Origin: Candidatus Zhuqueibacterota bacterium
GTDB lineage: Bacteria; Zhuqueibacterota; Zhuqueibacteria; Oceanimicrobiales; Oceanimicrobiaceae
Assembly: GCA_029262005.1 (NCBI GenBank)
Contig: JAJDAG010000191.1
Location: forward strand, 1-64,000
Direction of reading: 5' to 3'
DNA length: 64,000 bases
Below, piece after piece: positions 1 to 64,000 of this stretch. The notes beneath the pieces were generated by a model. The model worked only from the letters and a program-made list of their open reading frames with translations, was not told where the DNA came from and did not search any database. Numbering within the stretch: position 1 is the stretch's first letter; each line of letters starts with the position of its first letter. The translations under genes and the position numbers were made by a program.

Positions 1-230
1 TATAAAACCCGACCTTTTCAAATGACGTATTTTGCCGCAAAGCTTGTAACGCATCGTAGTAGACTTTTAGTGTGCTTGATTGTGTAAAGAACAGAGCATT
101 CATAGAAGCAAACCCCTTCCCGGACAAGCCGGAAGTCGAAAATTCAATATTGGATAATCTAATTCAAAGGTTGAAAAAAACGACCCTGCTGCCGGAAACA
201 ACTGTTAAGCGAATCACCAATTTTCAAAAC
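1..230. other. Noncoding left edge
   Basis: This stretch lies downstream of the last minus-strand gene of the left operon. I see no convincing gene. A short imperfect inverted repeat (arms CTTCC/GGAAG, 116-135) is not followed by a T-run on either strand, so I do not call it a terminator. Whether the operon ends here or continues past the window edge cannot be decided. Confidence 0.4.
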
Positions 231-1508
231 TCAGGCAGCCAGGCGTTTTTCAGCGGACTGAACCTGAGGAGTATCCCCGGTCGGTAGCACATTGAACCAA
301 CCAACCCCCGGTGTAGTCAAAGACTTCCAATCGATTTGCGCCAAAGGTTCATCAGTGAGCACCGAACATATTTCAGCGATGGTTGTGCACCTGAGCCAGG
401 TATCAAATAAGCTACTTTCAGAATAGTACCGTCCTAGCTTATTCCAACCCGTAACAATTTTTCCATTTTTTCTCACCCGCATTTTTCGGCCAATCGCCTT
501 CCGGTTGCAATAGTACCACATATACGGATCCCGATATCTAAAAATACCAGTCAGGTTATAAAGCACAGTCGTCAGACCAAAATTTGCCCGTTTTGCCCAG
601 GCAAATCCCCCATCTTCATTTTGGTCTTTCAAAATTGAAGCGAGCGCTTTGCTTAAAGCCTTTTTGATTTCGACTCGGCGATAGTTGTTGCGATGATAAA
701 AATAAATCATGGGTTCAATGCCATCGATATCATCACAAGTTCCGCCACCAACTCCCGGGAAAAACAACCCATCGCGCTGTTTCAAAAACAGCATGCGATC
801 GACTACACGCTCGGCATGGTTGACTGGACGGCCGAAATAATTATAGATGACAAATTGATGATAAAAACCACCCATACCTTGAAAATAGGCCGCAGCTTTT
901 GACGTGCCCCAAAAACCGCTCTCAGAACTTTGATGCGCATCCATCCAATCGAACCACACATCAATCGCATCACGGGCTTGTTCATCATGAAAATGCTCCC
1001 ATTGATAGGTCATGCAGATAGCCAGAAACATAACTTTATTTCCACTATTCCAGGGACGTGTCCAGTCTAAATTGTCAAGCCACTGATTCATAGCCTGTGG
1101 ATTTTTCCACTCAGAGAGGAAGCTCAGGGGATACTGCGCTTCTGCGCCTAAAGCATCGAGAGCACTGAGACAAAACGTGGTTAACTGGTGAGTTAAATGA
1201 GTTTCATCGTGGGTTGGATCGGTCACCCTTTCTTTCGCAGCCGGGTCACAAAAGAAACCGCTGTCCTTTTGCTGGAAGCTCTGCAGGTAATCAATCCACG
1301 CTTGCCGCTCACTGTCCGACAGGCTGCTTATTTCTCCGAAAAGATGTTTAATGAAAATAGCAAAACATGAATTAAACGGTGTCGCATCAGAAGATGCATT
1401 CATTTTATATTGCCAAATCGGCCCGTCTTTAACATGCATGCTGTCCAACCAGCTCAACACACGTTGTCTTAACAAACTTGCAGAATGGTTGTTGCTATTT
1501 GAACCCAT
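231..1508 (-). CDS. Alpha/alpha-toroid protein, prenyltransferase/terpene-cyclase-like fold
   Basis: This 425-residue soluble protein has no signal peptide. Repeated helical segments end in glycine/aromatic turns: DSGFF near 82-86, SGFWG near 197-201, DGLFFPGVGGGTCDD near 246-260 and DGGFAW near 299-304. Such DGGF/QW-like turns are typical of alpha/alpha-barrel proteins such as terpene cyclases, prenyltransferases and some polysaccharide lyases. The acidic CDDIDG stretch near 258-263 could bind a metal or substrate, but I see no complete diagnostic catalytic motif. A clear AAGGAG Shine-Dalgarno precedes the ATG. It is the last visible gene of the nonulosonic-acid operon, 20 bp after the methyltransferase, so a role in glycan modification is inferred from context. 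The specific function is unknown. Confidence 0.75.
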   Translation of the reverse strand: MGSNSNNHSASLLRQRVLSWLDSMHVKDGPIWQYKMNASSDATPFNSCFAIFIKHLFGEISSLSDSERQAWIDYLQSFQQKDSGFFCDPAAKERVTDPTHDETHLTHQLTTFCLSALDALGAEAQYPLSFLSEWKNPQAMNQWLDNLDWTRPWNSGNKVMFLAICMTYQWEHFHDEQARDAIDVWFDWMDAHQSSESGFWGTSKAAAYFQGMGGFYHQFVIYNYFGRPVNHAERVVDRMLFLKQRDGLFFPGVGGGTCDDIDGIEPMIYFYHRNNYRRVEIKKALSKALASILKDQNEDGGFAWAKRANFGLTTVLYNLTGIFRYRDPYMWYYCNRKAIGRKMRVRKNGKIVTGWNKLGRYYSESSLFDTWLRCTTIAEICSVLTDEPLAQIDWKSLTTPGVGWFNVLPTGDTPQVQSAEKRLAA

Positions 1509-1528
1509 GTTTTACACTCCTTTGTGTT

Positions 1529-2644
1529 TTAATTTTCACCATCAATAAGCGCTCCCGCACTGATTGCCCGCACAGTCACTGAGTGCCTGCTACGCAAAAT
1601 ATCTTTGACACGTTGACTCAGGGTTTGTGGAATTTTTTCATTTGTTGCCAGCACTCTTAATCCCATTTCATCGCACCATTTTTTTACCTCGTCGTATGTA
1701 TGGTGCGTTGCAATTGGAGCCGCATACCAATCAAAAATACAATGTGGATGATCTTCCAGTCGCATAAACACATTGACAAGTCTCAGCAGTCTCAGCCGCT
1801 TAAGAACATTGGAAGCACTATATAGCCTCTTGGTCAGTTGACTCAAATTGTCAATCGACATTCTGGTAGTTCGGTTTCGAAGACTGGCATCGATATACTC
1901 GTAAACTGTATTGCCTTTACCGTAAACGTGTGCCGTTAATGATCCATTGGGTTTTAGCAGTTCTGACAGGGAAGTAGTCGCCTTTTGGGCGTTCCCCGTG
2001 TGCATAAGAACGCCAATGGAGTAGATAACGTCAAATATTCTTTTAAACGGGGGATTAAAAATATCGCCTTGCACAATGTGTGTATTAGACAGATTTCTAG
2101 TATTTTTATATGCGGACTCCACCCCATCCCCCAAATCCATGCCAATCACTCTTCCGCCATAAACAGAAGCCCAGTATGAATAACGACCATTACCACACCC
2201 GGCATCTAAAACGAATTTGTCTTTAATCTCACTTGCCGCAAGAAGTGACTTGTGAAGAAAAACATTTTCCTCGCTTGTAATATCATACTGAGGATCGTCC
2301 CAGCCGAACCTTGAATATTCCAGCCACTCATGTCCAAAATTCTTTATGGTTTCCTGTTTGAGTTCTTTTAGTTCATCTTCCGGTAATTCGAACTCGTATC
2401 CTAGTGATAATGAATCAAATTGAGTTTTAAACCTTTTGACAAATTCATTCGTTAATTCCAACCTCAGATTTTCCGGTAACATGCGCGGAATCCCCCTGGT
2501 AATTGGGTACCAGGCACCACACTGCTCACCCTTGCAAATGAGCAAGCCCTCCATAAATTCTTCATTTTCAAGTTCGAATGGCTGCAATTTTAGTTGATGT
2601 TTGCATTGTGGACAAACGAGATACTTCACTAGGATTTTATCCAT
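1529..2644 (-). CDS. Class I SAM-dependent methyltransferase with N-terminal Trm112-like zinc domain
   Basis: The N-terminal 60 residues hold a Trm112-type zinc-binding segment: a CPQC pair near 11-14 and a second cysteine pair in CKGEQC, ending in a WYPITRGIPRML motif. A Rossmann methyltransferase follows, with SAM motif I DAGCGNGRYS near 148-157, the acidic motif II GMDLGDG and motif IV DVIYSIGVLMH. This architecture is common among sugar or lipid methyltransferases in O-antigen and capsule loci. The start overlaps the asnB stop by 8 bp, so the two are probably translationally coupled. The acceptor is not visible from sequence; methylation of the glycan or nonulosonic acid is inferred from the operon. 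Confidence 0.85.
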   Translation of the reverse strand: MDKILVKYLVCPQCKHQLKLQPFELENEEFMEGLLICKGEQCGAWYPITRGIPRMLPENLRLELTNEFVKRFKTQFDSLSLGYEFELPEDELKELKQETIKNFGHEWLEYSRFGWDDPQYDITSEENVFLHKSLLAASEIKDKFVLDAGCGNGRYSYWASVYGGRVIGMDLGDGVESAYKNTRNLSNTHIVQGDIFNPPFKRIFDVIYSIGVLMHTGNAQKATTSLSELLKPNGSLTAHVYGKGNTVYEYIDASLRNRTTRMSIDNLSQLTKRLYSASNVLKRLRLLRLVNVFMRLEDHPHCIFDWYAAPIATHHTYDEVKKWCDEMGLRVLATNEKIPQTLSQRVKDILRSRHSVTVRAISAGALIDGEN

Positions 2645-4484
2645 TTAACCTCTCCTGGTAAACAAACTGACTCTCATTTCTAAGCCATTGCTCCAGAACT
2701 AAAATCGTCCATATTTTTGCACCGGAGGCATGCAGTAACTTGTTGGTTAAAAATTTCTGATTGAGCAGGCCCTGCTTCACTGCTTCACCATTAATCAGGA
2801 ATCCCTCGATAAACTCACGATTCGGCTCCACCCATGACTGCCAGGGAACGCTAAACCCTTTTTTGCCGCGATGGATGATTGCATCCGGCAGTTTCTCCTC
2901 CATACTTTGTTTTAACAGGTGTTTCAAATGCCCCTTCTGATAGTGAACTCCGGCCGGCATAGAGAACCCGAACTCGACAATTTCATGGTCAAGTAGCGCC
3001 GGACGTACTTCCAGAGACACAGCCATACTGGCACGGTCCACTTTGGTCAGAATGTCATCGGGAAGATAGGTTTTTAAATCCAGATATTGCAGGCGGGTCA
3101 TGACATCGAGATCCTCACGCCAGTGTTGCCGGAAATACCAGTAATCGTCGTATTCACCCAATTCACGAGCCAGATCACCGTCGAGCAATTGTCGTTTTTC
3201 GGAGGGGCTGAAATAATCAACCATTGAACCGTATTGTTCAAGTTCACTGGCAGCAGTCATGAAACGAAATGTTCCATAGCCTTTCCTGTCATGAAATATA
3301 GCTGGCACGCCTAGCCAGGGCGCTCTTGGCCATGCCTGCCGGGCTTCGAATGTAGCGAAGCGCCGGTAGCCGCAGAAAACTTCATCACCCCCATCACCTG
3401 ACAAGGCGACTTTAATTTGTCGGCGGGCCAGACGACAGACTTCATAAGTCGGCATGGCTGAACTGTCTGCGTAAGGCTCGTCATACATCCATGCCGTACG
3501 CTGCAAACTATTCATCACGGAATCAGAACCAATGGTTGCCTCGAAGTATTGAGTTGACAAATGCTCTGCTATGAGTTTGGCGTATTGTGTTTCTGAATGT
3601 TTCTCATCATCAAAACCCACCGAACAAGTAATGAGGCCATTATTAGAATGCTGCTTGGCGAAATAGGTTACCGTACTGGAATCAATGCCGCCACTCAACA
3701 AAACCCCCACCGGCACATCGCTAACCATCTGTGCCTCGACAGCCGTCTCAAGTTTCCGACTTAGCAAATGTTTGGCATCCCCGTTGAGCAGCTCAAGTCG
3801 ATTCTCGAAGCTAAGTTGCCAATAAGGCTTGCTTGCCTGCGGTCGCCCTTCGAAAGAGAGTGTGTGACCGGGTAAAAGCTTGCGAATGCGTTTATAGGCG
3901 GTTTTGGGTGCCGGGATGTAGCCATAAGTAAGATAATCCGACAATCCCGCCATATCAAATTCAGCATCAATTTTCGGCAAGGCGCGAATCGCTTTTATCT
4001 CTGAAGCGATTGCAAAACAGGTTCCGTCCCAATAGTAGAAAAGCGGTTTGATCCCCAGTCGGTCTCTCGCCAGGAAGAGACGATTACGCCGTTCATCAAG
4101 AACGACAAAAGCAAACATGCCATTGAATCGCTGGACACAGTCATCGCCCCATGCTTCATAGGCGTGCACAATTACCTCGGTATCGGTGTTGGAAACAAAG
4201 GTGTGCCCTGCTCTTTCTAACTCTGAGCGCAATGATTGAAAATTATAAATCTCACCATTGAAAACGACCCAAATGGTCTTGTCCTCATTGTGCAGTGGCT
4301 GACGCCCGGCTTCACTCAAATCGATGATGGTCAGGCGTCGATGCCCAAGCATGGTGCGACCATCCTGCGACCGATAAAAGCCATAATCGTCCGGGCCACG
4401 GTGAAATAACGTATCACGCATCACACCAAAAGCTTCTGGACTAAGTCTGTTCACCGGAGCGTATGTCGCTAAAATTCCGCACAT
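2637..4484 (-). CDS. asnB: Glutamine-hydrolysing asparagine synthase-type amidotransferase
   Basis: The 615-residue protein begins MCGI, which places the catalytic Cys2 of a class II glutaminase domain at the processed N-terminus and fixes the start codon. The glutaminase domain covers about residues 1-200. The synthetase domain follows, with the PP-loop ATP motif SGGIDSS near 266 and DGGDEVFCGY near 360. Family members make asparagine, but AsnB paralogues inside polysaccharide operons often amidate sugar carboxylates. Its position between LegB and a methyltransferase suggests amidation of an uronic or nonulosonic carboxyl group; that is inference. The 74-bp gap from legB is one of the larger gaps in this operon. 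Confidence 0.92.
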   Translation of the reverse strand: MCGILATYAPVNRLSPEAFGVMRDTLFHRGPDDYGFYRSQDGRTMLGHRRLTIIDLSEAGRQPLHNEDKTIWVVFNGEIYNFQSLRSELERAGHTFVSNTDTEVIVHAYEAWGDDCVQRFNGMFAFVVLDERRNRLFLARDRLGIKPLFYYWDGTCFAIASEIKAIRALPKIDAEFDMAGLSDYLTYGYIPAPKTAYKRIRKLLPGHTLSFEGRPQASKPYWQLSFENRLELLNGDAKHLLSRKLETAVEAQMVSDVPVGVLLSGGIDSSTVTYFAKQHSNNGLITCSVGFDDEKHSETQYAKLIAEHLSTQYFEATIGSDSVMNSLQRTAWMYDEPYADSSAMPTYEVCRLARRQIKVALSGDGGDEVFCGYRRFATFEARQAWPRAPWLGVPAIFHDRKGYGTFRFMTAASELEQYGSMVDYFSPSEKRQLLDGDLARELGEYDDYWYFRQHWREDLDVMTRLQYLDLKTYLPDDILTKVDRASMAVSLEVRPALLDHEIVEFGFSMPAGVHYQKGHLKHLLKQSMEEKLPDAIIHRGKKGFSVPWQSWVEPNREFIEGFLINGEAVKQGLLNQKFLTNKLLHASGAKIWTILVLEQWLRNESQFVYQERLNG

Positions 4485-4558
4485 AAATAAGGGTATCCAG
4501 ATTTGATTTTAATAATTTTGACTTGAATTCATAGTGTACTAAAGCTGCAACTGTATGG

Positions 4559-5557
4559 CTAAATATTATAAACCTGTGGTTTAAAATACTGCAAATTCTG
4601 TGAAACCCATTTTGAGGTTTCAGCCAAACCTTGTTCAAGTGAGTATTCCGGAGCCCAACCGGTCCAATCGCGGGCCCGGGTAGCATCGCACAGCAGACGA
4701 TTGACCTCACTGTTTTCAGGTCGTATGCGCAACTCATCCGTCACAACCCGGACCTCTTTGCCGGTGATGCGAATGACCGTTTTGACCAACTCGCCGATTG
4801 AAATTTCTCTGCCGGAGCCGACGTTTACAACCTGCCCGATAGCACGGTCACATTGTGCCGCAGCGATAAATCCTGAAACCGTATCGGCAACATAGTTAAA
4901 ATCTCTGGTCGGTGAAAGGGCACCAAGCTTAAGCTCGCTAACACCGTTATGGATTTGCGAGAGAATAGTAGGAATAACCGCGCGGGCAGATTGTCTTGGT
5001 CCATAGGTGTTAAACGGCCGCACGGTTATCACCGGGAGCTCAAATGACTGATGGAAACTCATTGCCATCATGTCGGCTCCAATTTTTGACGCTGAATAAG
5101 GAGACTGGCCTTGAAGCGGGTGTTCTTCCGTAATTGGTACAAACAGAGCTGAGCCATAAACCTCACTTGTGGAGGTGTGGATCACGCGCTCAATATCATG
5201 TGTGCGACAGGCATTCAGTACATTCAAAGCGCCGCTCACATTGGTCTGAACATAGCTGTCCGGTGCATGATAACTATAAGGAATGGCAATGAGACTTGCC
5301 AGATGAAACACGACTTCCTGACTTGCGACAGCCTCAACCACCCGGCCCGGATCGCGAATGTCACCCGGGAACAGCTCTACTTTATCTTGGAGTTTGGGAC
5401 TGATGTCATCTAACCAGCCCCAGCGGCCAAAAGAATTGTAATACACGAATGCCCGCACTTGTGCCCCTTCAGAGGCCAATCGCTCTACAAGGTGACTGCC
5501 AATGAATCCATCGGCGCCTGTTACCAGAACGCGTTTATTCTGCCACTGCTTTGCCAT
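4559..5557 (-). CDS. legB: LegB-type NAD-dependent NDP-GlcNAc 4,6-dehydratase
   Basis: This is an extended SDR sugar-nucleotide enzyme of 332 residues. The Rossmann motif TGADGFIGSHL is near 13-23, followed by the FVYYNSFGRWGWLD segment characteristic of LegB-type dehydratases. The STSEVYG strand and catalytic YSASK near 152-156 are intact. In the legionaminic-acid pathway LegB converts GDP-GlcNAc (UDP-GlcNAc in some lineages) to the 4-keto-6-deoxy sugar. The 5' end overlaps the preceding guanylyltransferase gene by about 20 bp, and AGAAGG lies just upstream of the ATG. Another SDR epimerase/dehydratase specificity is possible, but the ptmE/neuC/neuB neighbours favour this call. Confidence 0.85.
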   Translation of the reverse strand: MAKQWQNKRVLVTGADGFIGSHLVERLASEGAQVRAFVYYNSFGRWGWLDDISPKLQDKVELFPGDIRDPGRVVEAVASQEVVFHLASLIAIPYSYHAPDSYVQTNVSGALNVLNACRTHDIERVIHTSTSEVYGSALFVPITEEHPLQGQSPYSASKIGADMMAMSFHQSFELPVITVRPFNTYGPRQSARAVIPTILSQIHNGVSELKLGALSPTRDFNYVADTVSGFIAAAQCDRAIGQVVNVGSGREISIGELVKTVIRITGKEVRVVTDELRIRPENSEVNRLLCDATRARDWTGWAPEYSLEQGLAETSKWVSQNLQYFKPQVYNI

Positions 5558-6608
5558 TGTCGACCTTCTCTATATCATTTCTTGCTTTTTGCAATTCATC
5601 AAACTGCCCCACGTCAAGCCAGTATTCGCGAATCGGAAAAGTGGTGATAGGCAACCCTCTATTCACCAGCGTGCGAATCAGATCGGTCATGTCAAACATG
5701 GTGTCGCTGGGGATAAACGACAATACTTCTGGATTGATGACATAAATGCCGGCATTGCACAAAAACTTCTTCTCCGGTTTTTCCTTTACATCCATCATAT
5801 AATGACCGCACAATTCGAGCACTCCGTAGGGAATCTCAAGCACGTATTGGGTAGCTGCCACTGTCATCACGCAGCGGTGCTGGTTGTGAAATTCAAGCAA
5901 TCGACCAAAATTGGTTCGAGTGATGATATCGCCGTTTATAACAATAAACGGTTGCGTCGGCGGTTCGGGCAAGAGCGTTAAAGCACCTGCCGTACCCAGC
6001 TTCATCTTTTCTTTGAGGCATGTCAATTTCAAACCATGGTTAAAATTTTTATCCAGATATTCTTCGATGGCCTGAGATTTGTAGTTTACGGAAACAAAAA
6101 TATTCATTATCCCGGCATCGCGAAATCCTTCGATAATGCCGGCAATGATCGGCTTTTCACCCACCTTAATAAGGGGTTTTGGAATGGTCTCCGTGAGCGG
6201 ACGAAGTCTTTTGCCTTCACCGCCGGCCATAATAAAAGCAATCTGGTCATCCTCAGCGCCATTGACCAACTCACTTAAATTGACTAAATCGTGCAGACGG
6301 CCGTCCTTGTGCAGCATCGGAATGTTCCGTACATGATTCTTGAGCATCATGCCGCGAATGTCAGCCCGGGATGTCCCAACCGGCACGGTCAACGGACTGG
6401 TCCACATAACCTGGGTTGTGAGTTGGTCAAGAGAGCGTCCTGCGAGAATAAATCTGCGAATGTCACCGTCTGTCACGGTTCCTTTCAATTGGCCCGCATC
6501 ATCAAGAATTAAAGCCACACCCTGCTTATTCTTATCAATTAGTTCAATACACTCGCGAACAGTTGAAGACTCCTCGAGGCAAAGCTTGCTGAGGTCTCTA
6601 TTAGTCAT
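5535..6608 (-). CDS. ptmE: CBS-domain sugar-1-phosphate nucleotidyltransferase, PtmE-like (GlcN-1-P guanylyltransferase)
   Basis: Residues 1-118 form a CBS pair, with a recognisable VTDGDIRR segment near 45-52. A nucleotidyltransferase domain follows, with the signature AGGEGKRLRPLTETIPKPL near 128. The C-terminus carries the metal-site-like DVGQFDEL. CBS plus nucleotidyltransferase is the architecture of Campylobacter PtmE, which activates GlcN-1-P with GTP and feeds the GDP-linked legionaminic-acid route. It lies between a hydrolysing 2-epimerase and LegB, which fits. Nucleotide preference (GTP, CTP or UTP) cannot be read from sequence; the GDP route is inferred from the family and the neighbours. 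Confidence 0.82.
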   Translation of the reverse strand: MTNRDLSKLCLEESSTVRECIELIDKNKQGVALILDDAGQLKGTVTDGDIRRFILAGRSLDQLTTQVMWTSPLTVPVGTSRADIRGMMLKNHVRNIPMLHKDGRLHDLVNLSELVNGAEDDQIAFIMAGGEGKRLRPLTETIPKPLIKVGEKPIIAGIIEGFRDAGIMNIFVSVNYKSQAIEEYLDKNFNHGLKLTCLKEKMKLGTAGALTLLPEPPTQPFIVINGDIITRTNFGRLLEFHNQHRCVMTVAATQYVLEIPYGVLELCGHYMMDVKEKPEKKFLCNAGIYVINPEVLSFIPSDTMFDMTDLIRTLVNRGLPITTFPIREYWLDVGQFDELQKARNDIEKVDNGKAVAE

Positions 6609-6668
6609 TTTCTTTTACACCTGAAATATGAATAGGAGCCGAAAGTCGAACATTCATCAATCGCTGTC

Positions 6669-7865
6669 TCAATAGGTCATCTTTTTCTGAACAAGCTGCA
6701 AGTTAATTTCAGTTGTTGCCAGCACATCGGCTATCTGCTTTCCTGCATTACCGGCTCCGTACGGGTTTTCACCATTCCTGCAACAATCTTTAAAATCAGA
6801 ATCATAAATCGCTTTGTGAATGGCAGCAAGAATATTATCCTTACTGTAATCGACATCTATTACGTTTTCGCCACGTAAACGCCCTTGCTGCCTTGCACCA
6901 ACATTGACGACAGGACAATTCACAACCGGCGTTTCTTTGATTCCACTGGACGAATTTCCGACACAAACTCCCAGCCCACTTGCACCGCAAAGGTGCAGAA
7001 AACCGTGGTAATTGTATCTACCGAGACTCTCGTGTATTTGAATATTGGGAATTTTCTCAGCCCGTAATTTTTCAATTTCAGCGATAATGCGTTTGCCGCC
7101 CGCGTCATTATTCGGGTAAGTGACAATCACTTGAAAACCGTCATTGGCCAGGACTCGCATTGCATCTAATGCGGGTTTTACCTGTTCTGCAGCATGCTCA
7201 AATTCTGTGGTAACAGAATGTTGCGTAAAAACGACCAGTGGTTTAGTACGGTCAATACCATATCTTTCCTCCAATTCGTCCGGGCTGGCATAAATGCCGT
7301 CAACAATGAGATCTACCGCCGGAAACCCAACATTAAACACGCGCCAGGGTTCTTCACCCAATCCGCGTACACGCTCTGCTGCATGTTCATTTGTTGTGAA
7401 ATGTAAGTGAGCCAGCTTTGTCATGGCATGACGAACAGAATCATCCAGTGCACCCCCTTCGGTAATGTCGCCGCCTTCTACATGAGCCGTTGGAATGCCC
7501 ATTTGCGTACTGGCAATTATGGCTGAAAAACCTTCGAAGCGGTCAGCATACACCACATGAAAATCAGGTTTGATATCATTGAGGACACGGCTCAAACTCA
7601 GGATGCCCGACCCGATTGCCTGGGCAGTAGAATAGAGTGTGTCTTCCTCCATATCGAGCTTTACTTCAGCAAAAACTTCAAAACCATCGTTCTCAATTTC
7701 CTTTTTGGTGTACCCGAAATCTTCCTGCAGGTGAGCGCCTGAAACCAGCAAATAGTAATCGAGAGATGGGTGGGCGGCAATGGCCTTCAAAATTGGGTAC
7801 TGTAAACCATACTCGGCGCGATTGCCGGTGAAAACTGCGATTTTTCTCTTAGCTAACGGTTTCAT
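6669..7865 (-). CDS. legG: Hydrolysing NDP-GlcNAc 2-epimerase, NeuC/LegG family
   Basis: The 398-residue protein has a GT-B-like fold. It opens with the GNRAEYG motif near 14-20 characteristic of NeuC. HVEGGDITEGG near 135, TQHSVTTEF near 215 and the C-terminal CVGNSSSGIKE (near 320) complete the family pattern; the last binds NDP. NeuC/LegG enzymes release the nucleotide and epimerise C2 to give the free ManNAc-type sugar used by NeuB/LegI. Here the substrate would be a 6-deoxy GDP-sugar if LegB acts first. The 5' end overlaps the stop region of the next upstream SDR gene by about 17 bp, consistent with one transcript. Confidence 0.88.
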   Translation of the reverse strand: MKPLAKRKIAVFTGNRAEYGLQYPILKAIAAHPSLDYYLLVSGAHLQEDFGYTKKEIENDGFEVFAEVKLDMEEDTLYSTAQAIGSGILSLSRVLNDIKPDFHVVYADRFEGFSAIIASTQMGIPTAHVEGGDITEGGALDDSVRHAMTKLAHLHFTTNEHAAERVRGLGEEPWRVFNVGFPAVDLIVDGIYASPDELEERYGIDRTKPLVVFTQHSVTTEFEHAAEQVKPALDAMRVLANDGFQVIVTYPNNDAGGKRIIAEIEKLRAEKIPNIQIHESLGRYNYHGFLHLCGASGLGVCVGNSSSGIKETPVVNCPVVNVGARQQGRLRGENVIDVDYSKDNILAAIHKAIYDSDFKDCCRNGENPYGAGNAGKQIADVLATTEINLQLVQKKMTY

Positions 7866-8820
7866 GAAGTTCGATTTCCTTTATAATGGAGTACAAGCCG
7901 GACTGTAAATCAAATCCAGGCCGCCACCCGGTTAATTCCTGTAAGAGGCTGTTATCCAGGATCAAGCGGGAGTCCCCGGCCTGGCTATCACCCGCTTCTC
8001 TGATTTCAATTTCTGTTTTTCCGGCAATTCCGCAGGCTGTTTCAGCCAATTCTCTAACAGACACACCATCTCCAGTGGAAAGATTGACAACCCGGTACTT
8101 GCTCCTACCCTCCGTGTTCAGCAAGCGAATAAGGCCTTCGACGACATCGTCGGCATAAATAAAATCACGGACAGGCGCCAGGGCTCTCAGCAACAAAGCT
8201 GAGCTGCTCCTAATCTGGCTCAAAATAGACCCGACAACAGTGTCCTGACTTCCACCAGCGCCATAAACATTGCTCAGCCTGACAATGGTCGCACTCGAAC
8301 CAAAGCTCTCACAATAACCATGTATCATGGCCTCAGCGGCAATTTTGGTGGCAGCGTAAATATTTACTGCCATCGCAGGATCAGACTCCACTGCAGACCG
8401 CGGCAAAGTATCGCCATAGATAAGCCCGGTTGACGGAAAAATAAACCGTTCGACGTTGTGTTCTCTGCAGAAGCGCAGAGCTTTTTCAGTGAGTGCAACG
8501 TTAAGGTCGAATGCAAGCTGGGGCGCACGTTCGCATTGGCCAACATGTGACAAGCCTGCCATATGAATAAAGGCCATTCTTGAACACCCTGACTTTTCGG
8601 CTTCCAGCGCCAACTTGTCAAAATCAGCAGGCAAGTCAGCAGGAAGAAGCGTATAACCTGGCTGGCCGATGACATGTTCATATTTTTTCTGTGGGTAGCT
8701 TTTATCCACAGCTATAACATTCGCACCATGCAAAGCAAGTTCCTGCACAAGTTTGCTCCCCAGAAAACCTGCTCCCCCGGTCACAAAAACGCACCAGCTG
8801 GCCATTCTACCAGATACCAT
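7849..8820 (-). CDS. NAD-dependent epimerase/dehydratase (extended SDR)
   Basis: This 324-residue extended SDR has the Rossmann motif TGGAGFLGSKL near the N-terminus, HMAGLSHVG, an STGLIYG strand and catalytic YAATK. An ATG at 8820 is chosen because GGTGACCG lies just upstream; a TTG four codons earlier lacks a good ribosome site. It begins 5 bp after the neuB stop, which implies tight coupling. It is a second SDR besides LegB and the 17.4-18.4 kb epimerase, and the standard legionaminic pathway does not need it. It may epimerise or reduce a keto intermediate, giving a non-standard stereoisomer; that is inference. Confidence 0.8.
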   Translation of the reverse strand: MVSGRMASWCVFVTGGAGFLGSKLVQELALHGANVIAVDKSYPQKKYEHVIGQPGYTLLPADLPADFDKLALEAEKSGCSRMAFIHMAGLSHVGQCERAPQLAFDLNVALTEKALRFCREHNVERFIFPSTGLIYGDTLPRSAVESDPAMAVNIYAATKIAAEAMIHGYCESFGSSATIVRLSNVYGAGGSQDTVVGSILSQIRSSSALLLRALAPVRDFIYADDVVEGLIRLLNTEGRSKYRVVNLSTGDGVSVRELAETACGIAGKTEIEIREAGDSQAGDSRLILDNSLLQELTGWRPGFDLQSGLYSIIKEIELHETVS

Positions 8821-8825
8821 TTCGG

Positions 8826-9863
8826 TCACCAATTTTCAATTACTTCAGGACTTACTTGTGAGTCAGCCTCAAGATCAAGCAATGCCCGTTTACCAAGAAC
8901 TTTATTCAGTTCGTCGGCTTGAATTTCGCCATTTCCAGGTCGTTTCACCCATGTATTATCAACGGAAAACACCTCCCCGGCCTTAATTGGTGAAACTGTC
9001 ACAACAGATGCATAGGCAAAATCAATAACAGGTTTTTCTTCAGGCAAGATGGTTTTGTGCCCGCCAATTGCGCTGTAAACGGCACTGGCGCCGGCAACTA
9101 GCTGAGCCAATTCATCCGGTTCAATTGACAATGGCACGTCCGGGCCTGACCAGTCTCTACTGACCGTGAAATGCTTCTCCAGCATGCATGCCCCAAGTGC
9201 AACCGCACCAAGTGCTGTATAAATACCAAGTGAGTGGTCGCTCAAACCGACCGGTAAGTTAAATTCCTCTTTTAACTCCTGAATTGCGCCCAGGCGGACT
9301 TTGTCATACGGCGTTGGATACATGGAAGTGCAGTGCATCAACATCATTGGACAGCCAAATTCACGAATTGCAGCAACCGAGCGCCGAACAGAGTCAAGGT
9401 CATTCATGCCGGTAGACAAAATAATCGGCTTACCCATTTTTGCGATATGCTCTAACAAGGGGATGTTGTTACATTCACCAGAGCCAATCTTGAATGCCGG
9501 CACACCCATTGAATTAAGTCTATCTGCGGCTTCTCGCGAAAATGGCGTTGACAGGTACATGATGCCTCTGCCTTTGCAGTAACTTTGTAAACTGCGCTCT
9601 TCGCCGGCCGTCAACTCGCACCGTTTTATAATATCCCATAAACTTTCGTCTGAAATATCACCTGGTTTCATATCAGTGGGTATCATTTCTTTGTCGGTAA
9701 TGTGACATTGAAATTTGATGCATTCCGCTTTAGCATCTACGGCAGCATCAATCATTTTCAGCGCCTTATCGACACTTCCCTCATGGTTGATACCGACTTC
9801 AGCGACAACCAATGGGGCGTGGCCGTCACCTACCTTTCTCTTGCCGATCATTATTTCATTCAT
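8826..9863 (-). CDS. neuB: N-acylneuraminate/legionaminate synthase (NeuB/LegI)
   Basis: The enzyme condenses phosphoenolpyruvate with a ManNAc-type six-carbon sugar to give a nine-carbon sialic-like acid. The 345-residue protein shows the NeuB TIM-barrel N-terminus (VVAEVGINHEG), the KFQCH and STPFS strands, KIGSGECNN, LSTGM, HCTSMYPTP and GLSDHSLG motifs, and EKHFTVSR. A C-terminal SAF (antifreeze-like) domain holds VVTVSPIKAGEVFS and KRPGNGEI. The start at 9863 is preceded by a strong GGAGG; a longer frame overlaps the upstream SDR gene and looks non-native there. Whether the product is legionaminic, neuraminic or another nonulosonic acid is not determined by this gene alone. Confidence 0.93.
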   Translation of the reverse strand: MNEIMIGKRKVGDGHAPLVVAEVGINHEGSVDKALKMIDAAVDAKAECIKFQCHITDKEMIPTDMKPGDISDESLWDIIKRCELTAGEERSLQSYCKGRGIMYLSTPFSREAADRLNSMGVPAFKIGSGECNNIPLLEHIAKMGKPIILSTGMNDLDSVRRSVAAIREFGCPMMLMHCTSMYPTPYDKVRLGAIQELKEEFNLPVGLSDHSLGIYTALGAVALGACMLEKHFTVSRDWSGPDVPLSIEPDELAQLVAGASAVYSAIGGHKTILPEEKPVIDFAYASVVTVSPIKAGEVFSVDNTWVKRPGNGEIQADELNKVLGKRALLDLEADSQVSPEVIENW

Positions 9864-9915
9864 AACAAACCTCCAAATAAAAGCGTTAAGACAAAATTTA
9901 AACGCATCTACCGCA

Positions 9916-10776
9916 TCACCAGGCTGTCCATCCGCCGTCAACAATCAAATTATGCCCAGTCATGTAACGGGATGCATCACTCACCATAAAAAGCAGCGCG
10001 CCATTGAAATCAGACCAGGTGGCCATGCGGCCCAGCGGTGTTCGTTCAACATATTCCCGGCGAAAAGCCTCCTCCTGGCCATCGTAAACACCCCCTGGGG
10101 TCAAGGCATTTACGCGGATATCATAGCGCCCCCACTGTGTAGCCAGATACCTGGTAAGACCAATTAAGCCGGCTTTTGAGGCAGAATATACAGCCGGGCA
10201 ATTAAGTGACTCGCCCGTGTCATAGATGTTTGAGCCGGCGACGCAGTCTGAGTAGAGCCGGTGATCTGGCGCCACCACACCATAAATTGAGGATGTGAGC
10301 ACAATGGCTCCGGAACGAGCAGGCTTCATAAATTTGGCAGCTTCGCGGCAACATAAAAATGCGCCGGTGAGATTGCCGGCAATGGCGCCATCCCAGGTTT
10401 CCAGTGTATAATCATCTGTGGACTTATAATAACCATCCGGTTTTGTCATGACGTTGTAAATGAGAATGTCAATGCGCCCATGAGTGCTATAAAGCGATTG
10501 GAACAGCTCTTGAACTTCGGCGTCATCCCTGCTATCAAGGTGGCGGCGTTCTACCGGCTTCCCAATGGCCTGTGAAATTTCACGTGCGTTTTTACTACAG
10601 CGTTCACTGTCCTTATCAACCAGGATGACATTGGCGCCGGCAAGCGCCAAAGTGTGTCCGAATTGAATACCCATTTTGCCTCCACCGCCAACAATGAGCG
10701 CTGTCCTGTCGTTTAGCTCAAACATGCGCTCTGCTTTGGGTTCAATTACTTCAATAATACCGTTTCCCTGTGCCAT
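9916..10776 (-). CDS. ptmA: PtmA-like short-chain dehydrogenase
   Basis: This classical SDR of 286 residues has the cofactor loop GGGGKMG near 31-37 in place of the usual TGxxxGIG. SSIYGVVAP marks the catalytic serine strand and YSASK the catalytic pair. It ends in a GGW-containing tail. The SSIYGVVAP segment and gene context match PtmA-type oxidoreductases of Campylobacter flagellin-glycosylation loci. It sits between neuA and neuB. Its exact reaction is not established by sequence; a redox step on the nonulosonic acid or a precursor is inferred. A 53-nt gap separates it from neuB. Confidence 0.82.
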   Translation of the reverse strand: MAQGNGIIEVIEPKAERMFELNDRTALIVGGGGKMGIQFGHTLALAGANVILVDKDSERCSKNAREISQAIGKPVERRHLDSRDDAEVQELFQSLYSTHGRIDILIYNVMTKPDGYYKSTDDYTLETWDGAIAGNLTGAFLCCREAAKFMKPARSGAIVLTSSIYGVVAPDHRLYSDCVAGSNIYDTGESLNCPAVYSASKAGLIGLTRYLATQWGRYDIRVNALTPGGVYDGQEEAFRREYVERTPLGRMATWSDFNGALLFMVSDASRYMTGHNLIVDGGWTAW

Positions 10777-10787
10777 AATTACCTGTG

Positions 10788-11519
10788 TTACGCGACCATT
10801 TTGCGAGCGCTTATTGCAGAATTCTGCTTATTTTTTGAAAAAACATATTCCAAAACCTCGAAGTCAAACTCAGAGTCAATGTCGAGAGCACGCTCCGGGG
10901 GAACCAGGTAAAGCCGGGATTTCCGGGGAATTCGTGCTTGTTCTTGCATCAAAGCTTTCCTTGTATAAACCCAGACAACCGTGTTGAGGTCATACACAAC
11001 CGGTGAATCCTGCCGCCGTCCCACATCTTTGGCGGATTGTGACGCCAACTCAATATACTCTCCCGCCTCAGTCACCATATTAAAATAAGGAGAACGATGT
11101 GCTCTGTTGCATGAAATGGCTGCGTCACAGTCTGTGCGGCGCACCAAATCGATGCATGCCGCCACATCAGCAGTTGTTCTGAGCGGCCCGGTTGGGTCAA
11201 GTAAAACCAGCAACTCAACTGTTTTACCGTAATATTTTTCTGATTCCGTAATTGTGTGCTGCAGAACAGGCAGCATGGGCGCCGTGTCCGAGGCCAGCTC
11301 TTTTGGCCGGACAAACGGAACGTCCGCACCATAGTGCCGTGCGAATGTACCAATTTCTGCATCTTCTGTTGACACAACCATGTGGTCAATTTCCTTGCAA
11401 TCCAACCCGCATGCTATGGCGTGGGCCAATAACGGCTTGCCGCTCAGCACACGCAAATTTTTTCCCGGGAGACCCTTCGAGCCCCCACGTGCGGGAACCA
11501 CTCCTAAAACCATACTCAT
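10788..11519 (-). CDS. neuA: CMP-nonulosonate cytidylyltransferase (NeuA/LegF)
   Basis: The 243-residue protein opens with the CMP-sialate synthetase signature PARGGSKGLPGKN near 9-21. It continues with HAIACGLDC, the VSTEDAEI strand, RPKELASDTAP, LLDPTGPLRT and the C-terminal ALDIDSEFDFEV motif. It activates the nonulosonic acid as CMP-sugar for transfer to the glycan. Its ATG overlaps the TGA of the upstream oxidoreductase (ATGA), so translation is probably coupled. A second in-frame ATG two codons later is possible. This gene with neuB and neuC makes a CMP-activated nine-carbon acid the secure product class of the operon. Confidence 0.92.
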   Translation of the reverse strand: MSMVLGVVPARGGSKGLPGKNLRVLSGKPLLAHAIACGLDCKEIDHMVVSTEDAEIGTFARHYGADVPFVRPKELASDTAPMLPVLQHTITESEKYYGKTVELLVLLDPTGPLRTTADVAACIDLVRRTDCDAAISCNRAHRSPYFNMVTEAGEYIELASQSAKDVGRRQDSPVVYDLNTVVWVYTRKALMQEQARIPRKSRLYLVPPERALDIDSEFDFEVLEYVFSKNKQNSAISARKMVA

Positions 11520-12517
11520 ATCTGTACGCGTCTCCCTTCTTTAGCCGAACGGTGGGCAGCCACAGCAACCTTTGTAACTTCAATACCTGTAGCCAGATCT
11601 ACAGAAGGAGAGGCAGAGCCATCCAGCACATCCAACCACTGCTGCATTTGAGCGCGGAACAGATCATCGCGCTCAAAACCAACCGGCTCATGCCAGACTT
11701 CTCTGACGCCATCATGCAAACTCAACGAAACGTAACCGCCCCCATAGTCCCATGTCACTGAGCCAGCCGAGCCAATCACAGCGGTTGTCCAGCGGTAACG
11801 CGGCTCCAAATAATCCAGATGAATGTGCGAAATACAATGGTTTTCATGCTCAAGTATAAGTTCAGCCACATCTTCGGAATCGATTTCCAAATCCGAATAT
11901 TGACCGCAGACACAATGTACCGCAATAACTTTACCCATTACGGAAGTCGCAATGTCAATTTCGTGACACAGATCAAAGATGACGCCGCCACCCATTTCAT
12001 GACTTGCCGAGTAATTTTGACGATAATCAGTACCGGGCCGCCAGCTAAGCAAATACTGACCAACATAACCTTGCAAGCTCAACGGCCTGCCAATTACCCC
12101 GGAAGTGATGACTTCAACAAACTTCTGATACCCGGGATGGTGTCTAAGCTGAAATCCGACCAAAACAGGTAGCGCAGAGGTCTGAACAGAGCTCTGCAAA
12201 TCATCCAGGCCATCCAGTTTATCAGAAACCGGTTTTTCTATAATAAATGGGATTTTTGAATCAACAAGGCGTGTGGCCGTTTCCAGATGGCAAACAGTTG
12301 GATTGGCGATAATCGCAAACTCGGGAGAGGTTGAAATTGCCTCTTCCCAACTATGAACCGTCCGCGTCGGCAATGGGGAGAGTTCCGGGATTGGTTTTTC
12401 ATTTGTATCCATCGTCAATCGAATCACATTCGGTTTCCACATCTCAGAAAGCAACCGGAGATGTCGCTGGCCAATCGACCCGAATCCCACGACAAGAATG
12501 TTAGATTCTTTACTCAT
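11516..12517 (-). CDS. Gfo/Idh/MocA-family NAD(P)-dependent oxidoreductase
   Basis: The N-terminal Rossmann domain has VVGFGSIGQRHLR near 9-21 and the conserved EKPVSD segment near 95-100. The C-terminal domain carries GGGVIFDLCHEID near 185-197, with the histidine expected of this family. Length (333 residues) is usual. It overlaps neuA by 4 bp and the second Gfo/Idh gene by 8 bp. Paralogues near neuA/neuB genes occur in many nonulosonic-acid loci, but their reactions are mostly unassigned. It may oxidise or reduce C3, C7 or C8 of the sugar; that is inference. Confidence 0.82.
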   Translation of the reverse strand: MSKESNILVVGFGSIGQRHLRLLSEMWKPNVIRLTMDTNEKPIPELSPLPTRTVHSWEEAISTSPEFAIIANPTVCHLETATRLVDSKIPFIIEKPVSDKLDGLDDLQSSVQTSALPVLVGFQLRHHPGYQKFVEVITSGVIGRPLSLQGYVGQYLLSWRPGTDYRQNYSASHEMGGGVIFDLCHEIDIATSVMGKVIAVHCVCGQYSDLEIDSEDVAELILEHENHCISHIHLDYLEPRYRWTTAVIGSAGSVTWDYGGGYVSLSLHDGVREVWHEPVGFERDDLFRAQMQQWLDVLDGSASPSVDLATGIEVTKVAVAAHRSAKEGRRVQI

Positions 12518-13616
12518 GAATTATATGGACCTCAGAATGTTCTGCATCCGCCAGCAGGTTTGCATCGCTGATTTCATTCAGATTTTCGTACTGGGTTTCA
12601 ACGAGACGCTTACGCCCGTGACCATTTGTGGGCTGTGGCGCAACCGTCACCTGCTGCCCGTTCATTATCAACGATCGTTGTGCTGACTGAAGTACTTTCA
12701 ATACACTCAATCCGCTACGGCCGTCAGTGAGTGGCTGTGTGCGATTTGCCACAGCGTCTAGAAACGCCTGACATTCAATCCGCAGTGGTTCCTCCTCAGA
12801 ATATTCAACAAATTGAGCATTACTTTTGATCGGGGTAGGTTCACCTTCATTCAAAACCACCTTTTGATCATACAGTGAAAGCTTTTTGGTGACGTCATCA
12901 AAAGTAGCCATCTTTTCTGAACCAACTATCACCAGGCGTTGCTCTTTAAACGGGTGTAACCAGGAAACAAAAATATGCGCGCGGACGCCATTATCAAACA
13001 ACAGGTTGGTCACGGTGACATCGGCTATATTGGGTTGAACATAGTTGCCGCCACAGGCAACGACCTGAAAAGGCATGGCCCCCATAATACGCAAAATAAC
13101 TGCAATGTCGTGTGGTGCAAAACTCCAGAGGATATTTTCTTCCCGCCGTATTTTGCCGAGACTGAGTCGATTCGAGTAAATGTATTGCACTTTTCCAAGG
13201 GCACCTTCGCGAACCAACTGCACAAGGCGAGTAATGCCGGGGTGATATTCAAGCACATGGCCAACCATCAAAATACTTTGCTTTGCTTCGGCCAATTCTA
13301 CGAGCCGTGCACCGTCAGCATAGTTAATGGCCAGTGGTTTCTCCACAAAAACATCTTTTCCTGCCGCAAGTGCCCGACTGGCGAGCTCAAAATGCGTTTC
13401 AGCCGGTGTGGCAATTACCACGGCATCAATTCCCTCACCGAGGACATATTCAAAGTCATTCACCTGCTTCACGTCCGGCGCAAGCAGGCCGGCCAGCGCG
13501 AGTCCGCTCGCACAAGGATCGCAGACGAGCGTCAGTGCATTCAACTCTTGAAAATTGCGCAACAAATTCTTTCCCCAGTATCCACAGCCAACCATGGCTA
13601 TTTTCGGTAACATCAT
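12510..13616 (-). CDS. Gfo/Idh/MocA-family oxidoreductase, WbpB/WlbA-like
   Basis: This 368-residue enzyme has the Rossmann motif VGCGYWGKNLLRN near 9-21, EKPLA near 92-96 and GHVLEYHPG near 118. The RREENILWSFAPHD stretch near 158-171 resembles WbpB/WlbA-type UDP-GlcNAcA 3-dehydrogenases. In that pathway the 3-keto product is aminated and acetylated, but no WbpD or WbpE partner is visible here. The last 50 residues are polar and poorly conserved in appearance. The gene starts 49 bp after the BY-kinase stop and overlaps the next oxidoreductase. Assignment to WlbA rather than a general Gfo/Idh enzyme is tentative. Confidence 0.8.
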   Translation of the reverse strand: MMLPKIAMVGCGYWGKNLLRNFQELNALTLVCDPCASGLALAGLLAPDVKQVNDFEYVLGEGIDAVVIATPAETHFELASRALAAGKDVFVEKPLAINYADGARLVELAEAKQSILMVGHVLEYHPGITRLVQLVREGALGKVQYIYSNRLSLGKIRREENILWSFAPHDIAVILRIMGAMPFQVVACGGNYVQPNIADVTVTNLLFDNGVRAHIFVSWLHPFKEQRLVIVGSEKMATFDDVTKKLSLYDQKVVLNEGEPTPIKSNAQFVEYSEEEPLRIECQAFLDAVANRTQPLTDGRSGLSVLKVLQSAQRSLIMNGQQVTVAPQPTNGHGRKRLVETQYENLNEISDANLLADAEHSEVHIIHE

Positions 13617-13664
13617 ATCACCTGTTGTTTAAGTCAGAGAAATGGGAGAATAACCCACTACACA

Positions 13665-16010
13665 TCATGCTGCCACCTTTGCCGGACCGTTGTTATGAGA
13701 ACGCTTTTTGCCCTTCTTGCGTTTCTTGCCATCGCCTTCACCATAGTAGTAGTAATAATGATAGTAATAGTAATAATAGTATGAGCCGTAGGTATTCTCT
13801 CGGCTGACACCATTTAATAAAACACCGAGAATACGTGCATCTACATTCTGCAGCAGTTCAACGCCACGAATGAGTGCGTCTTGGTTGGTTTGTCCCGACT
13901 TCACTACCAGCAAAACGCCATCCACGGCCTGCGACAAAACAGCCGCATCCGTCACAGCAATCAGTGGTGGGCTATCAAACAAAACCATTTCGTAACGGCT
14001 TTTGAGCGTGTCTATAAAGGCTTTCATCTGGTCTGAGCCGAGCATCTCAGCGGGATTCGGCGGCAAAATTCCGGAGGTTAATACATCGAGGTTCTGGATG
14101 TCTGTTTGTTGGATGGCGTCATCAAGCTCCATCTTTCCCACCAGTACATTTGTTAGACCAGTGTTCTTCTCCAGCCCGAAAATGCGGTGACCAACCGGCC
14201 TGCGTAAATCCGTATCGACCAGTATTGTTTTGGTGCCTTGCATGCTGATAGCGATGGCAAGATTAGCTGCAGTCGTGGATTTACCTTCTCCCGGGCCCGA
14301 TGACGTCACCAGAAAACACCGCAGTTTGTTATCGGTACTTGTAAACTGCAAGTTCGTGCGCAGTGAGCGGTAGGCCTCGCTGATGGGAGATTTAGGCTTG
14401 AAATGAGTTACCAGCTTCATTTGATGTTCTTTATACTCACCATTGGCATGGCCGTTAGATTTACCGTTCGTGTAACTGTGACCGTTATTGCTGTCAATAA
14501 AACCGCTGAATGCAGAAGTGTCGATTTCAGGAATCGCCGCCAAAACATTTAGCCCCATGGCTTCAACATCTTCAACCCTGCGCACCGAAGTGTCGAGATT
14601 TTCACGCAGCAATGTGATGCCAATACCAAGTCCGAGTCCAACAAAGCAACCCAGAATCATGTTCAGTTTCTTTTTGGGAGAAATAGGAGAATGTGGTAAA
14701 AATGGCTCATCAATGATACGAACCTTGCCAATCTCGCCTGCTTGCGTAATTCGTGACTCTTCAAACTTTTCACGCATCATCATGTACAGATTCTCGTCAA
14801 CCTTCCGACTGCGTTCCAGGCGGGCCAATTGCACATTTTTGTCAGGCAGGGCCTCCAGTTTGGCTGTATAAACATCCACCACCCGCTTCAACGCGTCGGC
14901 TCTTGCAGTCAGGGAAGCCAGTTCTGTTTCAACTTCCAGGATCTTTATGACTAACTCTTGAGCCTGGGCAAGAGGGTCATCGGCCGGGAGCCCATCAACG
15001 ATGAGTTTGCGTGTTTCTTCTGTTAGCCTGTGCTTTATCGCATTAAGCTTTTCACGTTCTCTATTGACTTGCGGATCCTCTTCTCCCACCCCCTGAGAGA
15101 GAAAAACCGCGATAGTTCTCTCAATATGCGCTAGTTCATTTCGCAATTGCAACACCAATGGGCTTGAAACGCGTGCGATTTCCTTTTCTAGGGTGAGCTT
15201 GCTCTGCCCCAACTGATTTTTGAGATAACTCAGTCGCTTTTTTGTCACTTCCTGCTCAATAAGGGTTTCGCGATAAAGGCTTTCGAAATCTGCACCCTGC
15301 TGCACCACCTGCGCCGCCTCATCGGTTAGTGAGGCAATTTTTTCCTTTTCCAAAAATGTCTTAAGCGCTTCCTCACTACCTTTTAGTTCGCTCTCTTTAC
15401 GGCCCAATTGTGTAACAAGAAAATCAACGACTTGTGAAATTTCTCCTCTGCTAAAACTCTGGTCCATTTCCTGATAAGCCCGTGCCACGCTTTTTGTCAA
15501 ATAGGAAGCCTCAAACGGACTCGGTGCCGTAACCTTAATCATAATGAGATCGGTATTGCCAATTGGCGAAACCGAAATAGAACCCTGGAGGCTTTCGATT
15601 TCTCCCTGAGTGATTTTATCGGATTTCAGGTCTCGCAAAATAGCTAAAGAATCACGATGTGGCGAAATTAGCAAGCGCTCCAAAACGGCCTGCGCCAGAG
15701 AACGACTCTTCAGAATTTCAACCTGATTATTCATGGTGGTCGCAGCCCCTTTAAGCCCGGATTCAGGAAAAAGTGACTGCCCAACAGCTCTTTGCTCATC
15801 GAGCATTATAGTGGTTGAAGCCTCATAAACTGGCGGTGTCGTAAATGTGTGGTAGGTGGTTAACGACATCGTAAGGACAAAAGCAGTAATGATGATCCAT
15901 CGCCCGCGATACAGGATCGCCAGGTAATCGTGAATCGAGACTGCTTTTGCCGGTCGCGTTGTTAAAGACTGACTGGCTGCCGGTAAAGAGTGATTATTAG
16001 TTTTATCCAT
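13665..16010 (-). CDS. Fused Wzz chain-length regulator and BY-type tyrosine autokinase
   Basis: The 781-residue inner-membrane protein controls exopolysaccharide polymerisation and export. A first membrane segment near 37-55 and a Wzz domain precede a long coiled-coil region (about 190-430). A second membrane segment near 475-495 leads to the cytoplasmic kinase. That kinase has Walker A GPGEGKS near 572, Walker A' LVDTDLRRP near 598 and Walker B VLFDSPP near 677. The tail has a tyrosine cluster (about 743-755) and then a lysine/arginine-rich stretch. Such clusters are the autophosphorylation sites of BY-kinases such as Wzc. The single-polypeptide form is the Gram-negative type. It follows the SLBB export gene by 30 bp. 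Confidence 0.93.
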   Translation of the reverse strand: MDKTNNHSLPAASQSLTTRPAKAVSIHDYLAILYRGRWIIITAFVLTMSLTTYHTFTTPPVYEASTTIMLDEQRAVGQSLFPESGLKGAATTMNNQVEILKSRSLAQAVLERLLISPHRDSLAILRDLKSDKITQGEIESLQGSISVSPIGNTDLIMIKVTAPSPFEASYLTKSVARAYQEMDQSFSRGEISQVVDFLVTQLGRKESELKGSEEALKTFLEKEKIASLTDEAAQVVQQGADFESLYRETLIEQEVTKKRLSYLKNQLGQSKLTLEKEIARVSSPLVLQLRNELAHIERTIAVFLSQGVGEEDPQVNREREKLNAIKHRLTEETRKLIVDGLPADDPLAQAQELVIKILEVETELASLTARADALKRVVDVYTAKLEALPDKNVQLARLERSRKVDENLYMMMREKFEESRITQAGEIGKVRIIDEPFLPHSPISPKKKLNMILGCFVGLGLGIGITLLRENLDTSVRRVEDVEAMGLNVLAAIPEIDTSAFSGFIDSNNGHSYTNGKSNGHANGEYKEHQMKLVTHFKPKSPISEAYRSLRTNLQFTSTDNKLRCFLVTSSGPGEGKSTTAANLAIAISMQGTKTILVDTDLRRPVGHRIFGLEKNTGLTNVLVGKMELDDAIQQTDIQNLDVLTSGILPPNPAEMLGSDQMKAFIDTLKSRYEMVLFDSPPLIAVTDAAVLSQAVDGVLLVVKSGQTNQDALIRGVELLQNVDARILGVLLNGVSRENTYGSYYYYYYYHYYYYYGEGDGKKRKKGKKRSHNNGPAKVAA
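13743..13781 (-). repeat. TAY-codon microsatellite encoding the poly-tyrosine tail
   Basis: Thirteen successive codons encode seven tyrosines, one histidine and five tyrosines, using TAT and TAC in mixed order. This low-complexity trinucleotide tract sits inside the autokinase tail. Slippage in units of three would change the number of phosphorylatable tyrosines without breaking the frame. Confidence 0.85.
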
Positions 16011-16040
16011 GACAACTACCTAACCTAAAGTGGTTTATGG

Positions 16041-16598
16041 TCAATTATTGAGGCGTTCTAGTATCACAACAAGGGATGCCGTGGCCGCGAGAATGCCAAT
16101 CACTGAGCTGAAACCAAGTGCATTCTTAAATCGATCTCCAAAAGTCTGGGAAATAATAATAGTATCCCCTGCCTGTAAAACAGGAATCGCACTAACATTT
16201 CCAGTATCCAGATGATCCTTTACATTCACAACAAGGATTGGAGATTTGCCTTTAGAATGCCCATTTTTGCCATTCTTGCTTTCAACAACTTGTTTGTTCA
16301 CTACTTGCACACCGCCTCTGATGATGTGGACATTAGACAGGTTGGCACCCCGCCTGGGGCCGCCGGCAAAAGAAACAAGAGAAATCAAATCAGTATTTCT
16401 AGGGACTAGATATTGTCCAGGCCGGGCAACATACCCCCAAACATTAACGTTCATAAGAATCTGGTCTTTGTCACCAAGAAGATATTGCGCAGCTCTATTC
16501 TGAAACATAGACACTTGTGATTCCTGAGCGTGAACAATTGTGTTGTTAAACATCAAAATAAAAATACTTGCTACGACGACCGATAATGTCATCTTCAT
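16041..16598 (-). CDS. Short SLBB-domain polysaccharide export protein
   Basis: An N-terminal signal peptide (hydrophobic 4-22, ending VHA) precedes an SLBB-type segment: VNVWGYVARPGQYLVP near 50-65, then ISLVSFAGGP and LQAGDTIIIS near 142. The protein ends with a hydrophobic helix near 160-180. Wza-type exporters are usually longer and have an N-terminal polysaccharide-export domain, which is absent here at 185 residues. It probably works with the neighbouring Wzz/BY-kinase as a periplasmic adaptor, with the outer-membrane pore encoded elsewhere; that is inference. GGAGAAG lies at good spacing before the ATG. Confidence 0.82.
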   Translation of the reverse strand: MKMTLSVVVASIFILMFNNTIVHAQESQVSMFQNRAAQYLLGDKDQILMNVNVWGYVARPGQYLVPRNTDLISLVSFAGGPRRGANLSNVHIIRGGVQVVNKQVVESKNGKNGHSKGKSPILVVNVKDHLDTGNVSAIPVLQAGDTIIISQTFGDRFKNALGFSSVIGILAATASLVVILERLNN

Positions 16599-16619
16599 TA
16601 TTCTTCTCCGCGAGTCGAA

Positions 16620-17330
16620 TTAGTGTGTTAACTTAGGAGCAGTTAGCCTGTCACTTTTGAGCCTGTTTTGCCCGTTATGATAAGGCAGATTATGACGCAA
16701 AGCCCTATCCCCATTTATTTTACGAACCTTTCCCCTCTGTACCTGAATAACAAATGTCTGCTGAATTTCATGGATAGAAACCGCCAGGCGTTCCAGCCCC
16801 CTCTCTTCCAAAAAATAGCCGCGCAGTCCTTGCAAAGGTCCACAAATAATTTCTACTTCATCACCATATTTCAAATACTGGTACGGTTCGGGTTCGCACC
16901 CGTTTTCAAGTATAGAGTAAATTGCCTGAATTTGATTTTCGGCAATTCGAACCGGTGTGCCGTTAAAACTTACCATTCTAACAACACCCACCGACTGCAG
17001 CGCTGCGTAACGTTCTTTGGCATCTGCATAAACGAACACATACGACGGGAACAACGGCTCTTCAACTACCTTAATGCGATCACTCCAAATCCGGCGTACT
17101 TGATGCAATGGCAAAAAAGATTTCAAATTCCTTCTCTCAAAATCTGTGTTAATTCTCTTCTCAAATCTTGCCCGAGTGTAGACCGCATACCAATAGCGAT
17201 TATCCCGGTTCTCGTTTACCTCACTTAATGCTTTTTCCATTTTTTCACCCTGCCTCAATTCATCACTGAGTTCTTCCTGGCACAGCTCCGCCAGGTCAGT
17301 CCCATAAACCTGGTTTGCATAAAAAATCAC
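16620..17330 (-). CDS. UpxY-type NusG-like transcription antiterminator
   Basis: A NusG N-terminal domain begins at YWYAVYTRARFEKR near 46-59. It continues through FLPLHQVRRIWSDR, PLFPSYVFVYAD and VVRMVSFNGTP. A KOW-type C-terminal domain holds GDEVEIICGPLQGLRGYF. Specialised NusG paralogues of this kind (Bacteroides UpxY, RfaH-like) load on RNA polymerase and let it read through long surface-polysaccharide operons. It sits third in a transcript of about 18 kb, the expected position. I use the GTG at 17330 (AGGA upstream); an ATG at 17240 with GGGTGA upstream is equally plausible and would give 206 residues. Confidence 0.88.
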   Translation of the reverse strand: MIFYANQVYGTDLAELCQEELSDELRQGEKMEKALSEVNENRDNRYWYAVYTRARFEKRINTDFERRNLKSFLPLHQVRRIWSDRIKVVEEPLFPSYVFVYADAKERYAALQSVGVVRMVSFNGTPVRIAENQIQAIYSILENGCEPEPYQYLKYGDEVEIICGPLQGLRGYFLEERGLERLAVSIHEIQQTFVIQVQRGKVRKINGDRALRHNLPYHNGQNRLKSDRLTAPKLTH

Positions 17331-17429
17331 AACACATCCTCAACACAACAAACAATCGAAATATCTCAGAGTCACAACCGACACAGCAGCTGCTCTCTCA
17401 ACCCTGCACCGCACCCCAAACAAAACTAT

Positions 17430-18365
17430 TTACTTATTTTTGACAAACCACTCAACGGTCCTCTTGAGACCATCTTCAAACTTAACTTTTGGTGCAAACT
17501 TCAAAAAATTGACTGCCCGCGAGATGTCAGCAAACGAGTCTCGCACATCTCCCGGTCGAGGCTCAGCGAAGATTGGGTTCAAGTCCTTGCCCAAAATGCG
17601 ATTTAAAATAATCACCATATCCTGAACAGAAATTCGATCTCCACAGGCACAATTGAAAATCCGCTCTTCAGGCAAGTTTTCAATTTCGCATGCCTGCAGA
17701 TTTGCCCGTACCACATTCTCTACAAAAGTAAAATCCCGTGTTTGCTTGCCGTCGCCATAAATCGTCACACGTCGATTTTTTCCCATAGTGGCGATGAATT
17801 TGGGAATGACTGCTGAATACTGCGAATTTGGATCCTGCCTGGGTCCAAAAATATTGAAGTACCGGAGTATGACAGTCTCCAGGTCGTAAAGTTCGTTAAA
17901 CACGGAGCAGTACACTTCACCTGCCAATTTTGATATTGCATACGGGCTCATTGGTCTGGGCCGCATGTCTTCATGCTTGGGCATCCTGGGGTCATTTCCG
18001 TAAACCGATGAAGATGAGGCAAAGACAACGCGACGCGTGCCACGATCCCGAGCCGCAATGAGAATGTTTAAGGTACCGGTAATGTTCACTTCATTTGTTG
18101 TGATGGGATCAGCGATACTGCGTGGCACTGATGGCAGTGCAGCCTGGTGAATGATGTAATCGACTTCATCCACAGCACGATAGACAGTGCTTAATGAGCG
18201 AATATCTCCCTCGATCAACTCAATATCATTGTCAAAATCTTGAATATTCTCGCGACGTCCGGTAGAGAAATTATCCAGAACCCGGACTTCATGTCCTGCG
18301 TTCAGCAACTCTGAAACAATGTTTGAGCCAATGAATCCGGCGCCACCTGTGATCAAATATCTCAT
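17430..18365 (-). CDS. UDP-sugar 4-epimerase, WbpP/GalE-like extended SDR
   Basis: This 311-residue SDR begins with the Rossmann motif TGGAGFIGSNI near 7-17. The segment LDNFSTGRRENI, then HQAALPSVPRSI near 82-93, resembles the WbpP/TviC group of UDP-GlcNAc or UDP-glucose C4 epimerases. ASSSSVYG and YAISK supply the catalytic Ser/Tyr/Lys, and RYFNIFGPRQ is the sugar-binding turn. It would supply UDP-GalNAc or UDP-Gal for the repeat unit. AAGGTG precedes the ATG. A UDP-glucuronate decarboxylase or epimerase is the main alternative. Confidence 0.87.
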   Translation of the reverse strand: MRYLITGGAGFIGSNIVSELLNAGHEVRVLDNFSTGRRENIQDFDNDIELIEGDIRSLSTVYRAVDEVDYIIHQAALPSVPRSIADPITTNEVNITGTLNILIAARDRGTRRVVFASSSSVYGNDPRMPKHEDMRPRPMSPYAISKLAGEVYCSVFNELYDLETVILRYFNIFGPRQDPNSQYSAVIPKFIATMGKNRRVTIYGDGKQTRDFTFVENVVRANLQACEIENLPEERIFNCACGDRISVQDMVIILNRILGKDLNPIFAEPRPGDVRDSFADISRAVNFLKFAPKVKFEDGLKRTVEWFVKNK

Positions 18366-18388
18366 GTATTCACCTTGCTCTGTTAAGT

Positions 18389-18730
18389 CTATTCATCTTG
18401 CTTTTGCAGATTAACCAAATGGTCAAGTTCTTCGGAATTGTCTCCAAACGTGGCTTTTGCAGAATTCCGGATGCGCTTTGTCAAGTCCCACAATTCACTT
18501 AAGTAGACATTGCGCTGCATTATTGCCTTCGCCCGTTCTTCCTTGAGTATTTCAGCTCGCTCAACTTGCCGTTGTGCCTGAGCGAGTTTTTGCAGAAATT
18601 TTTCCATACTCAAGTTCGGTACGGCCAGTCTGTCCCCGACTTCCCTCCACCCATACTTCACAGTCAGAGCTTGCTCAAGAGTGTCCCTGGGGAAACTCAA
18701 AACCTTGTCGATGTTTTTGGTAGAGTTCAT
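18389..18730 (-). CDS. Small uncharacterised helical protein at the head of the EPS operon
   Basis: I do not recognise this 113-residue protein. It is soluble and strongly helical: the middle (about 35-85) is a charged, glutamine/glutamate/arginine-rich run that could form a coiled coil. It ends KATFGDNSEELDHL. A FGDNSEEL-type ending suggests a small conserved family, but I cannot name it. I choose the ATG at 18730; the open frame extends to a TTG at 18802 with no clear ribosome site. As first gene before the epimerase and antiterminator it may be regulatory, which is only inference. Confidence 0.6.
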   Translation of the reverse strand: MNSTKNIDKVLSFPRDTLEQALTVKYGWREVGDRLAVPNLSMEKFLQKLAQAQRQVERAEILKEERAKAIMQRNVYLSELWDLTKRIRNSAKATFGDNSEELDHLVNLQKQDE

Positions 18731-19185
18731 AAGCACCAGCCTAATATCTTTTGTTAATCTATCCTTTGTCTGATTGCCACAACTATCGAGGCCGCAAAGC
18801 AAAAGCTAAAATGAAACCGCACATTCTTAATTATTGTGACACAACATTAATTTTTGCTTCATTCAGCATTTGTAAAAGGCCCACACTCTATTGCCTTGGC
18901 AGACAACAGTGTACTTAAGCCGACAGAATAAAATCTGTCCAAACCCGGGACAGAAAAATATCAATAGACTGAAGAAAGGCAAGACTTGTGATGTTTATTT
19001 CATAGACAAGGCTTTGTCCTAGCAATAGTTAATTGCCAGACATAAACACCAAAGAAATAACCTGTTGGGGATGTCGTAAAAGTGTAGATTCGAAATGGGT
19101 GGGTAAATCTGTTGCAACGCAGGTGAAAGAGGTGTGATTTTTTCCCCCTTTCCGTGACAATTGACGCTAAGTTGTTTTTATTAAA
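18731..19185. other. 455-bp noncoding gap between the PTS operon and the EPS operon
   Basis: No gene is supported on either strand. The gap must hold the end of the upstream housekeeping transcript and probably the promoter and leader of the EPS operon. I found two overlapping inverted repeats near 18922-18953 and a small GACAA/TTGTC palindrome near 19013. No convincing -35/-10 pair could be assigned by eye. Confidence 0.6.
18922..18953 (-). promoter_or_regulatory. Two overlapping inverted repeats sharing one arm
   Basis: On the plus strand GACAGA (18922-18927) pairs with TCTGTC (18934-18939). The same arm, CTGTCC (18935-18940), also pairs with GGACAG (18948-18953). The two hairpins cannot form together. 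The minus-strand copy of the second hairpin is followed by ATTTTATT, a weak terminator-like tract. It may be a terminator for the PTS genes, a switchable leader, or a protein-binding site; sequence alone does not decide. Confidence 0.4.
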
Positions 19186-19665
19186 TCAGTTAAGACCGAG
19201 CACTATGCCGATATTGATAGGTTTGCACGCGGGTAGATCTTTGCCCTCCAATTGAATATTATGCTCAACCAGAAAACGGAAATCCTCGAGATCTGCATCA
19301 TTTATATAAATATAATTCGCAATTTTCCGTTTGCCCGTTTCATAATGCATGCCGCCAACAACCACTCTGTCAAAACTCGCACCGCGGCGTACGAGTTCAA
19401 CCAGCACATGTGGTGAACTTACAATTAAAAAGAGCTTTTCCCTTTTACAGGCTTGATCGTTAAGTAATTCGATGGTCTTTTCAATGGTACAGATTGAGGT
19501 TGCATAATCCTGTGAAGCATCCTGATAGAGTTCACACTCCCACTCACTTTCGGCGATCTCATTATCACACAAAATGAGGCGGTCCGGCTTAAGATGTGGA
19601 CACCACCCCACTACAACCTGCCCATGAATAAACCTGTCGTCAATCCTTATCATTTCTAACGCCAT
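19186..19665 (-). CDS. PTS mannose/sorbose-family EIIB component
   Basis: The 159-residue protein has the family signature RIDDRFIHGQV at 7-17, with the phospho-accepting histidine near 14. A VVGGMHYETGKRK loop lies near 111-123. In a complete PTS this domain takes phosphate from EIIA and passes it to the sugar during transport by EIIC/EIID. Neither EIIC nor EIID follows: the next gene downstream is the EPS operon, 455 bp away. With hprK just upstream, a regulatory rather than transport role is the likely reading. GGAG precedes the ATG. Confidence 0.88.
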   Translation of the reverse strand: MALEMIRIDDRFIHGQVVVGWCPHLKPDRLILCDNEIAESEWECELYQDASQDYATSICTIEKTIELLNDQACKREKLFLIVSSPHVLVELVRRGASFDRVVVGGMHYETGKRKIANYIYINDADLEDFRFLVEHNIQLEGKDLPACKPINIGIVLGLN

Positions 19666-19677
19666 AGAATTCTCCGT

Positions 19678-20064
19678 TTACGGCCGAAAAGAAGTGATAC
19701 CGCGAATGCTGTCAGCGACCATTACTTTGGCTAGTTCGTCAAATGAAAGTTTGTCTTTCTTTGTGATGAATGCAAGGAGCATTGACAAGTTAAGACCTGA
19801 AATAACCTTTACATTATCATATTCTCTGGCAATCCGCGTGGCGGCATTCCAGAAACTACCACCACGCAAACTGACCAAAATAATTAAGCCATCATGGAGA
19901 CTTTTTGACTCAGTAAGTTGAATTATGTTTGAGTGAAGCTGCTTTGGCGACACGTCATCACTTGACAATGTGAAGACCTGCTCGCACACACCGGCAATTC
20001 GCTGACTTGCTTCCACAACTGCCTGTGCAACAGTCCCATGGCTAATAACGAGACAACCTACCAT
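19678..20064 (-). CDS. PTS mannose-family EIIA component with altered active-site loop
   Basis: The 128-residue protein has the EIIA-Man start GCLVISHGTVAQAV, with the phosphorylatable histidine near residue 9. The loop that is usually LxDxxGGSPxN reads LVSLRGGSFWNAA here. The aspartate that contacts the active histidine in E. coli ManX (Asp67) is therefore replaced by serine. I choose ATG 20064, one base after the hprK stop; a TTG three codons earlier is weaker. The change could weaken phosphotransfer or shift the protein toward regulation. Confidence 0.87.
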   Translation of the reverse strand: MVGCLVISHGTVAQAVVEASQRIAGVCEQVFTLSSDDVSPKQLHSNIIQLTESKSLHDGLIILVSLRGGSFWNAATRIAREYDNVKVISGLNLSMLLAFITKKDKLSFDELAKVMVADSIRGITSFRP

Positions 20065-20065
20065 A

Positions 20066-21046
20066 TTACTCAAAGTCTTTGTCTAAATAATCATCTAAAT
20101 ACGAAGCTGCCTTGGCCTTGGCACCCATAGTCTCGATCAGTCTTTCGTTGAACCGCTCAGCCGGGTTGATGCCATCGATTTTCAGCAATTGCTGCAGCGC
20201 GATAACTTCGGCGATAACGGTAATATTCTTGCCCGGGAAAATGGGCAATTTGACCTGAGGCAGTTCCACACCCAGTATTGAAGTAATGATCTCTTCAAGG
20301 CCAATCCGCTCATAGTTTTCACTGTCATCCCACTCCTCAAGCAGGACTTCAACCTCAACACGTTTTTGCTGGCGAGTGGAGCGTATCCCAAACACACTTT
20401 GAATATCAACAATTCCGACGCCCCGAATTTCCATATGATGCTTTAACATTTCGCTCGCCGTACCGATGAGCACACCTTCTGCCTTGCGAGATATTTGAAC
20501 AATATCATCGCTCACCAGACGGTGCCCTCGTTCAACAAGGTCCAAGGCGATTTCACTCTTGCCAATGCCGCTATGTCCGGTGAACAATATGCCAATTCCG
20601 TACACATCTACCAGGGAACCATGTATTGTGACACTGGGTGCAAAAAAATCATCGAGATAGTCACTAAGAAGATGCATCAAACGAGTGGTCTCAAACGGTG
20701 ATTTAAATATAGAAATCTTCCTCTTTTGAGAGATATCTATGAATTCATAGGGGAGATCGTTGTTTTCAGTCACGATGACGCAGGGAATAGGGAATGAAAG
20801 CAGTGTTTCAATTGCTTTTTGCCTTTTCGCCTTGGGTAGTTTCTTCAGGTACGCATTCTCTGTGTTGCCGATAATTTGCACACGTTGATGGGTGAACACA
20901 TCAACAAAGCCTGTCAGGGCGAGCCCTGGTCGATGCAGGTTGGGTTCATCGATCAGGCATTTAAAACTACCGCTGTCGGTGACCAGCTCGAGTTTCAAGT
21001 CAGCATTGGTATCCTTAAAAAGCCGCTCAACAGTTAAGTTGTTCAT
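20066..21046 (-). CDS. hprK: HPr kinase/phosphorylase
   Basis: The 326-residue protein has the HprK N-terminal domain and a kinase domain. The P-loop GHSGIGKSE is near 157-165, followed by the RGHRLVSDDIV strand, and MEIRGVGIVD near 208 is the family signature. HprK phosphorylates and dephosphorylates Ser46 of HPr or a relative in response to metabolic state. In Gram-negative bacteria it is often linked to hpf and mannose-type EIIA, as here. It overlaps hpf by 4 bp (ATGA). HPr itself is not in the window. Confidence 0.94.
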   Translation of the reverse strand: MNNLTVERLFKDTNADLKLELVTDSGSFKCLIDEPNLHRPGLALTGFVDVFTHQRVQIIGNTENAYLKKLPKAKRQKAIETLLSFPIPCVIVTENNDLPYEFIDISQKRKISIFKSPFETTRLMHLLSDYLDDFFAPSVTIHGSLVDVYGIGILFTGHSGIGKSEIALDLVERGHRLVSDDIVQISRKAEGVLIGTASEMLKHHMEIRGVGIVDIQSVFGIRSTRQQKRVEVEVLLEEWDDSENYERIGLEEIITSILGVELPQVKLPIFPGKNITVIAEVIALQQLLKIDGINPAERFNERLIETMGAKAKAASYLDDYLDKDFE

Positions 21047-21378
21047 TCTTCCGATTCATCAGATATATTGACAATCTCAACCTGTGCATGACTATGATCA
21101 CGACGCTTCTCTTTGTATTTCTTTAACTGGCGTTCCATTTTGTCCACGCCTAGCTCAATGCTCTTGAGCATATCCTCAGACTTCTCAACCACGCGCAAAT
21201 GCTTGTCAAACACATTAATCGATATTTCCGCAACTTTGACCATCTTTTGATACTCGAGTAGTACATCACAATCAAGAATGCCATCGTAGTATTTCTCAAG
21301 CTTCTTAACCTTTTTCTCAACGAATCCCTTTACATTATCTGAAGCTTTAAAATGACGGGCTGTGATATTTATTCGCAT
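21043..21378 (-). CDS. hpf: Short-form ribosome hibernation promoting factor
   Basis: The 111-residue protein begins MRINITARHFKASD and has the KLEKYYDGILDCDVLL strand and the VDKMERQLKKYKEKRRD helix of short HPF/YfiA proteins. It lacks the C-terminal dimerisation domain of long HPF. It binds the 30S decoding region to inactivate ribosomes in stationary phase. It lies directly upstream of hprK in the same transcript, 39 bp after xerC. A C-terminal acidic tail ends in SDESEE. Confidence 0.92.
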   Translation of the reverse strand: MRINITARHFKASDNVKGFVEKKVKKLEKYYDGILDCDVLLEYQKMVKVAEISINVFDKHLRVVEKSEDMLKSIELGVDKMERQLKKYKEKRRDHSHAQVEIVNISDESEE

Positions 21379-21417
21379 TGGTAACCTCCATGCCAGATAA
21401 GAAATTAGGACTAGTAG

Positions 21418-22356
21418 TTAGTGTTTTTCGCTTACGTTCTGTATCTTTTCCGCCCGTGGGTGTGCGCGGTCATAGACTTGTTTCAAGCGCTCGGCCGTCA
21501 AATGTGTATAAACCTGAGTTGTTGACAAACTTTCATGGCCCAACAACTCTTTAACTGCGAGCAAATCAGCGCCCTCCTCAAGCAGGTGCGTTGCAAAAGA
21601 ATGGCGCAACATATGTGGATAAGCATGAGAATTATCAGACACCAATTTTAGTAATTTTTTTACGCGGTAGTAAACTTGACTAGAAGTGAGCCTGCCACCC
21701 TTTGGATTCAAAAAGAGTGCTTTTTGCGAGCGCCCTTTCACCACTGCTACGACACGCATTCGTTCATCAAGAAAATTTTTCAAGATTGCATTGAACTTCT
21801 TACCAAGTGGTACCACTCGTTGCTTTGTTCCTTTTCCCAAAACCCGGATAGTTCCATTGTATAAATCGACATCATCGATGTTTAGATTAACCAATTCATT
21901 CCGTCTTAGCCCCGTACAATAAAACATATCGAGGATAACACCACTCTGCAATCCATCAAATGTGGTGGTGTCTGCAAGGGAGATCGCGCTCATAATTGAC
22001 TCATAAGAAAAAAAATGAGGTAGCTTGCTCTCTGCTTTGAGGAAAAAGGCACTTTCTGCCGGATTAAGGTCGAGTAGTTCCCGCGCAGACGTGAATTTAA
22101 AAAACGAGCGAAAACAAGCGAGTTTGCGATTCACTGAAGATGCTGTCAACCCGGAGTTCATCAGAAAAGAAAGATAAGATCGTAATGTTAACCGATCCAG
22201 CTGTTTATGATTATTGGCTTTAAGATATTGGACCAGAAGCGAGAGATCTGTCCGGTACGATTTAATCGTCAATGGGGAAGCATTGCGTTCGACACGCAAG
22301 TGTTGCAGGAAAGAATCACAATGCGATTCTATGAAACTAACCGTAGGCAACTTCAC
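21418..22356 (-). CDS. xerC: Tyrosine recombinase, XerC/XerD family
   Basis: The protein (312 residues from the GTG at 22356) has an N-terminal SAM-like core-binding domain with SPLTIKSYRTDLS. The catalytic residues are intact: Arg in GLRRNEL near 150, Lys in LGKGTKQR, HMLRHSF near 250, GHESL near 272 and Tyr in VYTHL near 283. It probably resolves chromosome dimers at dif. AGGA lies before the GTG; a longer frame reading into topA is not supported. It overlaps the topA end by about 20 bp. The smg-topA-xerC order is common in bacteria. Confidence 0.9.
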   Translation of the reverse strand: MKLPTVSFIESHCDSFLQHLRVERNASPLTIKSYRTDLSLLVQYLKANNHKQLDRLTLRSYLSFLMNSGLTASSVNRKLACFRSFFKFTSARELLDLNPAESAFFLKAESKLPHFFSYESIMSAISLADTTTFDGLQSGVILDMFYCTGLRRNELVNLNIDDVDLYNGTIRVLGKGTKQRVVPLGKKFNAILKNFLDERMRVVAVVKGRSQKALFLNPKGGRLTSSQVYYRVKKLLKLVSDNSHAYPHMLRHSFATHLLEEGADLLAVKELLGHESLSTTQVYTHLTAERLKQVYDRAHPRAEKIQNVSEKH

Positions 22357-24589
22357 GATAAGAGTCCTTGTCTTCCTTTGCAATTTGTGACTTACAAGAC
22401 GGACAAGAATAAAATTCTCCCTTGGCCTGAGTGGAGCGTAACTCCATATAAGTACTGCCGCAGGTAGGGCATGGTATGTTAACAGGCCTGTTCCAGCTAG
22501 CAAATTTGCAATCCGGGTACTTGCCGCAACCAAAGAACACTTTGCCCTTTTTAGATGTTTTTTCAACGAGACTGCCGTCGCAGCCTTCGTTTGGACACTT
22601 CACGCCGATTGATATCGGTTTCGTACTCTTGCATTCCGGATAACCGGAACAAGCAAGGAACCGTCCGAAACGTCCATGCTTTATTGTCATTTGCCGGCCA
22701 CAATTATCACACTTTTCATCCACCATCTCGGGTTCTTCAAGTGGTTGCGTATACTTACAATCCGGGTAGCCGGAACAGGCCATAAATTTTCCATTTCTGC
22801 CCCACCGGATAATGAGTTCCTTGCCACATTCCCGACACTTTTCACTGGTTTGTTCCTGCAAAGAACTCTTTATCTCTTGTCGCTTGGAGTCTGCATCTTC
22901 GACGGCCACTTTGAACGGCGTGTAGAATTCATTCGTAACATCAAAATAGGCCTTTTGGCCGGCCTCTATCTTATCGAGTTGAGCCTCCATGTGAGCAGTA
23001 AACTCAACGTTAAACAACTCACTAAAATTCTGCACAAGTATCTTGTTTACCGTTAGTCCTAAATCAGTTGGAACGATTTGCCGTTGCTCTTTTTCGACGT
23101 ATTTTCTTGCCAGAATTGTGCTGATGATGGTCGCATACGTGCTCGGACGACCGATATTCAAATGGTCAAGTTCTTTAATTAAGCTGCTCTCCGAAAATCG
23201 AGGGGGCGGCTTGGTGAAATGCTGCAGTGGGTTTAAGTTAAGTAGTGAAACCTTTTCGCCGACTTTTATTTTTTCCGGAACCGCCATGTTCTGCGTGTCT
23301 CCAGCCTTCTTTTCCTCAGCAGTGTCTTCATATATTTGCAGAAACCCGCGAAACACAATGATACTGCCCGTAGTGCGAAAAAGATAGGCCTCGCCTGCCA
23401 TAATATCGATTGCAGTCTGATCGACTTTAGCAGATTCCATTTGACATGCAATGAATCGGTTCCAGATCAATTCGTAAAGCTTGAACTGTTCAGGAGTAAG
23501 GTAACGCCGAATTTTTTTAGGCTCATGCTGCAGTGAAGTCGGACGAATTGCTTCATGCGCATCCTGAGCAGCGGATTTCACTTTGTAACGTTTTGGCGAC
23601 TTGGGTAAATATTCATTGCCATAGTTAACAACAATATACTCCCTCGCCGCCTGCAATGCATCGTCGGAAATACGGGTGGAATCCGTACGCATATAAGTGA
23701 TAAGCCCGACACTGCCGTCGCCACCAAGCTCAATACCCTCATAAAGCTTTTGCGCAATCATCATGATTCGTTTCGAGGTGTAGCCCAGTCGATTAGAAGC
23801 CGCCTGTTGAAGCGTACTTGTGGTAAACGGGGGAGAAGGATTGCGCTTAACCTGCTTTTTCTTGATGTCAACAACTTTGAAAATCTGTTTTTTGATATCC
23901 GCACAGATCTCGTTTGTCGTTTTATTGTCGGGCAGCTCTGTTGGTTTCTTGTTTATTTTGATAAGCTTTGACAGGAATGGCTCCGTAAGCTTCCCTTGCA
24001 GCTCGGCGGTTATCGACCAGTATTCTTTTGCCTCAAACAGATCGATTTCGCCCTCTCGCTCACAAATCAGGCGCAGGGCAACGGATTGCACACGGCCCGC
24101 ACTAAGCCCGCGGTACACCGTTCGCCAAAGAATGGGGCTAACCTGATAACCAACGAGTCTATCGACCACACGCCTCGCTTTCTGGGCTGCTACCTTTTTC
24201 TCATCAATTTTTGTGGGGTTGGCCAGCGCATCTTTTACTGCCTTCTCGGTAATCTCATTAAACATGACCCGAAAAATCTTATCATTCTTGACTTTCATTT
24301 CCTCGGCAAGATGGTGCGCAATGGCCTCACCCTCACGATCGGGATCGGTTGCGATAAAGATTTTGTCGCTGGTCAAGGCGGATTTGCGCAGTTGGGTGAG
24401 GAGTTTTCCTTTACCGCGGATAGTTATATATTCAGGCTCGAATTTCTCTTCTATCTTGACGCCGAGTCGCTGTTTTGGTAAATCCTTCACATGGCCAATT
24501 GAGGAGAGAACCTGGAAGTCCTTTCCCAGAATTTTGCCAACAGTTTTTATCTTAGCATTTGACTCAACAATAACGAGAGATTTGGCCAT
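22337..24589 (-). CDS. topA: DNA topoisomerase I
   Basis: The 750-residue type IA enzyme relaxes negative supercoils. A Toprim domain begins MAKSLVIVESNAK and has ATDPDREGEAIA near 80. The active-site tyrosine lies in LITYMRTDS near 297. The C-terminus has four zinc-ribbon repeats: three variants of CxxCG...CSGYPDCK from about 590, and a final CPTCG...CPSC near 720. The last residues overlap the start of xerC. Length and layout are standard. Confidence 0.96.
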   Translation of the reverse strand: MAKSLVIVESNAKIKTVGKILGKDFQVLSSIGHVKDLPKQRLGVKIEEKFEPEYITIRGKGKLLTQLRKSALTSDKIFIATDPDREGEAIAHHLAEEMKVKNDKIFRVMFNEITEKAVKDALANPTKIDEKKVAAQKARRVVDRLVGYQVSPILWRTVYRGLSAGRVQSVALRLICEREGEIDLFEAKEYWSITAELQGKLTEPFLSKLIKINKKPTELPDNKTTNEICADIKKQIFKVVDIKKKQVKRNPSPPFTTSTLQQAASNRLGYTSKRIMMIAQKLYEGIELGGDGSVGLITYMRTDSTRISDDALQAAREYIVVNYGNEYLPKSPKRYKVKSAAQDAHEAIRPTSLQHEPKKIRRYLTPEQFKLYELIWNRFIACQMESAKVDQTAIDIMAGEAYLFRTTGSIIVFRGFLQIYEDTAEEKKAGDTQNMAVPEKIKVGEKVSLLNLNPLQHFTKPPPRFSESSLIKELDHLNIGRPSTYATIISTILARKYVEKEQRQIVPTDLGLTVNKILVQNFSELFNVEFTAHMEAQLDKIEAGQKAYFDVTNEFYTPFKVAVEDADSKRQEIKSSLQEQTSEKCRECGKELIIRWGRNGKFMACSGYPDCKYTQPLEEPEMVDEKCDNCGRQMTIKHGRFGRFLACSGYPECKSTKPISIGVKCPNEGCDGSLVEKTSKKGKVFFGCGKYPDCKFASWNRPVNIPCPTCGSTYMELRSTQAKGEFYSCPSCKSQIAKEDKDSYREVAYG

Positions 24590-24618
24590 ATTCGATGATG
24601 CAGTGTCCGTTGTGAGTA

Positions 24619-25086
24619 TTAGTGAACGACGGGAGTTTCGTCAAAGATGAAATGACTTCCATCAAATCCGGGCTCTGAAGAAAACAGCATTGCAGCAACA
24701 ATAGTCTTGATGTCATCAACGGCCACATTGCCGTGGCCCAGCATCATTGAGTGCTCAAGAATTTGTTCCAAATCCAACTCGTCGATAATACCTAATTCGC
24801 GAAGTTGAATCAAATATCCCTGGGCCGGAACAGTTAGCATGGCGCGTTCAATCTCATGTAAATGCCTAACAGATGAACTCATCAACGGCTGCTGCCGCTC
24901 AATCAACTCCTCCGTATCATTATTGAGACGATCCAGAAGCCATGTAAAGGCCGAGCTGATTTCACTCTGAGAATAACCCTGTTGAATCAAATTTTCAGAA
25001 AGCAAATCGAGTTTCATGGTGATGTTTTGGTTCTTTCTAATCTCACTCATGATATAAGTTAGGATTTCGACTACTCGTTCGTTCAT
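24619..25086 (-). CDS. smg: Smg family protein (DUF494)
   Basis: The 155-residue helical protein begins MNERVVEILTYIMSEIRKN and has the family's YSQSEISSAFTWLLDRL segment near 55-71 and the DLEQILEHSMM helix. Smg proteins are conserved beside dprA and topA, and their biochemical role is unsettled. It is 29 bp upstream of topA. A 184-bp gap separates it from secA. Confidence 0.85.
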   Translation of the reverse strand: MNERVVEILTYIMSEIRKNQNITMKLDLLSENLIQQGYSQSEISSAFTWLLDRLNNDTEELIERQQPLMSSSVRHLHEIERAMLTVPAQGYLIQLRELGIIDELDLEQILEHSMMLGHGNVAVDDIKTIVAAMLFSSEPGFDGSHFIFDETPVVH

Positions 25087-25270
25087 CGCCGTTCCTCTAT
25101 AGTGTAATGACCTCGTTTTTCCTCAATCCTTTGGAGGACTATCCTGAGTTCAATAATGCAACTTGAAATCAACAAAATGGAATCGTCCAAAAAATCTATC
25201 CTTAAACCGGCAGCACTGATTATTCGGCTGCTACTAAGCAATCTAAAAAAATCTCCAGAAAATGCAAGGG

Positions 25271-28200
25271 TTATTGCATGACCCCATGGCATTTTTTATA
25301 TTTCTTACCGCTTCCGCATGGACATGGGTCATTTCGCCCGACTTTATCCCCGACAACCACCGGTTGTTTTTTTGCTCCACGTGATTGTTGAGCAGCTTGT
25401 GCCATTGCGCTTTTTTGCGGAATGTTGGCGTACCCCATACCGTCAGTTGAGTCATGTATCGTCTGCATTTGCGCGGGCATACGTCTTCTTGCAACCATCG
25501 GATCCTGTTCCACGATGTTTGCCTTCATCGCAAGCTCCAACACCTGCTCATTGATCAAGTCAAGCATTTCAGTGAACATTCTGAAGCCCTCGGACTTATA
25601 TTCAAGCAGTGGATTCTTCTGCCCGTAAGCTCTCAGCCCAATGCCCTCTTTAAGTTGATCCATTTCGTAAAGATGTTCGCGCCAGCGCTCATCGATGACA
25701 TGCAGCATCGCGCGCCGCTCCAGGTGACGCATGACAGTGCTCCCAAGTTCCTGCTCTCTGCGACGATACTGCGCCAATGCGGCTTCATATAGTTCTTCAA
25801 AAACAGTTGCCTGAGTGATATTGCTGACAACTTCTTCTTTGTAAGGTAGTTCCATTAAGATGGTCCTGCGGAAATCATCACGCAAACCACTCCAGTCCCA
25901 ATCTTCAGAGTATGTACCCTCTTCAGTATATCTGCGAATTTTGCTCTCAACAAAATCACCGAGGATTTCCACAAATTCCTCTTCTAAATTCTCTCCTTCA
26001 AGTGCATGCGCACGTCTACTATAAACAACCTCGCGTTGTTGATTCATCACATCATCGTATTCAAGCAAATGCTTTCTAATGTCGAAATTGTGGCCCTCAA
26101 CGCGCCTTTGCGCCCGCTCGATAGACCGTGTCACCATGGCATGTTGAATGACTTCCCCTTCTTCTACACCCAAACGGTCCATAATGCCGGCAACACGATC
26201 GGATTGAAACAAGCGCATCAAATCATCTTCAAGGGAAAGATAAAATCGACTCGAACCCGGATCGCCCTGGCGACCACTTCTGCCACGTAACTGCCGATCA
26301 ATTCGGCGTGATTCATGCCGTTCAGTGCCGAGAATGTGCAGTCCGCCTGCCTTTTCAGCCACACCTGCGCCTAACTTAATATCCGTGCCGCGCCCTGCCA
26401 TGTTGGTTGCGATGGTTATGGCGCCAGGCTGTCCGGCGTTCGCTACAACCTCAGCCTCTTTCTGATGCTGCTTTGCGTTAAGCACTGAATGAGGAATACC
26501 CCGGCGTTTCAACATCCGGCTGAGTGTTTCCGAGACATCTACTGTAATCGTACCGACTAAAACCGGTTGTTTCCGTTCATAACATTCAGCAATCTCATCA
26601 ATGATGGCATTGTACTTTTCCCGTTTTGTCCGGTAAATACCATCTTCAAGGTCTGATCTCTGAATCGGGAGATTTGTTGGAATCACGACCACGTCGAGCT
26701 TGTAGATTTCCCAAAACTCGCCTGCTTCAGTTTCAGCGGTCCCAGTCATGCCGGCCAATTTCTTGTACAAGCGATAGTAATTTTGCAGCGTTATTGTGGC
26801 TAGTGTCTGAGTCTCGCGCTCAATTTTCACATTCTCTTTTGCTTCCAAAGCCTGATGCAAGCCATCACTAAATCGTCGCCCGGGCATCAACCTGCCCGTA
26901 AACTCATCGACGATCATCACCTTGCCCTCGTTCACGACATATTCAGCATCTTTTTCAAACAGGGAATACGCCCTGAGAAGTTGTGATATATTGTGTAAAC
27001 TCTCACTTTTTTCTGAGTACTCTTGCTGCAGCCTGGTTTTAAGAGCCGAAGCTTCATCAGGAGTCAGCGTTTCATCGCTGTCAATTACATGCAACTTTTC
27101 TGACAGGTCAGGCAGGACGAACATTTCAGGTTCATTGGGAGAAAGCGCGTCACGCCCGATATCCGTTAAATCAATTGTGTGTGCCTTTTCATCGATGGCG
27201 AAATAGAGTTCCTCATCTATTTCGTGCATGTGCTTATCTCGCAGATAATCACTTTCAACCCGCCTAATCAGCTTCTTGACCCCAACCTCGTGTAACAGCT
27301 TCGTAAGTCTTTTGTTTTTTGGGGCACCCCGAGAAGCACGCAACAGCAGAATGCCGGCCTCATATTCATTACCAGAATTAAACAACTTTTCACCTTCAGC
27401 GACAATGCTGTTGATGAACTGTGTTTGCTTCCGAATTAATTGTTCAACGCGCGGCTTCATTTCATCATATTTTTGCGTCGAATGTTCAACAGGCCCGGAA
27501 ATTATCAAAGGAGTTCTTGCTTCATCAACAAGAACGGAGTCCACTTCATCCACAATGGCGAAGTGATGAACACGTTGCACTTTGTCTTCGATGCGAATGG
27601 ACATGTTGTCTCGCAAGTAATCGAACCCGAACTCATTGTTGGTACCATAGGTGATGTCCTTTGAATACGCTTGCCGACGACGCTCCGGGTCCATGCTATT
27701 GGCGATGTAATCGACGGTCAGACCGAGAAACTTAAAAATTTGACCCATCCACTCGCAGTCGCGACGTGCCAGGTAATCATTGACCGTTACCAGGTGCACA
27801 CCCTTGCCGGGCAAAGCATTCAGGTAGAGCGGCATAGCGGCGACAAGGGTCTTGCCCTCTCCTGTGGCCATTTCAGTAATTTTGCCCGAGTGCAACACGA
27901 CACCACCGATGAGTTGTACGTCATATGGAATCATGTCCCATTCAATTTCCAGGTCACAAACTTTCCACTTCTTGCCAACCAAACGTTTACAAGCCTGCTT
28001 TACAACTGCGTAGACTTCAGGCAGCATTTGTTCAAGAGCTTCTTCAATAAGTTTATATTCCTGCTCCTGCAATTCCTTAATTCTGTCGCGAACTTTCTCC
28101 ACGTCCGATTTAACTTCTTCTGTCTCTTCAGCACTTTCAGAATTGCCATTGCTCACAATTGCATCAGAATGGAGGCGCTCGTTGAGTTCATCCAGCTCAG

Positions 28201-28387
28201 TCTTGACTTCACGAATCGTCTCAGCTATTCTATCTCGAAATTCCTCCGTTTTGGCCTGAATCGCTTCATCAGAAAGCGCATGCATGGTTTCGTAGTGCGC
28301 GTTTATCTCATCGACTTCAGGCTGCAAACGTTTCACATCTCGATCGTGCTTACTGCCAAATACTTTACTTACAAATTTTGAAATCAT
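25271..28387 (-). CDS. secA: Preprotein translocase ATPase
   Basis: At 1038 residues this SecA is longer than the E. coli protein (901), with an extended insertion between about 310 and 470. Walker A TGEGKT is near 175 and the DEVD box near 276. The second motor domain has [34 protein letters not shown] and [10 protein letters not shown]. The C-terminus carries a SEC-C zinc motif [14 protein letters not shown] near 1020-1034. Long SecA forms with this insertion are typical of FCB-group bacteria. It works with SecYEG to push preproteins across the inner membrane. Confidence 0.97.
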
Positions 28388-28409
28388 TCCTTAATCCTAC
28401 CGGCTTATA

Positions 28410-28856
28410 TTATTCAAGGCCTCTCCCACTCTTTTTGAGCAAGCCATTTTTTTGCAGGTGAGCCAAAATTCCATCAAGAATGCCGTTAATAAAAACACTG
28501 CTTTTCTCTGTGCTGTATTTTTTTGAAACCTCTATCGCTTCATCGATGGAGACCTTGGGCGGAATATCCTCAAAATAGAGGAATTCTGAAATACATATCC
28601 GCATGATTAGTTTATCCAGAATAGCGATGCGTGCAAAGTCCCAATTGTGTGCCTGCTTGATGATAAGTTGTTCGACCTCGCTTTGGTTTTCTGTACATTT
28701 ATTCAACAACCGGGTCGCGAACTCTTTGCTTGGTTCATCCTCGTCGGCTTGCAGCACTATCTCATCCACAATGCGCTCAATGGGCGTTCCTGACATTTCG
28801 AATGCGTACAGCGCTCGCAACGCCATTTCTCGTGCCTGTCTTCGTTTATAGCTCAT
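28410..28856 (-). CDS. nusB: Transcription antitermination factor NusB
   Basis: The 148-residue protein begins MSYKRRQAREMALRALYAFE and has the NusB helical core with KVSIDEAIEVSKKYST near 111-126 and a FINGILDGI ending. NusB binds boxA RNA with S10 (NusE) in rRNA antitermination. It lies 22 bp before secA and 24 bp after ilvE, so it is very likely in the same transcript. Confidence 0.93.
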   Translation of the reverse strand: MSYKRRQAREMALRALYAFEMSGTPIERIVDEIVLQADEDEPSKEFATRLLNKCTENQSEVEQLIIKQAHNWDFARIAILDKLIMRICISEFLYFEDIPPKVSIDEAIEVSKKYSTEKSSVFINGILDGILAHLQKNGLLKKSGRGLE

Positions 28857-28880
28857 ACAATCAATCTGTTCCCAGCCAAC

Positions 28881-29807
28881 CTATTCAACGAAAGTTAACC
28901 ATCCGTATTTGTCTTCAACTTCACAGGCAAGAACCGCGAAAAATTGTTTTTGCAGTTTTTCAGTAATTGGGCCGCGATGCCCTGCGCCGATCGTTACCCT
29001 GTCGATAGATTTGATCGGGCTAACCTCAGCAGCGCTGCCAGTAAAAAAAACTTCGTCCGCAACATAAAGCATCTCACGCGGGATCACGGTTTCAATGACG
29101 TCATAGCCAAAGTCACGGGCGATTTTGATAACACAGTCTCGGGTGATACCAGGTAAAATTGACGAAGCCAGAGATGGCGTGTAAATCTTGCCATCGCGAA
29201 TAACAAACACATTTTCACCACTGCCTTCACTGACAAAGCCGTTGGCATCGAGGCTGATTCCCTCAATGTAGCCATCCATTTTCGCTTCCTGGTTAATCAA
29301 CTGCGAATTCATGTAATTGGCGCCACATTTAGCCATGGCCGGAAAAGTATTCGGCCGCATTCTATTCCAGGATGACACGCGCACATCAACACCAATATTG
29401 ATGGCTTCATCTCCTAAGTATTTTCCCCAGGCCATAGCTGCCACAATCAATTCGACGGGCGTGTCTCCAGGATTGACACCAAGGCTGCCATATCCGCGAA
29501 ACGCGATGGGCCGCAAATAGGCTTCCCGCAATTTGTTCGTTTTTATGACATCGATACACGCCTGAAGCACGACTTCCTGAGAAAAAGGCATTGGCATGCG
29601 GTAAATTTTTGCAGAATCAAACAAGCGGCGCACATGATCGTCGAGCCGAAATATTCCAGGACCTTTGGGCGTATCATAACACCGAAGCCCTTCAAAAACA
29701 GATGAACCATAATGCAAAACGTGGCTCATAACATGAATTTTGGCATCTTTCCAATCGATCATTTCTCCGCTGAACCAAATCTTCCCATCTTCAAGGAATC
29801 CAGACAT
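28881..29807 (-). CDS. ilvE: Branched-chain amino acid aminotransferase
   Basis: This fold-type IV PLP enzyme of 308 residues makes valine, leucine and isoleucine from the 2-oxo acids. HVLHYGSSVFEGLRCY near 31-46 is the substrate-loop signature, and the catalytic lysine lies in AMAKCGANYMNS near 158-169. SEGSGENVFV and LPGITRDCVI bind the cofactor phosphate. It is the first gene of the housekeeping core, with a candidate promoter just upstream. Its neighbour in the same direction is an acyl-CoA set that may degrade branched-chain intermediates. Confidence 0.93.
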   Translation of the reverse strand: MSGFLEDGKIWFSGEMIDWKDAKIHVMSHVLHYGSSVFEGLRCYDTPKGPGIFRLDDHVRRLFDSAKIYRMPMPFSQEVVLQACIDVIKTNKLREAYLRPIAFRGYGSLGVNPGDTPVELIVAAMAWGKYLGDEAINIGVDVRVSSWNRMRPNTFPAMAKCGANYMNSQLINQEAKMDGYIEGISLDANGFVSEGSGENVFVIRDGKIYTPSLASSILPGITRDCVIKIARDFGYDVIETVIPREMLYVADEVFFTGSAAEVSPIKSIDRVTIGAGHRGPITEKLQKQFFAVLACEVEDKYGWLTFVE

Positions 29808-29837
29808 ATTTATTTTCTCCGGCCTTTTACAAAATTC

Positions 29838-29865
29838 AACATAGGATGAACATCAATAATATCAA
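29838..29865 (-). promoter_or_regulatory. Candidate sigma-70-type promoter upstream of ilvE
   Basis: On the minus strand TTGATA (29860-29865) and TATGTT (29838-29843) are 16 bp apart, about 30 bp before the ilvE ATG. The match is fair but not strong, in an AT-rich gap of about 170 bp. The same gap holds a CGGGA/TCCCG palindrome (29946-29958) without a T-run, possibly the end of the acyl-CoA transcript. Confidence 0.3.
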
Positions 29866-29976
29866 TCCACTATATAAGGAAATCAGATGAGCAAAACAAG
29901 CAAATGTCACCAGACTAACAAAAGTTTCATTATTTTTGCAGTCAACGGGACGCTCCCGCCGGAATTGTAACTGAAT

Positions 29977-31122
29977 TTAATAGGACTGCAAAACGTTCCG
30001 GCCAATAACCAGACGCTGAATCTCCGAGGTCCCTTCGTAGATTTCCGTAATCTTTGAATCCCGCATATAGCGTTCTACAGGATAGTCTTTCAAATAACCG
30101 GCGCCGCCAAATATCTGCACCGCCTCTGTGCTGGCAAAAACCGCGGTTTCAGAAGCGAACAACTTGGCTTTTGCCGCCTCTGCAGAATAAGGTTGCTTCC
30201 GGTCTTTCAGCATAGCCGCCTGATAAATCAGCAGCCTGGCCGCATTGATGCGTGTTTCCATATCTGCAAACTTGAACTGAATCGCTTGAAAATTAGAAAT
30301 ACTTTTGCCGAACTGAACGCGTTCTTTTGCATAACCCACTGCTGCCTCCAGTGATGCCTGAGCAATACCAAGGGCCTGGGCTGCGATACCGATACGGCCG
30401 CCGTCCAGCGTTTTCATTGCGATTTTAAAACCCTCGCCTTCTGCGCCGAGCAAATTTTCCTTAGGAACTTTACAATCTTCAAAATTGATTGTAGCAGTAT
30501 CAGAACTGCGGATGCCAAGCTTCTTTTCTTTGTGTCCAACACTGAAGCCCGGGAAACCCTTTTCCACCACAAAAGCGCTGATACCACGATATCCGGCTGC
30601 AAGATCTGTGTGGGCTGTTACCAGGTAATAATCCGCATTCATTCCACTTGTGACCCAGTTTTTTGTGCCATTAATCAGATAGTGCTCACCTTTAAGCGTT
30701 GCCTGTGTGGTCATTGAAGATGCATCCGAACCTGAGCCAGGCTCAGACAAACAAAAAGCGCCAAGTTTTTCGCCGGTGGCCAACGGTCGTAAATAATTAT
30801 TTCGGACCTTCTCATTGCCATAATGCTCCAGCCCGTAACACACAAGGGAGTTGTTAACCGAACAAACCACGCCAACCGAAGCATCTGCTTTCGACAATTC
30901 TTCAACCACCAGAACATAGCTGATGGTATCCAGACCGGCGCCGCCATATTCCGGGCTGACCATCATTCCCATAAACCCGAGCTCACCCATCTTTTTAACA
31001 TGATGCGCTGCAAACGTTTCCGTTCGATCACGTTCAGCCGCATCTTTAGCCACCTCGTTTTGTGCAAATTCACGAGCAGTCTGTTGAATCATTTTCTGCT
31101 CTTCTGTCAACATGAAATCCAT
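29977..31122 (-). CDS. Short-chain acyl-CoA dehydrogenase
   Basis: This flavoprotein of 381 residues begins MDFMLTEEQKM. It has the FAD/substrate signatures AFCLSEPGSGSDASS near 123-137 and the C-terminal motif TEIYEGTSEIQRL with the catalytic glutamate. It oxidises a short acyl-CoA, probably butyryl-CoA, to the 2-enoyl form and passes electrons to ETF. It is 12 bp after the 3-hydroxyacyl-CoA dehydrogenase gene. Substrate chain length cannot be fixed from sequence. Confidence 0.9.
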   Translation of the reverse strand: MDFMLTEEQKMIQQTAREFAQNEVAKDAAERDRTETFAAHHVKKMGELGFMGMMVSPEYGGAGLDTISYVLVVEELSKADASVGVVCSVNNSLVCYGLEHYGNEKVRNNYLRPLATGEKLGAFCLSEPGSGSDASSMTTQATLKGEHYLINGTKNWVTSGMNADYYLVTAHTDLAAGYRGISAFVVEKGFPGFSVGHKEKKLGIRSSDTATINFEDCKVPKENLLGAEGEGFKIAMKTLDGGRIGIAAQALGIAQASLEAAVGYAKERVQFGKSISNFQAIQFKFADMETRINAARLLIYQAAMLKDRKQPYSAEAAKAKLFASETAVFASTEAVQIFGGAGYLKDYPVERYMRDSKITEIYEGTSEIQRLVIGRNVLQSY

Positions 31123-31134
31123 GGAATATCCTCA

Positions 31135-31995
31135 CTAATTTGCTAACGAATAATCATAAAATCCTTTGTTTGTCTTTCTGCCCAAGTGACCTGCCGCTAC
31201 CATTTTTCGCAGCAGTGGACATGGCCGGTATTTGTCATCGCCCAAATTGTTCATCATCACAGTCATGATGTGCAAACAAACATCGAGCCCGATAAAATCA
31301 GCCAGAGCAAGCGGCCCCATTGGGTGGGCCATGCCGAGTTTCATTACCGTGTCAATTGCTTCGGGCTCGGCAACGCCCTCCATCACACAAAAAATTGCCT
31401 CGTTAATCATGGGCATAAGTACACGATTTGAAACAAACCCCGGGTAATCATTGACTGCCACCGGTGTCTTTCCGAGCTGCTCACTCAAACGCATGACAGT
31501 TTCGAAGGTCTCGTCGGATGTAGCAAGTCCGCGAATCACCTCAACCAACGCCATGACCGGAACAGGGTTGAAAAAATGCATGCCGATGACTTGTTCCGGG
31601 CGGGCAGTCACAGCTGCAATTTCGGTAATAGAGATGGAGGAAGTGTTGGAAGCCAAAAGCGATTCTGCCGGGCACAGCTCATCCAGACTTTTAAAGAGCT
31701 GCTTCTTTATTTCAGCATTCTCTGTTGCGGCCTCAATCACAAGTTCAGAATCGCGGGCTGTGGAAATATCCACATTTGTTTCGATTTTGGCCAATGTGGC
31801 CTGAGCATCTGCAGCGGTTATTTTTTCTTTCTTTACCTGCCGCTGCAAATTCTTTTCGATGGTCGAAAGCGCCCGGTCAAGGAGAGGCTGCTTAACGTCC
31901 ACCAGGTTAACTGAAAAACCGGAAGATGCAAACACGTGGGCAATGCCATTCCCCATGGTTCCGGCACCGATAATGGTTACTTTCTTAACATTCAT
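31135..31995 (-). CDS. hbd: 3-hydroxybutyryl-CoA dehydrogenase
   Basis: The 286-residue enzyme has the NAD motif [14 protein letters not shown] near 9-22 and the catalytic [15 protein letters not shown] near 139-153. The C-terminal half has [15 protein letters not shown] and the [12 protein letters not shown] helix, and it ends in a [12 protein letters not shown] motif. It interconverts 3-hydroxyacyl-CoA and 3-oxoacyl-CoA. With the adjacent thiolase and dehydrogenase it can complete a short-chain beta-oxidation or butyrate cycle. Confidence 0.93.
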
Positions 31996-32031
31996 TGACT
32001 TCTCACTTTGTTACTTATCAAGAACCTCATT

Positions 32032-33216
32032 TTATCTTTCCACAATAACAGCAGATGCCTCTCCACCACCGATGCAAAGTGTGGCGAGACCGCGTTTCGT
32101 TTCGTAACGTTTCATCGCATAAAGCAGCGTGGTCAAAATGCGAGTGCCGCTGGCACCAATCGGGTGACCAAGCGCCACTGCGCCACCATGCACGTTCATT
32201 TTTTCCTGGTCCACACCAAGCTCTTTCACCACAGCGAGGTTAACGACTGAAAAGGCCTCGTTGATTTCAAACAGATCAATATCTTCTACTTTGAGGTTTG
32301 TTTTGTTAAGAATATTGACGATTGCATCGGCCGGCGCAGTCGTAAACCATTCCGGCGCTTTCGCAGCGGAAGCCTGAGCTATGAGGGTGGCCAGCGGCTT
32401 AACACCGAATTTCTCAGCACGCTCCTTTGACATCATGACAACGGCGGCAGCCCCGTCGTTAATCGAAGAGGCATTGGCTGCCGTGACCGTACCATCCTTT
32501 TTGAACACAGGCCGTAAGCCCGGCATTTTCTCAAAATTTGCCTTACCCGGCTCATCGTCTTCTGTAACAAGAACCGGTTCACCCCGTCGTTGCGGAATTT
32601 CTACAGCAACGATTTCGTCGCTGAAGTAGCCCTGCTTTTGTGCCTCAATGGCTTTTTTGTAGGAATTAATAGCGAATTCGTCTTGTGCTTCACGCGAAAC
32701 ATGACACTCAGAAGCACAAAGTTCAGCAGCATTTCCCATGTGATAGTCATTGTAAACATCCCAGAGACCGTCTTTGATCATGCTGTCAATGAGTTCGCCA
32801 TGGCCCAGGCGATAACCCGTGCGTGCCCGGCTCAGCAAATACGGCACATTGGACATGCTTTCCATGCCACCGGCAACGACAACATCTGCATCACCAACCA
32901 TGATTGCCTGGGCTGCCAACATAACCGACTTCAGGCCGGAACCACATACTTTATTTATTGTCAGGCAAGGCACCGTATTGGGCAGGCCCGCACCGAGTGC
33001 CGCTTGTCGCGCCGGGGCTTGCCCCACACCAGCAGGCAGCACTTCGCCCATGATTACTTCACTGACATCTTCTCCTGAAATACCAGCTCGACGAACAGCT
33101 TCCTTGATAACCACGCTGCCAAGTTTGGGGCCGGACAATGAACTCAAAGAACCTTGCAACGCGCCAACCGGAGTGCGGCAGGCACTGGCAATGACAACTG
33201 TTTTTAGCTCTGACAT
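32032..33216 (-). CDS. Acetyl-CoA C-acetyltransferase (thiolase)
   Basis: The 394-residue thiolase has the nucleophilic cysteine in NKVCGSGLKSVM near 85-96. GGAVALGHPIGASG near 341-354 supplies the histidine, and the second active cysteine lies in LCIGGGEAS near 380. The last motif is usually CIGGGxG; here a glutamate follows. I choose the ATG at 33216 with GAGG upstream; a TTG two codons earlier is weaker. It starts 2 bp after the stop of the MBL-fold gene. Confidence 0.93.
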   Translation of the reverse strand: MSELKTVVIASACRTPVGALQGSLSSLSGPKLGSVVIKEAVRRAGISGEDVSEVIMGEVLPAGVGQAPARQAALGAGLPNTVPCLTINKVCGSGLKSVMLAAQAIMVGDADVVVAGGMESMSNVPYLLSRARTGYRLGHGELIDSMIKDGLWDVYNDYHMGNAAELCASECHVSREAQDEFAINSYKKAIEAQKQGYFSDEIVAVEIPQRRGEPVLVTEDDEPGKANFEKMPGLRPVFKKDGTVTAANASSINDGAAAVVMMSKERAEKFGVKPLATLIAQASAAKAPEWFTTAPADAIVNILNKTNLKVEDIDLFEINEAFSVVNLAVVKELGVDQEKMNVHGGAVALGHPIGASGTRILTTLLYAMKRYETKRGLATLCIGGGEASAVIVER

Positions 33217-33218
33217 TT

Positions 33219-34061
33219 TCAAACCTCTATTTTCTCAATTTTTAATTTTCCATCTGTTTTGCGTAAATAACCCGCTTTCACATGTGGCGCATGCTCAAAT
33301 AATAACAGCCAATTTTCTGCCATTGCCTGTTTTAAAACACGTTCTTTCTGCTCCATTGTCGTTTGTGGAAAAAGATCATACCCCATCACGTAAACGGTTT
33401 TTAAATGGGAACTGGTCGGAACAAGATCTGCAAGAAAACAGGCTGTTTTTCCACCGGAAGTTATTTTTACAATCTGATGGTACTGCGTATGGCCGCCGGT
33501 GATTTGAAACTCAACTCCGGGAATAAGCTCACCATCCCCTTCCAGCAGTTGCAACTGCCCGGCTGCTTGCACGGCTTCCCAATTCTTCGAAAGGTAACTG
33601 CCGCGGCTGCGCGGATCGGGCTGCCCGGCATAGTCGAATTCGCCGCGTTGAAAATAATATGTCGCATTGGGAAACGTCGATCTGAGTTGCCCACTACCGT
33701 CCTGAGTGCAATTGCCGCCGCAATGGTCGAAATGCAGGTGGGTCAACAGAACCTTTGTGACATCCTCCGGCTGATAACCGAGTTCAGCGAGATTACTGAG
33801 TAAATCCCCCCCGGACTGATCGATTTCAAACATGGTTGAAAACTTTTCGTCATAAGCTTTGCCAACGCCGGTATCAACCAGAATTAAGTCCTGCTCAGAT
33901 TTAATCAAAAGACAGTTAAGTCCCATGAGAATACGGTTCATCTCGTTGGCCGGATCTGTTCTCTCCCAAAGCACTTTGGGTACAACGCCAAACATGGCAC
34001 CGCCATCCAGCTTGAAGAGGCCGTCGCTTATCAAAAAAATATCAAATTCACCAAATTTCAT
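33219..34061 (-). CDS. Metallo-beta-lactamase-fold hydrolase
   Basis: This 280-residue protein has the zinc-binding motif THLHFDHCGG near 107-116, GGHTQYHQ near 197 and FLADLVP near 213. It resembles lactonase or thioesterase-like members such as AHL lactonases and glyoxalase II relatives. There is no signal peptide, so it is cytoplasmic. Lying between a thiolase and an acyl-CoA dehydrogenase, it may hydrolyse an acyl-CoA or lactone by-product; that is inference. Confidence 0.82.
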   Translation of the reverse strand: MKFGEFDIFLISDGLFKLDGGAMFGVVPKVLWERTDPANEMNRILMGLNCLLIKSEQDLILVDTGVGKAYDEKFSTMFEIDQSGGDLLSNLAELGYQPEDVTKVLLTHLHFDHCGGNCTQDGSGQLRSTFPNATYYFQRGEFDYAGQPDPRSRGSYLSKNWEAVQAAGQLQLLEGDGELIPGVEFQITGGHTQYHQIVKITSGGKTACFLADLVPTSSHLKTVYVMGYDLFPQTTMEQKERVLKQAMAENWLLLFEHAPHVKAGYLRKTDGKLKIEKIEV

Positions 34062-34155
34062 TTGTTCTCTCTAATGACTTTTACGGAAGGGTTCAAAGTG
34101 AAACCGGGCCCCTCCCAATTCAGCAATAGCGTAAAGCAGCAACACGTCACTCGCG

Positions 34156-35304
34156 TTAATAATCTTTCAGCATCTCGCGCGAAATCACCAGACGCAACAC
34201 TTCGGAAGTACCCTCGCCAATCACCGTGAGTTTTGCATCACGCCAGAACCTTTCCAATGGATAATCGCGGGTGAAGCCATAGCCGCCATATACCTGTATG
34301 GCGTTTTTGGTCACGCGCATGGCAACCTCGGAAGCAAATAATTTTGCCATAGCGGCCTCCTGGGTGTAAGGTCTTGCATTGTCGCGTAAATGCGCTGCCT
34401 GGTGAACCATGAGACGGGCGGCTTGTATTTCTGTTGCCATGTCCGCCAGCATCCATTTTATCGCCTGGTGGCTTGAAATGGGTCCACCGAATGCCTCACG
34501 CTCCTTAGAGTAAGCTGCCGCCTTTTCCATGGCGCCTTGAGCCAGTCCGACAGCCATAGCGCCAATACCTATTCGGCCGCCATCAAGTGTGGTGAGCGCC
34601 TGTTTGAAACCCTTGTTTTCCTCGCCCAGCATATTTTCAGCCGGCACGCGACAGTTGTCAAAAGAAACCGGCCTTGTATCTGATGCGCGAACACCCAACT
34701 TGTCCTCTTTTTTGCCAACTTCAATTCCGTCCCATACCTTTTCCACGATAAAACCGGATAGCCCCTTGGTACCTGCCTCAGGGTTGGTTTTGGCAAAAAC
34801 AACAAAATAGTCTGCTACCCCGGCATTGGTCACAAACATTTTGCTGCCGTTGAGAATGTATGAATCGCCATCTTTCACAGCCATAGTTTTGGCAGCGCCG
34901 GCATCAGAACCCGAGTCTGGTTCGGTGAGACAAAAACTACCAAGCGACGTCCCTGAGGCCAGGGGTACCAGATATTTCTGCTTCTGCTCTTCCGTGCCGA
35001 AAAGATAAATGGGTGTGGCACATAATGAAATGTGGGCTGCAATGGAAAGACAAGTTGAGCCACATACTCTGGCTATTTCTTCAAGTGCCACGGCCTGGCT
35101 AATTGTGTCCATACCAGCCCCGCCGTATTCTTCCGGAAACGGAATGCCAAGCAGGCCCAACTCTGCCATCTTTTTAATATTCTCAATCGGATAACGGCAT
35201 GTTTCATCAATTTCGGCTGCAATGGGTTCAATTTCGTTTTGTGCAAACTCGCGAACCATGTCGCGCAACATCTCCTGCTCCTCAGTCAATTCTGTGTAAG
35301 CCAT
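34156..35304 (-). CDS. Second acyl-CoA dehydrogenase
   Basis: The 382-residue enzyme (ATG 35304, preceded by AGGAG) has SFCLTEPDSGSDAGAAK near 124-140 and the C-terminal VIGEGTSEVLRLV motif with the catalytic glutamate. It is a paralogue of the 30.0-31.1 kb gene, with visibly different residues around the acyl-binding site. Together with the crotonase and carboxyltransferase upstream, an isovaleryl-CoA or other branched-chain dehydrogenase role is plausible but not proved. Confidence 0.88.
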   Translation of the reverse strand: MAYTELTEEQEMLRDMVREFAQNEIEPIAAEIDETCRYPIENIKKMAELGLLGIPFPEEYGGAGMDTISQAVALEEIARVCGSTCLSIAAHISLCATPIYLFGTEEQKQKYLVPLASGTSLGSFCLTEPDSGSDAGAAKTMAVKDGDSYILNGSKMFVTNAGVADYFVVFAKTNPEAGTKGLSGFIVEKVWDGIEVGKKEDKLGVRASDTRPVSFDNCRVPAENMLGEENKGFKQALTTLDGGRIGIGAMAVGLAQGAMEKAAAYSKEREAFGGPISSHQAIKWMLADMATEIQAARLMVHQAAHLRDNARPYTQEAAMAKLFASEVAMRVTKNAIQVYGGYGFTRDYPLERFWRDAKLTVIGEGTSEVLRLVISREMLKDY

Positions 35305-35372
35305 CAAAAACTCCTGGTTTTGCAAATGTCTGAATTAAATATTTTCAAAATGAGCTAACAAAATAACGCCTT

Positions 35373-36155
35373 TTATCTTCCTTTATATCGCGGCAAACGT
35401 TTCTCTTTAAACGATGCCAACCCCTCAAGCCGGTCAGCAGTCGGAATCGTTTTCTGATAACACTCAAATTCCAACTCAAGCCCTTCGGACAGTGGTTTGT
35501 TGAGTCCGGCAAGAATCGCTTTTTTTGCCTGTCTGACTGCAACCGGCCCATTGGCGGCAATTTCGCTTGCAATCTCCAAAGCCGTCGGCAGTAAATCTTC
35601 TGCCGGAGTAACAAAACTGGCAGCGCCCTGACGCACGGCTTCCTCTGCGGAGAAAAGACGCGCGGAGGTAATCCACAAAACAGCATTACCGGGCCCAATC
35701 AGTCGCGTCAGGCGTTGGGTTCCACCTGCGCCTGGCATAATTGCCAGCGCCGTTTCGCGTAATCCAACCTGAATATTTTGTGCCAGCAGGCGAATGTCTG
35801 TTGCTAAGGCGAGCTCAAAACCACCACCGAAAGCACTCCCTTGCAACGCTGCGATGGTTGGAACAGTGATAGCCGCGAGTTTATGCATGGCCGCACCAAT
35901 CCCCCGAACGGCAGTCGCAACTTCATTCTCCGGCATGTTCAACCTTTCCTTCAAATCCGCACCTGCGCAAAAAACTTTGCCCTTGCCGGTGAAAACCGCA
36001 ACTCGAACTTTTCCAGCCGCGACATCAGTTTCGATGTTTTCAGCAACCTGTCCAAGCTCTGCGACCAGCTCCCGGTTTAACGCATTTACGGGTGGCCTGT
36101 CGATTGTAACCAACGACACGAAATCTGTGATTTGATAGGATAAATGTTGATACAT
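35373..36155 (-). CDS. Enoyl-CoA hydratase/isomerase (crotonase family)
   Basis: This 260-residue crotonase has the oxyanion-hole segments FCAGADLKER near 63-72 and LQGSAFGGGFELALA near 103-117. GLRETALAIMPGAGGTQRL near 131-149 carries the catalytic glutamate. The PGAGGTQRL form resembles methylglutaconyl-CoA hydratases (AUH/LiuC) as much as generic enoyl-CoA hydratases. Its place near a methylcrotonyl-CoA-carboxylase-like subunit would suit leucine breakdown. Confidence 0.87.
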   Translation of the reverse strand: MYQHLSYQITDFVSLVTIDRPPVNALNRELVAELGQVAENIETDVAAGKVRVAVFTGKGKVFCAGADLKERLNMPENEVATAVRGIGAAMHKLAAITVPTIAALQGSAFGGGFELALATDIRLLAQNIQVGLRETALAIMPGAGGTQRLTRLIGPGNAVLWITSARLFSAEEAVRQGAASFVTPAEDLLPTALEIASEIAANGPVAVRQAKKAILAGLNKPLSEGLELEFECYQKTIPTADRLEGLASFKEKRLPRYKGR

Positions 36156-36240
36156 ATTCTAATCTGATTTATTCACAAATTCACAGTTTGTGGCTGTGAA
36201 TTAAATAACTTGACTATTGGTATTTTCTCAACCACTGTTC

Positions 36241-37629
36241 TTACAGATCAACGAACAACTCCCGGCCCTCAGCCGCCGGTTGCACGAAGCGTACCGGTAA
36301 AGCCGAGCCATCGGCAGCAAGTTTTCGTCCTATGAGTTTATGGTGAATAATACTGTGTTCGATCAGCACATTGTTTTCCACTTTGCAACTTGAAATGTCA
36401 GAATATCCTGTTATGCAAACATGATCACCCAGAAAAGCAGGTTGCTCATCAGTGCCGGAAACCGTGACGCCGGGGCCAAGCTTACAATTTTCACCGATTG
36501 TTACGTTGCCACTGACGCGGGCACCACGCTCAACACGCAGGCCTGTATTCAATCTAACACCCCGGCCAATGTAAGCCCCTTTACCAACATACACATCTAT
36601 GGGCGCTCGCTCGGCATCGAGCTGCAGCAATTGTTCAACAACATCTTCTGCAATAAAGAAATCATTGTTATCCTCGATACTCACAATATTCTTGAGCGAT
36701 TCGTAAACTGCTTCACGAGCGATATCGTTCATTTCGGCGAGAACGCTTTTGGTATTAAACCCAAGCACAGAGCGGTCATCCCGGGCAGCAACAGCACCCA
36801 CGGCAAGCGCATTTTGATTAAAGATACTGATCAGGTCGGTTAAATATAACTCACCCTGCACATTGTCCGTACCAAGATGCTTGATGAAAGTTCGTAGCTT
36901 GTCTGCCTTAAAAGCAAAGACGCCTGTGTTGAATTCGCAATTCTCAATTAGTTGCCCGCGTGTAAACCGATAACTGCGCTCTCTGTATTCCACATCATAA
37001 TTTCCATCCACGCCGATGTTGAGGATATCCCGGTGCTCTTTTATCTCGATCACCCTGCCGGAATCATCGCCGGCAGGCTGCCCGTTTATATCTGCATCCG
37101 GTACGCGCAGAATACGACCATAGTAATTTTCGCCGGCCGGACCGGAATAAATGCCGGTCAGTACCATCATGTCACAGTGGCTTTTCTGAAATGCAGCCTT
37201 GAAGTCACGAACATCCCCTGAACTCAATAATCCCATATCGCCTGGAAGAATATAAATATCGCCGCTGTACTCAGCCGGTATCTTTTGCAGGGCGATATGT
37301 ACGGCATGTCCGGTGCCGTTCTGTTCTGCCTGCAGTACAAACAAACGGTTTTCGGATTTGCCGGCTGCTTCAGAAACGGCCTCAGCTTTGACCCCCACGA
37401 CAATAACCTGATTGTCGCAACCCAAACCGGCACTCGCAGCACGTGCCACTCTGACAACAGTCGGGCTGCCCCAGATTTCATGCAGCATCTTCGATGTGCT
37501 CGACTTGATGCGCTTACCATGCCCGGCAGCCAATACAATACTTAAATCCCCTGACAAGTTGCCCAGGTCTCCATTGAGACGTGCCAGTGTATTCTCTATT
37601 TGAGCATCGGTGTTGTTAAAATCATCCAT
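36241..37629 (-). CDS. GlmU-like N-acetylglucosamine-1-phosphate uridylyltransferase with reduced C-terminal half
   Basis: A pyrophosphorylase domain begins about 30 residues in, with LAAGHGKRIKSSTSKMLHE replacing the canonical LAAGxGTRM motif. QNGTGHAV near 108 and YILPGDMGLL near 136 fit GlmU. The left-handed beta-helix (about 340-430) is short, and I cannot find the full acetyltransferase active site of true GlmU, though total length (462) is similar because of an N-terminal extension. It may make UDP-GlcNAc only, with acetylation done elsewhere. It is separated by about 50-90 bp from both neighbours. Confidence 0.78.
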   Translation of the reverse strand: MDDFNNTDAQIENTLARLNGDLGNLSGDLSIVLAAGHGKRIKSSTSKMLHEIWGSPTVVRVARAASAGLGCDNQVIVVGVKAEAVSEAAGKSENRLFVLQAEQNGTGHAVHIALQKIPAEYSGDIYILPGDMGLLSSGDVRDFKAAFQKSHCDMMVLTGIYSGPAGENYYGRILRVPDADINGQPAGDDSGRVIEIKEHRDILNIGVDGNYDVEYRERSYRFTRGQLIENCEFNTGVFAFKADKLRTFIKHLGTDNVQGELYLTDLISIFNQNALAVGAVAARDDRSVLGFNTKSVLAEMNDIAREAVYESLKNIVSIEDNNDFFIAEDVVEQLLQLDAERAPIDVYVGKGAYIGRGVRLNTGLRVERGARVSGNVTIGENCKLGPGVTVSGTDEQPAFLGDHVCITGYSDISSCKVENNVLIEHSIIHHKLIGRKLAADGSALPVRFVQPAAEGRELFVDL

Positions 37630-37677
37630 AATTCAAGTATCTTCCTTTGAGTTGCAGCTCAATATTGGCAATAAATC

Positions 37678-38010
37678 TCAGAGTTCATAATCGTCAGGCA
37701 CATCGACGTGCATAAGCAGGATGGCCTGACCGTGGGTTTTGCCTTGGGCATCATTGCGCAATGTCTCGCTGCCGCCACCGCCCAGTGAGTCGTTTAAAAT
37801 GAAATTTAAACACATAAGGTTCGGCATCTCAAACCTGTCAACCTCGCCCCTGACAATATTGCCGAAATGAGCTTTGACACGTTCAGCGGTTATTTCCCGC
37901 TTGATTACTTCATAAGCTATTTCGTTGTTAGCGAGAAGACCGACGTTTGTGCTGTCTCCTTTGTCACCAGATCGGGCATGCGCGATGTCTCGTAATCGAA
38001 CGCGTTTCAC
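37678..38010 (-). CDS. AtuA-associated small ferredoxin-fold protein
   Basis: This 110-residue protein begins with GTG directly after the stop of the larger AtuA-like gene. It has the motif IAHARSGDKGDSTNVGLL near 9-26, NLMCLNFILNDSLGGGG near 64-80 and HGQAILLMHVDVP near the end. In many genomes this segment is the C-terminal part of the AtuA/DUF1446 protein; here the two parts are separate genes. Function is unknown beyond association with acyclic terpene or short acyl-CoA breakdown. Confidence 0.82.
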   Translation of the reverse strand: MKRVRLRDIAHARSGDKGDSTNVGLLANNEIAYEVIKREITAERVKAHFGNIVRGEVDRFEMPNLMCLNFILNDSLGGGGSETLRNDAQGKTHGQAILLMHVDVPDDYEL

Positions 38011-39369
38011 TCAGACCTCCTCAACGTTGACGTGCGTATTAACCAGTTTTTTATCTATTAAAGCGGGCCAGTAAGCAACAATTTCCTGTGGTTTTGGACG
38101 TCCTCCAGCAAAGCCAGTTACTCCCGGAGGCCCATTGGTTATGAGCGGCGCTATCTCTTTGCCGAAACGTGAAATCTTATGACGATCATTATCACGCGCA
38201 GATAGACGCAGTACAACCTCATTGATTTGTTTCGGGTGCGGATTGATGTCACCGTGGCAGCTATTCACACCCAGGTACTCTGATTGTTTTTCTTCGAACT
38301 CAAATCCTGCGTCACGCAGTCGCTCCCAAATGATCTCAGAACACTTTTGCGCTTTTCCATACGCATCCGGCCCACTGATTGTTAGCGTTCCAGAGGCTTT
38401 GTAGCCATGCAAATAGCTCATGGAAACCTTGTAACTCTCAGTTGTTGGCATGCCCTTGATGCCGTGCACCTTCACCCTGTCTTTGCCGACATCCGTCAAT
38501 TGAATTGTTTTGAAATCCACACAGACATCCGGGGAAATGTAGTAACCGGGATCACCCATTTCGTAAACAATTTGCTCGCTGATTGTATCACGGGTAACCA
38601 TGCCTCCCGCTTTTTCATGTTTGGTGACCACAAAGCTACCGTCCGCAGATGCTTCGGCAATCGGGTAACCGATTTGAGCGTAATTCGGCACCTCCCACCA
38701 ACGGGTAAAATTGCCTCCTGTAGCTTGTGCTCCACACTCGAGGATATGGCCGGCCACGGTACCTGCCGCAAGTTTATCCAAATCATTTTTAGTCCAGCCA
38801 AACTCATAAATCATCGGCGCCAGAACCAACCCAGGATCTGTTCCGCGACCTGTGATAATAACGTCCGCACCTTGAGACAAGGCTTCAGCAATGGGAAAAG
38901 CGCTGATGTAAACATTGGCCGAAAGTACCTTTTCACGGAACGAAGCGAATTCTTCGCCCGTGTCGAGATGTTTAAAATCTGCACCTGTTTGCATGAGTCG
39001 CGGCAAATCGTCTAAAATATCATCCCCTTCGACAATACCGATTTTCAGCCCGGTGAGGCCCAACTCCTTGGCAACTTCAAACACAGCTTGCCGGCAGGCG
39101 TGGGGATTGACACCGCCAGCATTGGCAATAACTTTGATATTCTTGTCAAGAATGATCGGCAGCGTATCCTTCATGAGCTGCACAAAATCCGTGGCATAAC
39201 CACGATTCGGATCTTTGTTCTTTTGCCGCTGCATGATGGACATGGTTACCTCGGCAAGATAATCCAAAGTCACATAATCAATGGGACCGTCTTTCATTAG
39301 TTTGACCGGGGCATCAATACTGTCGCCCCAGAATCCCTGGCCATTGCCAATTAAAATCGGTTTACTCAT
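38011..39369 (-). CDS. AtuA-like protein (DUF1446, acyclic terpene utilisation family)
   Basis: The 452-residue protein begins MSKPILIGNGQGFWGDS. It has DYVTLDYLAEVTMSI near 31-45, NAGGVNPHACRQAV near 83-96 and GRGTDPGLVLAPM near 173-185, all typical of DUF1446. AtuA is needed for citronellol/geraniol use in Pseudomonas, though its reaction is unknown. Many family members sit beside acyl-CoA carboxylases, as here. The small partner follows immediately (TGA-GTG). A 202-bp gap without a clear terminator lies upstream. Confidence 0.85.
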   Translation of the reverse strand: MSKPILIGNGQGFWGDSIDAPVKLMKDGPIDYVTLDYLAEVTMSIMQRQKNKDPNRGYATDFVQLMKDTLPIILDKNIKVIANAGGVNPHACRQAVFEVAKELGLTGLKIGIVEGDDILDDLPRLMQTGADFKHLDTGEEFASFREKVLSANVYISAFPIAEALSQGADVIITGRGTDPGLVLAPMIYEFGWTKNDLDKLAAGTVAGHILECGAQATGGNFTRWWEVPNYAQIGYPIAEASADGSFVVTKHEKAGGMVTRDTISEQIVYEMGDPGYYISPDVCVDFKTIQLTDVGKDRVKVHGIKGMPTTESYKVSMSYLHGYKASGTLTISGPDAYGKAQKCSEIIWERLRDAGFEFEEKQSEYLGVNSCHGDINPHPKQINEVVLRLSARDNDRHKISRFGKEIAPLITNGPPGVTGFAGGRPKPQEIVAYWPALIDKKLVNTHVNVEEV

Positions 39370-39571
39370 AATGTCATCCGTGCCAATTTAATTAAGAAAC
39401 ATCACCAACAAAACGTTACTACAACTAATTCATAACTATTTAGAGGCTGGCATTGGGGGGTGCAGCGCTATAACCTTGCAAATTTTATTAAACTAAAGCA
39501 AAACAAAAATTTTGCACTCCGCAGTTTCTCATGCCTGAACAGTTACAAAAACTCTAAATAAAACTCAAGAA

Positions 39572-41236
39572 TTACATTCTTAAAACTCCGGTCCGGTATT
39601 CTGGTATTTCAGGGTTATGCAGCGCCATTTCCAGCCCCCAAATCAGCGACTTGCGTGTTTCGCGCGGATCGATAACGCCATCCACCACCATTCGCGCAGC
39701 CGAGTAGTAAGGCGACATTTCAGATTCATACTTCTTAACCAGCTTTTCACGAAATTGTTTCTTCTCTTCTTCACCCAGATCACGTTTGGTCAAAAGCACG
39801 GTGTCGGCAGCAACACCACCATCCATAACTGCCAGCCGCGCACTGGGCCAGGCGAAAATAAGACGCGGATCGTATGCCTTGCCTGCCATGGCATAATTGC
39901 CGGCGCCAAAACTGTTACGAACAATAACCGTGAACTTTGGTACCACAGAGTTGGCCTGCACATTGACCATTTCAGAGCCGTCCTTTATGATACCATTATT
40001 TTCTGCCATTTTTCCAACCATAAACCCCGTGACATCGTGCAAAAAAACCAATGGAATAAGGCGCTCGTTACAAAGCATCATAAAATGCGACGCTTTGTTC
40101 GCCGAGTCACTGTAAATAACATTGCCGATTTGTACTTGTGGTGGCTGTGGTTTACCCTGCATATCAGGCGGCATTTGCTTATAAACCGGCTTTCCCTGAT
40201 TGGCGACAATACCCACAACAAAGCCCCCAATTCGAGCAAAACAAGTAATCAAAGTCTGACCAAAGTGGGGCTTGAATTCCTCAAACCGGCTCTCATCAAC
40301 CACCCGGGCTATGATTTCACGCATTTCGTAAGTGCCGGTCGGCAAATGCGGTAAAATTCCAAGAATCTCATCCGGATTATACTTGGGCGGTTTAGCGACA
40401 ATGCGATCAAATCCGGCAAGAGGCCGTTTACCAATTGCATCTACCTGATCACGAATCCATTGGCAGGCATCATCCTCATTTTCAAACTGGTAGTCGGCAA
40501 CACCGCTAATTTGATTATGCATGTTAGCGCCACCCAGAGTTTCCATATCCACAACTTGCCCTAAGGCAGACTGAACGAGAAAAGGCCCGGCGAGAAACAT
40601 GCTTGAATTCTTGCTGACCATAGCCAAATCACTGCTCATCCCGGGCAAGTAGGCGCCACCGGCAACGCAAAAACCAAACACACATGAAATTTGCGGAATA
40701 CCCATGGCGGCCATCTTTGCATTGTTCCTGAAGATGCGGCCAAAATGGAGTTTGTCTGGAAAAATTTCTGCCTGACGCTCAAGGTTAACCCCTGCTGAAT
40801 CAACCATGTAAATAATTGGCAGCCGATTTTCCATGGCGATTTCCTGAGCGCGAAGATTCTTCTTGCAAGTCGTCTCCACCCAGGCGCCTGACTTCACCAG
40901 CGGATCATTGGCCATGATAATCACCTTGCGGCCGCAGACAGTCGCAACCACAATGACAGACCCGGCCGATGGATAGCCTCCGGGAATATCTTCATACATA
41001 TTGAAGGCTGCGAGTGCACCAATTTCAAGCACTTCAGTGCCTGGATCAATTATTTTCCGTATCTTCGCACGCGCCGGATTTTTGCCGCGCTTTCGCAAGC
41101 GGACAACCGCCTTGTCATCCGGCTCCCTGACGCTTTTCATGCACAAATTTAACTCGCTCAGTTTCTCGAGCATAGCGCCATGGCGTGCTTTATAATCGTC
41201 GGATTTGTCCTTGAGTTCGCTTTGATATTGCTTCAT
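39572..41236 (-). CDS. Acyl-CoA carboxylase carboxyltransferase (beta) subunit
   Basis: This 554-residue protein is the biotin-dependent carboxyltransferase half. AGSVIVVATVCGRKV marks the N-terminal crotonase-like domain, with GFCVAGGAYLPGMSSD near 188 forming an oxyanion site. The C-terminal domain has FLHDVTGFMVGK near 380 and RNSFGAGNYAMAGKAYDPRL near 420. It most resembles methylcrotonyl-CoA or geranyl-CoA carboxylase beta subunits. The partner alpha subunit with biotin carboxylase and carrier domains is not in the window. Confidence 0.9.
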   Translation of the reverse strand: MKQYQSELKDKSDDYKARHGAMLEKLSELNLCMKSVREPDDKAVVRLRKRGKNPARAKIRKIIDPGTEVLEIGALAAFNMYEDIPGGYPSAGSVIVVATVCGRKVIIMANDPLVKSGAWVETTCKKNLRAQEIAMENRLPIIYMVDSAGVNLERQAEIFPDKLHFGRIFRNNAKMAAMGIPQISCVFGFCVAGGAYLPGMSSDLAMVSKNSSMFLAGPFLVQSALGQVVDMETLGGANMHNQISGVADYQFENEDDACQWIRDQVDAIGKRPLAGFDRIVAKPPKYNPDEILGILPHLPTGTYEMREIIARVVDESRFEEFKPHFGQTLITCFARIGGFVVGIVANQGKPVYKQMPPDMQGKPQPPQVQIGNVIYSDSANKASHFMMLCNERLIPLVFLHDVTGFMVGKMAENNGIIKDGSEMVNVQANSVVPKFTVIVRNSFGAGNYAMAGKAYDPRLIFAWPSARLAVMDGGVAADTVLLTKRDLGEEEKKQFREKLVKKYESEMSPYYSAARMVVDGVIDPRETRKSLIWGLEMALHNPEIPEYRTGVLRM

Positions 41237-41255
41237 AAAATGGTCCGTTATCGCC

Positions 41256-42956
41256 CTATCGCAAGTCTTTTACGCGCAGTTGAATCGTGCTGCGGCCACG
41301 ATATTCATTTTCATCAACTACAAAAGCCATTTCAACATTTTTATCGCCGGAAGGTACTCTATAAATCTTCTCTCCGAGATTAAACCCGATAGCATCCATA
41401 ACAATGCCGTCCTGGCGCACCTTTAGTTTCAGATGGTTCTTACCGACTATTGTTGGGCTGCCAACAACTTGAAGATTATTACTGCAAAAAGTGGGTCTCG
41501 TGTTCTGTGGGCCAAATGGCGCCATCTTGTGCATCAGTTTAAGAAAGTCCGGGGTAATATCTTTAAAGTCTAACTCTGAGTCGATCATCAATTTGGGGGT
41601 CAGCATTTCTTCGGTCAACAGGCCTGATGCGACTTCCGACAGCCGCTCGCGCAACAAAGCGATGTTGTTTGTCTCCACACTTAACCCCGCAGCATACTTA
41701 TGGCCACCAAAATTGATCATCAAGTCTTCGCACTGCTTCAACGCGGCGTGAATATCAAAACCCGGAATACTGCGTGCCGACCCTCGTCCCTCGCCGTTTT
41801 CAGTTGAAATCATTATGGTGGGTCGAAAATATTTCTCCACAATACGCGATGCAACAATACCAATAACCCCCGGATGCCACTTCTCACTGTTGAGCACAAA
41901 CACAGAATCTGTTTCCGGATTATACTCTTTCTCAATCAATGCCAGGGCTTCAGAAAGCGTATCCTCGTCAATTTTCCGGCGCTGCATGTTCTCGCGTTCA
42001 AGGATAGTGGCAATATTTCGCGCCTGCCCCTCACGCTCGGTTGTCATCAGCCGAACGGCTCGACCCGCATCACCCATTCTTCCGACCGCATTGATGCGGG
42101 GAGCCATGACAAACACAACGTGCCCTGTACCAAGTTCCCTGCCGACCAGGTTTGTAATTTCTTTCAGAGCATGCAGCCCGGGATTTTGCTGCAACTGCGA
42201 GAGAACGCGCAGTCCATGTTTGACAAATATACGATTCTCATCTACAAGAGGGACGATATCAGCCGCCGACCCCATGGCAACAAAATACAACAATGCAAAT
42301 ACCGTGGTGGGAGCCAGGCCCAAATGCTGCTGCAGTCCCTGCAAGAGCTTAAAAGCAACACCAACGCCGGCTAGTTCCTCAAATGGATAACTGCAGTCCA
42401 GGCGCTTTGGATTCAAAATCGCAAGGGCCGGTGGCAACGAGGAACCCGGGCGGTGATGATCACACACAATAACATCAATGCCATAACTATTCGCCAGCGC
42501 GATCTCGTCGATAGCTGTCACACCACAATCAACCGTGATAATGAGGCTGCAATTTTGCTCGTGGGCTTTGTTTATGCCCAGAGAAGAAACCCCGTAACCC
42601 TCTTCCAGGCGAGCAGGTATGTAGAAATCAACAGGATGATCGAGGGCGCGAAAAAACCGCACAAGCATGGCAGTGGCAGTGGTGCCATCGACATCGTAAT
42701 CGCCGTAAACGAGAATTTTCTCTTTGTTGGATAATGCTGTGGCAATGCGTACAACGGCCTTTTCCATATCGGCCATCAAGAAGGGATCGTGCAGATCGGC
42801 CAATTCAGGAATGAAATATCTACGGGCGGATTCAACATCGTCGATTCCCCTGTTAAGCAACAATTTCGCCATTACCGGGGGTGAGTTGAGTCCTTGCGAA
42901 AATTGCTCTACCTGGCTGACATCATGACCATCGTTAATTTGCCAGCGCTGTTCCAT
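41256..42956 (-). CDS. recJ: Single-stranded-DNA-specific 5'-3' exonuclease RecJ
   Basis: The 566-residue DHH phosphoesterase has VYGDYDVDGTTATA near 80-93, the DHHRPG motif near 163-168 that gives the family its name, and a C-terminal DHHA1 domain with GGHKYAAGLSV near 420. It degrades single strands in recombination and mismatch repair. GGGAG precedes the ATG. It lies 19 bp before the carboxyltransferase gene, and its 5' end faces the 3' end of rnpB. Confidence 0.94.
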   Translation of the reverse strand: MEQRWQINDGHDVSQVEQFSQGLNSPPVMAKLLLNRGIDDVESARRYFIPELADLHDPFLMADMEKAVVRIATALSNKEKILVYGDYDVDGTTATAMLVRFFRALDHPVDFYIPARLEEGYGVSSLGINKAHEQNCSLIITVDCGVTAIDEIALANSYGIDVIVCDHHRPGSSLPPALAILNPKRLDCSYPFEELAGVGVAFKLLQGLQQHLGLAPTTVFALLYFVAMGSAADIVPLVDENRIFVKHGLRVLSQLQQNPGLHALKEITNLVGRELGTGHVVFVMAPRINAVGRMGDAGRAVRLMTTEREGQARNIATILERENMQRRKIDEDTLSEALALIEKEYNPETDSVFVLNSEKWHPGVIGIVASRIVEKYFRPTIMISTENGEGRGSARSIPGFDIHAALKQCEDLMINFGGHKYAAGLSVETNNIALLRERLSEVASGLLTEEMLTPKLMIDSELDFKDITPDFLKLMHKMAPFGPQNTRPTFCSNNLQVVGSPTIVGKNHLKLKVRQDGIVMDAIGFNLGEKIYRVPSGDKNVEMAFVVDENEYRGRSTIQLRVKDLR

Positions 42957-43077
42957 AAACGACTCCCATCATGGATATAACTTTGAATCAAAACTCACGG
43001 AAACTTCCGGAAAGAGCAAATATTTCAACTCTTGCAAAATCCGGGCGAATGTAAGGTGTAAAACAAGTAAAAAAAAT

Positions 43078-43503
43078 CCGAAGCAGCCCGATAAGCCGAA
43101 TTCTGTCTTCCCCGGTAAAAACCGGGGGAGGCGATCATTTATCTAGCCCCGTCATTACTGAAGGGGTCAAGCAACCTACCCATTCCGCCATTTTCGTACT
43201 GAAAATACAGGACGGGCCGCCCTGCTGCCCAACCGAAATCGGGCAGGCGAAACTTATTTGGTCTTGCTCCGAACGGGGTTTGCAGTACTCCCGACATCAC
43301 TGCCGGAAAGGTGAGCTCTTACCTCACCATTTCACCTTTGCCTGTTTTTGCCTAATACAACCAGCAAATCATCGGCCGTGTATTTTCTGTGGCACTTTCC
43401 AGAGGGTCACCCCTTCTCCGTGTTACGGAGCGTCCTGCCCTGTGGAGTTCGGACTTTCCTCATCCTGAAAAAATCAGGACGCGATCGCCTGGGCTACTTC
43501 GGA
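43078..43503 (-). ncRNA. rnpB: RNase P RNA, bacterial type A
   Basis: This RNA is the catalytic subunit that matures tRNA 5' ends. On the minus strand the 5' P4-region GAGGAAAGTCCGAACTCC, the J11/12 segment GGTAAGAGCTCACC, the GGAGCAAGACC element and the 3' ACAGAATTCGGCTTAT box are all present in order. P1 pairs CCGAAGTAGCCC at the 5' end with GGGCTGCTTCGG at the 3' end, which fixes the boundaries to within a few bases. The 3' stem runs into eight T residues (43069-43076), an intrinsic terminator built into P1. At about 426 nt it is in the usual type A range. Confidence 0.93.
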
Positions 43504-43586
43504 TTTTTCGATTCTGACATAAAAAGCCGCAGGCCGGACCTCCAACGGTCAACCTACGGCGCGCCATCTCTCAGACAACTAAAAAG

Positions 43587-44312
43587 TTAACTGACCAGAG
43601 TCTCCTGTTGTTCAGAGTAAACGAGTATTCTACCACAATGTTCACACAAAATCAACTGCTCCATTGTTCTGATTTCCACTCGCTTTTGCGGTGGAATAAA
43701 AGAATGACACCCACCGCACACGCCTTTGTGGATCTCCGCGAGCACTGTGTTCCCAACCCCTTTTCTGATTCGCTCATATTGATATATTACGGCTGGAAGG
43801 AAGTCCTTTTTTAATTCCTCACGGCGTTTCTCCCACTGCCTGAACTCAACTTCAGTCGCACGAATTTGCTCGTCCAACTCGTGCTCTTTCTTGCTTAATA
43901 TTTCCTGCAAAACAGGAATATCAGGTTCAATCTCAGCGATATCCGAGGTCAAAGAGTCTTCCTGTTCAAGAAGGACAATGATGGCTTCTTCTGCCGTATC
44001 AATCTTTTCTCCAATGGTCTCAATCTCCGCAGTGATGGCGTCATATTCACGATTGGATGTAACCGCATAAAGCTGACCCTGATATTTCTTTTGCTTATCC
44101 TGATGACCTGCAAGTTCGCTTTCAAGTAATGCTCTCTCTTTTTTGACTTCGACCAGAGCTTGTTTTTTTTCATCATGCTCAATTTCTCTTGCTGCAAGCT
44201 TTGATCGCAAAACATCTACCTGCTGCGGCATGTCGCCTTTCAGGGCTTCAAGGGTGTGTAATTCTTTATCAATCTTCTGTAAATCGATCAGCCCGGTTAA
44301 ATTCTTTTTCAC
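43587..44312 (-). CDS. Coiled-coil protein with C4 zinc ribbon (CdsZ-like)
   Basis: Nearly all of the first 190 residues form a long coiled coil. The C-terminal domain has the cysteine pairs CGGCH near 196 and CEHCGRIL near 222, a C4-type zinc ribbon. The family is widely found beside rnpB. The start is a GTG at 44312 with GGAGG five bases before it; a TTG further upstream is unlikely. A terminator-like hairpin sits about 30 nt upstream. Roles in rRNA/ribosome or RNA metabolism are suggested in the family but not settled. Confidence 0.83.
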   Translation of the reverse strand: MKKNLTGLIDLQKIDKELHTLEALKGDMPQQVDVLRSKLAAREIEHDEKKQALVEVKKERALLESELAGHQDKQKKYQGQLYAVTSNREYDAITAEIETIGEKIDTAEEAIIVLLEQEDSLTSDIAEIEPDIPVLQEILSKKEHELDEQIRATEVEFRQWEKRREELKKDFLPAVIYQYERIRKGVGNTVLAEIHKGVCGGCHSFIPPQKRVEIRTMEQLILCEHCGRILVYSEQQETLVS

Positions 44313-44340
44313 TTTTACCTCCGTCAAAAAAGGGTATAAA

Positions 44341-44369
44341 CAAAAAATGCACCATCATTGATGGTGCAT
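44341..44369 (-). terminator. Rho-independent terminator or attenuator
   Basis: ATGCACCATCA (44347-44357) and TGATGGTGCAT (44359-44369) are perfect 11-bp inverted arms. On the minus strand the hairpin is followed by TTTTTT. It ends only about 30 nt before the zinc-ribbon start codon. It could stop readthrough from the right-hand glycan cluster, or act as an attenuator if the promoter at 44508-44536 is real. Confidence 0.65.
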
Positions 44370-44507
44370 TAAAGCATTCCTATTTTTGGATTTCCGCGAG
44401 TTTTTCGCTGATTCGCAATCTATGCGTCGAGAATAACTGTGGCCCGTATGTTTGCAAGTCGGAAATACCAAACCTTTCTTATAAATTAGCTTTTTTTAGC
44501 GGCTTAC

Positions 44508-44536
44508 AATATAGATATAAGACCGAAAAAAAGCAA
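44508..44536 (-). promoter_or_regulatory. Candidate promoter for the zinc-ribbon gene and possibly rnpB
   Basis: On the minus strand TTGCTT (44531-44536) and TATATT (44508-44513) are exactly 17 bp apart. The -10 matches five of six bases, the -35 three of six. Transcription would start near 44501 and run through the hairpin at 44341-44369. Confidence 0.35.
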
Positions 44537-44651
44537 GCATTTTGTTGCCAGCAAATACATGATATTTCTGTTGGACAGTGCAAACTGCCTTGATGCCACA
44601 TTAACGGCTTTCACAATAGCCCGGCAAACATTTAACCAGTCTCACCTTGAC

Positions 44652-45770
44652 TTATTTTGACCCGCCAAGCTTAATTTTCACTCTTCCCGGGCCATGAGTC
44701 CAATCAGACCAGCCAACGTTTTTGCCGGGCCTGGTCGGTGAAGGCGCAGGAAAATGTGTGCCGTAGTAATAATTTATAATGTGCGGCTGCCAGGTGTCAT
44801 CTTTTCTTGCCGGATAGTCCGCGACATTATGCAGCCACTGAAAAGCACGCAAGAGCGCTTGATCGCTCCACTGCCACACATCCTTGTAGCCCGCACGATA
44901 CAGAATAACTGCTTGCGCCAAGGCGCCCTGCAGTGCTTCATAAACATAATTTTCTTTTGGCGGAGGCCAAACAAATCCGCCCGCGCGACGTTGGTCATCG
45001 GCGATTACGCCATCGATGGAGTGGCCCGCCTTTGTAGCGCCTTTTGGATTAATGCCAACGGGATGCTCCGGATCCGACTGCCAATCCAGAGCTTTGTATT
45101 TGAATTTCGAGTAGGCGACTCTATCGCCAAGCCAGCCCTTGAACACTTTGGCGCATCGCTCAATTTCTACTTTATCGTCGAGATAAACCGCGATGGCGAC
45201 ACGGGTTCCACCTGCGTGCGTACCCCAATTGTTGGGACGATCTTCGTGCGTAGAAATGAGGGAACGACCTTTAAAGTATTCTCGTCGTACCTGCTCCAGC
45301 CATTTACGAAAAATGGCGTCTTTATCGGGTGGCAATCCCACCAGGTCAGCGGCAAGGACGTAGGCAATCAATTCACGACCAACTGCCAGACTACGTGCCC
45401 CGCGTTCGGTGCCAATAGCCGCCATACAGGCTTTGATTACATCAATGCGGTAGTTTTCATAGCCCTTCCGAACATAGACCAGAGCCTTGGCCAGCACAAG
45501 TACGTTGGTTGGATCCTCCTGATTGCTCAGGTCCGGCAGAACAGTGGGCTTGTCGGCCTCAAAACTCAATTTTTCCCAGGCAGGTCCACTTGTTGGCAAT
45601 TTTTTCACTGCCCCCTTAGAAATCCAGATCCCTTTGCTTTGAGAATTCTGTGCCAGAGAACTGGCTGCGCAGGTCAGGTTAAGCAGCATGAGCAGGCTCA
45701 AAAATGTGCACTGAAACTGCCGGGCCAGGTTGTGCTTGCAGAATGATGGTTTTATTTTTCTCATTTTCAA
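44652..45770 (-). CDS. Secreted alginate-lyase-like protein
   Basis: The 372-residue protein has a long basic N-terminus and a signal peptide (LLMLLNLTCAASSLAQ near 26-41). The mature part is helical, with RPNNWGTHAGGTRVAIA near 178-194, resembling the NNxGT motif of the alginate-lyase (PF05426-type) fold. GALAQAVILYRAGY and LLRAFQWLHNVA helices follow. It should be periplasmic. In exopolysaccharide operons such lyases trim or clear mislocalised polymer. It is last in the right-hand cluster. The substrate is unknown. Confidence 0.7.
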   Translation of the reverse strand: MKMRKIKPSFCKHNLARQFQCTFLSLLMLLNLTCAASSLAQNSQSKGIWISKGAVKKLPTSGPAWEKLSFEADKPTVLPDLSNQEDPTNVLVLAKALVYVRKGYENYRIDVIKACMAAIGTERGARSLAVGRELIAYVLAADLVGLPPDKDAIFRKWLEQVRREYFKGRSLISTHEDRPNNWGTHAGGTRVAIAVYLDDKVEIERCAKVFKGWLGDRVAYSKFKYKALDWQSDPEHPVGINPKGATKAGHSIDGVIADDQRRAGGFVWPPPKENYVYEALQGALAQAVILYRAGYKDVWQWSDQALLRAFQWLHNVADYPARKDDTWQPHIINYYYGTHFPAPSPTRPGKNVGWSDWTHGPGRVKIKLGGSK

Positions 45771-45776
45771 ATCTTA

Positions 45777-47066
45777 TTATTCAGGTAAAACCGCGGTCAA
45801 CTGTGTTGCTGATTTTTCACTCTGAGAAAATGCGCAGCCGCTGGAATATAGCAACTGCTGCAACTGTTCTGTACACTTATATAAATTGAAATCCTCTGTC
45901 ACTTTCTTGCGCCCGGCCGTGCCCAGCTTGATTCTCAGGTCACGATCTTTGGCCATCGTTTCCAGGGCTTCAGCAAATTCAAATACATTTCCGGGTGTAA
46001 AAAGTATTCCTGACCGGCCGTCTTCCACCAATTCAGGAATGCCGGAAATCCGGCTGGCAACCACCGGCAAACCGCAGGCCATCGCCTCCATCAACACCAC
46101 GGGAATGCCCTCTTTTTTGCCATCTTTGGTCAACACACTGGCCAAAGTGATTATATCGGCTCTGGCATAAAATTCGAGCACTTCGTGGCGTGGCAAGCCA
46201 CCGTAAACATGAAATCTGTCAGCAATGCCTGATTCTGCAATTTGCTTTTCTACCTGGCCGCGAACAGGACCGTAACCGATGAGGTGACAGTCAAATTTTT
46301 GCCCACGTTCCGCCAGAACCCGGCAGGCTTCAACCAAGTATTTATGCCCTTTTACAGGTTCAAACGAGGCCACGCAAACGAGCTGCAATGTGTCATTTTG
46401 TTTTTCCGGTGCAAACTTAAACGTATCTGCATCCACGCCGCAGTGCACCACTTTAATTCTGTCACTGAACGCCTCACCACTCTCTTTTACCATGATTTCT
46501 TTGTTGAACTCAGAGATGGCGATGGAAAAAGCAGACGCCTGTATTTTTCTATCAATGAAACGACGGTCCACATGCAAATCAGAACCGTGAGCCACAAAAC
46601 TGAATGGAATGCCCGTGAGGCGATGGATGATGAATGCCGACATTGCAGGGTGGGTGGCAAAATGTGCGTGCACATGCGTGACGCCTGATTTTGCCATATC
46701 CTGCGCAAATTTAACGCTTTTCGCAAAAATACCCAAAGTGCCAAACAGAAAGTTCAGGCTAGGCAAAACACCGGTGAAAACTTCCCAAATGAGGCCAAAA
46801 TACTTGCGTGGACAGCAGCGAATAAAACGCCATTGCGCCTTCAGTATTTCAATCGAAATAAACGGTTCAAAGTGGGCTTCTTCAATTATTTTTTGCGCTT
46901 CTTTGTGCGCCACAGGCTGACTTTCCCGCAGCAAAGGATAAACTTCCACCTCTGTTCCAAGCTTGCGAAGCGTAAGCATTTCAAAAAGAATAAAGGTTTC
47001 CGTCAGTTTTGGAAACCGGGACATGATGTAGGCGACTTTTGGTTTTTCAGACATTTCTATTGTCAT
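45777..47066 (-). CDS. Glycosyltransferase family 4 enzyme
   Basis: This 429-residue GT-B transferase opens VAYIMSRFPKLTETF near 10-24. It has HVHAHFATHPA near 134-144, HGSDLHVD, VHCGVDADTF near 208, VASFEPVKGHKYL near 236 and the donor-binding signature EGIPVVLMEAMACGLPVV near 308-325. It adds one sugar in the cytoplasm to the lipid-linked repeat. Six bp separate its stop from the lyase start. Donor and acceptor are not predictable. Confidence 0.9.
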   Translation of the reverse strand: MTIEMSEKPKVAYIMSRFPKLTETFILFEMLTLRKLGTEVEVYPLLRESQPVAHKEAQKIIEEAHFEPFISIEILKAQWRFIRCCPRKYFGLIWEVFTGVLPSLNFLFGTLGIFAKSVKFAQDMAKSGVTHVHAHFATHPAMSAFIIHRLTGIPFSFVAHGSDLHVDRRFIDRKIQASAFSIAISEFNKEIMVKESGEAFSDRIKVVHCGVDADTFKFAPEKQNDTLQLVCVASFEPVKGHKYLVEACRVLAERGQKFDCHLIGYGPVRGQVEKQIAESGIADRFHVYGGLPRHEVLEFYARADIITLASVLTKDGKKEGIPVVLMEAMACGLPVVASRISGIPELVEDGRSGILFTPGNVFEFAEALETMAKDRDLRIKLGTAGRKKVTEDFNLYKCTEQLQQLLYSSGCAFSQSEKSATQLTAVLPE

Positions 47067-47099
47067 ATCGTGATTAGAATGAATTCCGGTAGAACGGGC

Positions 47100-47876
47100 T
47101 TATTTCTTGAAAGTACTATCGTTTTGCTTAAGCGGAGCATGAATGAACCCATTTCCCGCATCCGAAGCATTCTGTCTGTTTGCTCCTGTTTGCGGCAAAT
47201 ACTCCTGTCCGAGTACCTTATAAATATGCCCACAGACATCCGCAAACACTTTTTCCACCGGTTGGGTTACATCTACGCATTTAAAATTGCGCGTAATTTC
47301 CCCCTGTGCCAGATAAGCCCGCCGCCGCTCTGCCAGGTACGCAATGTTTGCCTCGCCTTTACGGGCAAAAAGCACTTCAGGCGGTGCGTCAAGAAAAATC
47401 ACCAAATCGGGCTCAGGGTAAAAAAGATGCAGACACCAGCGATGTATCTTTTCTGCCACCGGTAATCCGGGAATTTGGATGCTTGCCTTATCAAAATCAA
47501 ACAGAAAGTGGCGATCAAAAAGGACGATGAAACCCTGTTTGCGATAACGCCAGGAAAGCAACTGCCGGTACCACTCTTCTGCAATCCGGTTAATCAGCCG
47601 CACATAAAGCCAGACCGACTTCACAAAGCCCTTCTTTTTTAGAATCGCCTCCTGACTGTGCAATGAGGCGCCAGGCACGCTCGATGCGCCTGAGCTTTTT
47701 CGCTTATGGGTTTTTACTGATTCAATAAAACGCGTAGTTGGCAGACCAACATTGCTCGACTCCTGATTAATGCCCATATAAAGGTATTTCAAAGGCCTTG
47801 GAAATGACTTTTGCAACATGTCTGCGATGGTTGTTTTGCCGGCGCCATCAACGCCGATTAGGGCGACTGAAATCAT
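47100..47876 (-). CDS. Thymidylate-kinase-like P-loop protein (stand-alone copy)
   Basis: The 258-residue protein begins with Walker A GVDGAGKTT near 8-16. Further on are YLYMGINQESSNVGLPTTRF near 31-50, VLFDRHFLFDFD near 117-128 and the Walker-B-like VIFLDAPPEVLFARK near 159-173. The overall order is that of dTMP kinases, but true Tmk is shorter (about 210) and lacks the YMG segment. The C-terminal domain of the 54.9-56.3 kb protein shares these motifs. A kinase acting on a sugar or lipid intermediate is a guess from context. Confidence 0.75.
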   Translation of the reverse strand: MISVALIGVDGAGKTTIADMLQKSFPRPLKYLYMGINQESSNVGLPTTRFIESVKTHKRKSSGASSVPGASLHSQEAILKKKGFVKSVWLYVRLINRIAEEWYRQLLSWRYRKQGFIVLFDRHFLFDFDKASIQIPGLPVAEKIHRWCLHLFYPEPDLVIFLDAPPEVLFARKGEANIAYLAERRRAYLAQGEITRNFKCVDVTQPVEKVFADVCGHIYKVLGQEYLPQTGANRQNASDAGNGFIHAPLKQNDSTFKK

Positions 47877-47965
47877 ATTTTTTTCTTCTTCTTTCGTCAG
47901 CGCGAAATCTTCGAACTGGTTTTCTCCGCGCTGAATGAGATTTCTATTGTCCTGTCATTTCAGCA

Positions 47966-49009
47966 TTATGAGCAACACTGAATATTATCAAACTCAGCAA
48001 CTGCCATCCGCCACATTTTATAATATCGATTTTCGCGAATCCAACTCAGCGTTTCTGCCGGCAAAATTGCGCCGGAGCCACGCGTGCCGCCAAGCCGCAA
48101 CACCAATGTGGAAACATACCGTGCCCAACAGATGACAAACAGCGCTCTTGCCGATTCAGCGGAAAGCTTGAGTTCTTCAAGGTAGTTGCCAATACTGGCT
48201 GTTGCCCAGGAATTTGCGCCAAAGAAAGCAGCGCGAAAAGCTGCCATCTGCTCATCCAAATTATTTGCATTCATGCGGGCAAAGGCGATATAACTTAAAA
48301 AGAAAAACAGATCCACTGCCGGAAGTCCGTCCGGAAGCGCCAACTCCCAATCGACAACACCTAACCTGTTCTCGGCAGAAATCAGCAAATTGGGTGAACT
48401 AAAATCGCCGTGCTCGAAAACCGTTGGCACCGTCTGCCTAACAAGTGCATCCGCGATTTCCAGTGTTTTTTCTAAGCAAACCCGATCCCTTTCAGAATCA
48501 AAAGTCAGCGCTTGCAGCAATTGCAAAGGCTTCTGTACACTGGACTTAAACCAGGAAGTTTGATTCTGCGGCATCTTTCTGGAGCAGTTGTGAACAGAGG
48601 TCAGCCAATTCACACCGGTTTCAATTGCCAGCTCCAAATTTTGACGCACAAAAGCAGGCCGCATTGTTTGGCCGGCCACCGCAGTTTCAATCAGCATTCG
48701 ATGTCCGAAATAGTCTTCAAAAGCCACAACTCTGGGTGCAGAACTCAAATCTTTGGGCAGCAATTCCTGCAACGCTTTTAGATTGTTCCTTTCGCGGCAT
48801 AAACGACTGTGATCTCCCGCAAGCCGGGGGACTTTGGCGATGAGTACCGGCTTTTTTACATTTTCCGGAAAAACAAAAAATATGAGATGACTCGACGCTT
48901 TGAAACGCGGGGTCGCTATAACAGAAGTAAACCGGTCGGCGGCACCGAACTCTTCAAGACCCAATCGGTCCTTATTCTGCAGAAGAAATGTCAGGACAGC
49001 ATTACGCAT
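47966..49009 (-). CDS. Aminoglycoside-phosphotransferase-fold kinase (stand-alone copy)
   Basis: The 347-residue protein (ATG 49009, GGGGG upstream) has the APH/choline-kinase core: EHGDFSSPNLL near 202-212 with the catalytic Asp and Asn, then VVDWELALPDGLPAVDLFFFL near 222 with the metal-binding Asp. APH-fold kinases phosphorylate hydroxyls on sugars, choline and similar small molecules. Its start shares a base with the stop of the methyltransferase-like gene (TAATG), so the two are translationally coupled. The same domain is fused to a homologous partner at 51.3-53.0 kb. Confidence 0.82.
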   Translation of the reverse strand: MRNAVLTFLLQNKDRLGLEEFGAADRFTSVIATPRFKASSHLIFFVFPENVKKPVLIAKVPRLAGDHSRLCRERNNLKALQELLPKDLSSAPRVVAFEDYFGHRMLIETAVAGQTMRPAFVRQNLELAIETGVNWLTSVHNCSRKMPQNQTSWFKSSVQKPLQLLQALTFDSERDRVCLEKTLEIADALVRQTVPTVFEHGDFSSPNLLISAENRLGVVDWELALPDGLPAVDLFFFLSYIAFARMNANNLDEQMAAFRAAFFGANSWATASIGNYLEELKLSAESARALFVICWARYVSTLVLRLGGTRGSGAILPAETLSWIRENRYYKMWRMAVAEFDNIQCCS

Positions 49010-49635
49010 TACATTTCCCCCTGCGATTTGCGGGCAACAAAACTGACGCACGGCGTCAATAACGCAACCAGGCGCAGTCTTTGCAAGAGCATGCCCAGAG
49101 CAGAAATGACCTTGCCCTTGAAGTTGCTCTGATTTCGCTGAAAAACATGTTGCAAGGCATTGCTGTCAGCCAAAGGTACCAAATCCAGACAGTGCTCAAA
49201 GTTGGGCCTGTGCCAATGCACGGTCACATCAGAATACCCAATTGTTCCAAGCCGTTTGGCCACTGCTCGTGTATTAGAAAAAATACGTGATCGTTTTAAT
49301 TCCAAATAAAGGCAGCCACCCGGTCTTAATACCTTTGTTGCCTTTTTAAGTGCCATGAAATCAGACGAATTACCCACAAGCAAGTCCAGACGTTGTACTG
49401 TACCGGTCTTACCGGCGCCGGCAGAATCAGTGAGCAAAATGACGCTGCCTGAGAATTTCTGCAATGCCTGGCAAAGTGCGCTTTCACGCTTGCCGATATA
49501 ACCGACCACACCTAATCCCGGGCTGGGAAGCAAGAAACGCCAATCGAGTCGGCGGACCGTAACCAGCTGTTCTTCGTGATTAGGTGCGGCTTTTTTATCG
49601 ACCACCGGATTTTGTTGAACTGCGATTTCTGTCAT
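49009..49635 (-). CDS. Degenerate methyltransferase-like protein
   Basis: This 208-residue protein has a Rossmann-like layout: LGVVGYIGKRE near 43-53 in place of SAM motif I, ILLTDSAG as the second strand, and KVLRPGGCLYLELKR near 100-114, a strand-5 motif of class I methyltransferases. The glycine-rich SAM loop is poor, so activity is doubtful. It shares DWRFLLP near 31-37 and several later segments with the N-terminus of the 51.3-53.0 kb fusion protein. ATGA overlap with the upstream polymerase gene and TAATG coupling to the kinase gene indicate joint function. Confidence 0.65.
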   Translation of the reverse strand: MTEIAVQQNPVVDKKAAPNHEEQLVTVRRLDWRFLLPSPGLGVVGYIGKRESALCQALQKFSGSVILLTDSAGAGKTGTVQRLDLLVGNSSDFMALKKATKVLRPGGCLYLELKRSRIFSNTRAVAKRLGTIGYSDVTVHWHRPNFEHCLDLVPLADSNALQHVFQRNQSNFKGKVISALGMLLQRLRLVALLTPCVSFVARKSQGEM

Positions 49636-51230
49636 TGAGTCAGTGGTGTTTTGTGCGAAACGAAGGGATGGGCGCCTCCTGTTTCAATTTCGATATCACC
49701 GTCTTCACTCTCAAACTCCGTGCTTAAAATGTGCACGGCAGCACCCGATATCGCCAGCAAAATCCAGAGGTAGCGTTGATAAGAAAAATGCAAAAACATG
49801 GCTGTGGTAAGGTAACAAAAAATACCGAGCAAGAAGGCCGTAGCAACATTGGCCAACTCCTGTCGACCCTCGCCAACAAACCGAACCCGCAACCGCCAGA
49901 GCCGGTAAAGCAAGTAGAAGACGATGCTCATAAAACAAACAAAGCCAAGAGTTCCCGCCTCGGCCAACATCTCAAAATAGAGTGTGTGCGCTCTCCTTGT
50001 GGAATCAATGTCGCGAAAGGCGATTTCCGGATTGGCCATGTATTGAACGGAATAGAATTTGGAATACTGACCCGGGCCAACACCGACGATTGGATGATCG
50101 AGATAGGCTGTAAAAGCCGCGAGCATTTCAGTCACCCGGCCAAGCGTGGCACCGTCGGCCTTAACAGAAGCATCGTCAGTAAAAAGCGCACTCACATTTG
50201 TAATTGAAGACATGCGGAGAAAATAGCCCGGCGATGCGATAGCGATGACGATAAGCAAACTCACAACAGACAAGACCAATTGAGAGACCTTTATGTAGCG
50301 CAACATTGTCATCATAAGTACAAGAAAAATCACTGAAATAAAGGCACCCCGTGAGTAAGTCAGTAACATACCAACCAGGATGAACAAAGTGCACCCGAGG
50401 GCCGTCACCTTCAGCCATTTTTTCTTTTCATCTATAAACCGGAATAACCCTAGCGGAAGCAGCACGATCATAATTTGACCATAACGATTGGCACCACCAA
50501 CCGGCCCACCGGCCCGATTGGCCAGACGGACTTTGTCTTCAGGGCCTGTATTTTTTGGGCCACCATCCCAATGTGAAATATTCCGTTGCGCCAGACCGCC
50601 GTAATTATCACCATAACTTTTTGTGAGTTCCTGCACGAGCGTCAGGCTGCCGAGCAAGGTTCCGGCCAACAGCAGCGTCCAGATGACCTTGCGCAAGGTG
50701 TCAAAATTGCGCACGACATTCAAAATAAGAATGTACATGGCCAGACCTTCCATCAAATAAGTTAAGATCCAATCCATGCCAACCTTAACGCTGACCGCTA
50801 CTGAAAGCGATGCAAAAAGTGAAGCCAGAAAAGCAATCATCAGCAGCCAGGTATAATCGATAATAAATCGTTCCCGGCGAATGAACCAGTAAATGGTGAG
50901 CGGTACACACAACATTAACGAAACCGAACCTGCCACAATTTGCGGCAAGCCATGAAATTTGTAAGCTACCACCGCAATGTTGGTATAAATCACAAAAATA
51001 ACCAGCAGTGTGCCCTGTTCCGGCCAAGAAAAAAATGCGACGACCATGAAGCCTACAACCACCAACGCCAGCACAATGGTCACGTGCACCTTTGTAACCA
51101 TCAAAGTCAGTAAAGCCACAACCCCAAGCACAACGAAAAGGGTAATATAGGCTGGCCCCAAAGAAAAGCGCTGCTTTTTCTTTGGGGCCATTTCCTTTAA
51201 AAATTCTTTTTGAAGATCTGCCGGATTCAA
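49632..51230 (-). CDS. O-antigen polymerase/ligase (Wzy_C family) membrane protein
   Basis: The 532-residue inner-membrane protein has about 11-12 hydrophobic helices. The conserved LLTYSRGAF lies near 307-315, and the large periplasmic loop carries HPIVGVGPGQY near 389-399 and RRAHTLYFEMLAEAGTLGF near 423-441, the O-antigen ligase/polymerase signature. It polymerises repeat units or joins a glycan to an acceptor on the periplasmic face. The first 13 residues before the ATG at 51191 use a TTG start; the true start is uncertain. Confidence 0.88.
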   Translation of the reverse strand: MNPADLQKEFLKEMAPKKKQRFSLGPAYITLFVVLGVVALLTLMVTKVHVTIVLALVVVGFMVVAFFSWPEQGTLLVIFVIYTNIAVVAYKFHGLPQIVAGSVSLMLCVPLTIYWFIRRERFIIDYTWLLMIAFLASLFASLSVAVSVKVGMDWILTYLMEGLAMYILILNVVRNFDTLRKVIWTLLLAGTLLGSLTLVQELTKSYGDNYGGLAQRNISHWDGGPKNTGPEDKVRLANRAGGPVGGANRYGQIMIVLLPLGLFRFIDEKKKWLKVTALGCTLFILVGMLLTYSRGAFISVIFLVLMMTMLRYIKVSQLVLSVVSLLIVIAIASPGYFLRMSSITNVSALFTDDASVKADGATLGRVTEMLAAFTAYLDHPIVGVGPGQYSKFYSVQYMANPEIAFRDIDSTRRAHTLYFEMLAEAGTLGFVCFMSIVFYLLYRLWRLRVRFVGEGRQELANVATAFLLGIFCYLTTAMFLHFSYQRYLWILLAISGAAVHILSTEFESEDGDIEIETGGAHPFVSHKTPLTQ

Positions 51231-51268
51231 AATATCAATGCTGTATTAAAGTAATAAGAAGAAACAGT

Positions 51269-53047
51269 TTAGCATATCTGTGGTTTCATTCTTTTTTCTA
51301 TGCTTACGTGCTGTGATGCCACTTGGGCCGCAGAAAAAATTGTCTGCAAACCGACACTTTCTGCATTTGAAATACAGAGTTTCAGAAGGTTAAAGTAGTG
51401 CCCGTCGGTTAAAGTATCATTCGTCAGCCTGGCGGATTCCTTCAGCGAGCGATGCATCCAGCAGGTGTAAAATAGAGGCGCTACCAGTTTGCCATCCAAG
51501 TTGATATTGCAGCAATATGTTTGGATTATTTGTGCCAGCCAATCAACAAATGGTGATGGTTGCAGGAAATTCGTAGCAAAGTTCTGCAATGGGTCACTGC
51601 TGCCCTGTTGGCGCAATACCCAGGAGGCAAATGTGCGCATAAAATAAAACATATCCCACAGAGGAATACCGCGCGGTTCACCCGCCTCCCAATCAATGAA
51701 AATCACGCTGTTATCTTCGGAAACCAGAATGTTCCATGTGCCGGGATCGCCATGTTGAAACACCAGCGGAAATGCTCCGTCACTGTTTTGCAGAACATCC
51801 AATTGCGTCTGCAGGAAACCACGTTCCTCTGTGGACAGCGAGTAAATTTCAGTAAAGCGCTTGAATAGCTTGCCGAGATTTTCAGCAACAGCCGGGCCAT
51901 CGACCAAGTTTGAATTGACGGATTTGCTCCCCAATTGCACGAGCCAGTCAACAGCGGCATGCGCCAGCGGGCAATCCTTTGACGCCTGAGTGCGTGCACG
52001 AAATGGCGCGCCGTGCACCGCTTTTTGAGATAGAACCGCCAAGCCGTTGTGTGTGTCGAAAAACAATGGCTCGGGATAGCTCTCTCTGTATACAAAATTT
52101 CCTTCGCGAATTGCGGCAAGGGCGCGGTATTCATTTTCCAGGCGATAGTTGAACTCCGGGGCGCGTGTCATTTTTATCACGGCATCCGGCCTGTTCGAGT
52201 TCTGAGGAAACAGGTAGTAAATGGGTTTGTTGGCGTTGTATTTTCCACGTGTAGAAAGGCCAAAACGATAATCAGCAAGATCGATGTTTGCTTTCCCCGC
52301 CAAATTGCACAGGAATTTGGGTAACCTGTTTTTCTGTGAAGCAATATTTGATTTTTGTAAAAAAACAGTGCGCCTCGGCATGACTCTGTTGAGCAGACCG
52401 CACCGACTCAAAAAACTACCGGCACGACTCATTGTGCGTTTTCTCCAGGACTGGCCGTAAAGCACATTTTCAAAGAAAAACTCGGCGATGTCCTCTGCTT
52501 CCAACGGAACGGCTGTGCGCATTTCACCACTAAAAGGGGTCAGCCAAAACTGCTGCTGTTTCTTGAGACCTGCCGCAGTAAGTCTTTTTATCAGACTGCG
52601 ACCCGCAGCCTGCATCGGGCGCCCTCTCAGTTCAAAATTCAAAACACCGTTCGGGCGCAACAAGGACGCCAGCTGTTTTTGCAGCGCCTTTTTCTGTAGA
52701 AATAATTTGATTGTTTTCGTCTTAGCGATACGAATAAAGGTAAAACTCTCTGCGGCGAAAGGCAAGTCCGCATAGGTCGCAACATGCTCAAACTTAAAAC
52801 TGCAACCCCCTTTTTCCTCGCATTTACTCTTAAACTCTGAGAGCCGGGCGCTATCAGTGCAGACCACGACGACTTCACCTGCCGTGGCAGAAAGTACTGC
52901 CACGTTGGCGGCAGAAGGCACGTCAATGCAGAGCATGCGTTCAACGCTTAAACCGGGCAACAAAAAGCGCCAGTCGGCGGAAACCATGTCCCCCTGTAAA
53001 TTGGTGCCAGGGATGAATTTTGTTGAAAGAGTCGATTCTATCATCAT
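51269..53047 (-). CDS. Fusion of methyltransferase-like domain and APH-fold kinase
   Basis: Residues 1-230 match the stand-alone 49.0-49.6 kb protein in order: DWRFLLP near 26-32, SLLRPNGVLNFELRG near 150-164, and a cysteine-poor VMPRRTVFLQKS end. Residues 250-560 form an APH kinase: FQHGDPGTWNILV near 433-445 and FIDWEAGEPRGIPLWDMFYFM near 449-469, with catalytic Asp, Asn and metal Asp all present. The SAM loop of the first domain is degenerate. The gene is 38 bp upstream of the polymerase. The split pair next to it suggests a gene duplication with fusion or fission. Confidence 0.78.
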   Translation of the reverse strand: MMIESTLSTKFIPGTNLQGDMVSADWRFLLPGLSVERMLCIDVPSAANVAVLSATAGEVVVVCTDSARLSEFKSKCEEKGGCSFKFEHVATYADLPFAAESFTFIRIAKTKTIKLFLQKKALQKQLASLLRPNGVLNFELRGRPMQAAGRSLIKRLTAAGLKKQQQFWLTPFSGEMRTAVPLEAEDIAEFFFENVLYGQSWRKRTMSRAGSFLSRCGLLNRVMPRRTVFLQKSNIASQKNRLPKFLCNLAGKANIDLADYRFGLSTRGKYNANKPIYYLFPQNSNRPDAVIKMTRAPEFNYRLENEYRALAAIREGNFVYRESYPEPLFFDTHNGLAVLSQKAVHGAPFRARTQASKDCPLAHAAVDWLVQLGSKSVNSNLVDGPAVAENLGKLFKRFTEIYSLSTEERGFLQTQLDVLQNSDGAFPLVFQHGDPGTWNILVSEDNSVIFIDWEAGEPRGIPLWDMFYFMRTFASWVLRQQGSSDPLQNFATNFLQPSPFVDWLAQIIQTYCCNINLDGKLVAPLFYTCWMHRSLKESARLTNDTLTDGHYFNLLKLCISNAESVGLQTIFSAAQVASQHVSIEKRMKPQIC

Positions 53048-53176
53048 TTATCTTCTTTGTTGCCACTGAGTCATCCAGGACCCAGAGAGAATAATCGATA
53101 CAGTATTGAATTTTCGAGTCTTGCTTTGTGCAAATGTGGCCTTATTCGCACTCATTTTCCGAAATGTTCTCTGTGG

Positions 53177-54739
53177 CTATTTCTTTGTCGAAAAAACCTT
53201 TTTCATCAACGGCAGTTTCAGCAGCTCAGGAAAGGTCTCTTCCACATCCAACTTGCTGCGGGTAATCATGAAAATAATGCATGAAACCGCGGCAGCCAAA
53301 CCGCCTGCCACAAAAACATTCATCGTCAAGAAATACTGAATCAGAAATAAGCCAAAACCACCGACCAGGATTATCAGGTAGAAGGAAAGATACTTCCACT
53401 CAAAAATCCGCATGCCGGATGCCATTCTCAAACCAGCCTGTTTTAAAATATTGTGTACAATCATTGCAACGGTCGTGCCAATGGCAGCACCGAGCGCCCC
53501 GTAGCGCGGAATGAGAAAGAGTGCCAGTGAAATATTGAGCAGCGCGGCCACAATATTAATAGTCACAACATATTTAATCTTACCTAAAACCTTTAAAGTC
53601 AAACCATTAAACCCGAGAACAACATTAAAATAATAGGCAAAAGAGATCATGGCCAGATAAATCCAGGAAGGCTCATATCTTGCCTTATAAAGTAACACTG
53701 TTAAAGGTTGAGCCAATGAAAATGTCAGAGCAAACACTGGAAAAGAAAGAATGGCCATCCAAATCGCGGTGCGCCAATAGAGGTTGTTGATGCCGTCAAA
53801 ATCATTTTTAGCAAAAAGGCGCGCTGCCAGTGGCGTGTAAAGCAGGCCGAAGCTGGCCATGACTATCTTATTAAAGTGCGCCGCCGGTAAAATAACGCGG
53901 TACGCAGCTACTTCAGATGCGTCGTGAAAGTAGCCAAGCAACAGCGTGTCCATAGAATGCATGACAATGTTGACCAGATCAGACGACATCAGCGGCAAGG
54001 TAAACGCAAAAATTTCTTTCACCGGCATGGTCGTGGTTTTGAGATTGAAACGCGCTAGAAAACCTTGTTTCAACATCATACGGATGAGCATGCCGATGTA
54101 AATAATCACACCCAGAAGGCTGCCACCAATCCAGCCATACGCCAAAAACATGACTGAACTGTTAAAATAGACAAGGGCCAGAACCACTGCAACTTTCAGG
54201 CAGGGCCCGAGAATATGCTTGCGAAAAAAAATCGCTTTCGGGCTGGCCAGACTGGCAAAAAGCCCGATCAAAAGGCCATCAATCGCCTCGACCGGAACCA
54301 TGAAAATTAGAATCAGGATGACAAAAACAGGCTGTTCTTTGTCGTTGATCAGCCGGGCAAGTGTTTCCGGCGACAAATGAATGGCGCCAATAATCACAAC
54401 ACTGGTCAGCGCAATGGTGATGAGCACCATAAAGATGGTGCCGAAAAGCTTGTCGTATTCATCATTTTCATGATAAATGGGCACAAATCGGGTGATACCG
54501 CGGCGGAGGCCAAGCGTGGAAATACCCTGAAAAAAAGCAACCACGGACAACGCATAAGTCCAGGCACCGTAATCTGCCTGCGTCAACTGACGCACAATCA
54601 AGACTTGGGAGATAAAATTAAGGCCGGTTGAGATGAACCGGCCTGCCAGCAACAAACTTGAACCGCGAATTTGCTTGCGAGTTGCGTCGCCCTTTTGGCT
54701 GGGCTTGGCGTTCTTTTCTTTTTCTACTGTAACTTCCAT
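53177..54739 (-). CDS. Oligosaccharide flippase (Wzx/MATE-like)
   Basis: This 520-residue integral membrane protein (ATG 54739, AAGGA upstream) has about 14 hydrophobic helices. GSSLLLAGRFISTGLNFISQ near the N-terminus, RQLTQADYGAWTYALSV and the central PLMSSDLVNIVMHSMDTLLLGYF are typical of polysaccharide flippases. It moves the lipid-linked repeat unit to the periplasmic face for the adjacent polymerase. Wzx and Wzy flank the kinase fusion gene, which ties the kinase to repeat-unit assembly. Confidence 0.9.
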   Translation of the reverse strand: MEVTVEKEKNAKPSQKGDATRKQIRGSSLLLAGRFISTGLNFISQVLIVRQLTQADYGAWTYALSVVAFFQGISTLGLRRGITRFVPIYHENDEYDKLFGTIFMVLITIALTSVVIIGAIHLSPETLARLINDKEQPVFVILILIFMVPVEAIDGLLIGLFASLASPKAIFFRKHILGPCLKVAVVLALVYFNSSVMFLAYGWIGGSLLGVIIYIGMLIRMMLKQGFLARFNLKTTTMPVKEIFAFTLPLMSSDLVNIVMHSMDTLLLGYFHDASEVAAYRVILPAAHFNKIVMASFGLLYTPLAARLFAKNDFDGINNLYWRTAIWMAILSFPVFALTFSLAQPLTVLLYKARYEPSWIYLAMISFAYYFNVVLGFNGLTLKVLGKIKYVVTINIVAALLNISLALFLIPRYGALGAAIGTTVAMIVHNILKQAGLRMASGMRIFEWKYLSFYLIILVGGFGLFLIQYFLTMNVFVAGGLAAAVSCIIFMITRSKLDVEETFPELLKLPLMKKVFSTKK

Positions 54740-54878
54740 ATTTTCCTTAAACGAATGGGTTGCCCTGCGTGGACTAACCGCAAACGTCACTCAACTTCAT
54801 GTCGAGCAATCCGCCTCAAGTCCACGACAGTAATTTTTCATGCCAATTTCATCGCGAACTTCTAAGACAATTACCGCC

Positions 54879-56300
54879 CTAACGCGCTGCGCTCCCATAT
54901 TTTTTCCAGATGAGCGCGGTTACATCATTTCTCACTTCATCGGCAGTTTGCGAAGCATCGATTATCACCATTTGCGGCAATCTGTCTTTTAGCTTGTGAT
55001 AGCCTTCACGCTGCTTGTCAATCCACTCCGGCGAGTGTTCTCGTTTTCGGGCAAAAAGGAGTTCTCCCGGCGCATCGAGCAACACAACCAAATCCGGGAT
55101 TGGCGCCACAGAATCGAACAACAAACGACGCAAACGTTTCCACGGCGAAGTTTGTTTTTTCTGAATCCAGGCATCATAAATAAAGCGATCAAAAACAACA
55201 AAACGCCCCCTGAGAAGCTGGTAACGTGCTGCCAGGCAGCGGTACCAGTGATCAAGTAACGAATTTACCAGGTTAAGCGCACGGATGCTCATGCCGTAGA
55301 GAGTCTTGCGTTTATTATGCTTATTAATTTTACGAACCAGTCTGGTTAAAAATGGTGTCGTACGCAGACCGATGGTGCGTGCATCAAGGTTCGACCCCAT
55401 ATAAATCATTCTCGCCCGAAGAAATTTGTCTTGAACCAGACTGGCGGCCAGGGTGGATTTCCCGGCTCCGTCCGGCGCTAACAATGCCACAGATACGCCG
55501 TGCTTCTGTTTTGCAAAGTAAACCAAACGAAATCTGCGTTGCAGCAAAGTCTTGAATTCAAACCACTTGCTCTTCAATCCGCTTTGTCTGGAAAACCGGC
55601 TATTTATCCGGGCACGCTTACTGAGCAACCTTTCCCAGTCTCCGGATTTTATTGCCTGAAAAATGCCTTCCCAGCTAAATTCAGGCTGAAGATGCTGCGT
55701 TATAACCACCCGCATTTTCTTTTCAATCCCCTCATCTTCAGCGGCCATGTTCATGAGCAAAGACAGACGTTGCCGATGCTTTTCATCAAATCGCCCCTTA
55801 TCCAGCAGACAATGCAGAAGCAGTCCGAGCAATTCATGTTCGTAAGCCAAAAGGAAAATTTCTTTTTTCCGTCGTAGCTCCCAAATGTCTGTCATGGCGG
55901 CAGGATACTTGCGAACGGGGCTGCCAAAGAAAAAATCAGAGACAACATCAAGCTTAATCCAGTGCCCCAATTCAGTCGAAAATGCGACGAAAAATCTGTG
56001 TGGCGCATGTCCCTGAGACAAGATTTCCACAAAACCATGTCCAGCCATGGCCGCAGCCATTTTTTCGACATCGTGAGGATGAACGAGCAGGTCGACTTCG
56101 ATATTCCCGTGTGCCTCAAGCAGCTCTTCAAAACCACGAATCAGCGCATAACGAATCTCTACACTTTCCAGAACATCAAAAACAAACTTCGTTGGAAAAT
56201 CTATTTTTTGTGATCGGCCTCTGACCATTGTCAAAGTATTTTCAGCCACCAGCACGCACCCCAATAATTTACTGTTATCAATTGCAGACACATTTGGCAC
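54879..56300 (-). CDS. Nucleotidyltransferase-like domain fused to a thymidylate-kinase-like domain
   Basis: The first 250 residues resemble a minimal nucleotidyltransferase fold: IRYALIRGFEELLEAHGNIEVDLLVHP near 51-77, where the acidic pair in EVDLLV would bind metal. The second half is a P-loop kinase: LAPDGAGKST near 275-284, IYMGSNLDARTIGLRTTPF near 297, VVFDRFIYDAW near 372 and LVVLLDAPGELLFARKRE near 412. That half is a paralogue of the 47.1-47.9 kb protein. Translation starts at a GTG sharing one base with the upstream stop (TAGTG). The substrate is unknown; nucleotidyl or phosphoryl transfer to a glycan intermediate is possible. Confidence 0.75.
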   Translation of the reverse strand: MPNVSAIDNSKLLGCVLVAENTLTMVRGRSQKIDFPTKFVFDVLESVEIRYALIRGFEELLEAHGNIEVDLLVHPHDVEKMAAAMAGHGFVEILSQGHAPHRFFVAFSTELGHWIKLDVVSDFFFGSPVRKYPAAMTDIWELRRKKEIFLLAYEHELLGLLLHCLLDKGRFDEKHRQRLSLLMNMAAEDEGIEKKMRVVITQHLQPEFSWEGIFQAIKSGDWERLLSKRARINSRFSRQSGLKSKWFEFKTLLQRRFRLVYFAKQKHGVSVALLAPDGAGKSTLAASLVQDKFLRARMIYMGSNLDARTIGLRTTPFLTRLVRKINKHNKRKTLYGMSIRALNLVNSLLDHWYRCLAARYQLLRGRFVVFDRFIYDAWIQKKQTSPWKRLRRLLFDSVAPIPDLVVLLDAPGELLFARKREHSPEWIDKQREGYHKLKDRLPQMVIIDASQTADEVRNDVTALIWKKYGSAAR

Positions 56301-57085
56301 TAAGCTCTCTGGTTGGCCATCACCTGTTTTTTTTGCCCAATCTGCCTGACCTGATAAAAGAGAAAGAAAAAGAAGCCGGCAGCGAGGACAAGTTCCATAA
56401 CTTCAGAGTATTCAGAGACAACGAAATAAAATTTCTTTGGTACTGAAAAAAGGTTTCTGTAAACTCGCCAGGCAAAAGGCATAAAAAAGAATGGAATCAA
56501 TGTAAAATGCGGAATCAACATCGACAACTCAGAACGAAAGGCCTGCATTTTTTTTGACCGCAACATCAGCAGCGGCAGCAAGCTACCATACGCTCCTATC
56601 AACAAATGTATCCATTTAAAAGCATAACCAACACCATGAACATTATGGATATTGGTTTCAGCTTGCTTGTTTATTTCTGCGTAAGATTCAGGCGTTGCCC
56701 AACCAATAATTCTTTGCCCCCAACTGATCTCTTCTCCAATCAAAAAGAAAATACCGATTGCCAACAAAACGTAAAGAACCCGAATGACTGAGTTAACACG
56801 ATAGTTTTTCACAACATATAATGTGAAAAAAAATGACATCAGCCAAAAGGCGACTTGCAGATATTCGGCAATTTTGTCTTCCCCCGTAAGCATTTTGTAT
56901 GCGTCTTTGCCCATGAGCGCAGCAACCACACCGCTGAATGCAATCAGAAATGGAAGCAAGAGCAGCAACTTCAAGCGACCTTGCGAAATGCGCCATTCCT
57001 GTGAACTCTGAGTAAAAAAGCGACTTAATTTGCTGTCTGTATTCAACTTGTTTTCCGATGTTTCAACTGTTGTTATCTGGCTCAT
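56300..57085 (-). CDS. Six-helix membrane protein of unknown function with EEISWGQR motif
   Basis: This 261-residue inner-membrane protein has about six hydrophobic helices. Between helices three and four a highly conserved-looking EEISWGQRIIGWATPE stretch (near 117-132) is followed by the TNIHNVHG segment (near 143-150). Charged residues (Glu-Glu, Arg, His-Asn) next to membrane segments suggest an enzyme active site rather than a transporter. I do not recognise a named family. Its stop overlaps the start of the NTase/kinase fusion gene. Confidence 0.7.
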   Translation of the reverse strand: MSQITTVETSENKLNTDSKLSRFFTQSSQEWRISQGRLKLLLLLPFLIAFSGVVAALMGKDAYKMLTGEDKIAEYLQVAFWLMSFFFTLYVVKNYRVNSVIRVLYVLLAIGIFFLIGEEISWGQRIIGWATPESYAEINKQAETNIHNVHGVGYAFKWIHLLIGAYGSLLPLLMLRSKKMQAFRSELSMLIPHFTLIPFFFMPFAWRVYRNLFSVPKKFYFVVSEYSEVMELVLAAGFFFFLFYQVRQIGQKKQVMANQRA

Positions 57086-57168
57086 AAATCTTTATAAGTT
57101 AAATGATAAATGACAATTTACTTCCCTGCAAGTCGAGCAAAAACAGAATACAGTTGTATTCTCCAGCC

Positions 57169-58368
57169 TCAAGAGACTGCCCGTTGACAAATTTCTTCAA
57201 GCCGTGCGGCGCTGTTTGACCAATTATAATAAGTCGTTACAAACCTTTTGCCCTCTGCCGCAAGCAATGCTCTGCCCTCGTTGTCCTCGAACAAATCAAC
57301 AATGGCGCCAACAAATTCCTTGTCGTTTTTGGCATTCAGCAAAGGCGGTTCTCCGTACTCGTCCTGAAAAAGTCCATCGGCGACTAGACGTGTAGCAACG
57401 ACCGGCACTTCCATGGCCATGGCCTCAAGCACTTTGTTCTGTGTGCCGGAAGCGTAACGTATGGGCGCTGCGAAAACAATTGCGTCCTCAAGATAAGGAC
57501 GAACATCTTCAACAAAACCGGTTACGACCACTTCCGGGAATTTCGCTGCTCTTTCAATCAGTTCAGGCAACGGATCCCTACCGGCAATAACAATACGAAA
57601 ATCGCTCAACTTTTTCCGCAACTGAGGCAAAATCTTGTTGATGAGCTGCATCGCGGCATCGTGATTGGGCGCATAATCCATGACCCCGGTGAAGACAATA
57701 TCCCGCTTTGGCTTGCTGCCGTTTTGCCGGTGCCAGAAATCGTAATCAACGCCAAGAGGCAGCAGTGGTGAGCGGTCATCAGCGCCCAAAACAGCCTTAC
57801 GATCCCTGCTTGAAATAAAGGCGACTTCGGTGGATTTTTCTATCAGCCGTTTTTCAAGCTTTCGCATTTGCAACATTTTCACGAAGTAAAATGGCGCTTT
57901 CAGTAGTCCTCGATAACGCATACTGGCGCCAAGGCGCAAAGAAGTCGCATCACAAAAATCCGTTACGATTGGCAGTCCGCTCCAGTCCGCAATAACCGGA
58001 AATACAGATTTCCCGTGAAACAGAACCAAATCGAAATCCTCGGTCTTTACCAGTCTTTCAAATGCGCGTTTCATATCTCTTACACCGCCCGACAGCTTAA
58101 TACTCTTCTTAAGATACTCGCCAATATAAGGCAACTTACCAAGCACTTCAGCGCCTGGGGTGCGGGACTCACCGTTGACATTGAAAACCATCAAATCTTC
58201 TGTCAAGGCCTCAATGTCGGCCAGTGTTTCCTGAGCAACCGACGAACGGACCAACGAAAGCAACGTGATCTCATGCCTCTCCGACAACTCCTTAACAAAA
58301 TGATAATGCCTTGTTGCACCCCGCAGCTTTGGGTGTTGCAACGCTGGAATGATATATAATATTCGCAT
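57169..58368 (-). CDS. Glycosyltransferase family 4 enzyme
   Basis: The 399-residue transferase (ATG 58368, GGGGG upstream) opens MRILYIIPALQHPKLRGATR, a pattern seen in the PEP-CTERM/EpsH-associated sugar transferases. It has LPIVTDFCDATSLR near 138-151, VFTGVMDYAPNHDA near 222-235, VIAGRDP near 260 and ASGTQNKVLEAMAMEVPVVAT near 312-332, the donor-binding loop. It is the second glycosyltransferase of the right-hand cluster. I see no exosortase or PEP-CTERM protein in the window. Confidence 0.87.
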   Translation of the reverse strand: MRILYIIPALQHPKLRGATRHYHFVKELSERHEITLLSLVRSSVAQETLADIEALTEDLMVFNVNGESRTPGAEVLGKLPYIGEYLKKSIKLSGGVRDMKRAFERLVKTEDFDLVLFHGKSVFPVIADWSGLPIVTDFCDATSLRLGASMRYRGLLKAPFYFVKMLQMRKLEKRLIEKSTEVAFISSRDRKAVLGADDRSPLLPLGVDYDFWHRQNGSKPKRDIVFTGVMDYAPNHDAAMQLINKILPQLRKKLSDFRIVIAGRDPLPELIERAAKFPEVVVTGFVEDVRPYLEDAIVFAAPIRYASGTQNKVLEAMAMEVPVVATRLVADGLFQDEYGEPPLLNAKNDKEFVGAIVDLFEDNEGRALLAAEGKRFVTTYYNWSNSAARLEEICQRAVS

Positions 58369-58423
58369 ACTATGTTTCCCCCTGTTGAGCAATTCCTGCT
58401 TTACTCGTCATTAGTAATAATCC

Positions 58424-59530
58424 TCATTGATATACTAAATGGCTAAGCTCGTTCCCTGCCCTGACTTCCTCCAACTCATTGTCAGCGGCGATGCGGCCAC
58501 CGAACGCGTCTTTGACCGAATTACCAAAAACCTGAATGCCATGATTTTCGCTCAGGTCAATGCCTTCATCCTGGCAGTTAATAAACTTGTTGTCCCGAAT
58601 CACACCACTGCCACCGTCCATATCAATGCCATCCTTGTAAGCGTTTTTAAAAATATTCTCGGCTACAACCGCGTTTGCATTGCGAACATTGACTGCATCT
58701 TTGCCAAACATATTTTCAAAACGGCAATTCTTGAGTTCGACATCAGTATCGAAAAGTGTTAACCCGGCCACAAAATTAATATTATTCACAGTCGCCCACC
58801 GCCCATGTTCAAAATGCACATGGTGAAATCGGCTCGGCCCAGCCTTGACAACGCCAATGCTCCCCCATTTAAAGAATGGGTTGCTGGCCGCGAAACGAAT
58901 CGGTGCAGACTCAGTTCCAATGGCGGTAATCGAGCCATAGGAAATTAAAGAGCAACCGGCACTGAACTTTAAGGTGACGCCAGGTTCAATGCGTAAATCA
59001 ATGCCACCTGGAATAACAATTGTCTCACTCACATGGTACGTTCCACGCGACAAATAAACTATGTTACTATTATCGGCCGCACGCTTAAACGCCGAATGTT
59101 TTTGTAAGAACATTTCGATGGAGAATGTTGCCTCTTCCGTGAAATCCTCTGAAATTGTTACATCATAACCAGTGATCCTGTGCCAATTCCAACCGGCTCT
59201 GTCAACATGATAGAGGACAGCCAGAAACAAGCCTGCAGGAAGAAGCCACGCGTTTAACCACAAAGCAATCTGCTTACCGCCCACCTTGGCCGGCTGTTTC
59301 CAAAACCAAAATACAACTGATATAAAAAGAAAGGTGGCGACGAAAAATATGTACAACTGTGTCGGCCAATTTACAACAACCTTCAAAACTGACAAAATTA
59401 TGAGTACCAGCACTACGCCACTAGTGGCGACGATTCGATTTTTTTTCAGCATTTTTGTGAAAATTTTATGCCCAAAGTTATTCACAACTGTCACAACGGG
59501 AGCGCTCAGGACATGGAGAGAGTTGTGCAT
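58424..59530 (-). CDS. Membrane-anchored right-handed beta-helix protein (NosD-like)
   Basis: Two to three N-terminal hydrophobic helices (about 31-95) anchor the protein. A right-handed parallel beta-helix follows, with repeated turns such as KNCRFENMFGKDAVNVRN, ENIFKNAYKDGIDMDGG and DNKFINCQDEGIDLSEN near 275-330. Such repeats occur in NosD and in C5-epimerases or lyases acting on uronic polymers. Start choice is uncertain: the ATG at 59530 has AGGG upstream, while the frame extends to a TTG at 59590. Confidence 0.78.
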   Translation of the reverse strand: MHNSLHVLSAPVVTVVNNFGHKIFTKMLKKNRIVATSGVVLVLIILSVLKVVVNWPTQLYIFFVATFLFISVVFWFWKQPAKVGGKQIALWLNAWLLPAGLFLAVLYHVDRAGWNWHRITGYDVTISEDFTEEATFSIEMFLQKHSAFKRAADNSNIVYLSRGTYHVSETIVIPGGIDLRIEPGVTLKFSAGCSLISYGSITAIGTESAPIRFAASNPFFKWGSIGVVKAGPSRFHHVHFEHGRWATVNNINFVAGLTLFDTDVELKNCRFENMFGKDAVNVRNANAVVAENIFKNAYKDGIDMDGGSGVIRDNKFINCQDEGIDLSENHGIQVFGNSVKDAFGGRIAADNELEEVRAGNELSHLVYQ

Positions 59531-59602
59531 AGATGGTTGCCCTGTTGCATCTTTTACGAGCTTGTTGCTTATTTTCCTGTCGGCAGACAAGGAGGCAGTA
59601 CC

Positions 59603-60811
59603 TCATTGTGCTTCCGTCCGAGCCAATTCACTTTGACCCGGAGCTGCTTCGCGACTGCCATTTTTGCAGTCTTTGCCGTTGAGTTGCCCCTCGCAAAATG
59701 GTTGCATCACTTCATACAATTTTTCAAATGACAGCGGGTAAGGATGACCCACTGCGTAGGTTTCTTTCCCTTCGAGCGCTTTTGAGAGCAGAGCCAATTG
59801 TTGCTCTGCAGCGTTCTCAATAAACAAATTTGCTTTATCGGGAAAAGCGAATTTAAACGGATAGTAGCTCTCTAAAAACGGCATCAATTCAAATTGTAAA
59901 GAAGCAACCATTCGTTTTGCAATTTCAAGCGGCGCAACTGCATTGACAGTATAATCCGTCGATTCGTGGCTCAGCATCAAGAAAACTTTGTCCGGTGTTG
60001 AGGAAAAGCCTTTGGCCAGCCGTTCAAAAATTACAGATGGAGCCCATTGGACGTTAAGCTGCCGTTTGAGAGCAGGCATGGCTTCGCGCAGAAATTTCAC
60101 CGGCATGGTTCTACCAATGCCGTTTGCAGGTAGCATGTTCTGCAGCCGGTCGAGGCCATGAATACAACTGAAAAGCGCCTTTTTCTCAAACCCAAGATGC
60201 TTCTTTAAATGCGGCATATTCTCCAGGTGCCAGTCCCAAAGCCTGATGTTTTCCGGAATGCCGTACATAGACTGGCCATCGGCCGTGAGATAAATCCACT
60301 CATCGCCGACATATTCAGCACCATGAGCAGCAAACGAGAGTAGCGCTTCCGTTTTTCCGCCTTTTGCCCAGCCGGTAACCACAATTCCAGTGCCCTTATA
60401 ATTAAAGGCAGATGCGTGCAGGGCCAACACATTTTTTTTCAAAAGAGTGAGATTAAGTACTGCAAGCAGCGACGGTACTGACTTCAGGCCACTCTGACAT
60501 ACGAATTCGATGCGCCCACCAACCTGGCCTAATGAAACAGCCACCTTTGCATCACGCTTGCTGCTTCGCAATATGAAAAATTCATCCTCATTGTAACCAA
60601 GTTTCTTCGGGCCAAGATAGTGCAGCCCCGGGGTTTGTAGCTCGGAAACAAAGCGAATAACAATGTCAGGGTCACGATCCAGTGATTTCTGCAACGGTCC
60701 GAGTTGTTTCGCTACAGTTTCGACATCTTTACAGCTGGGATTGAACAGTCGAACGCCCACGAATCCGTGTATATCGAAATCAATAATATTTTCTGTGTCA
60801 ATAGCGCTCAT
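59603..60811 (-). CDS. HPr-kinase-like protein
   Basis: This 402-residue protein has a beta-rich N-terminus and an HprK-like kinase domain. LHASAF leads to Walker A GWAKGGKTEALL near 147-158 and the strand EYVGDEWIYL near 168-177. It lacks the HprK signature MEIRGxG that phosphorylates HPr Ser46. Similar HprK-related kinases occur in exopolysaccharide and lasso-peptide loci. It overlaps the ATP-grasp gene by 4 bp, so the pair is coupled. The substrate is unknown. Confidence 0.75.
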   Translation of the reverse strand: MSAIDTENIIDFDIHGFVGVRLFNPSCKDVETVAKQLGPLQKSLDRDPDIVIRFVSELQTPGLHYLGPKKLGYNEDEFFILRSSKRDAKVAVSLGQVGGRIEFVCQSGLKSVPSLLAVLNLTLLKKNVLALHASAFNYKGTGIVVTGWAKGGKTEALLSFAAHGAEYVGDEWIYLTADGQSMYGIPENIRLWDWHLENMPHLKKHLGFEKKALFSCIHGLDRLQNMLPANGIGRTMPVKFLREAMPALKRQLNVQWAPSVIFERLAKGFSSTPDKVFLMLSHESTDYTVNAVAPLEIAKRMVASLQFELMPFLESYYPFKFAFPDKANLFIENAAEQQLALLSKALEGKETYAVGHPYPLSFEKLYEVMQPFCEGQLNGKDCKNGSREAAPGQSELARTEAQ

Positions 60812-62100
60812 ACTTTTGCCTCTGACTGTACTTCTGCCGGCGAATCCACCACTTTAGCATTGGTAACGGAATTGACGTTGTTCTTAACCGAGTCTCCCGG
60901 CTTGTTCTCCCGAGAAAAAACAACGGCGGCAAACTTCCCAAAGAAATCTGCAAAAAATGGACGCAAATCCGTTGACGACCACACTGCGTAACCCTTTTTC
61001 CCGCGCAACGATTTTACCCATTGGCGAAAAGTCAAATCACCGCGCCGCCAGTAGAACCACGCAGACTGTAAATCACGACGCCAGTAAATCCATTTTACAC
61101 CACCATATTTCTGCACCCGATTTTCCGGGAGAGGTAGCCCAACAACATCACAATACTTGGTGTACAACAGTGCAACATCGCCGGCCTCGGAAATGGCTGA
61201 TCGGCCTGTTGGCCGGCCAATATTGGGTTCAATAATGTAGTGTTTGCCGGAACGCTCATCCTTTTTCATTTCAACATATCCTAGACCGCGGTATTGCACC
61301 TTGCGAAAAAGCTGGACTGTTTCTTCTAACACAATGTCGTTCCGCACTTCCTCACCCAGACAACTTGTGCCCACTTCCGGTGGCCACTGCCGCAGCTTAC
61401 GTGCAATAAATGTTACCAACGGTTCAGACTCAGAATCAAAATAACAATTGCAGGAATATAAATTTGCATCGGTGCCTTCTACACAATCCTGCACCATTAA
61501 TATATCGGCCCAATCGCAACAGCGGTCGTATAACGCCACCAATTCTTTTTCACCGGCGACTTTATAAACTTTGTGTTTTGTATTGGCTTCCCATTTAGGG
61601 GATTTCATTGGCGGCTTCAAAATGCAAGGGTAGGCAATCGACTTCAACGCGACATCAAGATCCGAGCGGCTTTCAAGGAAAAAGGTAGATGGGATCGGCA
61701 GCCCTTCCTTCTGGGCAAACTTGATGAACGCTATTTTGTCCATAAGCATTTCTACTACAGGCGCATCCGGGAGTACAACGTGGTAGTCCTGCTGCAAGTT
61801 CTCACGGTGACGAGAAATCTGCAAGACACTCATATCAGTACACGGATACAAAACCGCCTTTTGTTTCAATTCGCCTGCCAGTACTTTGAGAGTTTCAATA
61901 AACTCTGTTGAAGATGTGTCAGCAAAAAGCACCCGATCGCAGGCTTTTGTATGACAAGCAAAATGCCCTGGGTTTTTTGCAATGGCAATCACCGGAACAT
62001 CATGACCGGCCAGAATTCTGGCGCTTTGCAAGCCCGTCATACAGTCGAGACCAACTATAATGGCAGGTGGTCTGTTAGAATTTTTCTTATTACTATTCAT
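60808..62100 (-). CDS. ATP-grasp family ligase
   Basis: The 430-residue protein has an N-terminal Rossmann-like pre-ATP-grasp domain (IIVGLDCMTGLQSARIL near 14-30). The ATP-grasp core follows: DKIAFIKFAQKEGLPIPST near 120, YPCILKPPMKSP near 155, LMVQDCVEGTDANLYS near 202 and YIIEPNIGRPTGRSA near 291, which holds the metal-binding Glu and Asn. Such enzymes join a carboxylate to an amine or thiol through an acyl phosphate. Its link with the HprK-like gene suggests ligation of an amino acid or similar group to the glycan; that is inference. Confidence 0.82.
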   Translation of the reverse strand: MNSNKKNSNRPPAIIVGLDCMTGLQSARILAGHDVPVIAIAKNPGHFACHTKACDRVLFADTSSTEFIETLKVLAGELKQKAVLYPCTDMSVLQISRHRENLQQDYHVVLPDAPVVEMLMDKIAFIKFAQKEGLPIPSTFFLESRSDLDVALKSIAYPCILKPPMKSPKWEANTKHKVYKVAGEKELVALYDRCCDWADILMVQDCVEGTDANLYSCNCYFDSESEPLVTFIARKLRQWPPEVGTSCLGEEVRNDIVLEETVQLFRKVQYRGLGYVEMKKDERSGKHYIIEPNIGRPTGRSAISEAGDVALLYTKYCDVVGLPLPENRVQKYGGVKWIYWRRDLQSAWFYWRRGDLTFRQWVKSLRGKKGYAVWSSTDLRPFFADFFGKFAAVVFSRENKPGDSVKNNVNSVTNAKVVDSPAEVQSEAKV

Positions 62101-64000
62101 GTCTTTCCAAACTCGCTACGGCCTGTATGTTTGTGATAAAACTATTTATTCCGGGTAGATTATTGTAATACCTGTCGGCTGCATGCTCTGACCACCGCGG
62201 ATGCTTGGTAACAAAACCACTGCCCAGAACATCCTTTGCCCGCAAGACATAATTGCCGGTTTTGGGCGAAACGAACTGTGCCCGCCACCGCTTGCTCTCT
62301 GGCCAATCCATTGCCAAATCACTCAGAGAATGGCTCACCGTTAATTTGTTTCGAGAAAAATAATCAGAATCAACCAAACGTTTATTTCCAAAAAATACGG
62401 AATTCAAGACGTCTCCGGAGCCGCCGCCAAACATGGGCTTCTTGCGTTTAACCTCCATTGCGAGATGATTGTCAACAAAAGTGCAATGAGCAATCCGCGC
62501 GTGCGACAAATCTTTGATGGAAATACCAATATCACAACCCAGGAACAAATTATTGAAAATTGTCGGACTGGAATTCTCACCAACACTGATGGCTTTATCT
62601 GCAACCCGTTCGAACCGATTGTTGCGGATTTCCAGAGTGCTGCCGGACATGTCTATGCCATCGCCGTAAATGTCCGTAAACAGGCAATTTTCTATTGTGC
62701 CGGTACCGAAGTCAATATCGATGGCATCGCTGTCATTCCGGGTGAATGTACAGAAGCGCATTTCAATGTGTCCATTTTTTAAATTGACACCATCCTCACT
62801 AATCATGTTTGAAAAACTACTGTGTTCCAGCAGTAAATTTCCCTCATGCACCGCGAATCCGCCACTAAAAAGAACACCGTTAATTTGAGCCTGGCTACCG
62901 TCGCTGAAATCAACATACTTTAACACAACGGTTTCAGAAGGGCGCAGCACGGCGACTGAGCCAAAAGGCTTTCCTGAAGCATCGCCATGAATGTGAATTC
63001 GTTGTTCCTTTGTGCCCTCGGCAAAAAAGCCACCATAACACAGAATTTTCGTCCTGGGAGCAAGCGTAATGTCAGCCCCTGGTTTGATGACGACGGTCAC
63101 GCCATGCGGCACGATGATATCACCAGAGAACAAAACCTTACCTCTGAGAACCACGGTGTTTGGCCGGGATTCATCCACACCAAATTCAGGGTGTGCAGCC
63201 AGAAACTCATCGCGTGAAAAAAACGGCGCGTCCAGATCAAAAGGGTCAGAATTGTCGAAAGCAGTGATGCCGGTATAGTTCGGCGGCAGTGGTTTGGTTT
63301 GATTGATAAATGCAGACGGAATCTTGTAACCCGTGACTTCGTTCTGCGCAACAACTGTGATCTTTGGCGCCTTCCAAATGAGAGGATGCCTTTCCGCCGG
63401 CGTAAGCTTTCCTTTTAGAAAATAACGCCGACTGCTCGTTTTCGTATCAAAATACTCCCAGTATCTCCCATCAATTTCATCGCCGCCGTAAACAATCTCC
63501 GGTAGAATCTGTTCAGAAATTTGAAACTCGAGCGAGCCGTCACTACCGGCAGTTTTGCTAACGAAAAGTTTGTCGGCCTTATCCCATTTGCCATCGTTAT
63601 TTGAGTCTTCAAAAAGCTGATATTCACCGGAAAAAGACAATGAATCGCGCAATTGAATACTCTGCAATTCGACGCCATCAAAGTTGAGCACGCTCATTTC
63701 CAGGGCAGCCAGATCATCTGCCAGTAACCTGTAGGCAAAATTACAATCCGAATTATTCAAGACTTTATAGGTCCGATGGACATTGTATGCAAAAATCTTC
63801 CTGTGGTCATCCATCTTGTAGCCGTTTATAGGCGTGGTCAGAACATCAGCCCAGGCATAAGGACGAACGCTGTTGTGCAATTTGTCATATTTTTTCAATA
63901 AGCGCTGACCGCCGTCATCGATAAACCCCCAAAGCATGCGATTCCTTTGCAGCCGCAATTGTGGATCCTCCAGCATAGCGCGTTGCAAAACGTCCGGGCC
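62093..64000 (-). CDS. Large right-handed beta-helix protein, 5' end beyond the window
   Basis: The frame stays open to the right edge, so the N-terminus is missing; about 635 residues are visible. The first 110 residues are helical. An EF-hand-like calcium loop, DSNNDGKWDKAD, lies near 127-138. From about residue 290 the protein is a beta-helix with repeats such as CTFTRNDSDAIDIDFG, NCLFTDIYGDGIDMSG and NNRFERVADKAISVGE. It resembles surface or periplasmic NosD/pectate-lyase-fold proteins. It overlaps the ATP-grasp gene by 8 bp. The missing start may carry a signal peptide or a kinase domain. Confidence 0.75.
   Translation of the reverse strand, partial: GPDVLQRAMLEDPQLRLQRNRMLWGFIDDGGQRLLKKYDKLHNSVRPYAWADVLTTPINGYKMDDHRKIFAYNVHRTYKVLNNSDCNFAYRLLADDLAALEMSVLNFDGVELQSIQLRDSLSFSGEYQLFEDSNNDGKWDKADKLFVSKTAGSDGSLEFQISEQILPEIVYGGDEIDGRYWEYFDTKTSSRRYFLKGKLTPAERHPLIWKAPKITVVAQNEVTGYKIPSAFINQTKPLPPNYTGITAFDNSDPFDLDAPFFSRDEFLAAHPEFGVDESRPNTVVLRGKVLFSGDIIVPHGVTVVIKPGADITLAPRTKILCYGGFFAEGTKEQRIHIHGDASGKPFGSVAVLRPSETVVLKYVDFSDGSQAQINGVLFSGGFAVHEGNLLLEHSSFSNMISEDGVNLKNGHIEMRFCTFTRNDSDAIDIDFGTGTIENCLFTDIYGDGIDMSGSTLEIRNNRFERVADKAISVGENSSPTIFNNLFLGCDIGISIKDLSHARIAHCTFVDNHLAMEVKRKKPMFGGGSGDVLNSVFFGNKRLVDSDYFSRNKLTVSHSLSDLAMDWPESKRWRAQFVSPKTGNYVLRAKDVLGSGFVTKHPRWSEHAADRYYNNLPGINSFITNIQAVASLERHE

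Follow-up and report, generated by a model that had tools for sequence, protein, structure and literature searches.

The question raised by this locus of Candidatus Zhuqueibacterota bacterium is what kind of surface glycan is made by a cluster so rich in phosphotransferase and ligase folds. The analysed window comprises bases 1-64000 of contig C103 (65134 bp), which belongs to an assembly of 5.77 Mb in 205 contigs. A run of 15 genes was found on the minus strand of C103 from position 44652 to the contig end at 65134, with intergenic gaps of -8 to +129 bp; all the genes of the window described below lie on this strand. We assign a probability of roughly one half to the reading that the run belongs to a Wzx/Wzy surface-polysaccharide operon, the repeat unit of which would receive acidic phosphorus-containing side groups from the operon's own set of kinases and ligases.

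The hallmarks of the Wzx/Wzy pathway were both detected above the cut-offs of their families. The Wzx flippase (53177..54790; PF01943, 72.6 bits) shares 55-76% identity with the Wzx proteins of relatives carrying the full cluster. The Wzy/WaaL-type protein (49632..51230; PF04932) scored 70.4 bits against a cut-off of 31.7, a match by which polymerase and ligase are indistinguishable. Two GT4 glycosyltransferases are present in the window: the one at 45777..47066 was assigned with Pfam and is syntenic in G003, G004, G011, G017, G027 and G030, and the one at 57169..58392 resembles TIGR03087 (stp1) below the cut-off. The run also encodes a membrane-anchored beta-helix protein (58424..59590; PF13229, 39 bits) and a hydrophobic, probably multi-pass membrane protein (56300..57085), which is conserved in relatives and had no match in the Pfam search. 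The last gene of the run encodes an alginate-lyase-family protein (44652..45770; PF05426, 33.9 bits against a cut-off of 22.2), and G011 encodes a 63% identical protein close to a pared-down form of the cluster.

The folds named in the original prediction (ATP-grasp, HprK-like, two TMK-like, two APH-type, Wzx and Wzy) were all recovered in their places with Pfam and NCBIfam models. The number of phosphotransferase or ligase folds, given as six, was too low, as a CotH kinase domain at the window edge represents a seventh phosphotransferase-type fold. This gene (62093..64000, continuing to contig base 65134; locus L009) encodes an N-terminal membrane anchor, the CotH kinase domain (PF08757, 59.2 bits against a cut-off of 23.8) and a beta-helix.

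The TMK-like proteins are a P-loop kinase at 47100..47876 (Walker A GVDGAGKT) and the C-terminal part of a fusion at 54879..56300, which starts with a domain weakly matching NTP_transf_5 nucleotidyltransferases (NTase-TMK). Both passed PF02223 of the thymidylate kinase superfamily (37.6 and 27.3 bits against 27) and failed the dTMP kinase equivalog test of TIGR00041 (33.9 and 28.7 bits against 83.25). In the alignment of the NTase-TMK fusion, E68xD70 and the P-loop APDGAGKS were invariant. The orthologues of the shorter TMK-like protein occur within the clusters of relatives and, elsewhere, next to HprK and ATP-grasp genes.

The APH-type proteins, a stand-alone phosphotransferase (47966..49009, with the ATG at 49009 chosen as the start; motifs HGDFSSPNLL and VDWE) and the C-terminal part of a methyltransferase-fold fusion (MT-APH, 51269..53047; HGDPGTWNIL and IDWE), scored 51.5 and 26.7 bits with PF01636 against a cut-off of 23.2. 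The HGDxxxxN and DWE motifs are intact in both, and intact P-loops were likewise seen in the TMK-like proteins and the HprK-like one. The model of MT-APH had a mean pLDDT of 55, and only its methyltransferase-fold part was usable: the predicted structure of the N-terminal part matches class-I methyltransferases, with useful confidence at about residues 34-140. This domain is probably non-catalytic, because the SAM-binding glycine motif is not visible in it. A stand-alone and probably degenerate methyltransferase-like protein (49009..49635; weak PF05148 match, syntenic in relatives) has the WRFLLP motif in common with the fusion, and is the counterpart of the N-terminal domain of MT-APH and the partner of the adjacent APH gene.

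The HprK-like kinase (59603..60811; Walker A GWAKGGKT, followed by GDE) and the PRK12767-like ATP-grasp ligase (60808..62100) are putative assignments in which weaker matches are combined with conserved motifs. The HprK-like protein stayed below the PF07475 cut-off (14 bits against 33.3), its Walker A region aligned to 3tqf with an E value of 0.009, and the fold prediction from a two-sequence alignment reached a mean pLDDT of 32, too low for use. A weak match of the same protein to FomB, a phosphonate monophosphate kinase, was also recorded (16 bits against a cut-off of 400) and given no weight. The ATP-grasp protein was below the curated cut-offs (PF02786, 16.7 against 19.8; NF009402, 56.9 against 218), and its fold is backed by ILKPP, VEMKKDER and IIEPNIGRP, conserved in the alignment. 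None of the six kinase and ligase proteins matched any known sugar-kinase family above the cut-off.

The remainder of the cluster appears to lie on contig C117 of the same genome (13869 bp), judging by the gene order in relatives. C117 carries genes for a Wza-like/SLBB protein, Wzc, an initiating transferase (PF02397; 8344-8904, 217 bits, between Wzc and GT2), a GT2 glycosyltransferase, a 2-hydroxyacid dehydrogenase (2HDH; 10154-11113), a PEP-mutase-like protein (11200-12084), DUF4956 and VTC. In G002 and G003, the genes ahead of CotH are those of VTC, DUF4956, the PEP-mutase-family protein, 2HDH, GT2, Wzc and the SLBB protein, with VTC and CotH adjacent; in the present genome VTC reaches the end of C117 and CotH is cut off by the end of C103. 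The Wzc and SLBB proteins of C117 are 66% and 61% identical to those of G003, a genome of the same family. With the contig adjacency taken from relatives, C117 supplies the initiating transferase, the PCP/Wzc and the OPX/Wza components, and the locus carries a full assembly and export line: the PF02397 transferase, GT2, two GT4, Wzx, the Wzy-type protein, Wzc and the SLBB/Wza-like protein. The claim that only two glycosyltransferases are present therefore holds within the window but not for the whole locus, to which C117 adds GT2 and the initiating transferase. The unusual ratio of kinases to glycosyltransferases is in part due to truncation, the scarcity of glycosyltransferases arising mostly from the contig end, and the argument built on it is weakened, because the presumed join gives one initiating transferase and three glycosyltransferases. 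An ORF of 271 amino acids recurring in relatives was discarded; it is probably an antisense frame of the initiating-transferase gene, and its matches on C117 overlap PF02397 on the opposite strand.

Several genes resemble markers of an exosortase (XrtA/PEP-CTERM) associated EPS locus, with TIGR03087, TIGR03097 and TIGR03007-like matches, but all of these were below the cut-offs. The search of the genome for exosortase (PF09721) gave no match, the link was rejected on this ground, and an exosortase-associated locus is considered very improbable.

The co-occurrence of the genes was counted over 82 genomes of the phylum. Of these, 12 have the MT-APH fusion, and the HprK-like protein was present in all 12 and additionally in G012 and G045 (Fisher p ~1e-12, kinship uncorrected). 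The TMK-like and NTase-TMK proteins track the same genomes, and so do most of the ATP-grasp orthologues (p ~1e-11, 82 genomes). The cluster is syntenic in G002, G003, G004, G006, G017, G027, G030, G066, G072, G079, G080 and Calditrichaceae MAG_33, and the order Wzx, MT-APH, Wzy, MT, APH is kept, with some rearrangement, across four families of the class. The relatives with names are the KSB1 MAGs OFTM356 and MAG_5, Calditrichaceae MAG_33 and PRO9, a MAG filed under Deltaproteobacteria; these are deposited names and may be wrong. Three HprK copies outside the main cluster (G012:C8, G003:C58 and G004:C228) still adjoin TMK-like and ATP-grasp genes, and the ATP-grasp gene of relatives adjoins either PepM/2HDH or HprK. 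The original prediction would have failed if the kinases were unlinked elsewhere; the set proved to be syntenic across several genera and families and to co-occur phylum-wide. The wider scan of genome contigs resulted in four loci only, and the spread outside the phylum is barely sampled by it, because two of the four were already represented (one is G003, and L044 is from the same assembly as G079). Titles and abstracts of the literature on KSB1 exopolysaccharide or phosphonate contained no description of this cluster, a real and apparently undescribed variant of the Wzx/Wzy glycan clusters.

The PEP-mutase-like protein of C117 has TIGR02320 as the nearest NCBIfam model, with a score of 268.7 bits against the PepM cut-off of 319.55. 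In place of the PepM motif EDKX5NS it has EDNHFPKRNS, in which the diagnostic lysine is absent. In the alignment to the Mytilus enzyme (1m1b), the positions S46, D58, D85, D87, E114, K120, N122, R159 and H190, which we take to be the catalytic and active-site residues, are kept. The G002 orthologue, 86% identical to the C117 protein (PF13714, E 4e-58), was closest to the solved structures of PepM 5unc (4.6e-63), phosphonopyruvate hydrolase 2dua (3.6e-58) and PepM 1m1b (4.8e-58), with methylisocitrate lyase far behind (7e-34). Canonical PepM proteins with EDKxFPKTNS and scores of 391-404 bits, above the TIGR02320 cut-off, were found in G045:C448, G030:C13 and G027:C44, where they adjoin the same 2HDH and ATP-grasp families. 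G045:C448 is a cluster of like build that also encodes HprK, TMK and Wzy-type proteins, and the canonical PepM occupies the PEP-mutase slot. The EDN-type genes adjoin 2HDH in every case where the neighbour was readable.

A 2HDH is known to pull the PepM reaction as a partner enzyme, yielding phosphonolactate (PMC12871164), and in phosphonopeptide pathways VlpB is a phosphonopyruvate reductase and ATP-grasp ligases take part (PMC11867202). Given the similarity to PepM, the relatives with canonical PepM and the 2HDH precedent, the acid of this cluster is best guessed to be a phosphonate, and probably phosphonolactate. The odds that a phosphonate is made by this genome at all are judged, from the gene content, to be about even. 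The cluster is not classed as an established phosphonoglycan locus, because its own PEP-mutase-like protein fails the PepM membership tests.

The missing lysine and the low score would suit an ordinary phosphate or phosphodiester glycan made with HprK, APH, TMK and NTase, the PEP-mutase-like protein being another enzyme of the isocitrate-lyase superfamily that forms no C-P bond. G083, G084 and G066 keep the kinase core without PepM, and in lasso-peptide biosynthesis HprK and NTase enzymes do make phospho-groups, which is in line with such a glycan. However, the readable EDN-type genes all adjoin the 2HDH family found beside the three canonical PepMs, and the other Mytilus active-site positions are retained in the EDN protein. 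This ordinary phosphate chemistry is regarded as a serious but rather unlikely alternative.

The modules around the kinase core vary among relatives. In Calditrichaceae MAG_33, ATP-grasp and HprK come immediately after GT2, and the PEP-mutase/2HDH pair is absent; no PEP-mutase homologue was found above noise in MAG_33 and PRO9, where HprK is retained. ATP-grasp and HprK were likewise found without PepM/2HDH alongside in G083, G084, G004, G012 and in a second copy in G003. A strict tie of ATP-grasp and HprK to phosphonates was rejected on these grounds, and their substrates cannot be phosphonates everywhere. Since the PEP-mutase/2HDH pair is optional, the kinase core has a phosphonate-independent function, which would most simply be to phosphorylate the glycan itself or a small group attached to it. 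The main clusters of G004 and G027/G080 lack the pair and contain sulfotransferases, an ATP sulfurylase being present as well, and G027 has its canonical PepM set at a separate locus. A sulfated polymer was rejected for the cluster of the window, in which neither a sulfotransferase nor an ATP sulfurylase was seen. Related loci also hold heptose-type genes (GmhA-like SIS, GHMP-kinase and nucleotidyltransferase). Because the sulfotransferase, CotH-VTC-DUF4956 and heptose modules differ between relatives, the decoration is not a single fixed chemistry.

Heptose-type genes of this kind could belong to an ordinary Wzx/Wzy cluster in which the kinases and the ligase would work in the supply of sugar precursors or in regulation and the polymer would bear no phosphorus, and the sulfotransferases suggest sulfate as the anion in some relatives. 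The lack of sugar-kinase matches among the six proteins speaks against it, as does the co-variation of both MT/APH pairs and the two TMK-like proteins with the HprK-like protein. We also know of no role of the PEP-mutase/2HDH pair in the common sugar-nucleotide pathways. A polymer free of phosphorus is improbable, and an acidic phospho-decorated glycan is, on the sequence evidence, the probable product. The predicted glycan with phosphate, phospho-alcohol or ligated amino-acid groups stays the best reading in its phospho-decorated form, with the gene set linked as described, but a phosphonate, possible from genes outside the window, had not been foreseen.

The phosphorus-containing side groups of the main reading may be formed as follows. 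The PEP-mutase-like protein would turn PEP into phosphonopyruvate, and the adjoining 2HDH would reduce this to phosphonolactate, drawing the reaction forward. The ATP-grasp ligase would activate the carboxylate of phosphonolactate and attach the acid to a sugar or aminosugar, so that the phosphonate stays free. Phosphate could be placed on hydroxyls, either in the repeat unit or in the small group, by the HprK-like and APH-like proteins. The TMK-like domains could supply a second phosphate on which the NTase domain might build, in the way that an HprK-like kinase and an NTase act on lasso peptides. The decorated product would then be flipped, polymerised and exported, with CotH-VTC-DUF4956 acting at the membrane. 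A carboxylate-linked phosphonolactyl group on the glycan is by itself a speculative proposal, and equally speculative is the complete scheme of a surface polysaccharide acylated with phosphonolactate through ATP-grasp, bearing a free phosphonate and further phosphorylated by HprK, TMK and APH.

In comparison with known systems, the locus has the PF02397 transferase, glycosyltransferases, Wzx, Wzy-type, Wzc and SLBB/Wza-like proteins of Wzx/Wzy exopolysaccharide and capsule clusters, and differs from them in the conserved HprK-like, TMK-like, NTase-TMK, MT-APH and ATP-grasp proteins together with CotH-VTC-DUF4956. To our knowledge, this combination is not a standard set of glycan clusters. CotH, a polyphosphate polymerase and DUF4956 are also accessory genes beside the exopolysaccharide operon in Gram-positive Pel loci (PMC7112168), whereas here the operon is of the Wzx/Wzy type, the host belongs to the KSB1 group and CotH is fused to a beta-helix.

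A PEP-mutase-like gene within a surface-glycan cluster is shared with the PepM phosphonoglycan loci, e.g. that of the Bacteroides fragilis capsular polysaccharide, in which a PF12804 or PF01467 cytidylyltransferase is typical (PMC6697681). In contrast to those loci, 2HDH here replaces the decarboxylase and the AEP transaminase, the PepM motif is EDN, an ATP-grasp ligase is present and there is no PntC-type cytidylyltransferase; the scan of proteins from window-type clusters gave neither PF12804 nor PF01467. Within the phylum, the classic decarboxylase/PntC-AEPT set is carried by G044:C44. The phosphonolactate and phosphonopeptide pathways of valinophos and phosphonoalamides (PMC11867202, PMC12871164) have in common with the locus ATP-grasp ligases and a PepM linked to a reductase or another driving enzyme, but they produce small peptides, and here glycan assembly genes lie alongside.

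Operons that combine an HprK-type kinase with an NTase are also known from the phospho-tailoring of lasso peptides (paeninodin kinase, pseudomycoidin nucleotidyltransferase; PMC8498205), and the HprK-like and NTP_transf_5-like genes resemble these tailoring genes, so that a lasso-peptide-like modified-peptide system was considered. The sequence similarity is weak, however, and the cluster proteins scanned include no asparagine-synthetase-type cyclase, PqqD-like domain or leader protease; instead of peptide machinery, Wzx, the Wzy-type protein and glycosyltransferases form a glycan context. A modified peptide as the product is even less probable than the exosortase link.

The most telling genes, those of the PEP-mutase-like protein and 2HDH, lie outside the window, and the original prediction has the outline right but lacks part of the substance. 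The phosphonate capacity of bacteria is thought to serve mostly cell-surface tailoring, by the known logic of nucleotidyl activation of aminoethylphosphonate (PMC6697681). If the proposed reading is true, the PEP-mutase-like protein, reductase, ATP-grasp ligase and several uncharacterised kinases would stand for another logic of tailoring, in a phylum that is uncultured, and acylation with phosphonolactate would proceed without the CMP activation that has been proposed for the known phosphonoglycans. The versions of the locus with and without each module offer a clean setting in which the roles of HprK-like, TMK-like and MT-APH proteins in glycan clusters may be learned.

The TMK-HprK-ATP-grasp trio was detected without PEP mutase at loci L083-L086, on contigs G012:C8, G003:C58 and G004:C228 of related genomes; in the first two of these contigs, it is adjoined by a FemAB-like GNAT protein. 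A classic phosphonate gene set, consisting of a canonical PEP mutase, a TPP-dependent decarboxylase and an NTP_transf_3-aminotransferase fusion, was found at L110:8061-11997 (G044:C44) in a member of the window genome's phylum.

The 1417-aa protein encoded at L032:4992-9245 ends with a short C-terminal domain of about 100 aa, which was matched in many loci and is shared by many large proteins near the cluster loci. The domain is likely a tail for secretion or sorting.

In G027, a pyruvate-kinase-type barrel, a PUA-like and an ATP-sulfurylase domain are combined in one protein (L033:1334-3496), an unusual fusion which is adjoined by a sulfotransferase and has a 77% identical copy in G080:C3. 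At L108 (G027:C44) and L109 (G030:C13), the 2-hydroxyacid dehydrogenase, canonical PEP mutase and ATP-grasp genes adjoin an MBOAT acyltransferase and a DUF1574-like gene, suggesting that an exported polymer is O-acylated with a phosphonate acid.

Follow-up and report, generated by a model that had tools for sequence, protein, structure and literature searches.

WbdD of E. coli O9a and K. pneumoniae O3 (4azs, 4azt, 4ax8, 4uw0) is a single chain in which a methyltransferase fold is followed by a kinase fold, and is encoded in a polysaccharide cluster of the ABC-transporter type. In the passages cited here it phosphorylates the terminal mannose and then methylates the phosphate (PMC3482155). ORF6-N of K. 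pneumoniae O7, as described in the cited excerpts, also contains a methyltransferase and a kinase, the latter resembling the amicoumacin kinase AmiN more closely than any other solved structure, and acts at the end of the glycan (PMC11231755). Methyltransferase/kinase terminators acting on glycan ends are known already, and the proteins described below would work like them at most in part. The solved relatives that we list from the APH family (PF01636; LicA, AmiN, APH(3')) are kinases without a partner, whereas in the locus studied here each APH-type kinase has a pseudo-methyltransferase partner. Our search of the open-licence literature yielded the papers on these two terminators and no account of a polysaccharide cluster in which a degenerate methyltransferase accompanies an APH kinase, which is weak evidence of absence. 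What is new, and supported by the present analysis, is a WbdD-like kinase/methyltransferase architecture with a lost SAM motif, present as a unit that occurs twice in the cluster studied here.

The locus and its neighbours

The window, that is, the whole stretch of 64,000 nucleotides that was analysed (contig JAJDAG010000191.1 of a Candidatus Zhuqueibacterota bacterium), holds a fused gene, a corresponding gene pair and the following neighbours:

13665-16010: Wzc-like protein with Wzz, GNVR and AAA domains, in the same window
45777-47066, minus strand: GT4 glycosyltransferase (PF00534, 1.5e-38), flanking the cluster
47100-47876, minus strand: thymidylate-kinase-like P-loop kinase (PF02223, 2.4e-09), a conserved downstream neighbour
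47966-49009, minus strand: APHB (P0001), stand-alone APH-family kinase (PF01636, 1.4e-13), the paralogue of the C-half of A
49009-49635, minus strand: MTB (P0002), stand-alone degenerate methyltransferase-like protein without SAM motif, the paralogue of the N-half of A
49632-51230, minus strand: Wzy/O-antigen ligase-type polymerase (PF04932, 1.9e-19), a conserved neighbour that lies between both units
51269-53047, minus strand: fused protein A (P0003), with a degenerate SAM-methyltransferase fold (residues 19-236, approximately) and an APH-family kinase (residues 240-562, approximately)
53177-54790, minus strand: Wzx-type flippase (PF01943, 4.7e-20), adjoining A directly upstream
54879-56300, minus strand: nucleotidyltransferase-like region (PF14907, below cut-off) fused to a thymidylate-kinase-like domain
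59603-60811, minus strand: HprK-related kinase-like protein (TIGR04355, 1.9e-05, below cut-off), in the same conserved cluster
60808-62100, minus strand: ATP-grasp-like protein (NF009402, 1.5e-15, below cut-off), in the same conserved cluster

Judged by its flippase, polymerase/ligase and GT4 transferases, this is a Wzx/Wzy-type cluster; the Wzc-like protein and an SLBB export protein lie further off in the window. On the window's contig, where Wzx and Wzy were found, PF01061 (ABC-2 membrane protein) gave no match; six matches lie elsewhere in the genome. Among the relatives the HprK-like, thymidylate-kinase-like, nucleotidyltransferase-like and ATP-grasp-like genes recur in the cluster, and of the 29 loci that have at least 400 upstream bases, 23 carry a Wzx flippase as the next gene upstream of the fused one.

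The fused gene and both genes of the pair stand on the minus strand where the earlier note had placed them. The start of APHB overlaps the stop of MTB in a TAATG, and this overlap, described in the earlier note, is real. The open reading frame list also offers a longer kinase gene with a GTG start (47966-49051); the ATG at 49009 is the better start, since it aligns with the starts of the relatives ('MNxxLxYL'). Of the note's further proposal that fused gene and pair form one operon, the same strand, tight spacing and conserved order stand, and they are consistent with it.

The gene pair is homologous to both halves of the fused protein

The earlier note had proposed, from shared motifs, that the pair aligns in order with the two halves of A. 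In BLASTP comparisons APHB matched A with an E-value of 2e-19 (25% identity over 257 residues) and MTB with 4e-6 (23% over 209 residues), the latter match beginning at DWRFLLP. Profile-profile alignment, with one L054 row left out of the stand-alone alignment because of its wrong reading frame, related MTB to the N-half of A (99.0%, E 3.5e-18, 174 columns) and APHB to the C-half (99.9%, E 4.3e-36, 296 columns), so that the proposal passed the comparison that the earlier note had named as able to refute it, that of MTB with the N-half. Chance similarity is ruled out by these values, and by sequence comparison MTB and APHB classify as paralogues of the two halves of A. The marks on which the proposal had relied, DWRFLLP, LRPxGxLxxEL, HGDxxxxN and DWE..G.P..D.F.F, are present and largely conserved among relatives.

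Both domains occur together and fuse repeatedly

To follow the pair among relatives we examined the 32 genomes behind the fused loci, in which a stand-alone kinase was counted at an E-value of 1e-70 or better. It was found in 27 of them and MTB in 26, all 26 MTB-bearing genomes also carrying APHB, while neither gene was present in five. The single genome with APHB and no MTB owes this count to a 251-residue frame with only a partial match. In 25 of the 26 genomes no more than 142 bases separate the matched parts of MTB and APHB; in the remaining one (G087) the distance is 806 bases, with a UDG-like frame between them in the copy read as L050. At the junction itself stop and start overlap in six of 12 loci, are separated by 3 to 17 bases in four, and by a longer gap in two. 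The fused gene occurs without the pair in five genomes, so that a partnership between the two units is not obligatory.

In three loci (L062, L089 and L092) the stand-alone pair is a single open frame at the level of the assembled sequence. L089 and L092 are sisters in the kinase tree (SH-aLRT 99), whereas L062 groups with the window (82), for which reason two separate fusion events of the pair are the simplest reading. A third APH kinase precedes the MTB domain in the same frame in L053 and L054, and is a separate gene just upstream in L048. The case for joint action of the domains rests mainly on this recurrent fusion in varied arrangements, together with the joint presence and absence of the genes, and it supports the prediction, made originally from the window's fusion, that they function as a unit.

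A recent frameshift splitting a fused gene was considered and rejected as the origin of the pair: the split form is the commoner one (23 of the 26 genomes with MTB), the APHB start is aligned with those of the relatives, and the stop/start overlap is out of frame.

The methyltransferase-like domain lacks the SAM motif while the kinase keeps its catalytic residues

The N-domain of A has the fold of a class I methyltransferase, the VIA match to 1vl5 giving a Z-score of 16.3 and an rmsd of 2.5 over 155 aligned residues. Neither MTB nor the N-half of A matched a curated family above the cut-off; their Pfam matches lie below it only. The SAM motif [DE]xGxGxG occurs in none of the 35 fused copies with an N-domain (37 rows were examined, two of which lack this domain) and in none of the 17 stand-alone copies, whereas it is intact in both of two distant fusions, P0004 and P0005 (L058/L059). 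The fused family carries C-x-G-x-P in place of the SAM loop (27, 28 and 29 of 32 rows). A position that is usually acidic in SAM methyltransferases, at the end of the second strand, is occupied here by mixed residues across 32 rows. Other parts of the domain are well conserved, among them the stretches W..LLP and WLTP..GE..TAVP and, in 29-32 of 32-33 fused rows, W26, L29-L30-P31, P171, G174 and P181. With the motif absent and these stretches retained, the sequences support a domain that is under selection but, judged by the motif, not for SAM. This supports the earlier note as far as ordinary methylation by the first domain is concerned; that the domain binds or recognises instead, as the note suggested, is a tentative further step, at which non-canonical SAM binding is also conceivable.

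The two distant proteins align with the fused family end to end (509 columns, E 2.2e-22), and their genes lie between weak Wzx and Wzy matches, much as Wzx and Wzy adjoin the fused gene here. They differ in their intact SAM motif and in a Cys-rich N-terminus ahead of the methyltransferase and APH domains, and no second pair was found in the stretches read around L058/L059. Because such an end-to-end relative retains the SAM motif, loss from an intact ancestor is the likely direction of change, as concluded from comparison with these fusions rather than from a rooted tree.

APH-family kinases are marked by HGDxxxxN and a metal-binding Asp, and this catalytic motif is present in both the fused and the stand-alone kinases. 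In the fused kinases H432, G433, D434, N439, D452, W453 and E454 occur in 34 of 34 rows and K292 in 33 of 33, and in the stand-alone kinases (n = 16) K59, E73, H200, D202, N207 and D220 are invariant. The PF01636 match of A (5.8e-06) scores 26.7 bits and that of APHB 51.6 bits, both above the curated cut-off of 23.2 bits. A role as antibiotic resistance kinase was also considered and discarded, the NCBIfam model for APH(3') scoring 34.8 bits against a cut-off of 205.

Structure models place the fused protein near WbdD in architecture

We modelled A from 24 sequences (P0003 and 23 of the 32 loci) and, as a stand-in for the window's own MTB/APHB pair, the natural L062 fusion. Both models are compact and have a pTM of 0.89, with a mean pLDDT of 90.7 for A and 88.5 for the L062 fusion. 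The first three Foldseek matches of A are WbdD (4azt/4azs/4ax8; E 3.3e-09 to 5.8e-08, 565-571 columns), in alignments that cover both domains of A; no single-domain kinase or methyltransferase ranks above them. Since the TM-score of these matches is 0.26 or less and the rmsd 17.7-20.1, the predicted domain pose in A differs from that in WbdD. WbdD was absent among the best 50 VIA matches of the A model, which excludes nothing, and gave no match in PDB sequence searches. The first structural matches of the L062 fusion are single APH kinases, and WbdD is absent among its best 50 Foldseek and best 50 VIA matches, which again excludes nothing. For the kinase fold the matches comprise APH(3'')-Id, LicA choline kinase, homoserine kinase, FN3K/fructosamine kinases and antibiotic kinases.

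A thus shares with WbdD the order of methyltransferase and kinase in one chain within a polysaccharide cluster, an order that the pair reaches only through its natural fusions. In contrast to WbdD, A has lost the E/DxGxGxG motif, has a kinase of the APH family, lacks the C-terminal coiled coil (the last helix of the model, 565-586, is not a long one and the chain stops shortly after the kinase), differs in domain pose (rmsd 17.9) and is encoded in a Wzx/Wzy-type cluster. With neither SAM motif nor coiled coil, and with no ABC exporter on the window's contig, the unit is not a WbdD-type terminator by membership. As far as its description goes, ORF6-N resembles it in combining a methyltransferase with an AmiN-like, APH-type kinase; the active methyltransferase, coiled coil, carbohydrate-binding module and fused glycosyltransferases that the cited excerpts give for ORF6-N have no counterpart here (PMC11231755).

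A candidate function in polysaccharide assembly

That the genes are homologous, paired and fused, that the SAM motif is lost, that the kinase residues are intact and that the context is Wzx/Wzy are computed results, and the architecture of the unit and its pseudo-enzyme state are supported. For the substrate and the step we tentatively favour, at somewhat less than an even chance, phosphorylation of a sugar of the Wzx/Wzy-made polysaccharide. The fused gene and the gene pair would give rise to two paralogous pseudo-methyltransferase/kinase units, in each of which the APH-fold kinase with its complete catalytic set would use a nucleotide triphosphate to modify a sugar hydroxyl of the exopolysaccharide. 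We infer that a glycan is the acceptor and that it is lipid-linked, phosphorylation most likely taking place on the repeat unit at the inner face of the inner membrane before flipping by Wzx. The methyltransferase-fold domain, without ordinary SAM binding, would hold the acceptor glycan or dock the kinase to the assembly machinery.

The fold does not imply a glycan acceptor, because APH-fold kinases act on many small molecules. According to the main rival explanation, which is unlikely but carries real weight, both units act in the manner of LicA, NahK and AmgK on a free sugar, derivative or alcohol and so feed an activated precursor into the polysaccharide, with the thymidylate-kinase-like and nucleotidyltransferase-like gene products performing the next steps. 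The conservation of these two neighbours fits such a pathway, as does the fact that the best kinase-fold matches are APH(3'')-Id, LicA, homoserine kinase and FN3K; the direct adjacency of the fused gene to Wzx in 23 of 29 loci does not, and to our knowledge small-molecule kinases of this kind have no conserved pseudo-methyltransferase partner. Further observations count against a glycan kinase: the match to WbdD was obtained by structure, for A only, and not by sequence, its TM-score of 0.26 points to differently posed domains, and with other kinases in the cluster a small-molecule pathway is possible. We consider it improbable that an atypical loop still lets the N-domain bind SAM, which would make the units true kinase/methyltransferases that form a methyl-phosphate cap. 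The WbdD-like domain order, WbdD as first Foldseek match, the SAM motif kept by the distant relatives and the conservation of the former SAM loop as C-x-G-x-P, which is not random, would all suit a cap, but the motif is missing from all 35 fused and all 17 stand-alone copies, the usually acidic position that closes the second strand is mixed, the A model has no long C-terminal helix and the contig carries no ABC-2 membrane protein. APH-like kinases share a fold with protein kinases, and the tight linkage with Wzx and Wzy would also suit units that phosphorylate proteins of the assembly machinery and so regulate export; with a Wzc-like protein already in the window and small-molecule kinases as the nearest structural matches of the kinase domain, this is very improbable.

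A bolder and rather unlikely proposal is that phosphate marks set by both units on the lipid-linked repeat unit beside Wzx license its export or polymerisation. Such a checkpoint would have evolved from a terminator-type kinase/methyltransferase by loss of the methyltransferase, leaving the dead domain as a glycan reader.

Distribution and descent

In a survey of 82 genomes of the same phylum, including the window's own, the fused protein was found in 14 and MTB in 10. A contig scan with the fused-protein alignment yielded 32 loci, whose assembly titles name KSB1, Chloroflexi, Latescibacterota, Armatimonadetes, Acidimicrobiales, Solirubrobacteraceae and others, the sources being metagenome assemblies in which individual titles may be wrong. 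The fused protein is whole in 30 of the 32; L075 ends at a contig edge and L086 lacks the methyltransferase half upstream of the kinase. These units thus represent a widespread, apparently uncharacterised two-part kinase family of exopolysaccharide clusters, with titles from KSB1, Chloroflexi, Latescibacterota, Armatimonadetes and Actinobacteria, which annotation would leave blank or label just 'phosphotransferase'. They also provide a bacterial example of a domain that, seemingly deprived of its chemistry, has stayed with its kinase in several phyla, and an intact relative is available to compare it with. In addition, they connect Wzx/Wzy systems, in a way that can be tested, to the kinase/methyltransferase terminators that act on ABC-dependent glycans.

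In the kinase tree (58 rows, without C_L054, A_L067b and A_L086) the fused (35 rows) and stand-alone (19 rows) groups are each set apart by a branch, with SH-aLRT values of 93 and 93, below the 95 at which the tool sets its star; in the methyltransferase tree (56 rows, without A_L075, A_L086 and A_L067b) the corresponding values are 98 and 95. As both groups contain KSB1 and Chloroflexi rows, the trees suggest either that duplication of the whole pair predates these lineages or that the whole cluster was passed between them in one piece. The conservation across phyla of the cluster holding both units, like the kinship in architecture with WbdD, is a point on which the earlier note was silent.

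Related kinases and fusions at other loci

Among the loci from other genome assemblies that carry relatives of the fused gene or of the split pair, a third group of APH-family kinases was found, which is encoded either as a separate gene or within a single frame that also holds the methyltransferase-like domain:

L048:7319-8425, third-group APH-family kinase, separate gene
L053:9199-10974, methyltransferase-like domain and third-group kinase in one frame
L054:8166-9926, the same arrangement in one frame

More distant fusions combine a cysteine-rich N-terminal stretch, an intact SAM motif and an APH kinase:

L058:3133-5202, distant fusion
L059:6485-8563, distant fusion

Their N-terminal stretch resembles the Trm112-like start of window protein 1529-2644, which continues as a methyltransferase. 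At locus L050 a uracil-DNA-glycosylase-like frame (13322-14047) separates the methyltransferase-like gene from the kinase gene. KSB1-like copies lie on the L066 and L075 contigs, the former being nearly the same as the L065 copy, and as the contig titles read Deltaproteobacteria and Nitrosomonas, this suggests that both contigs are misbinned.

Other genes of the cluster

The split and fused pattern of the methyltransferase-like and kinase genes is echoed by two thymidylate-kinase-like proteins of the same cluster; further proteins are kept in the cluster or adjoin it:

47100-47876, thymidylate-kinase-like protein, stand-alone
54879-56300, thymidylate-kinase-like protein fused to a nucleotidyltransferase-like region
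56300-57085, membrane-type protein kept in the conserved cluster
44652-45770, alginate-lyase-like protein adjoining the cluster (PF05426, 3.1e-08)

For the membrane-type protein a Pfam search up to E 1 gave no match, and the sole NCBIfam match was below the cut-off. A homologue of the alginate-lyase-like protein is placed between the fused gene and Wzy at L049 and L051. The HprK-related kinase-like and ATP-grasp-like genes (59603-62100 in the window), which overlap by four bases there, were found repeatedly in the conserved cluster across phyla.
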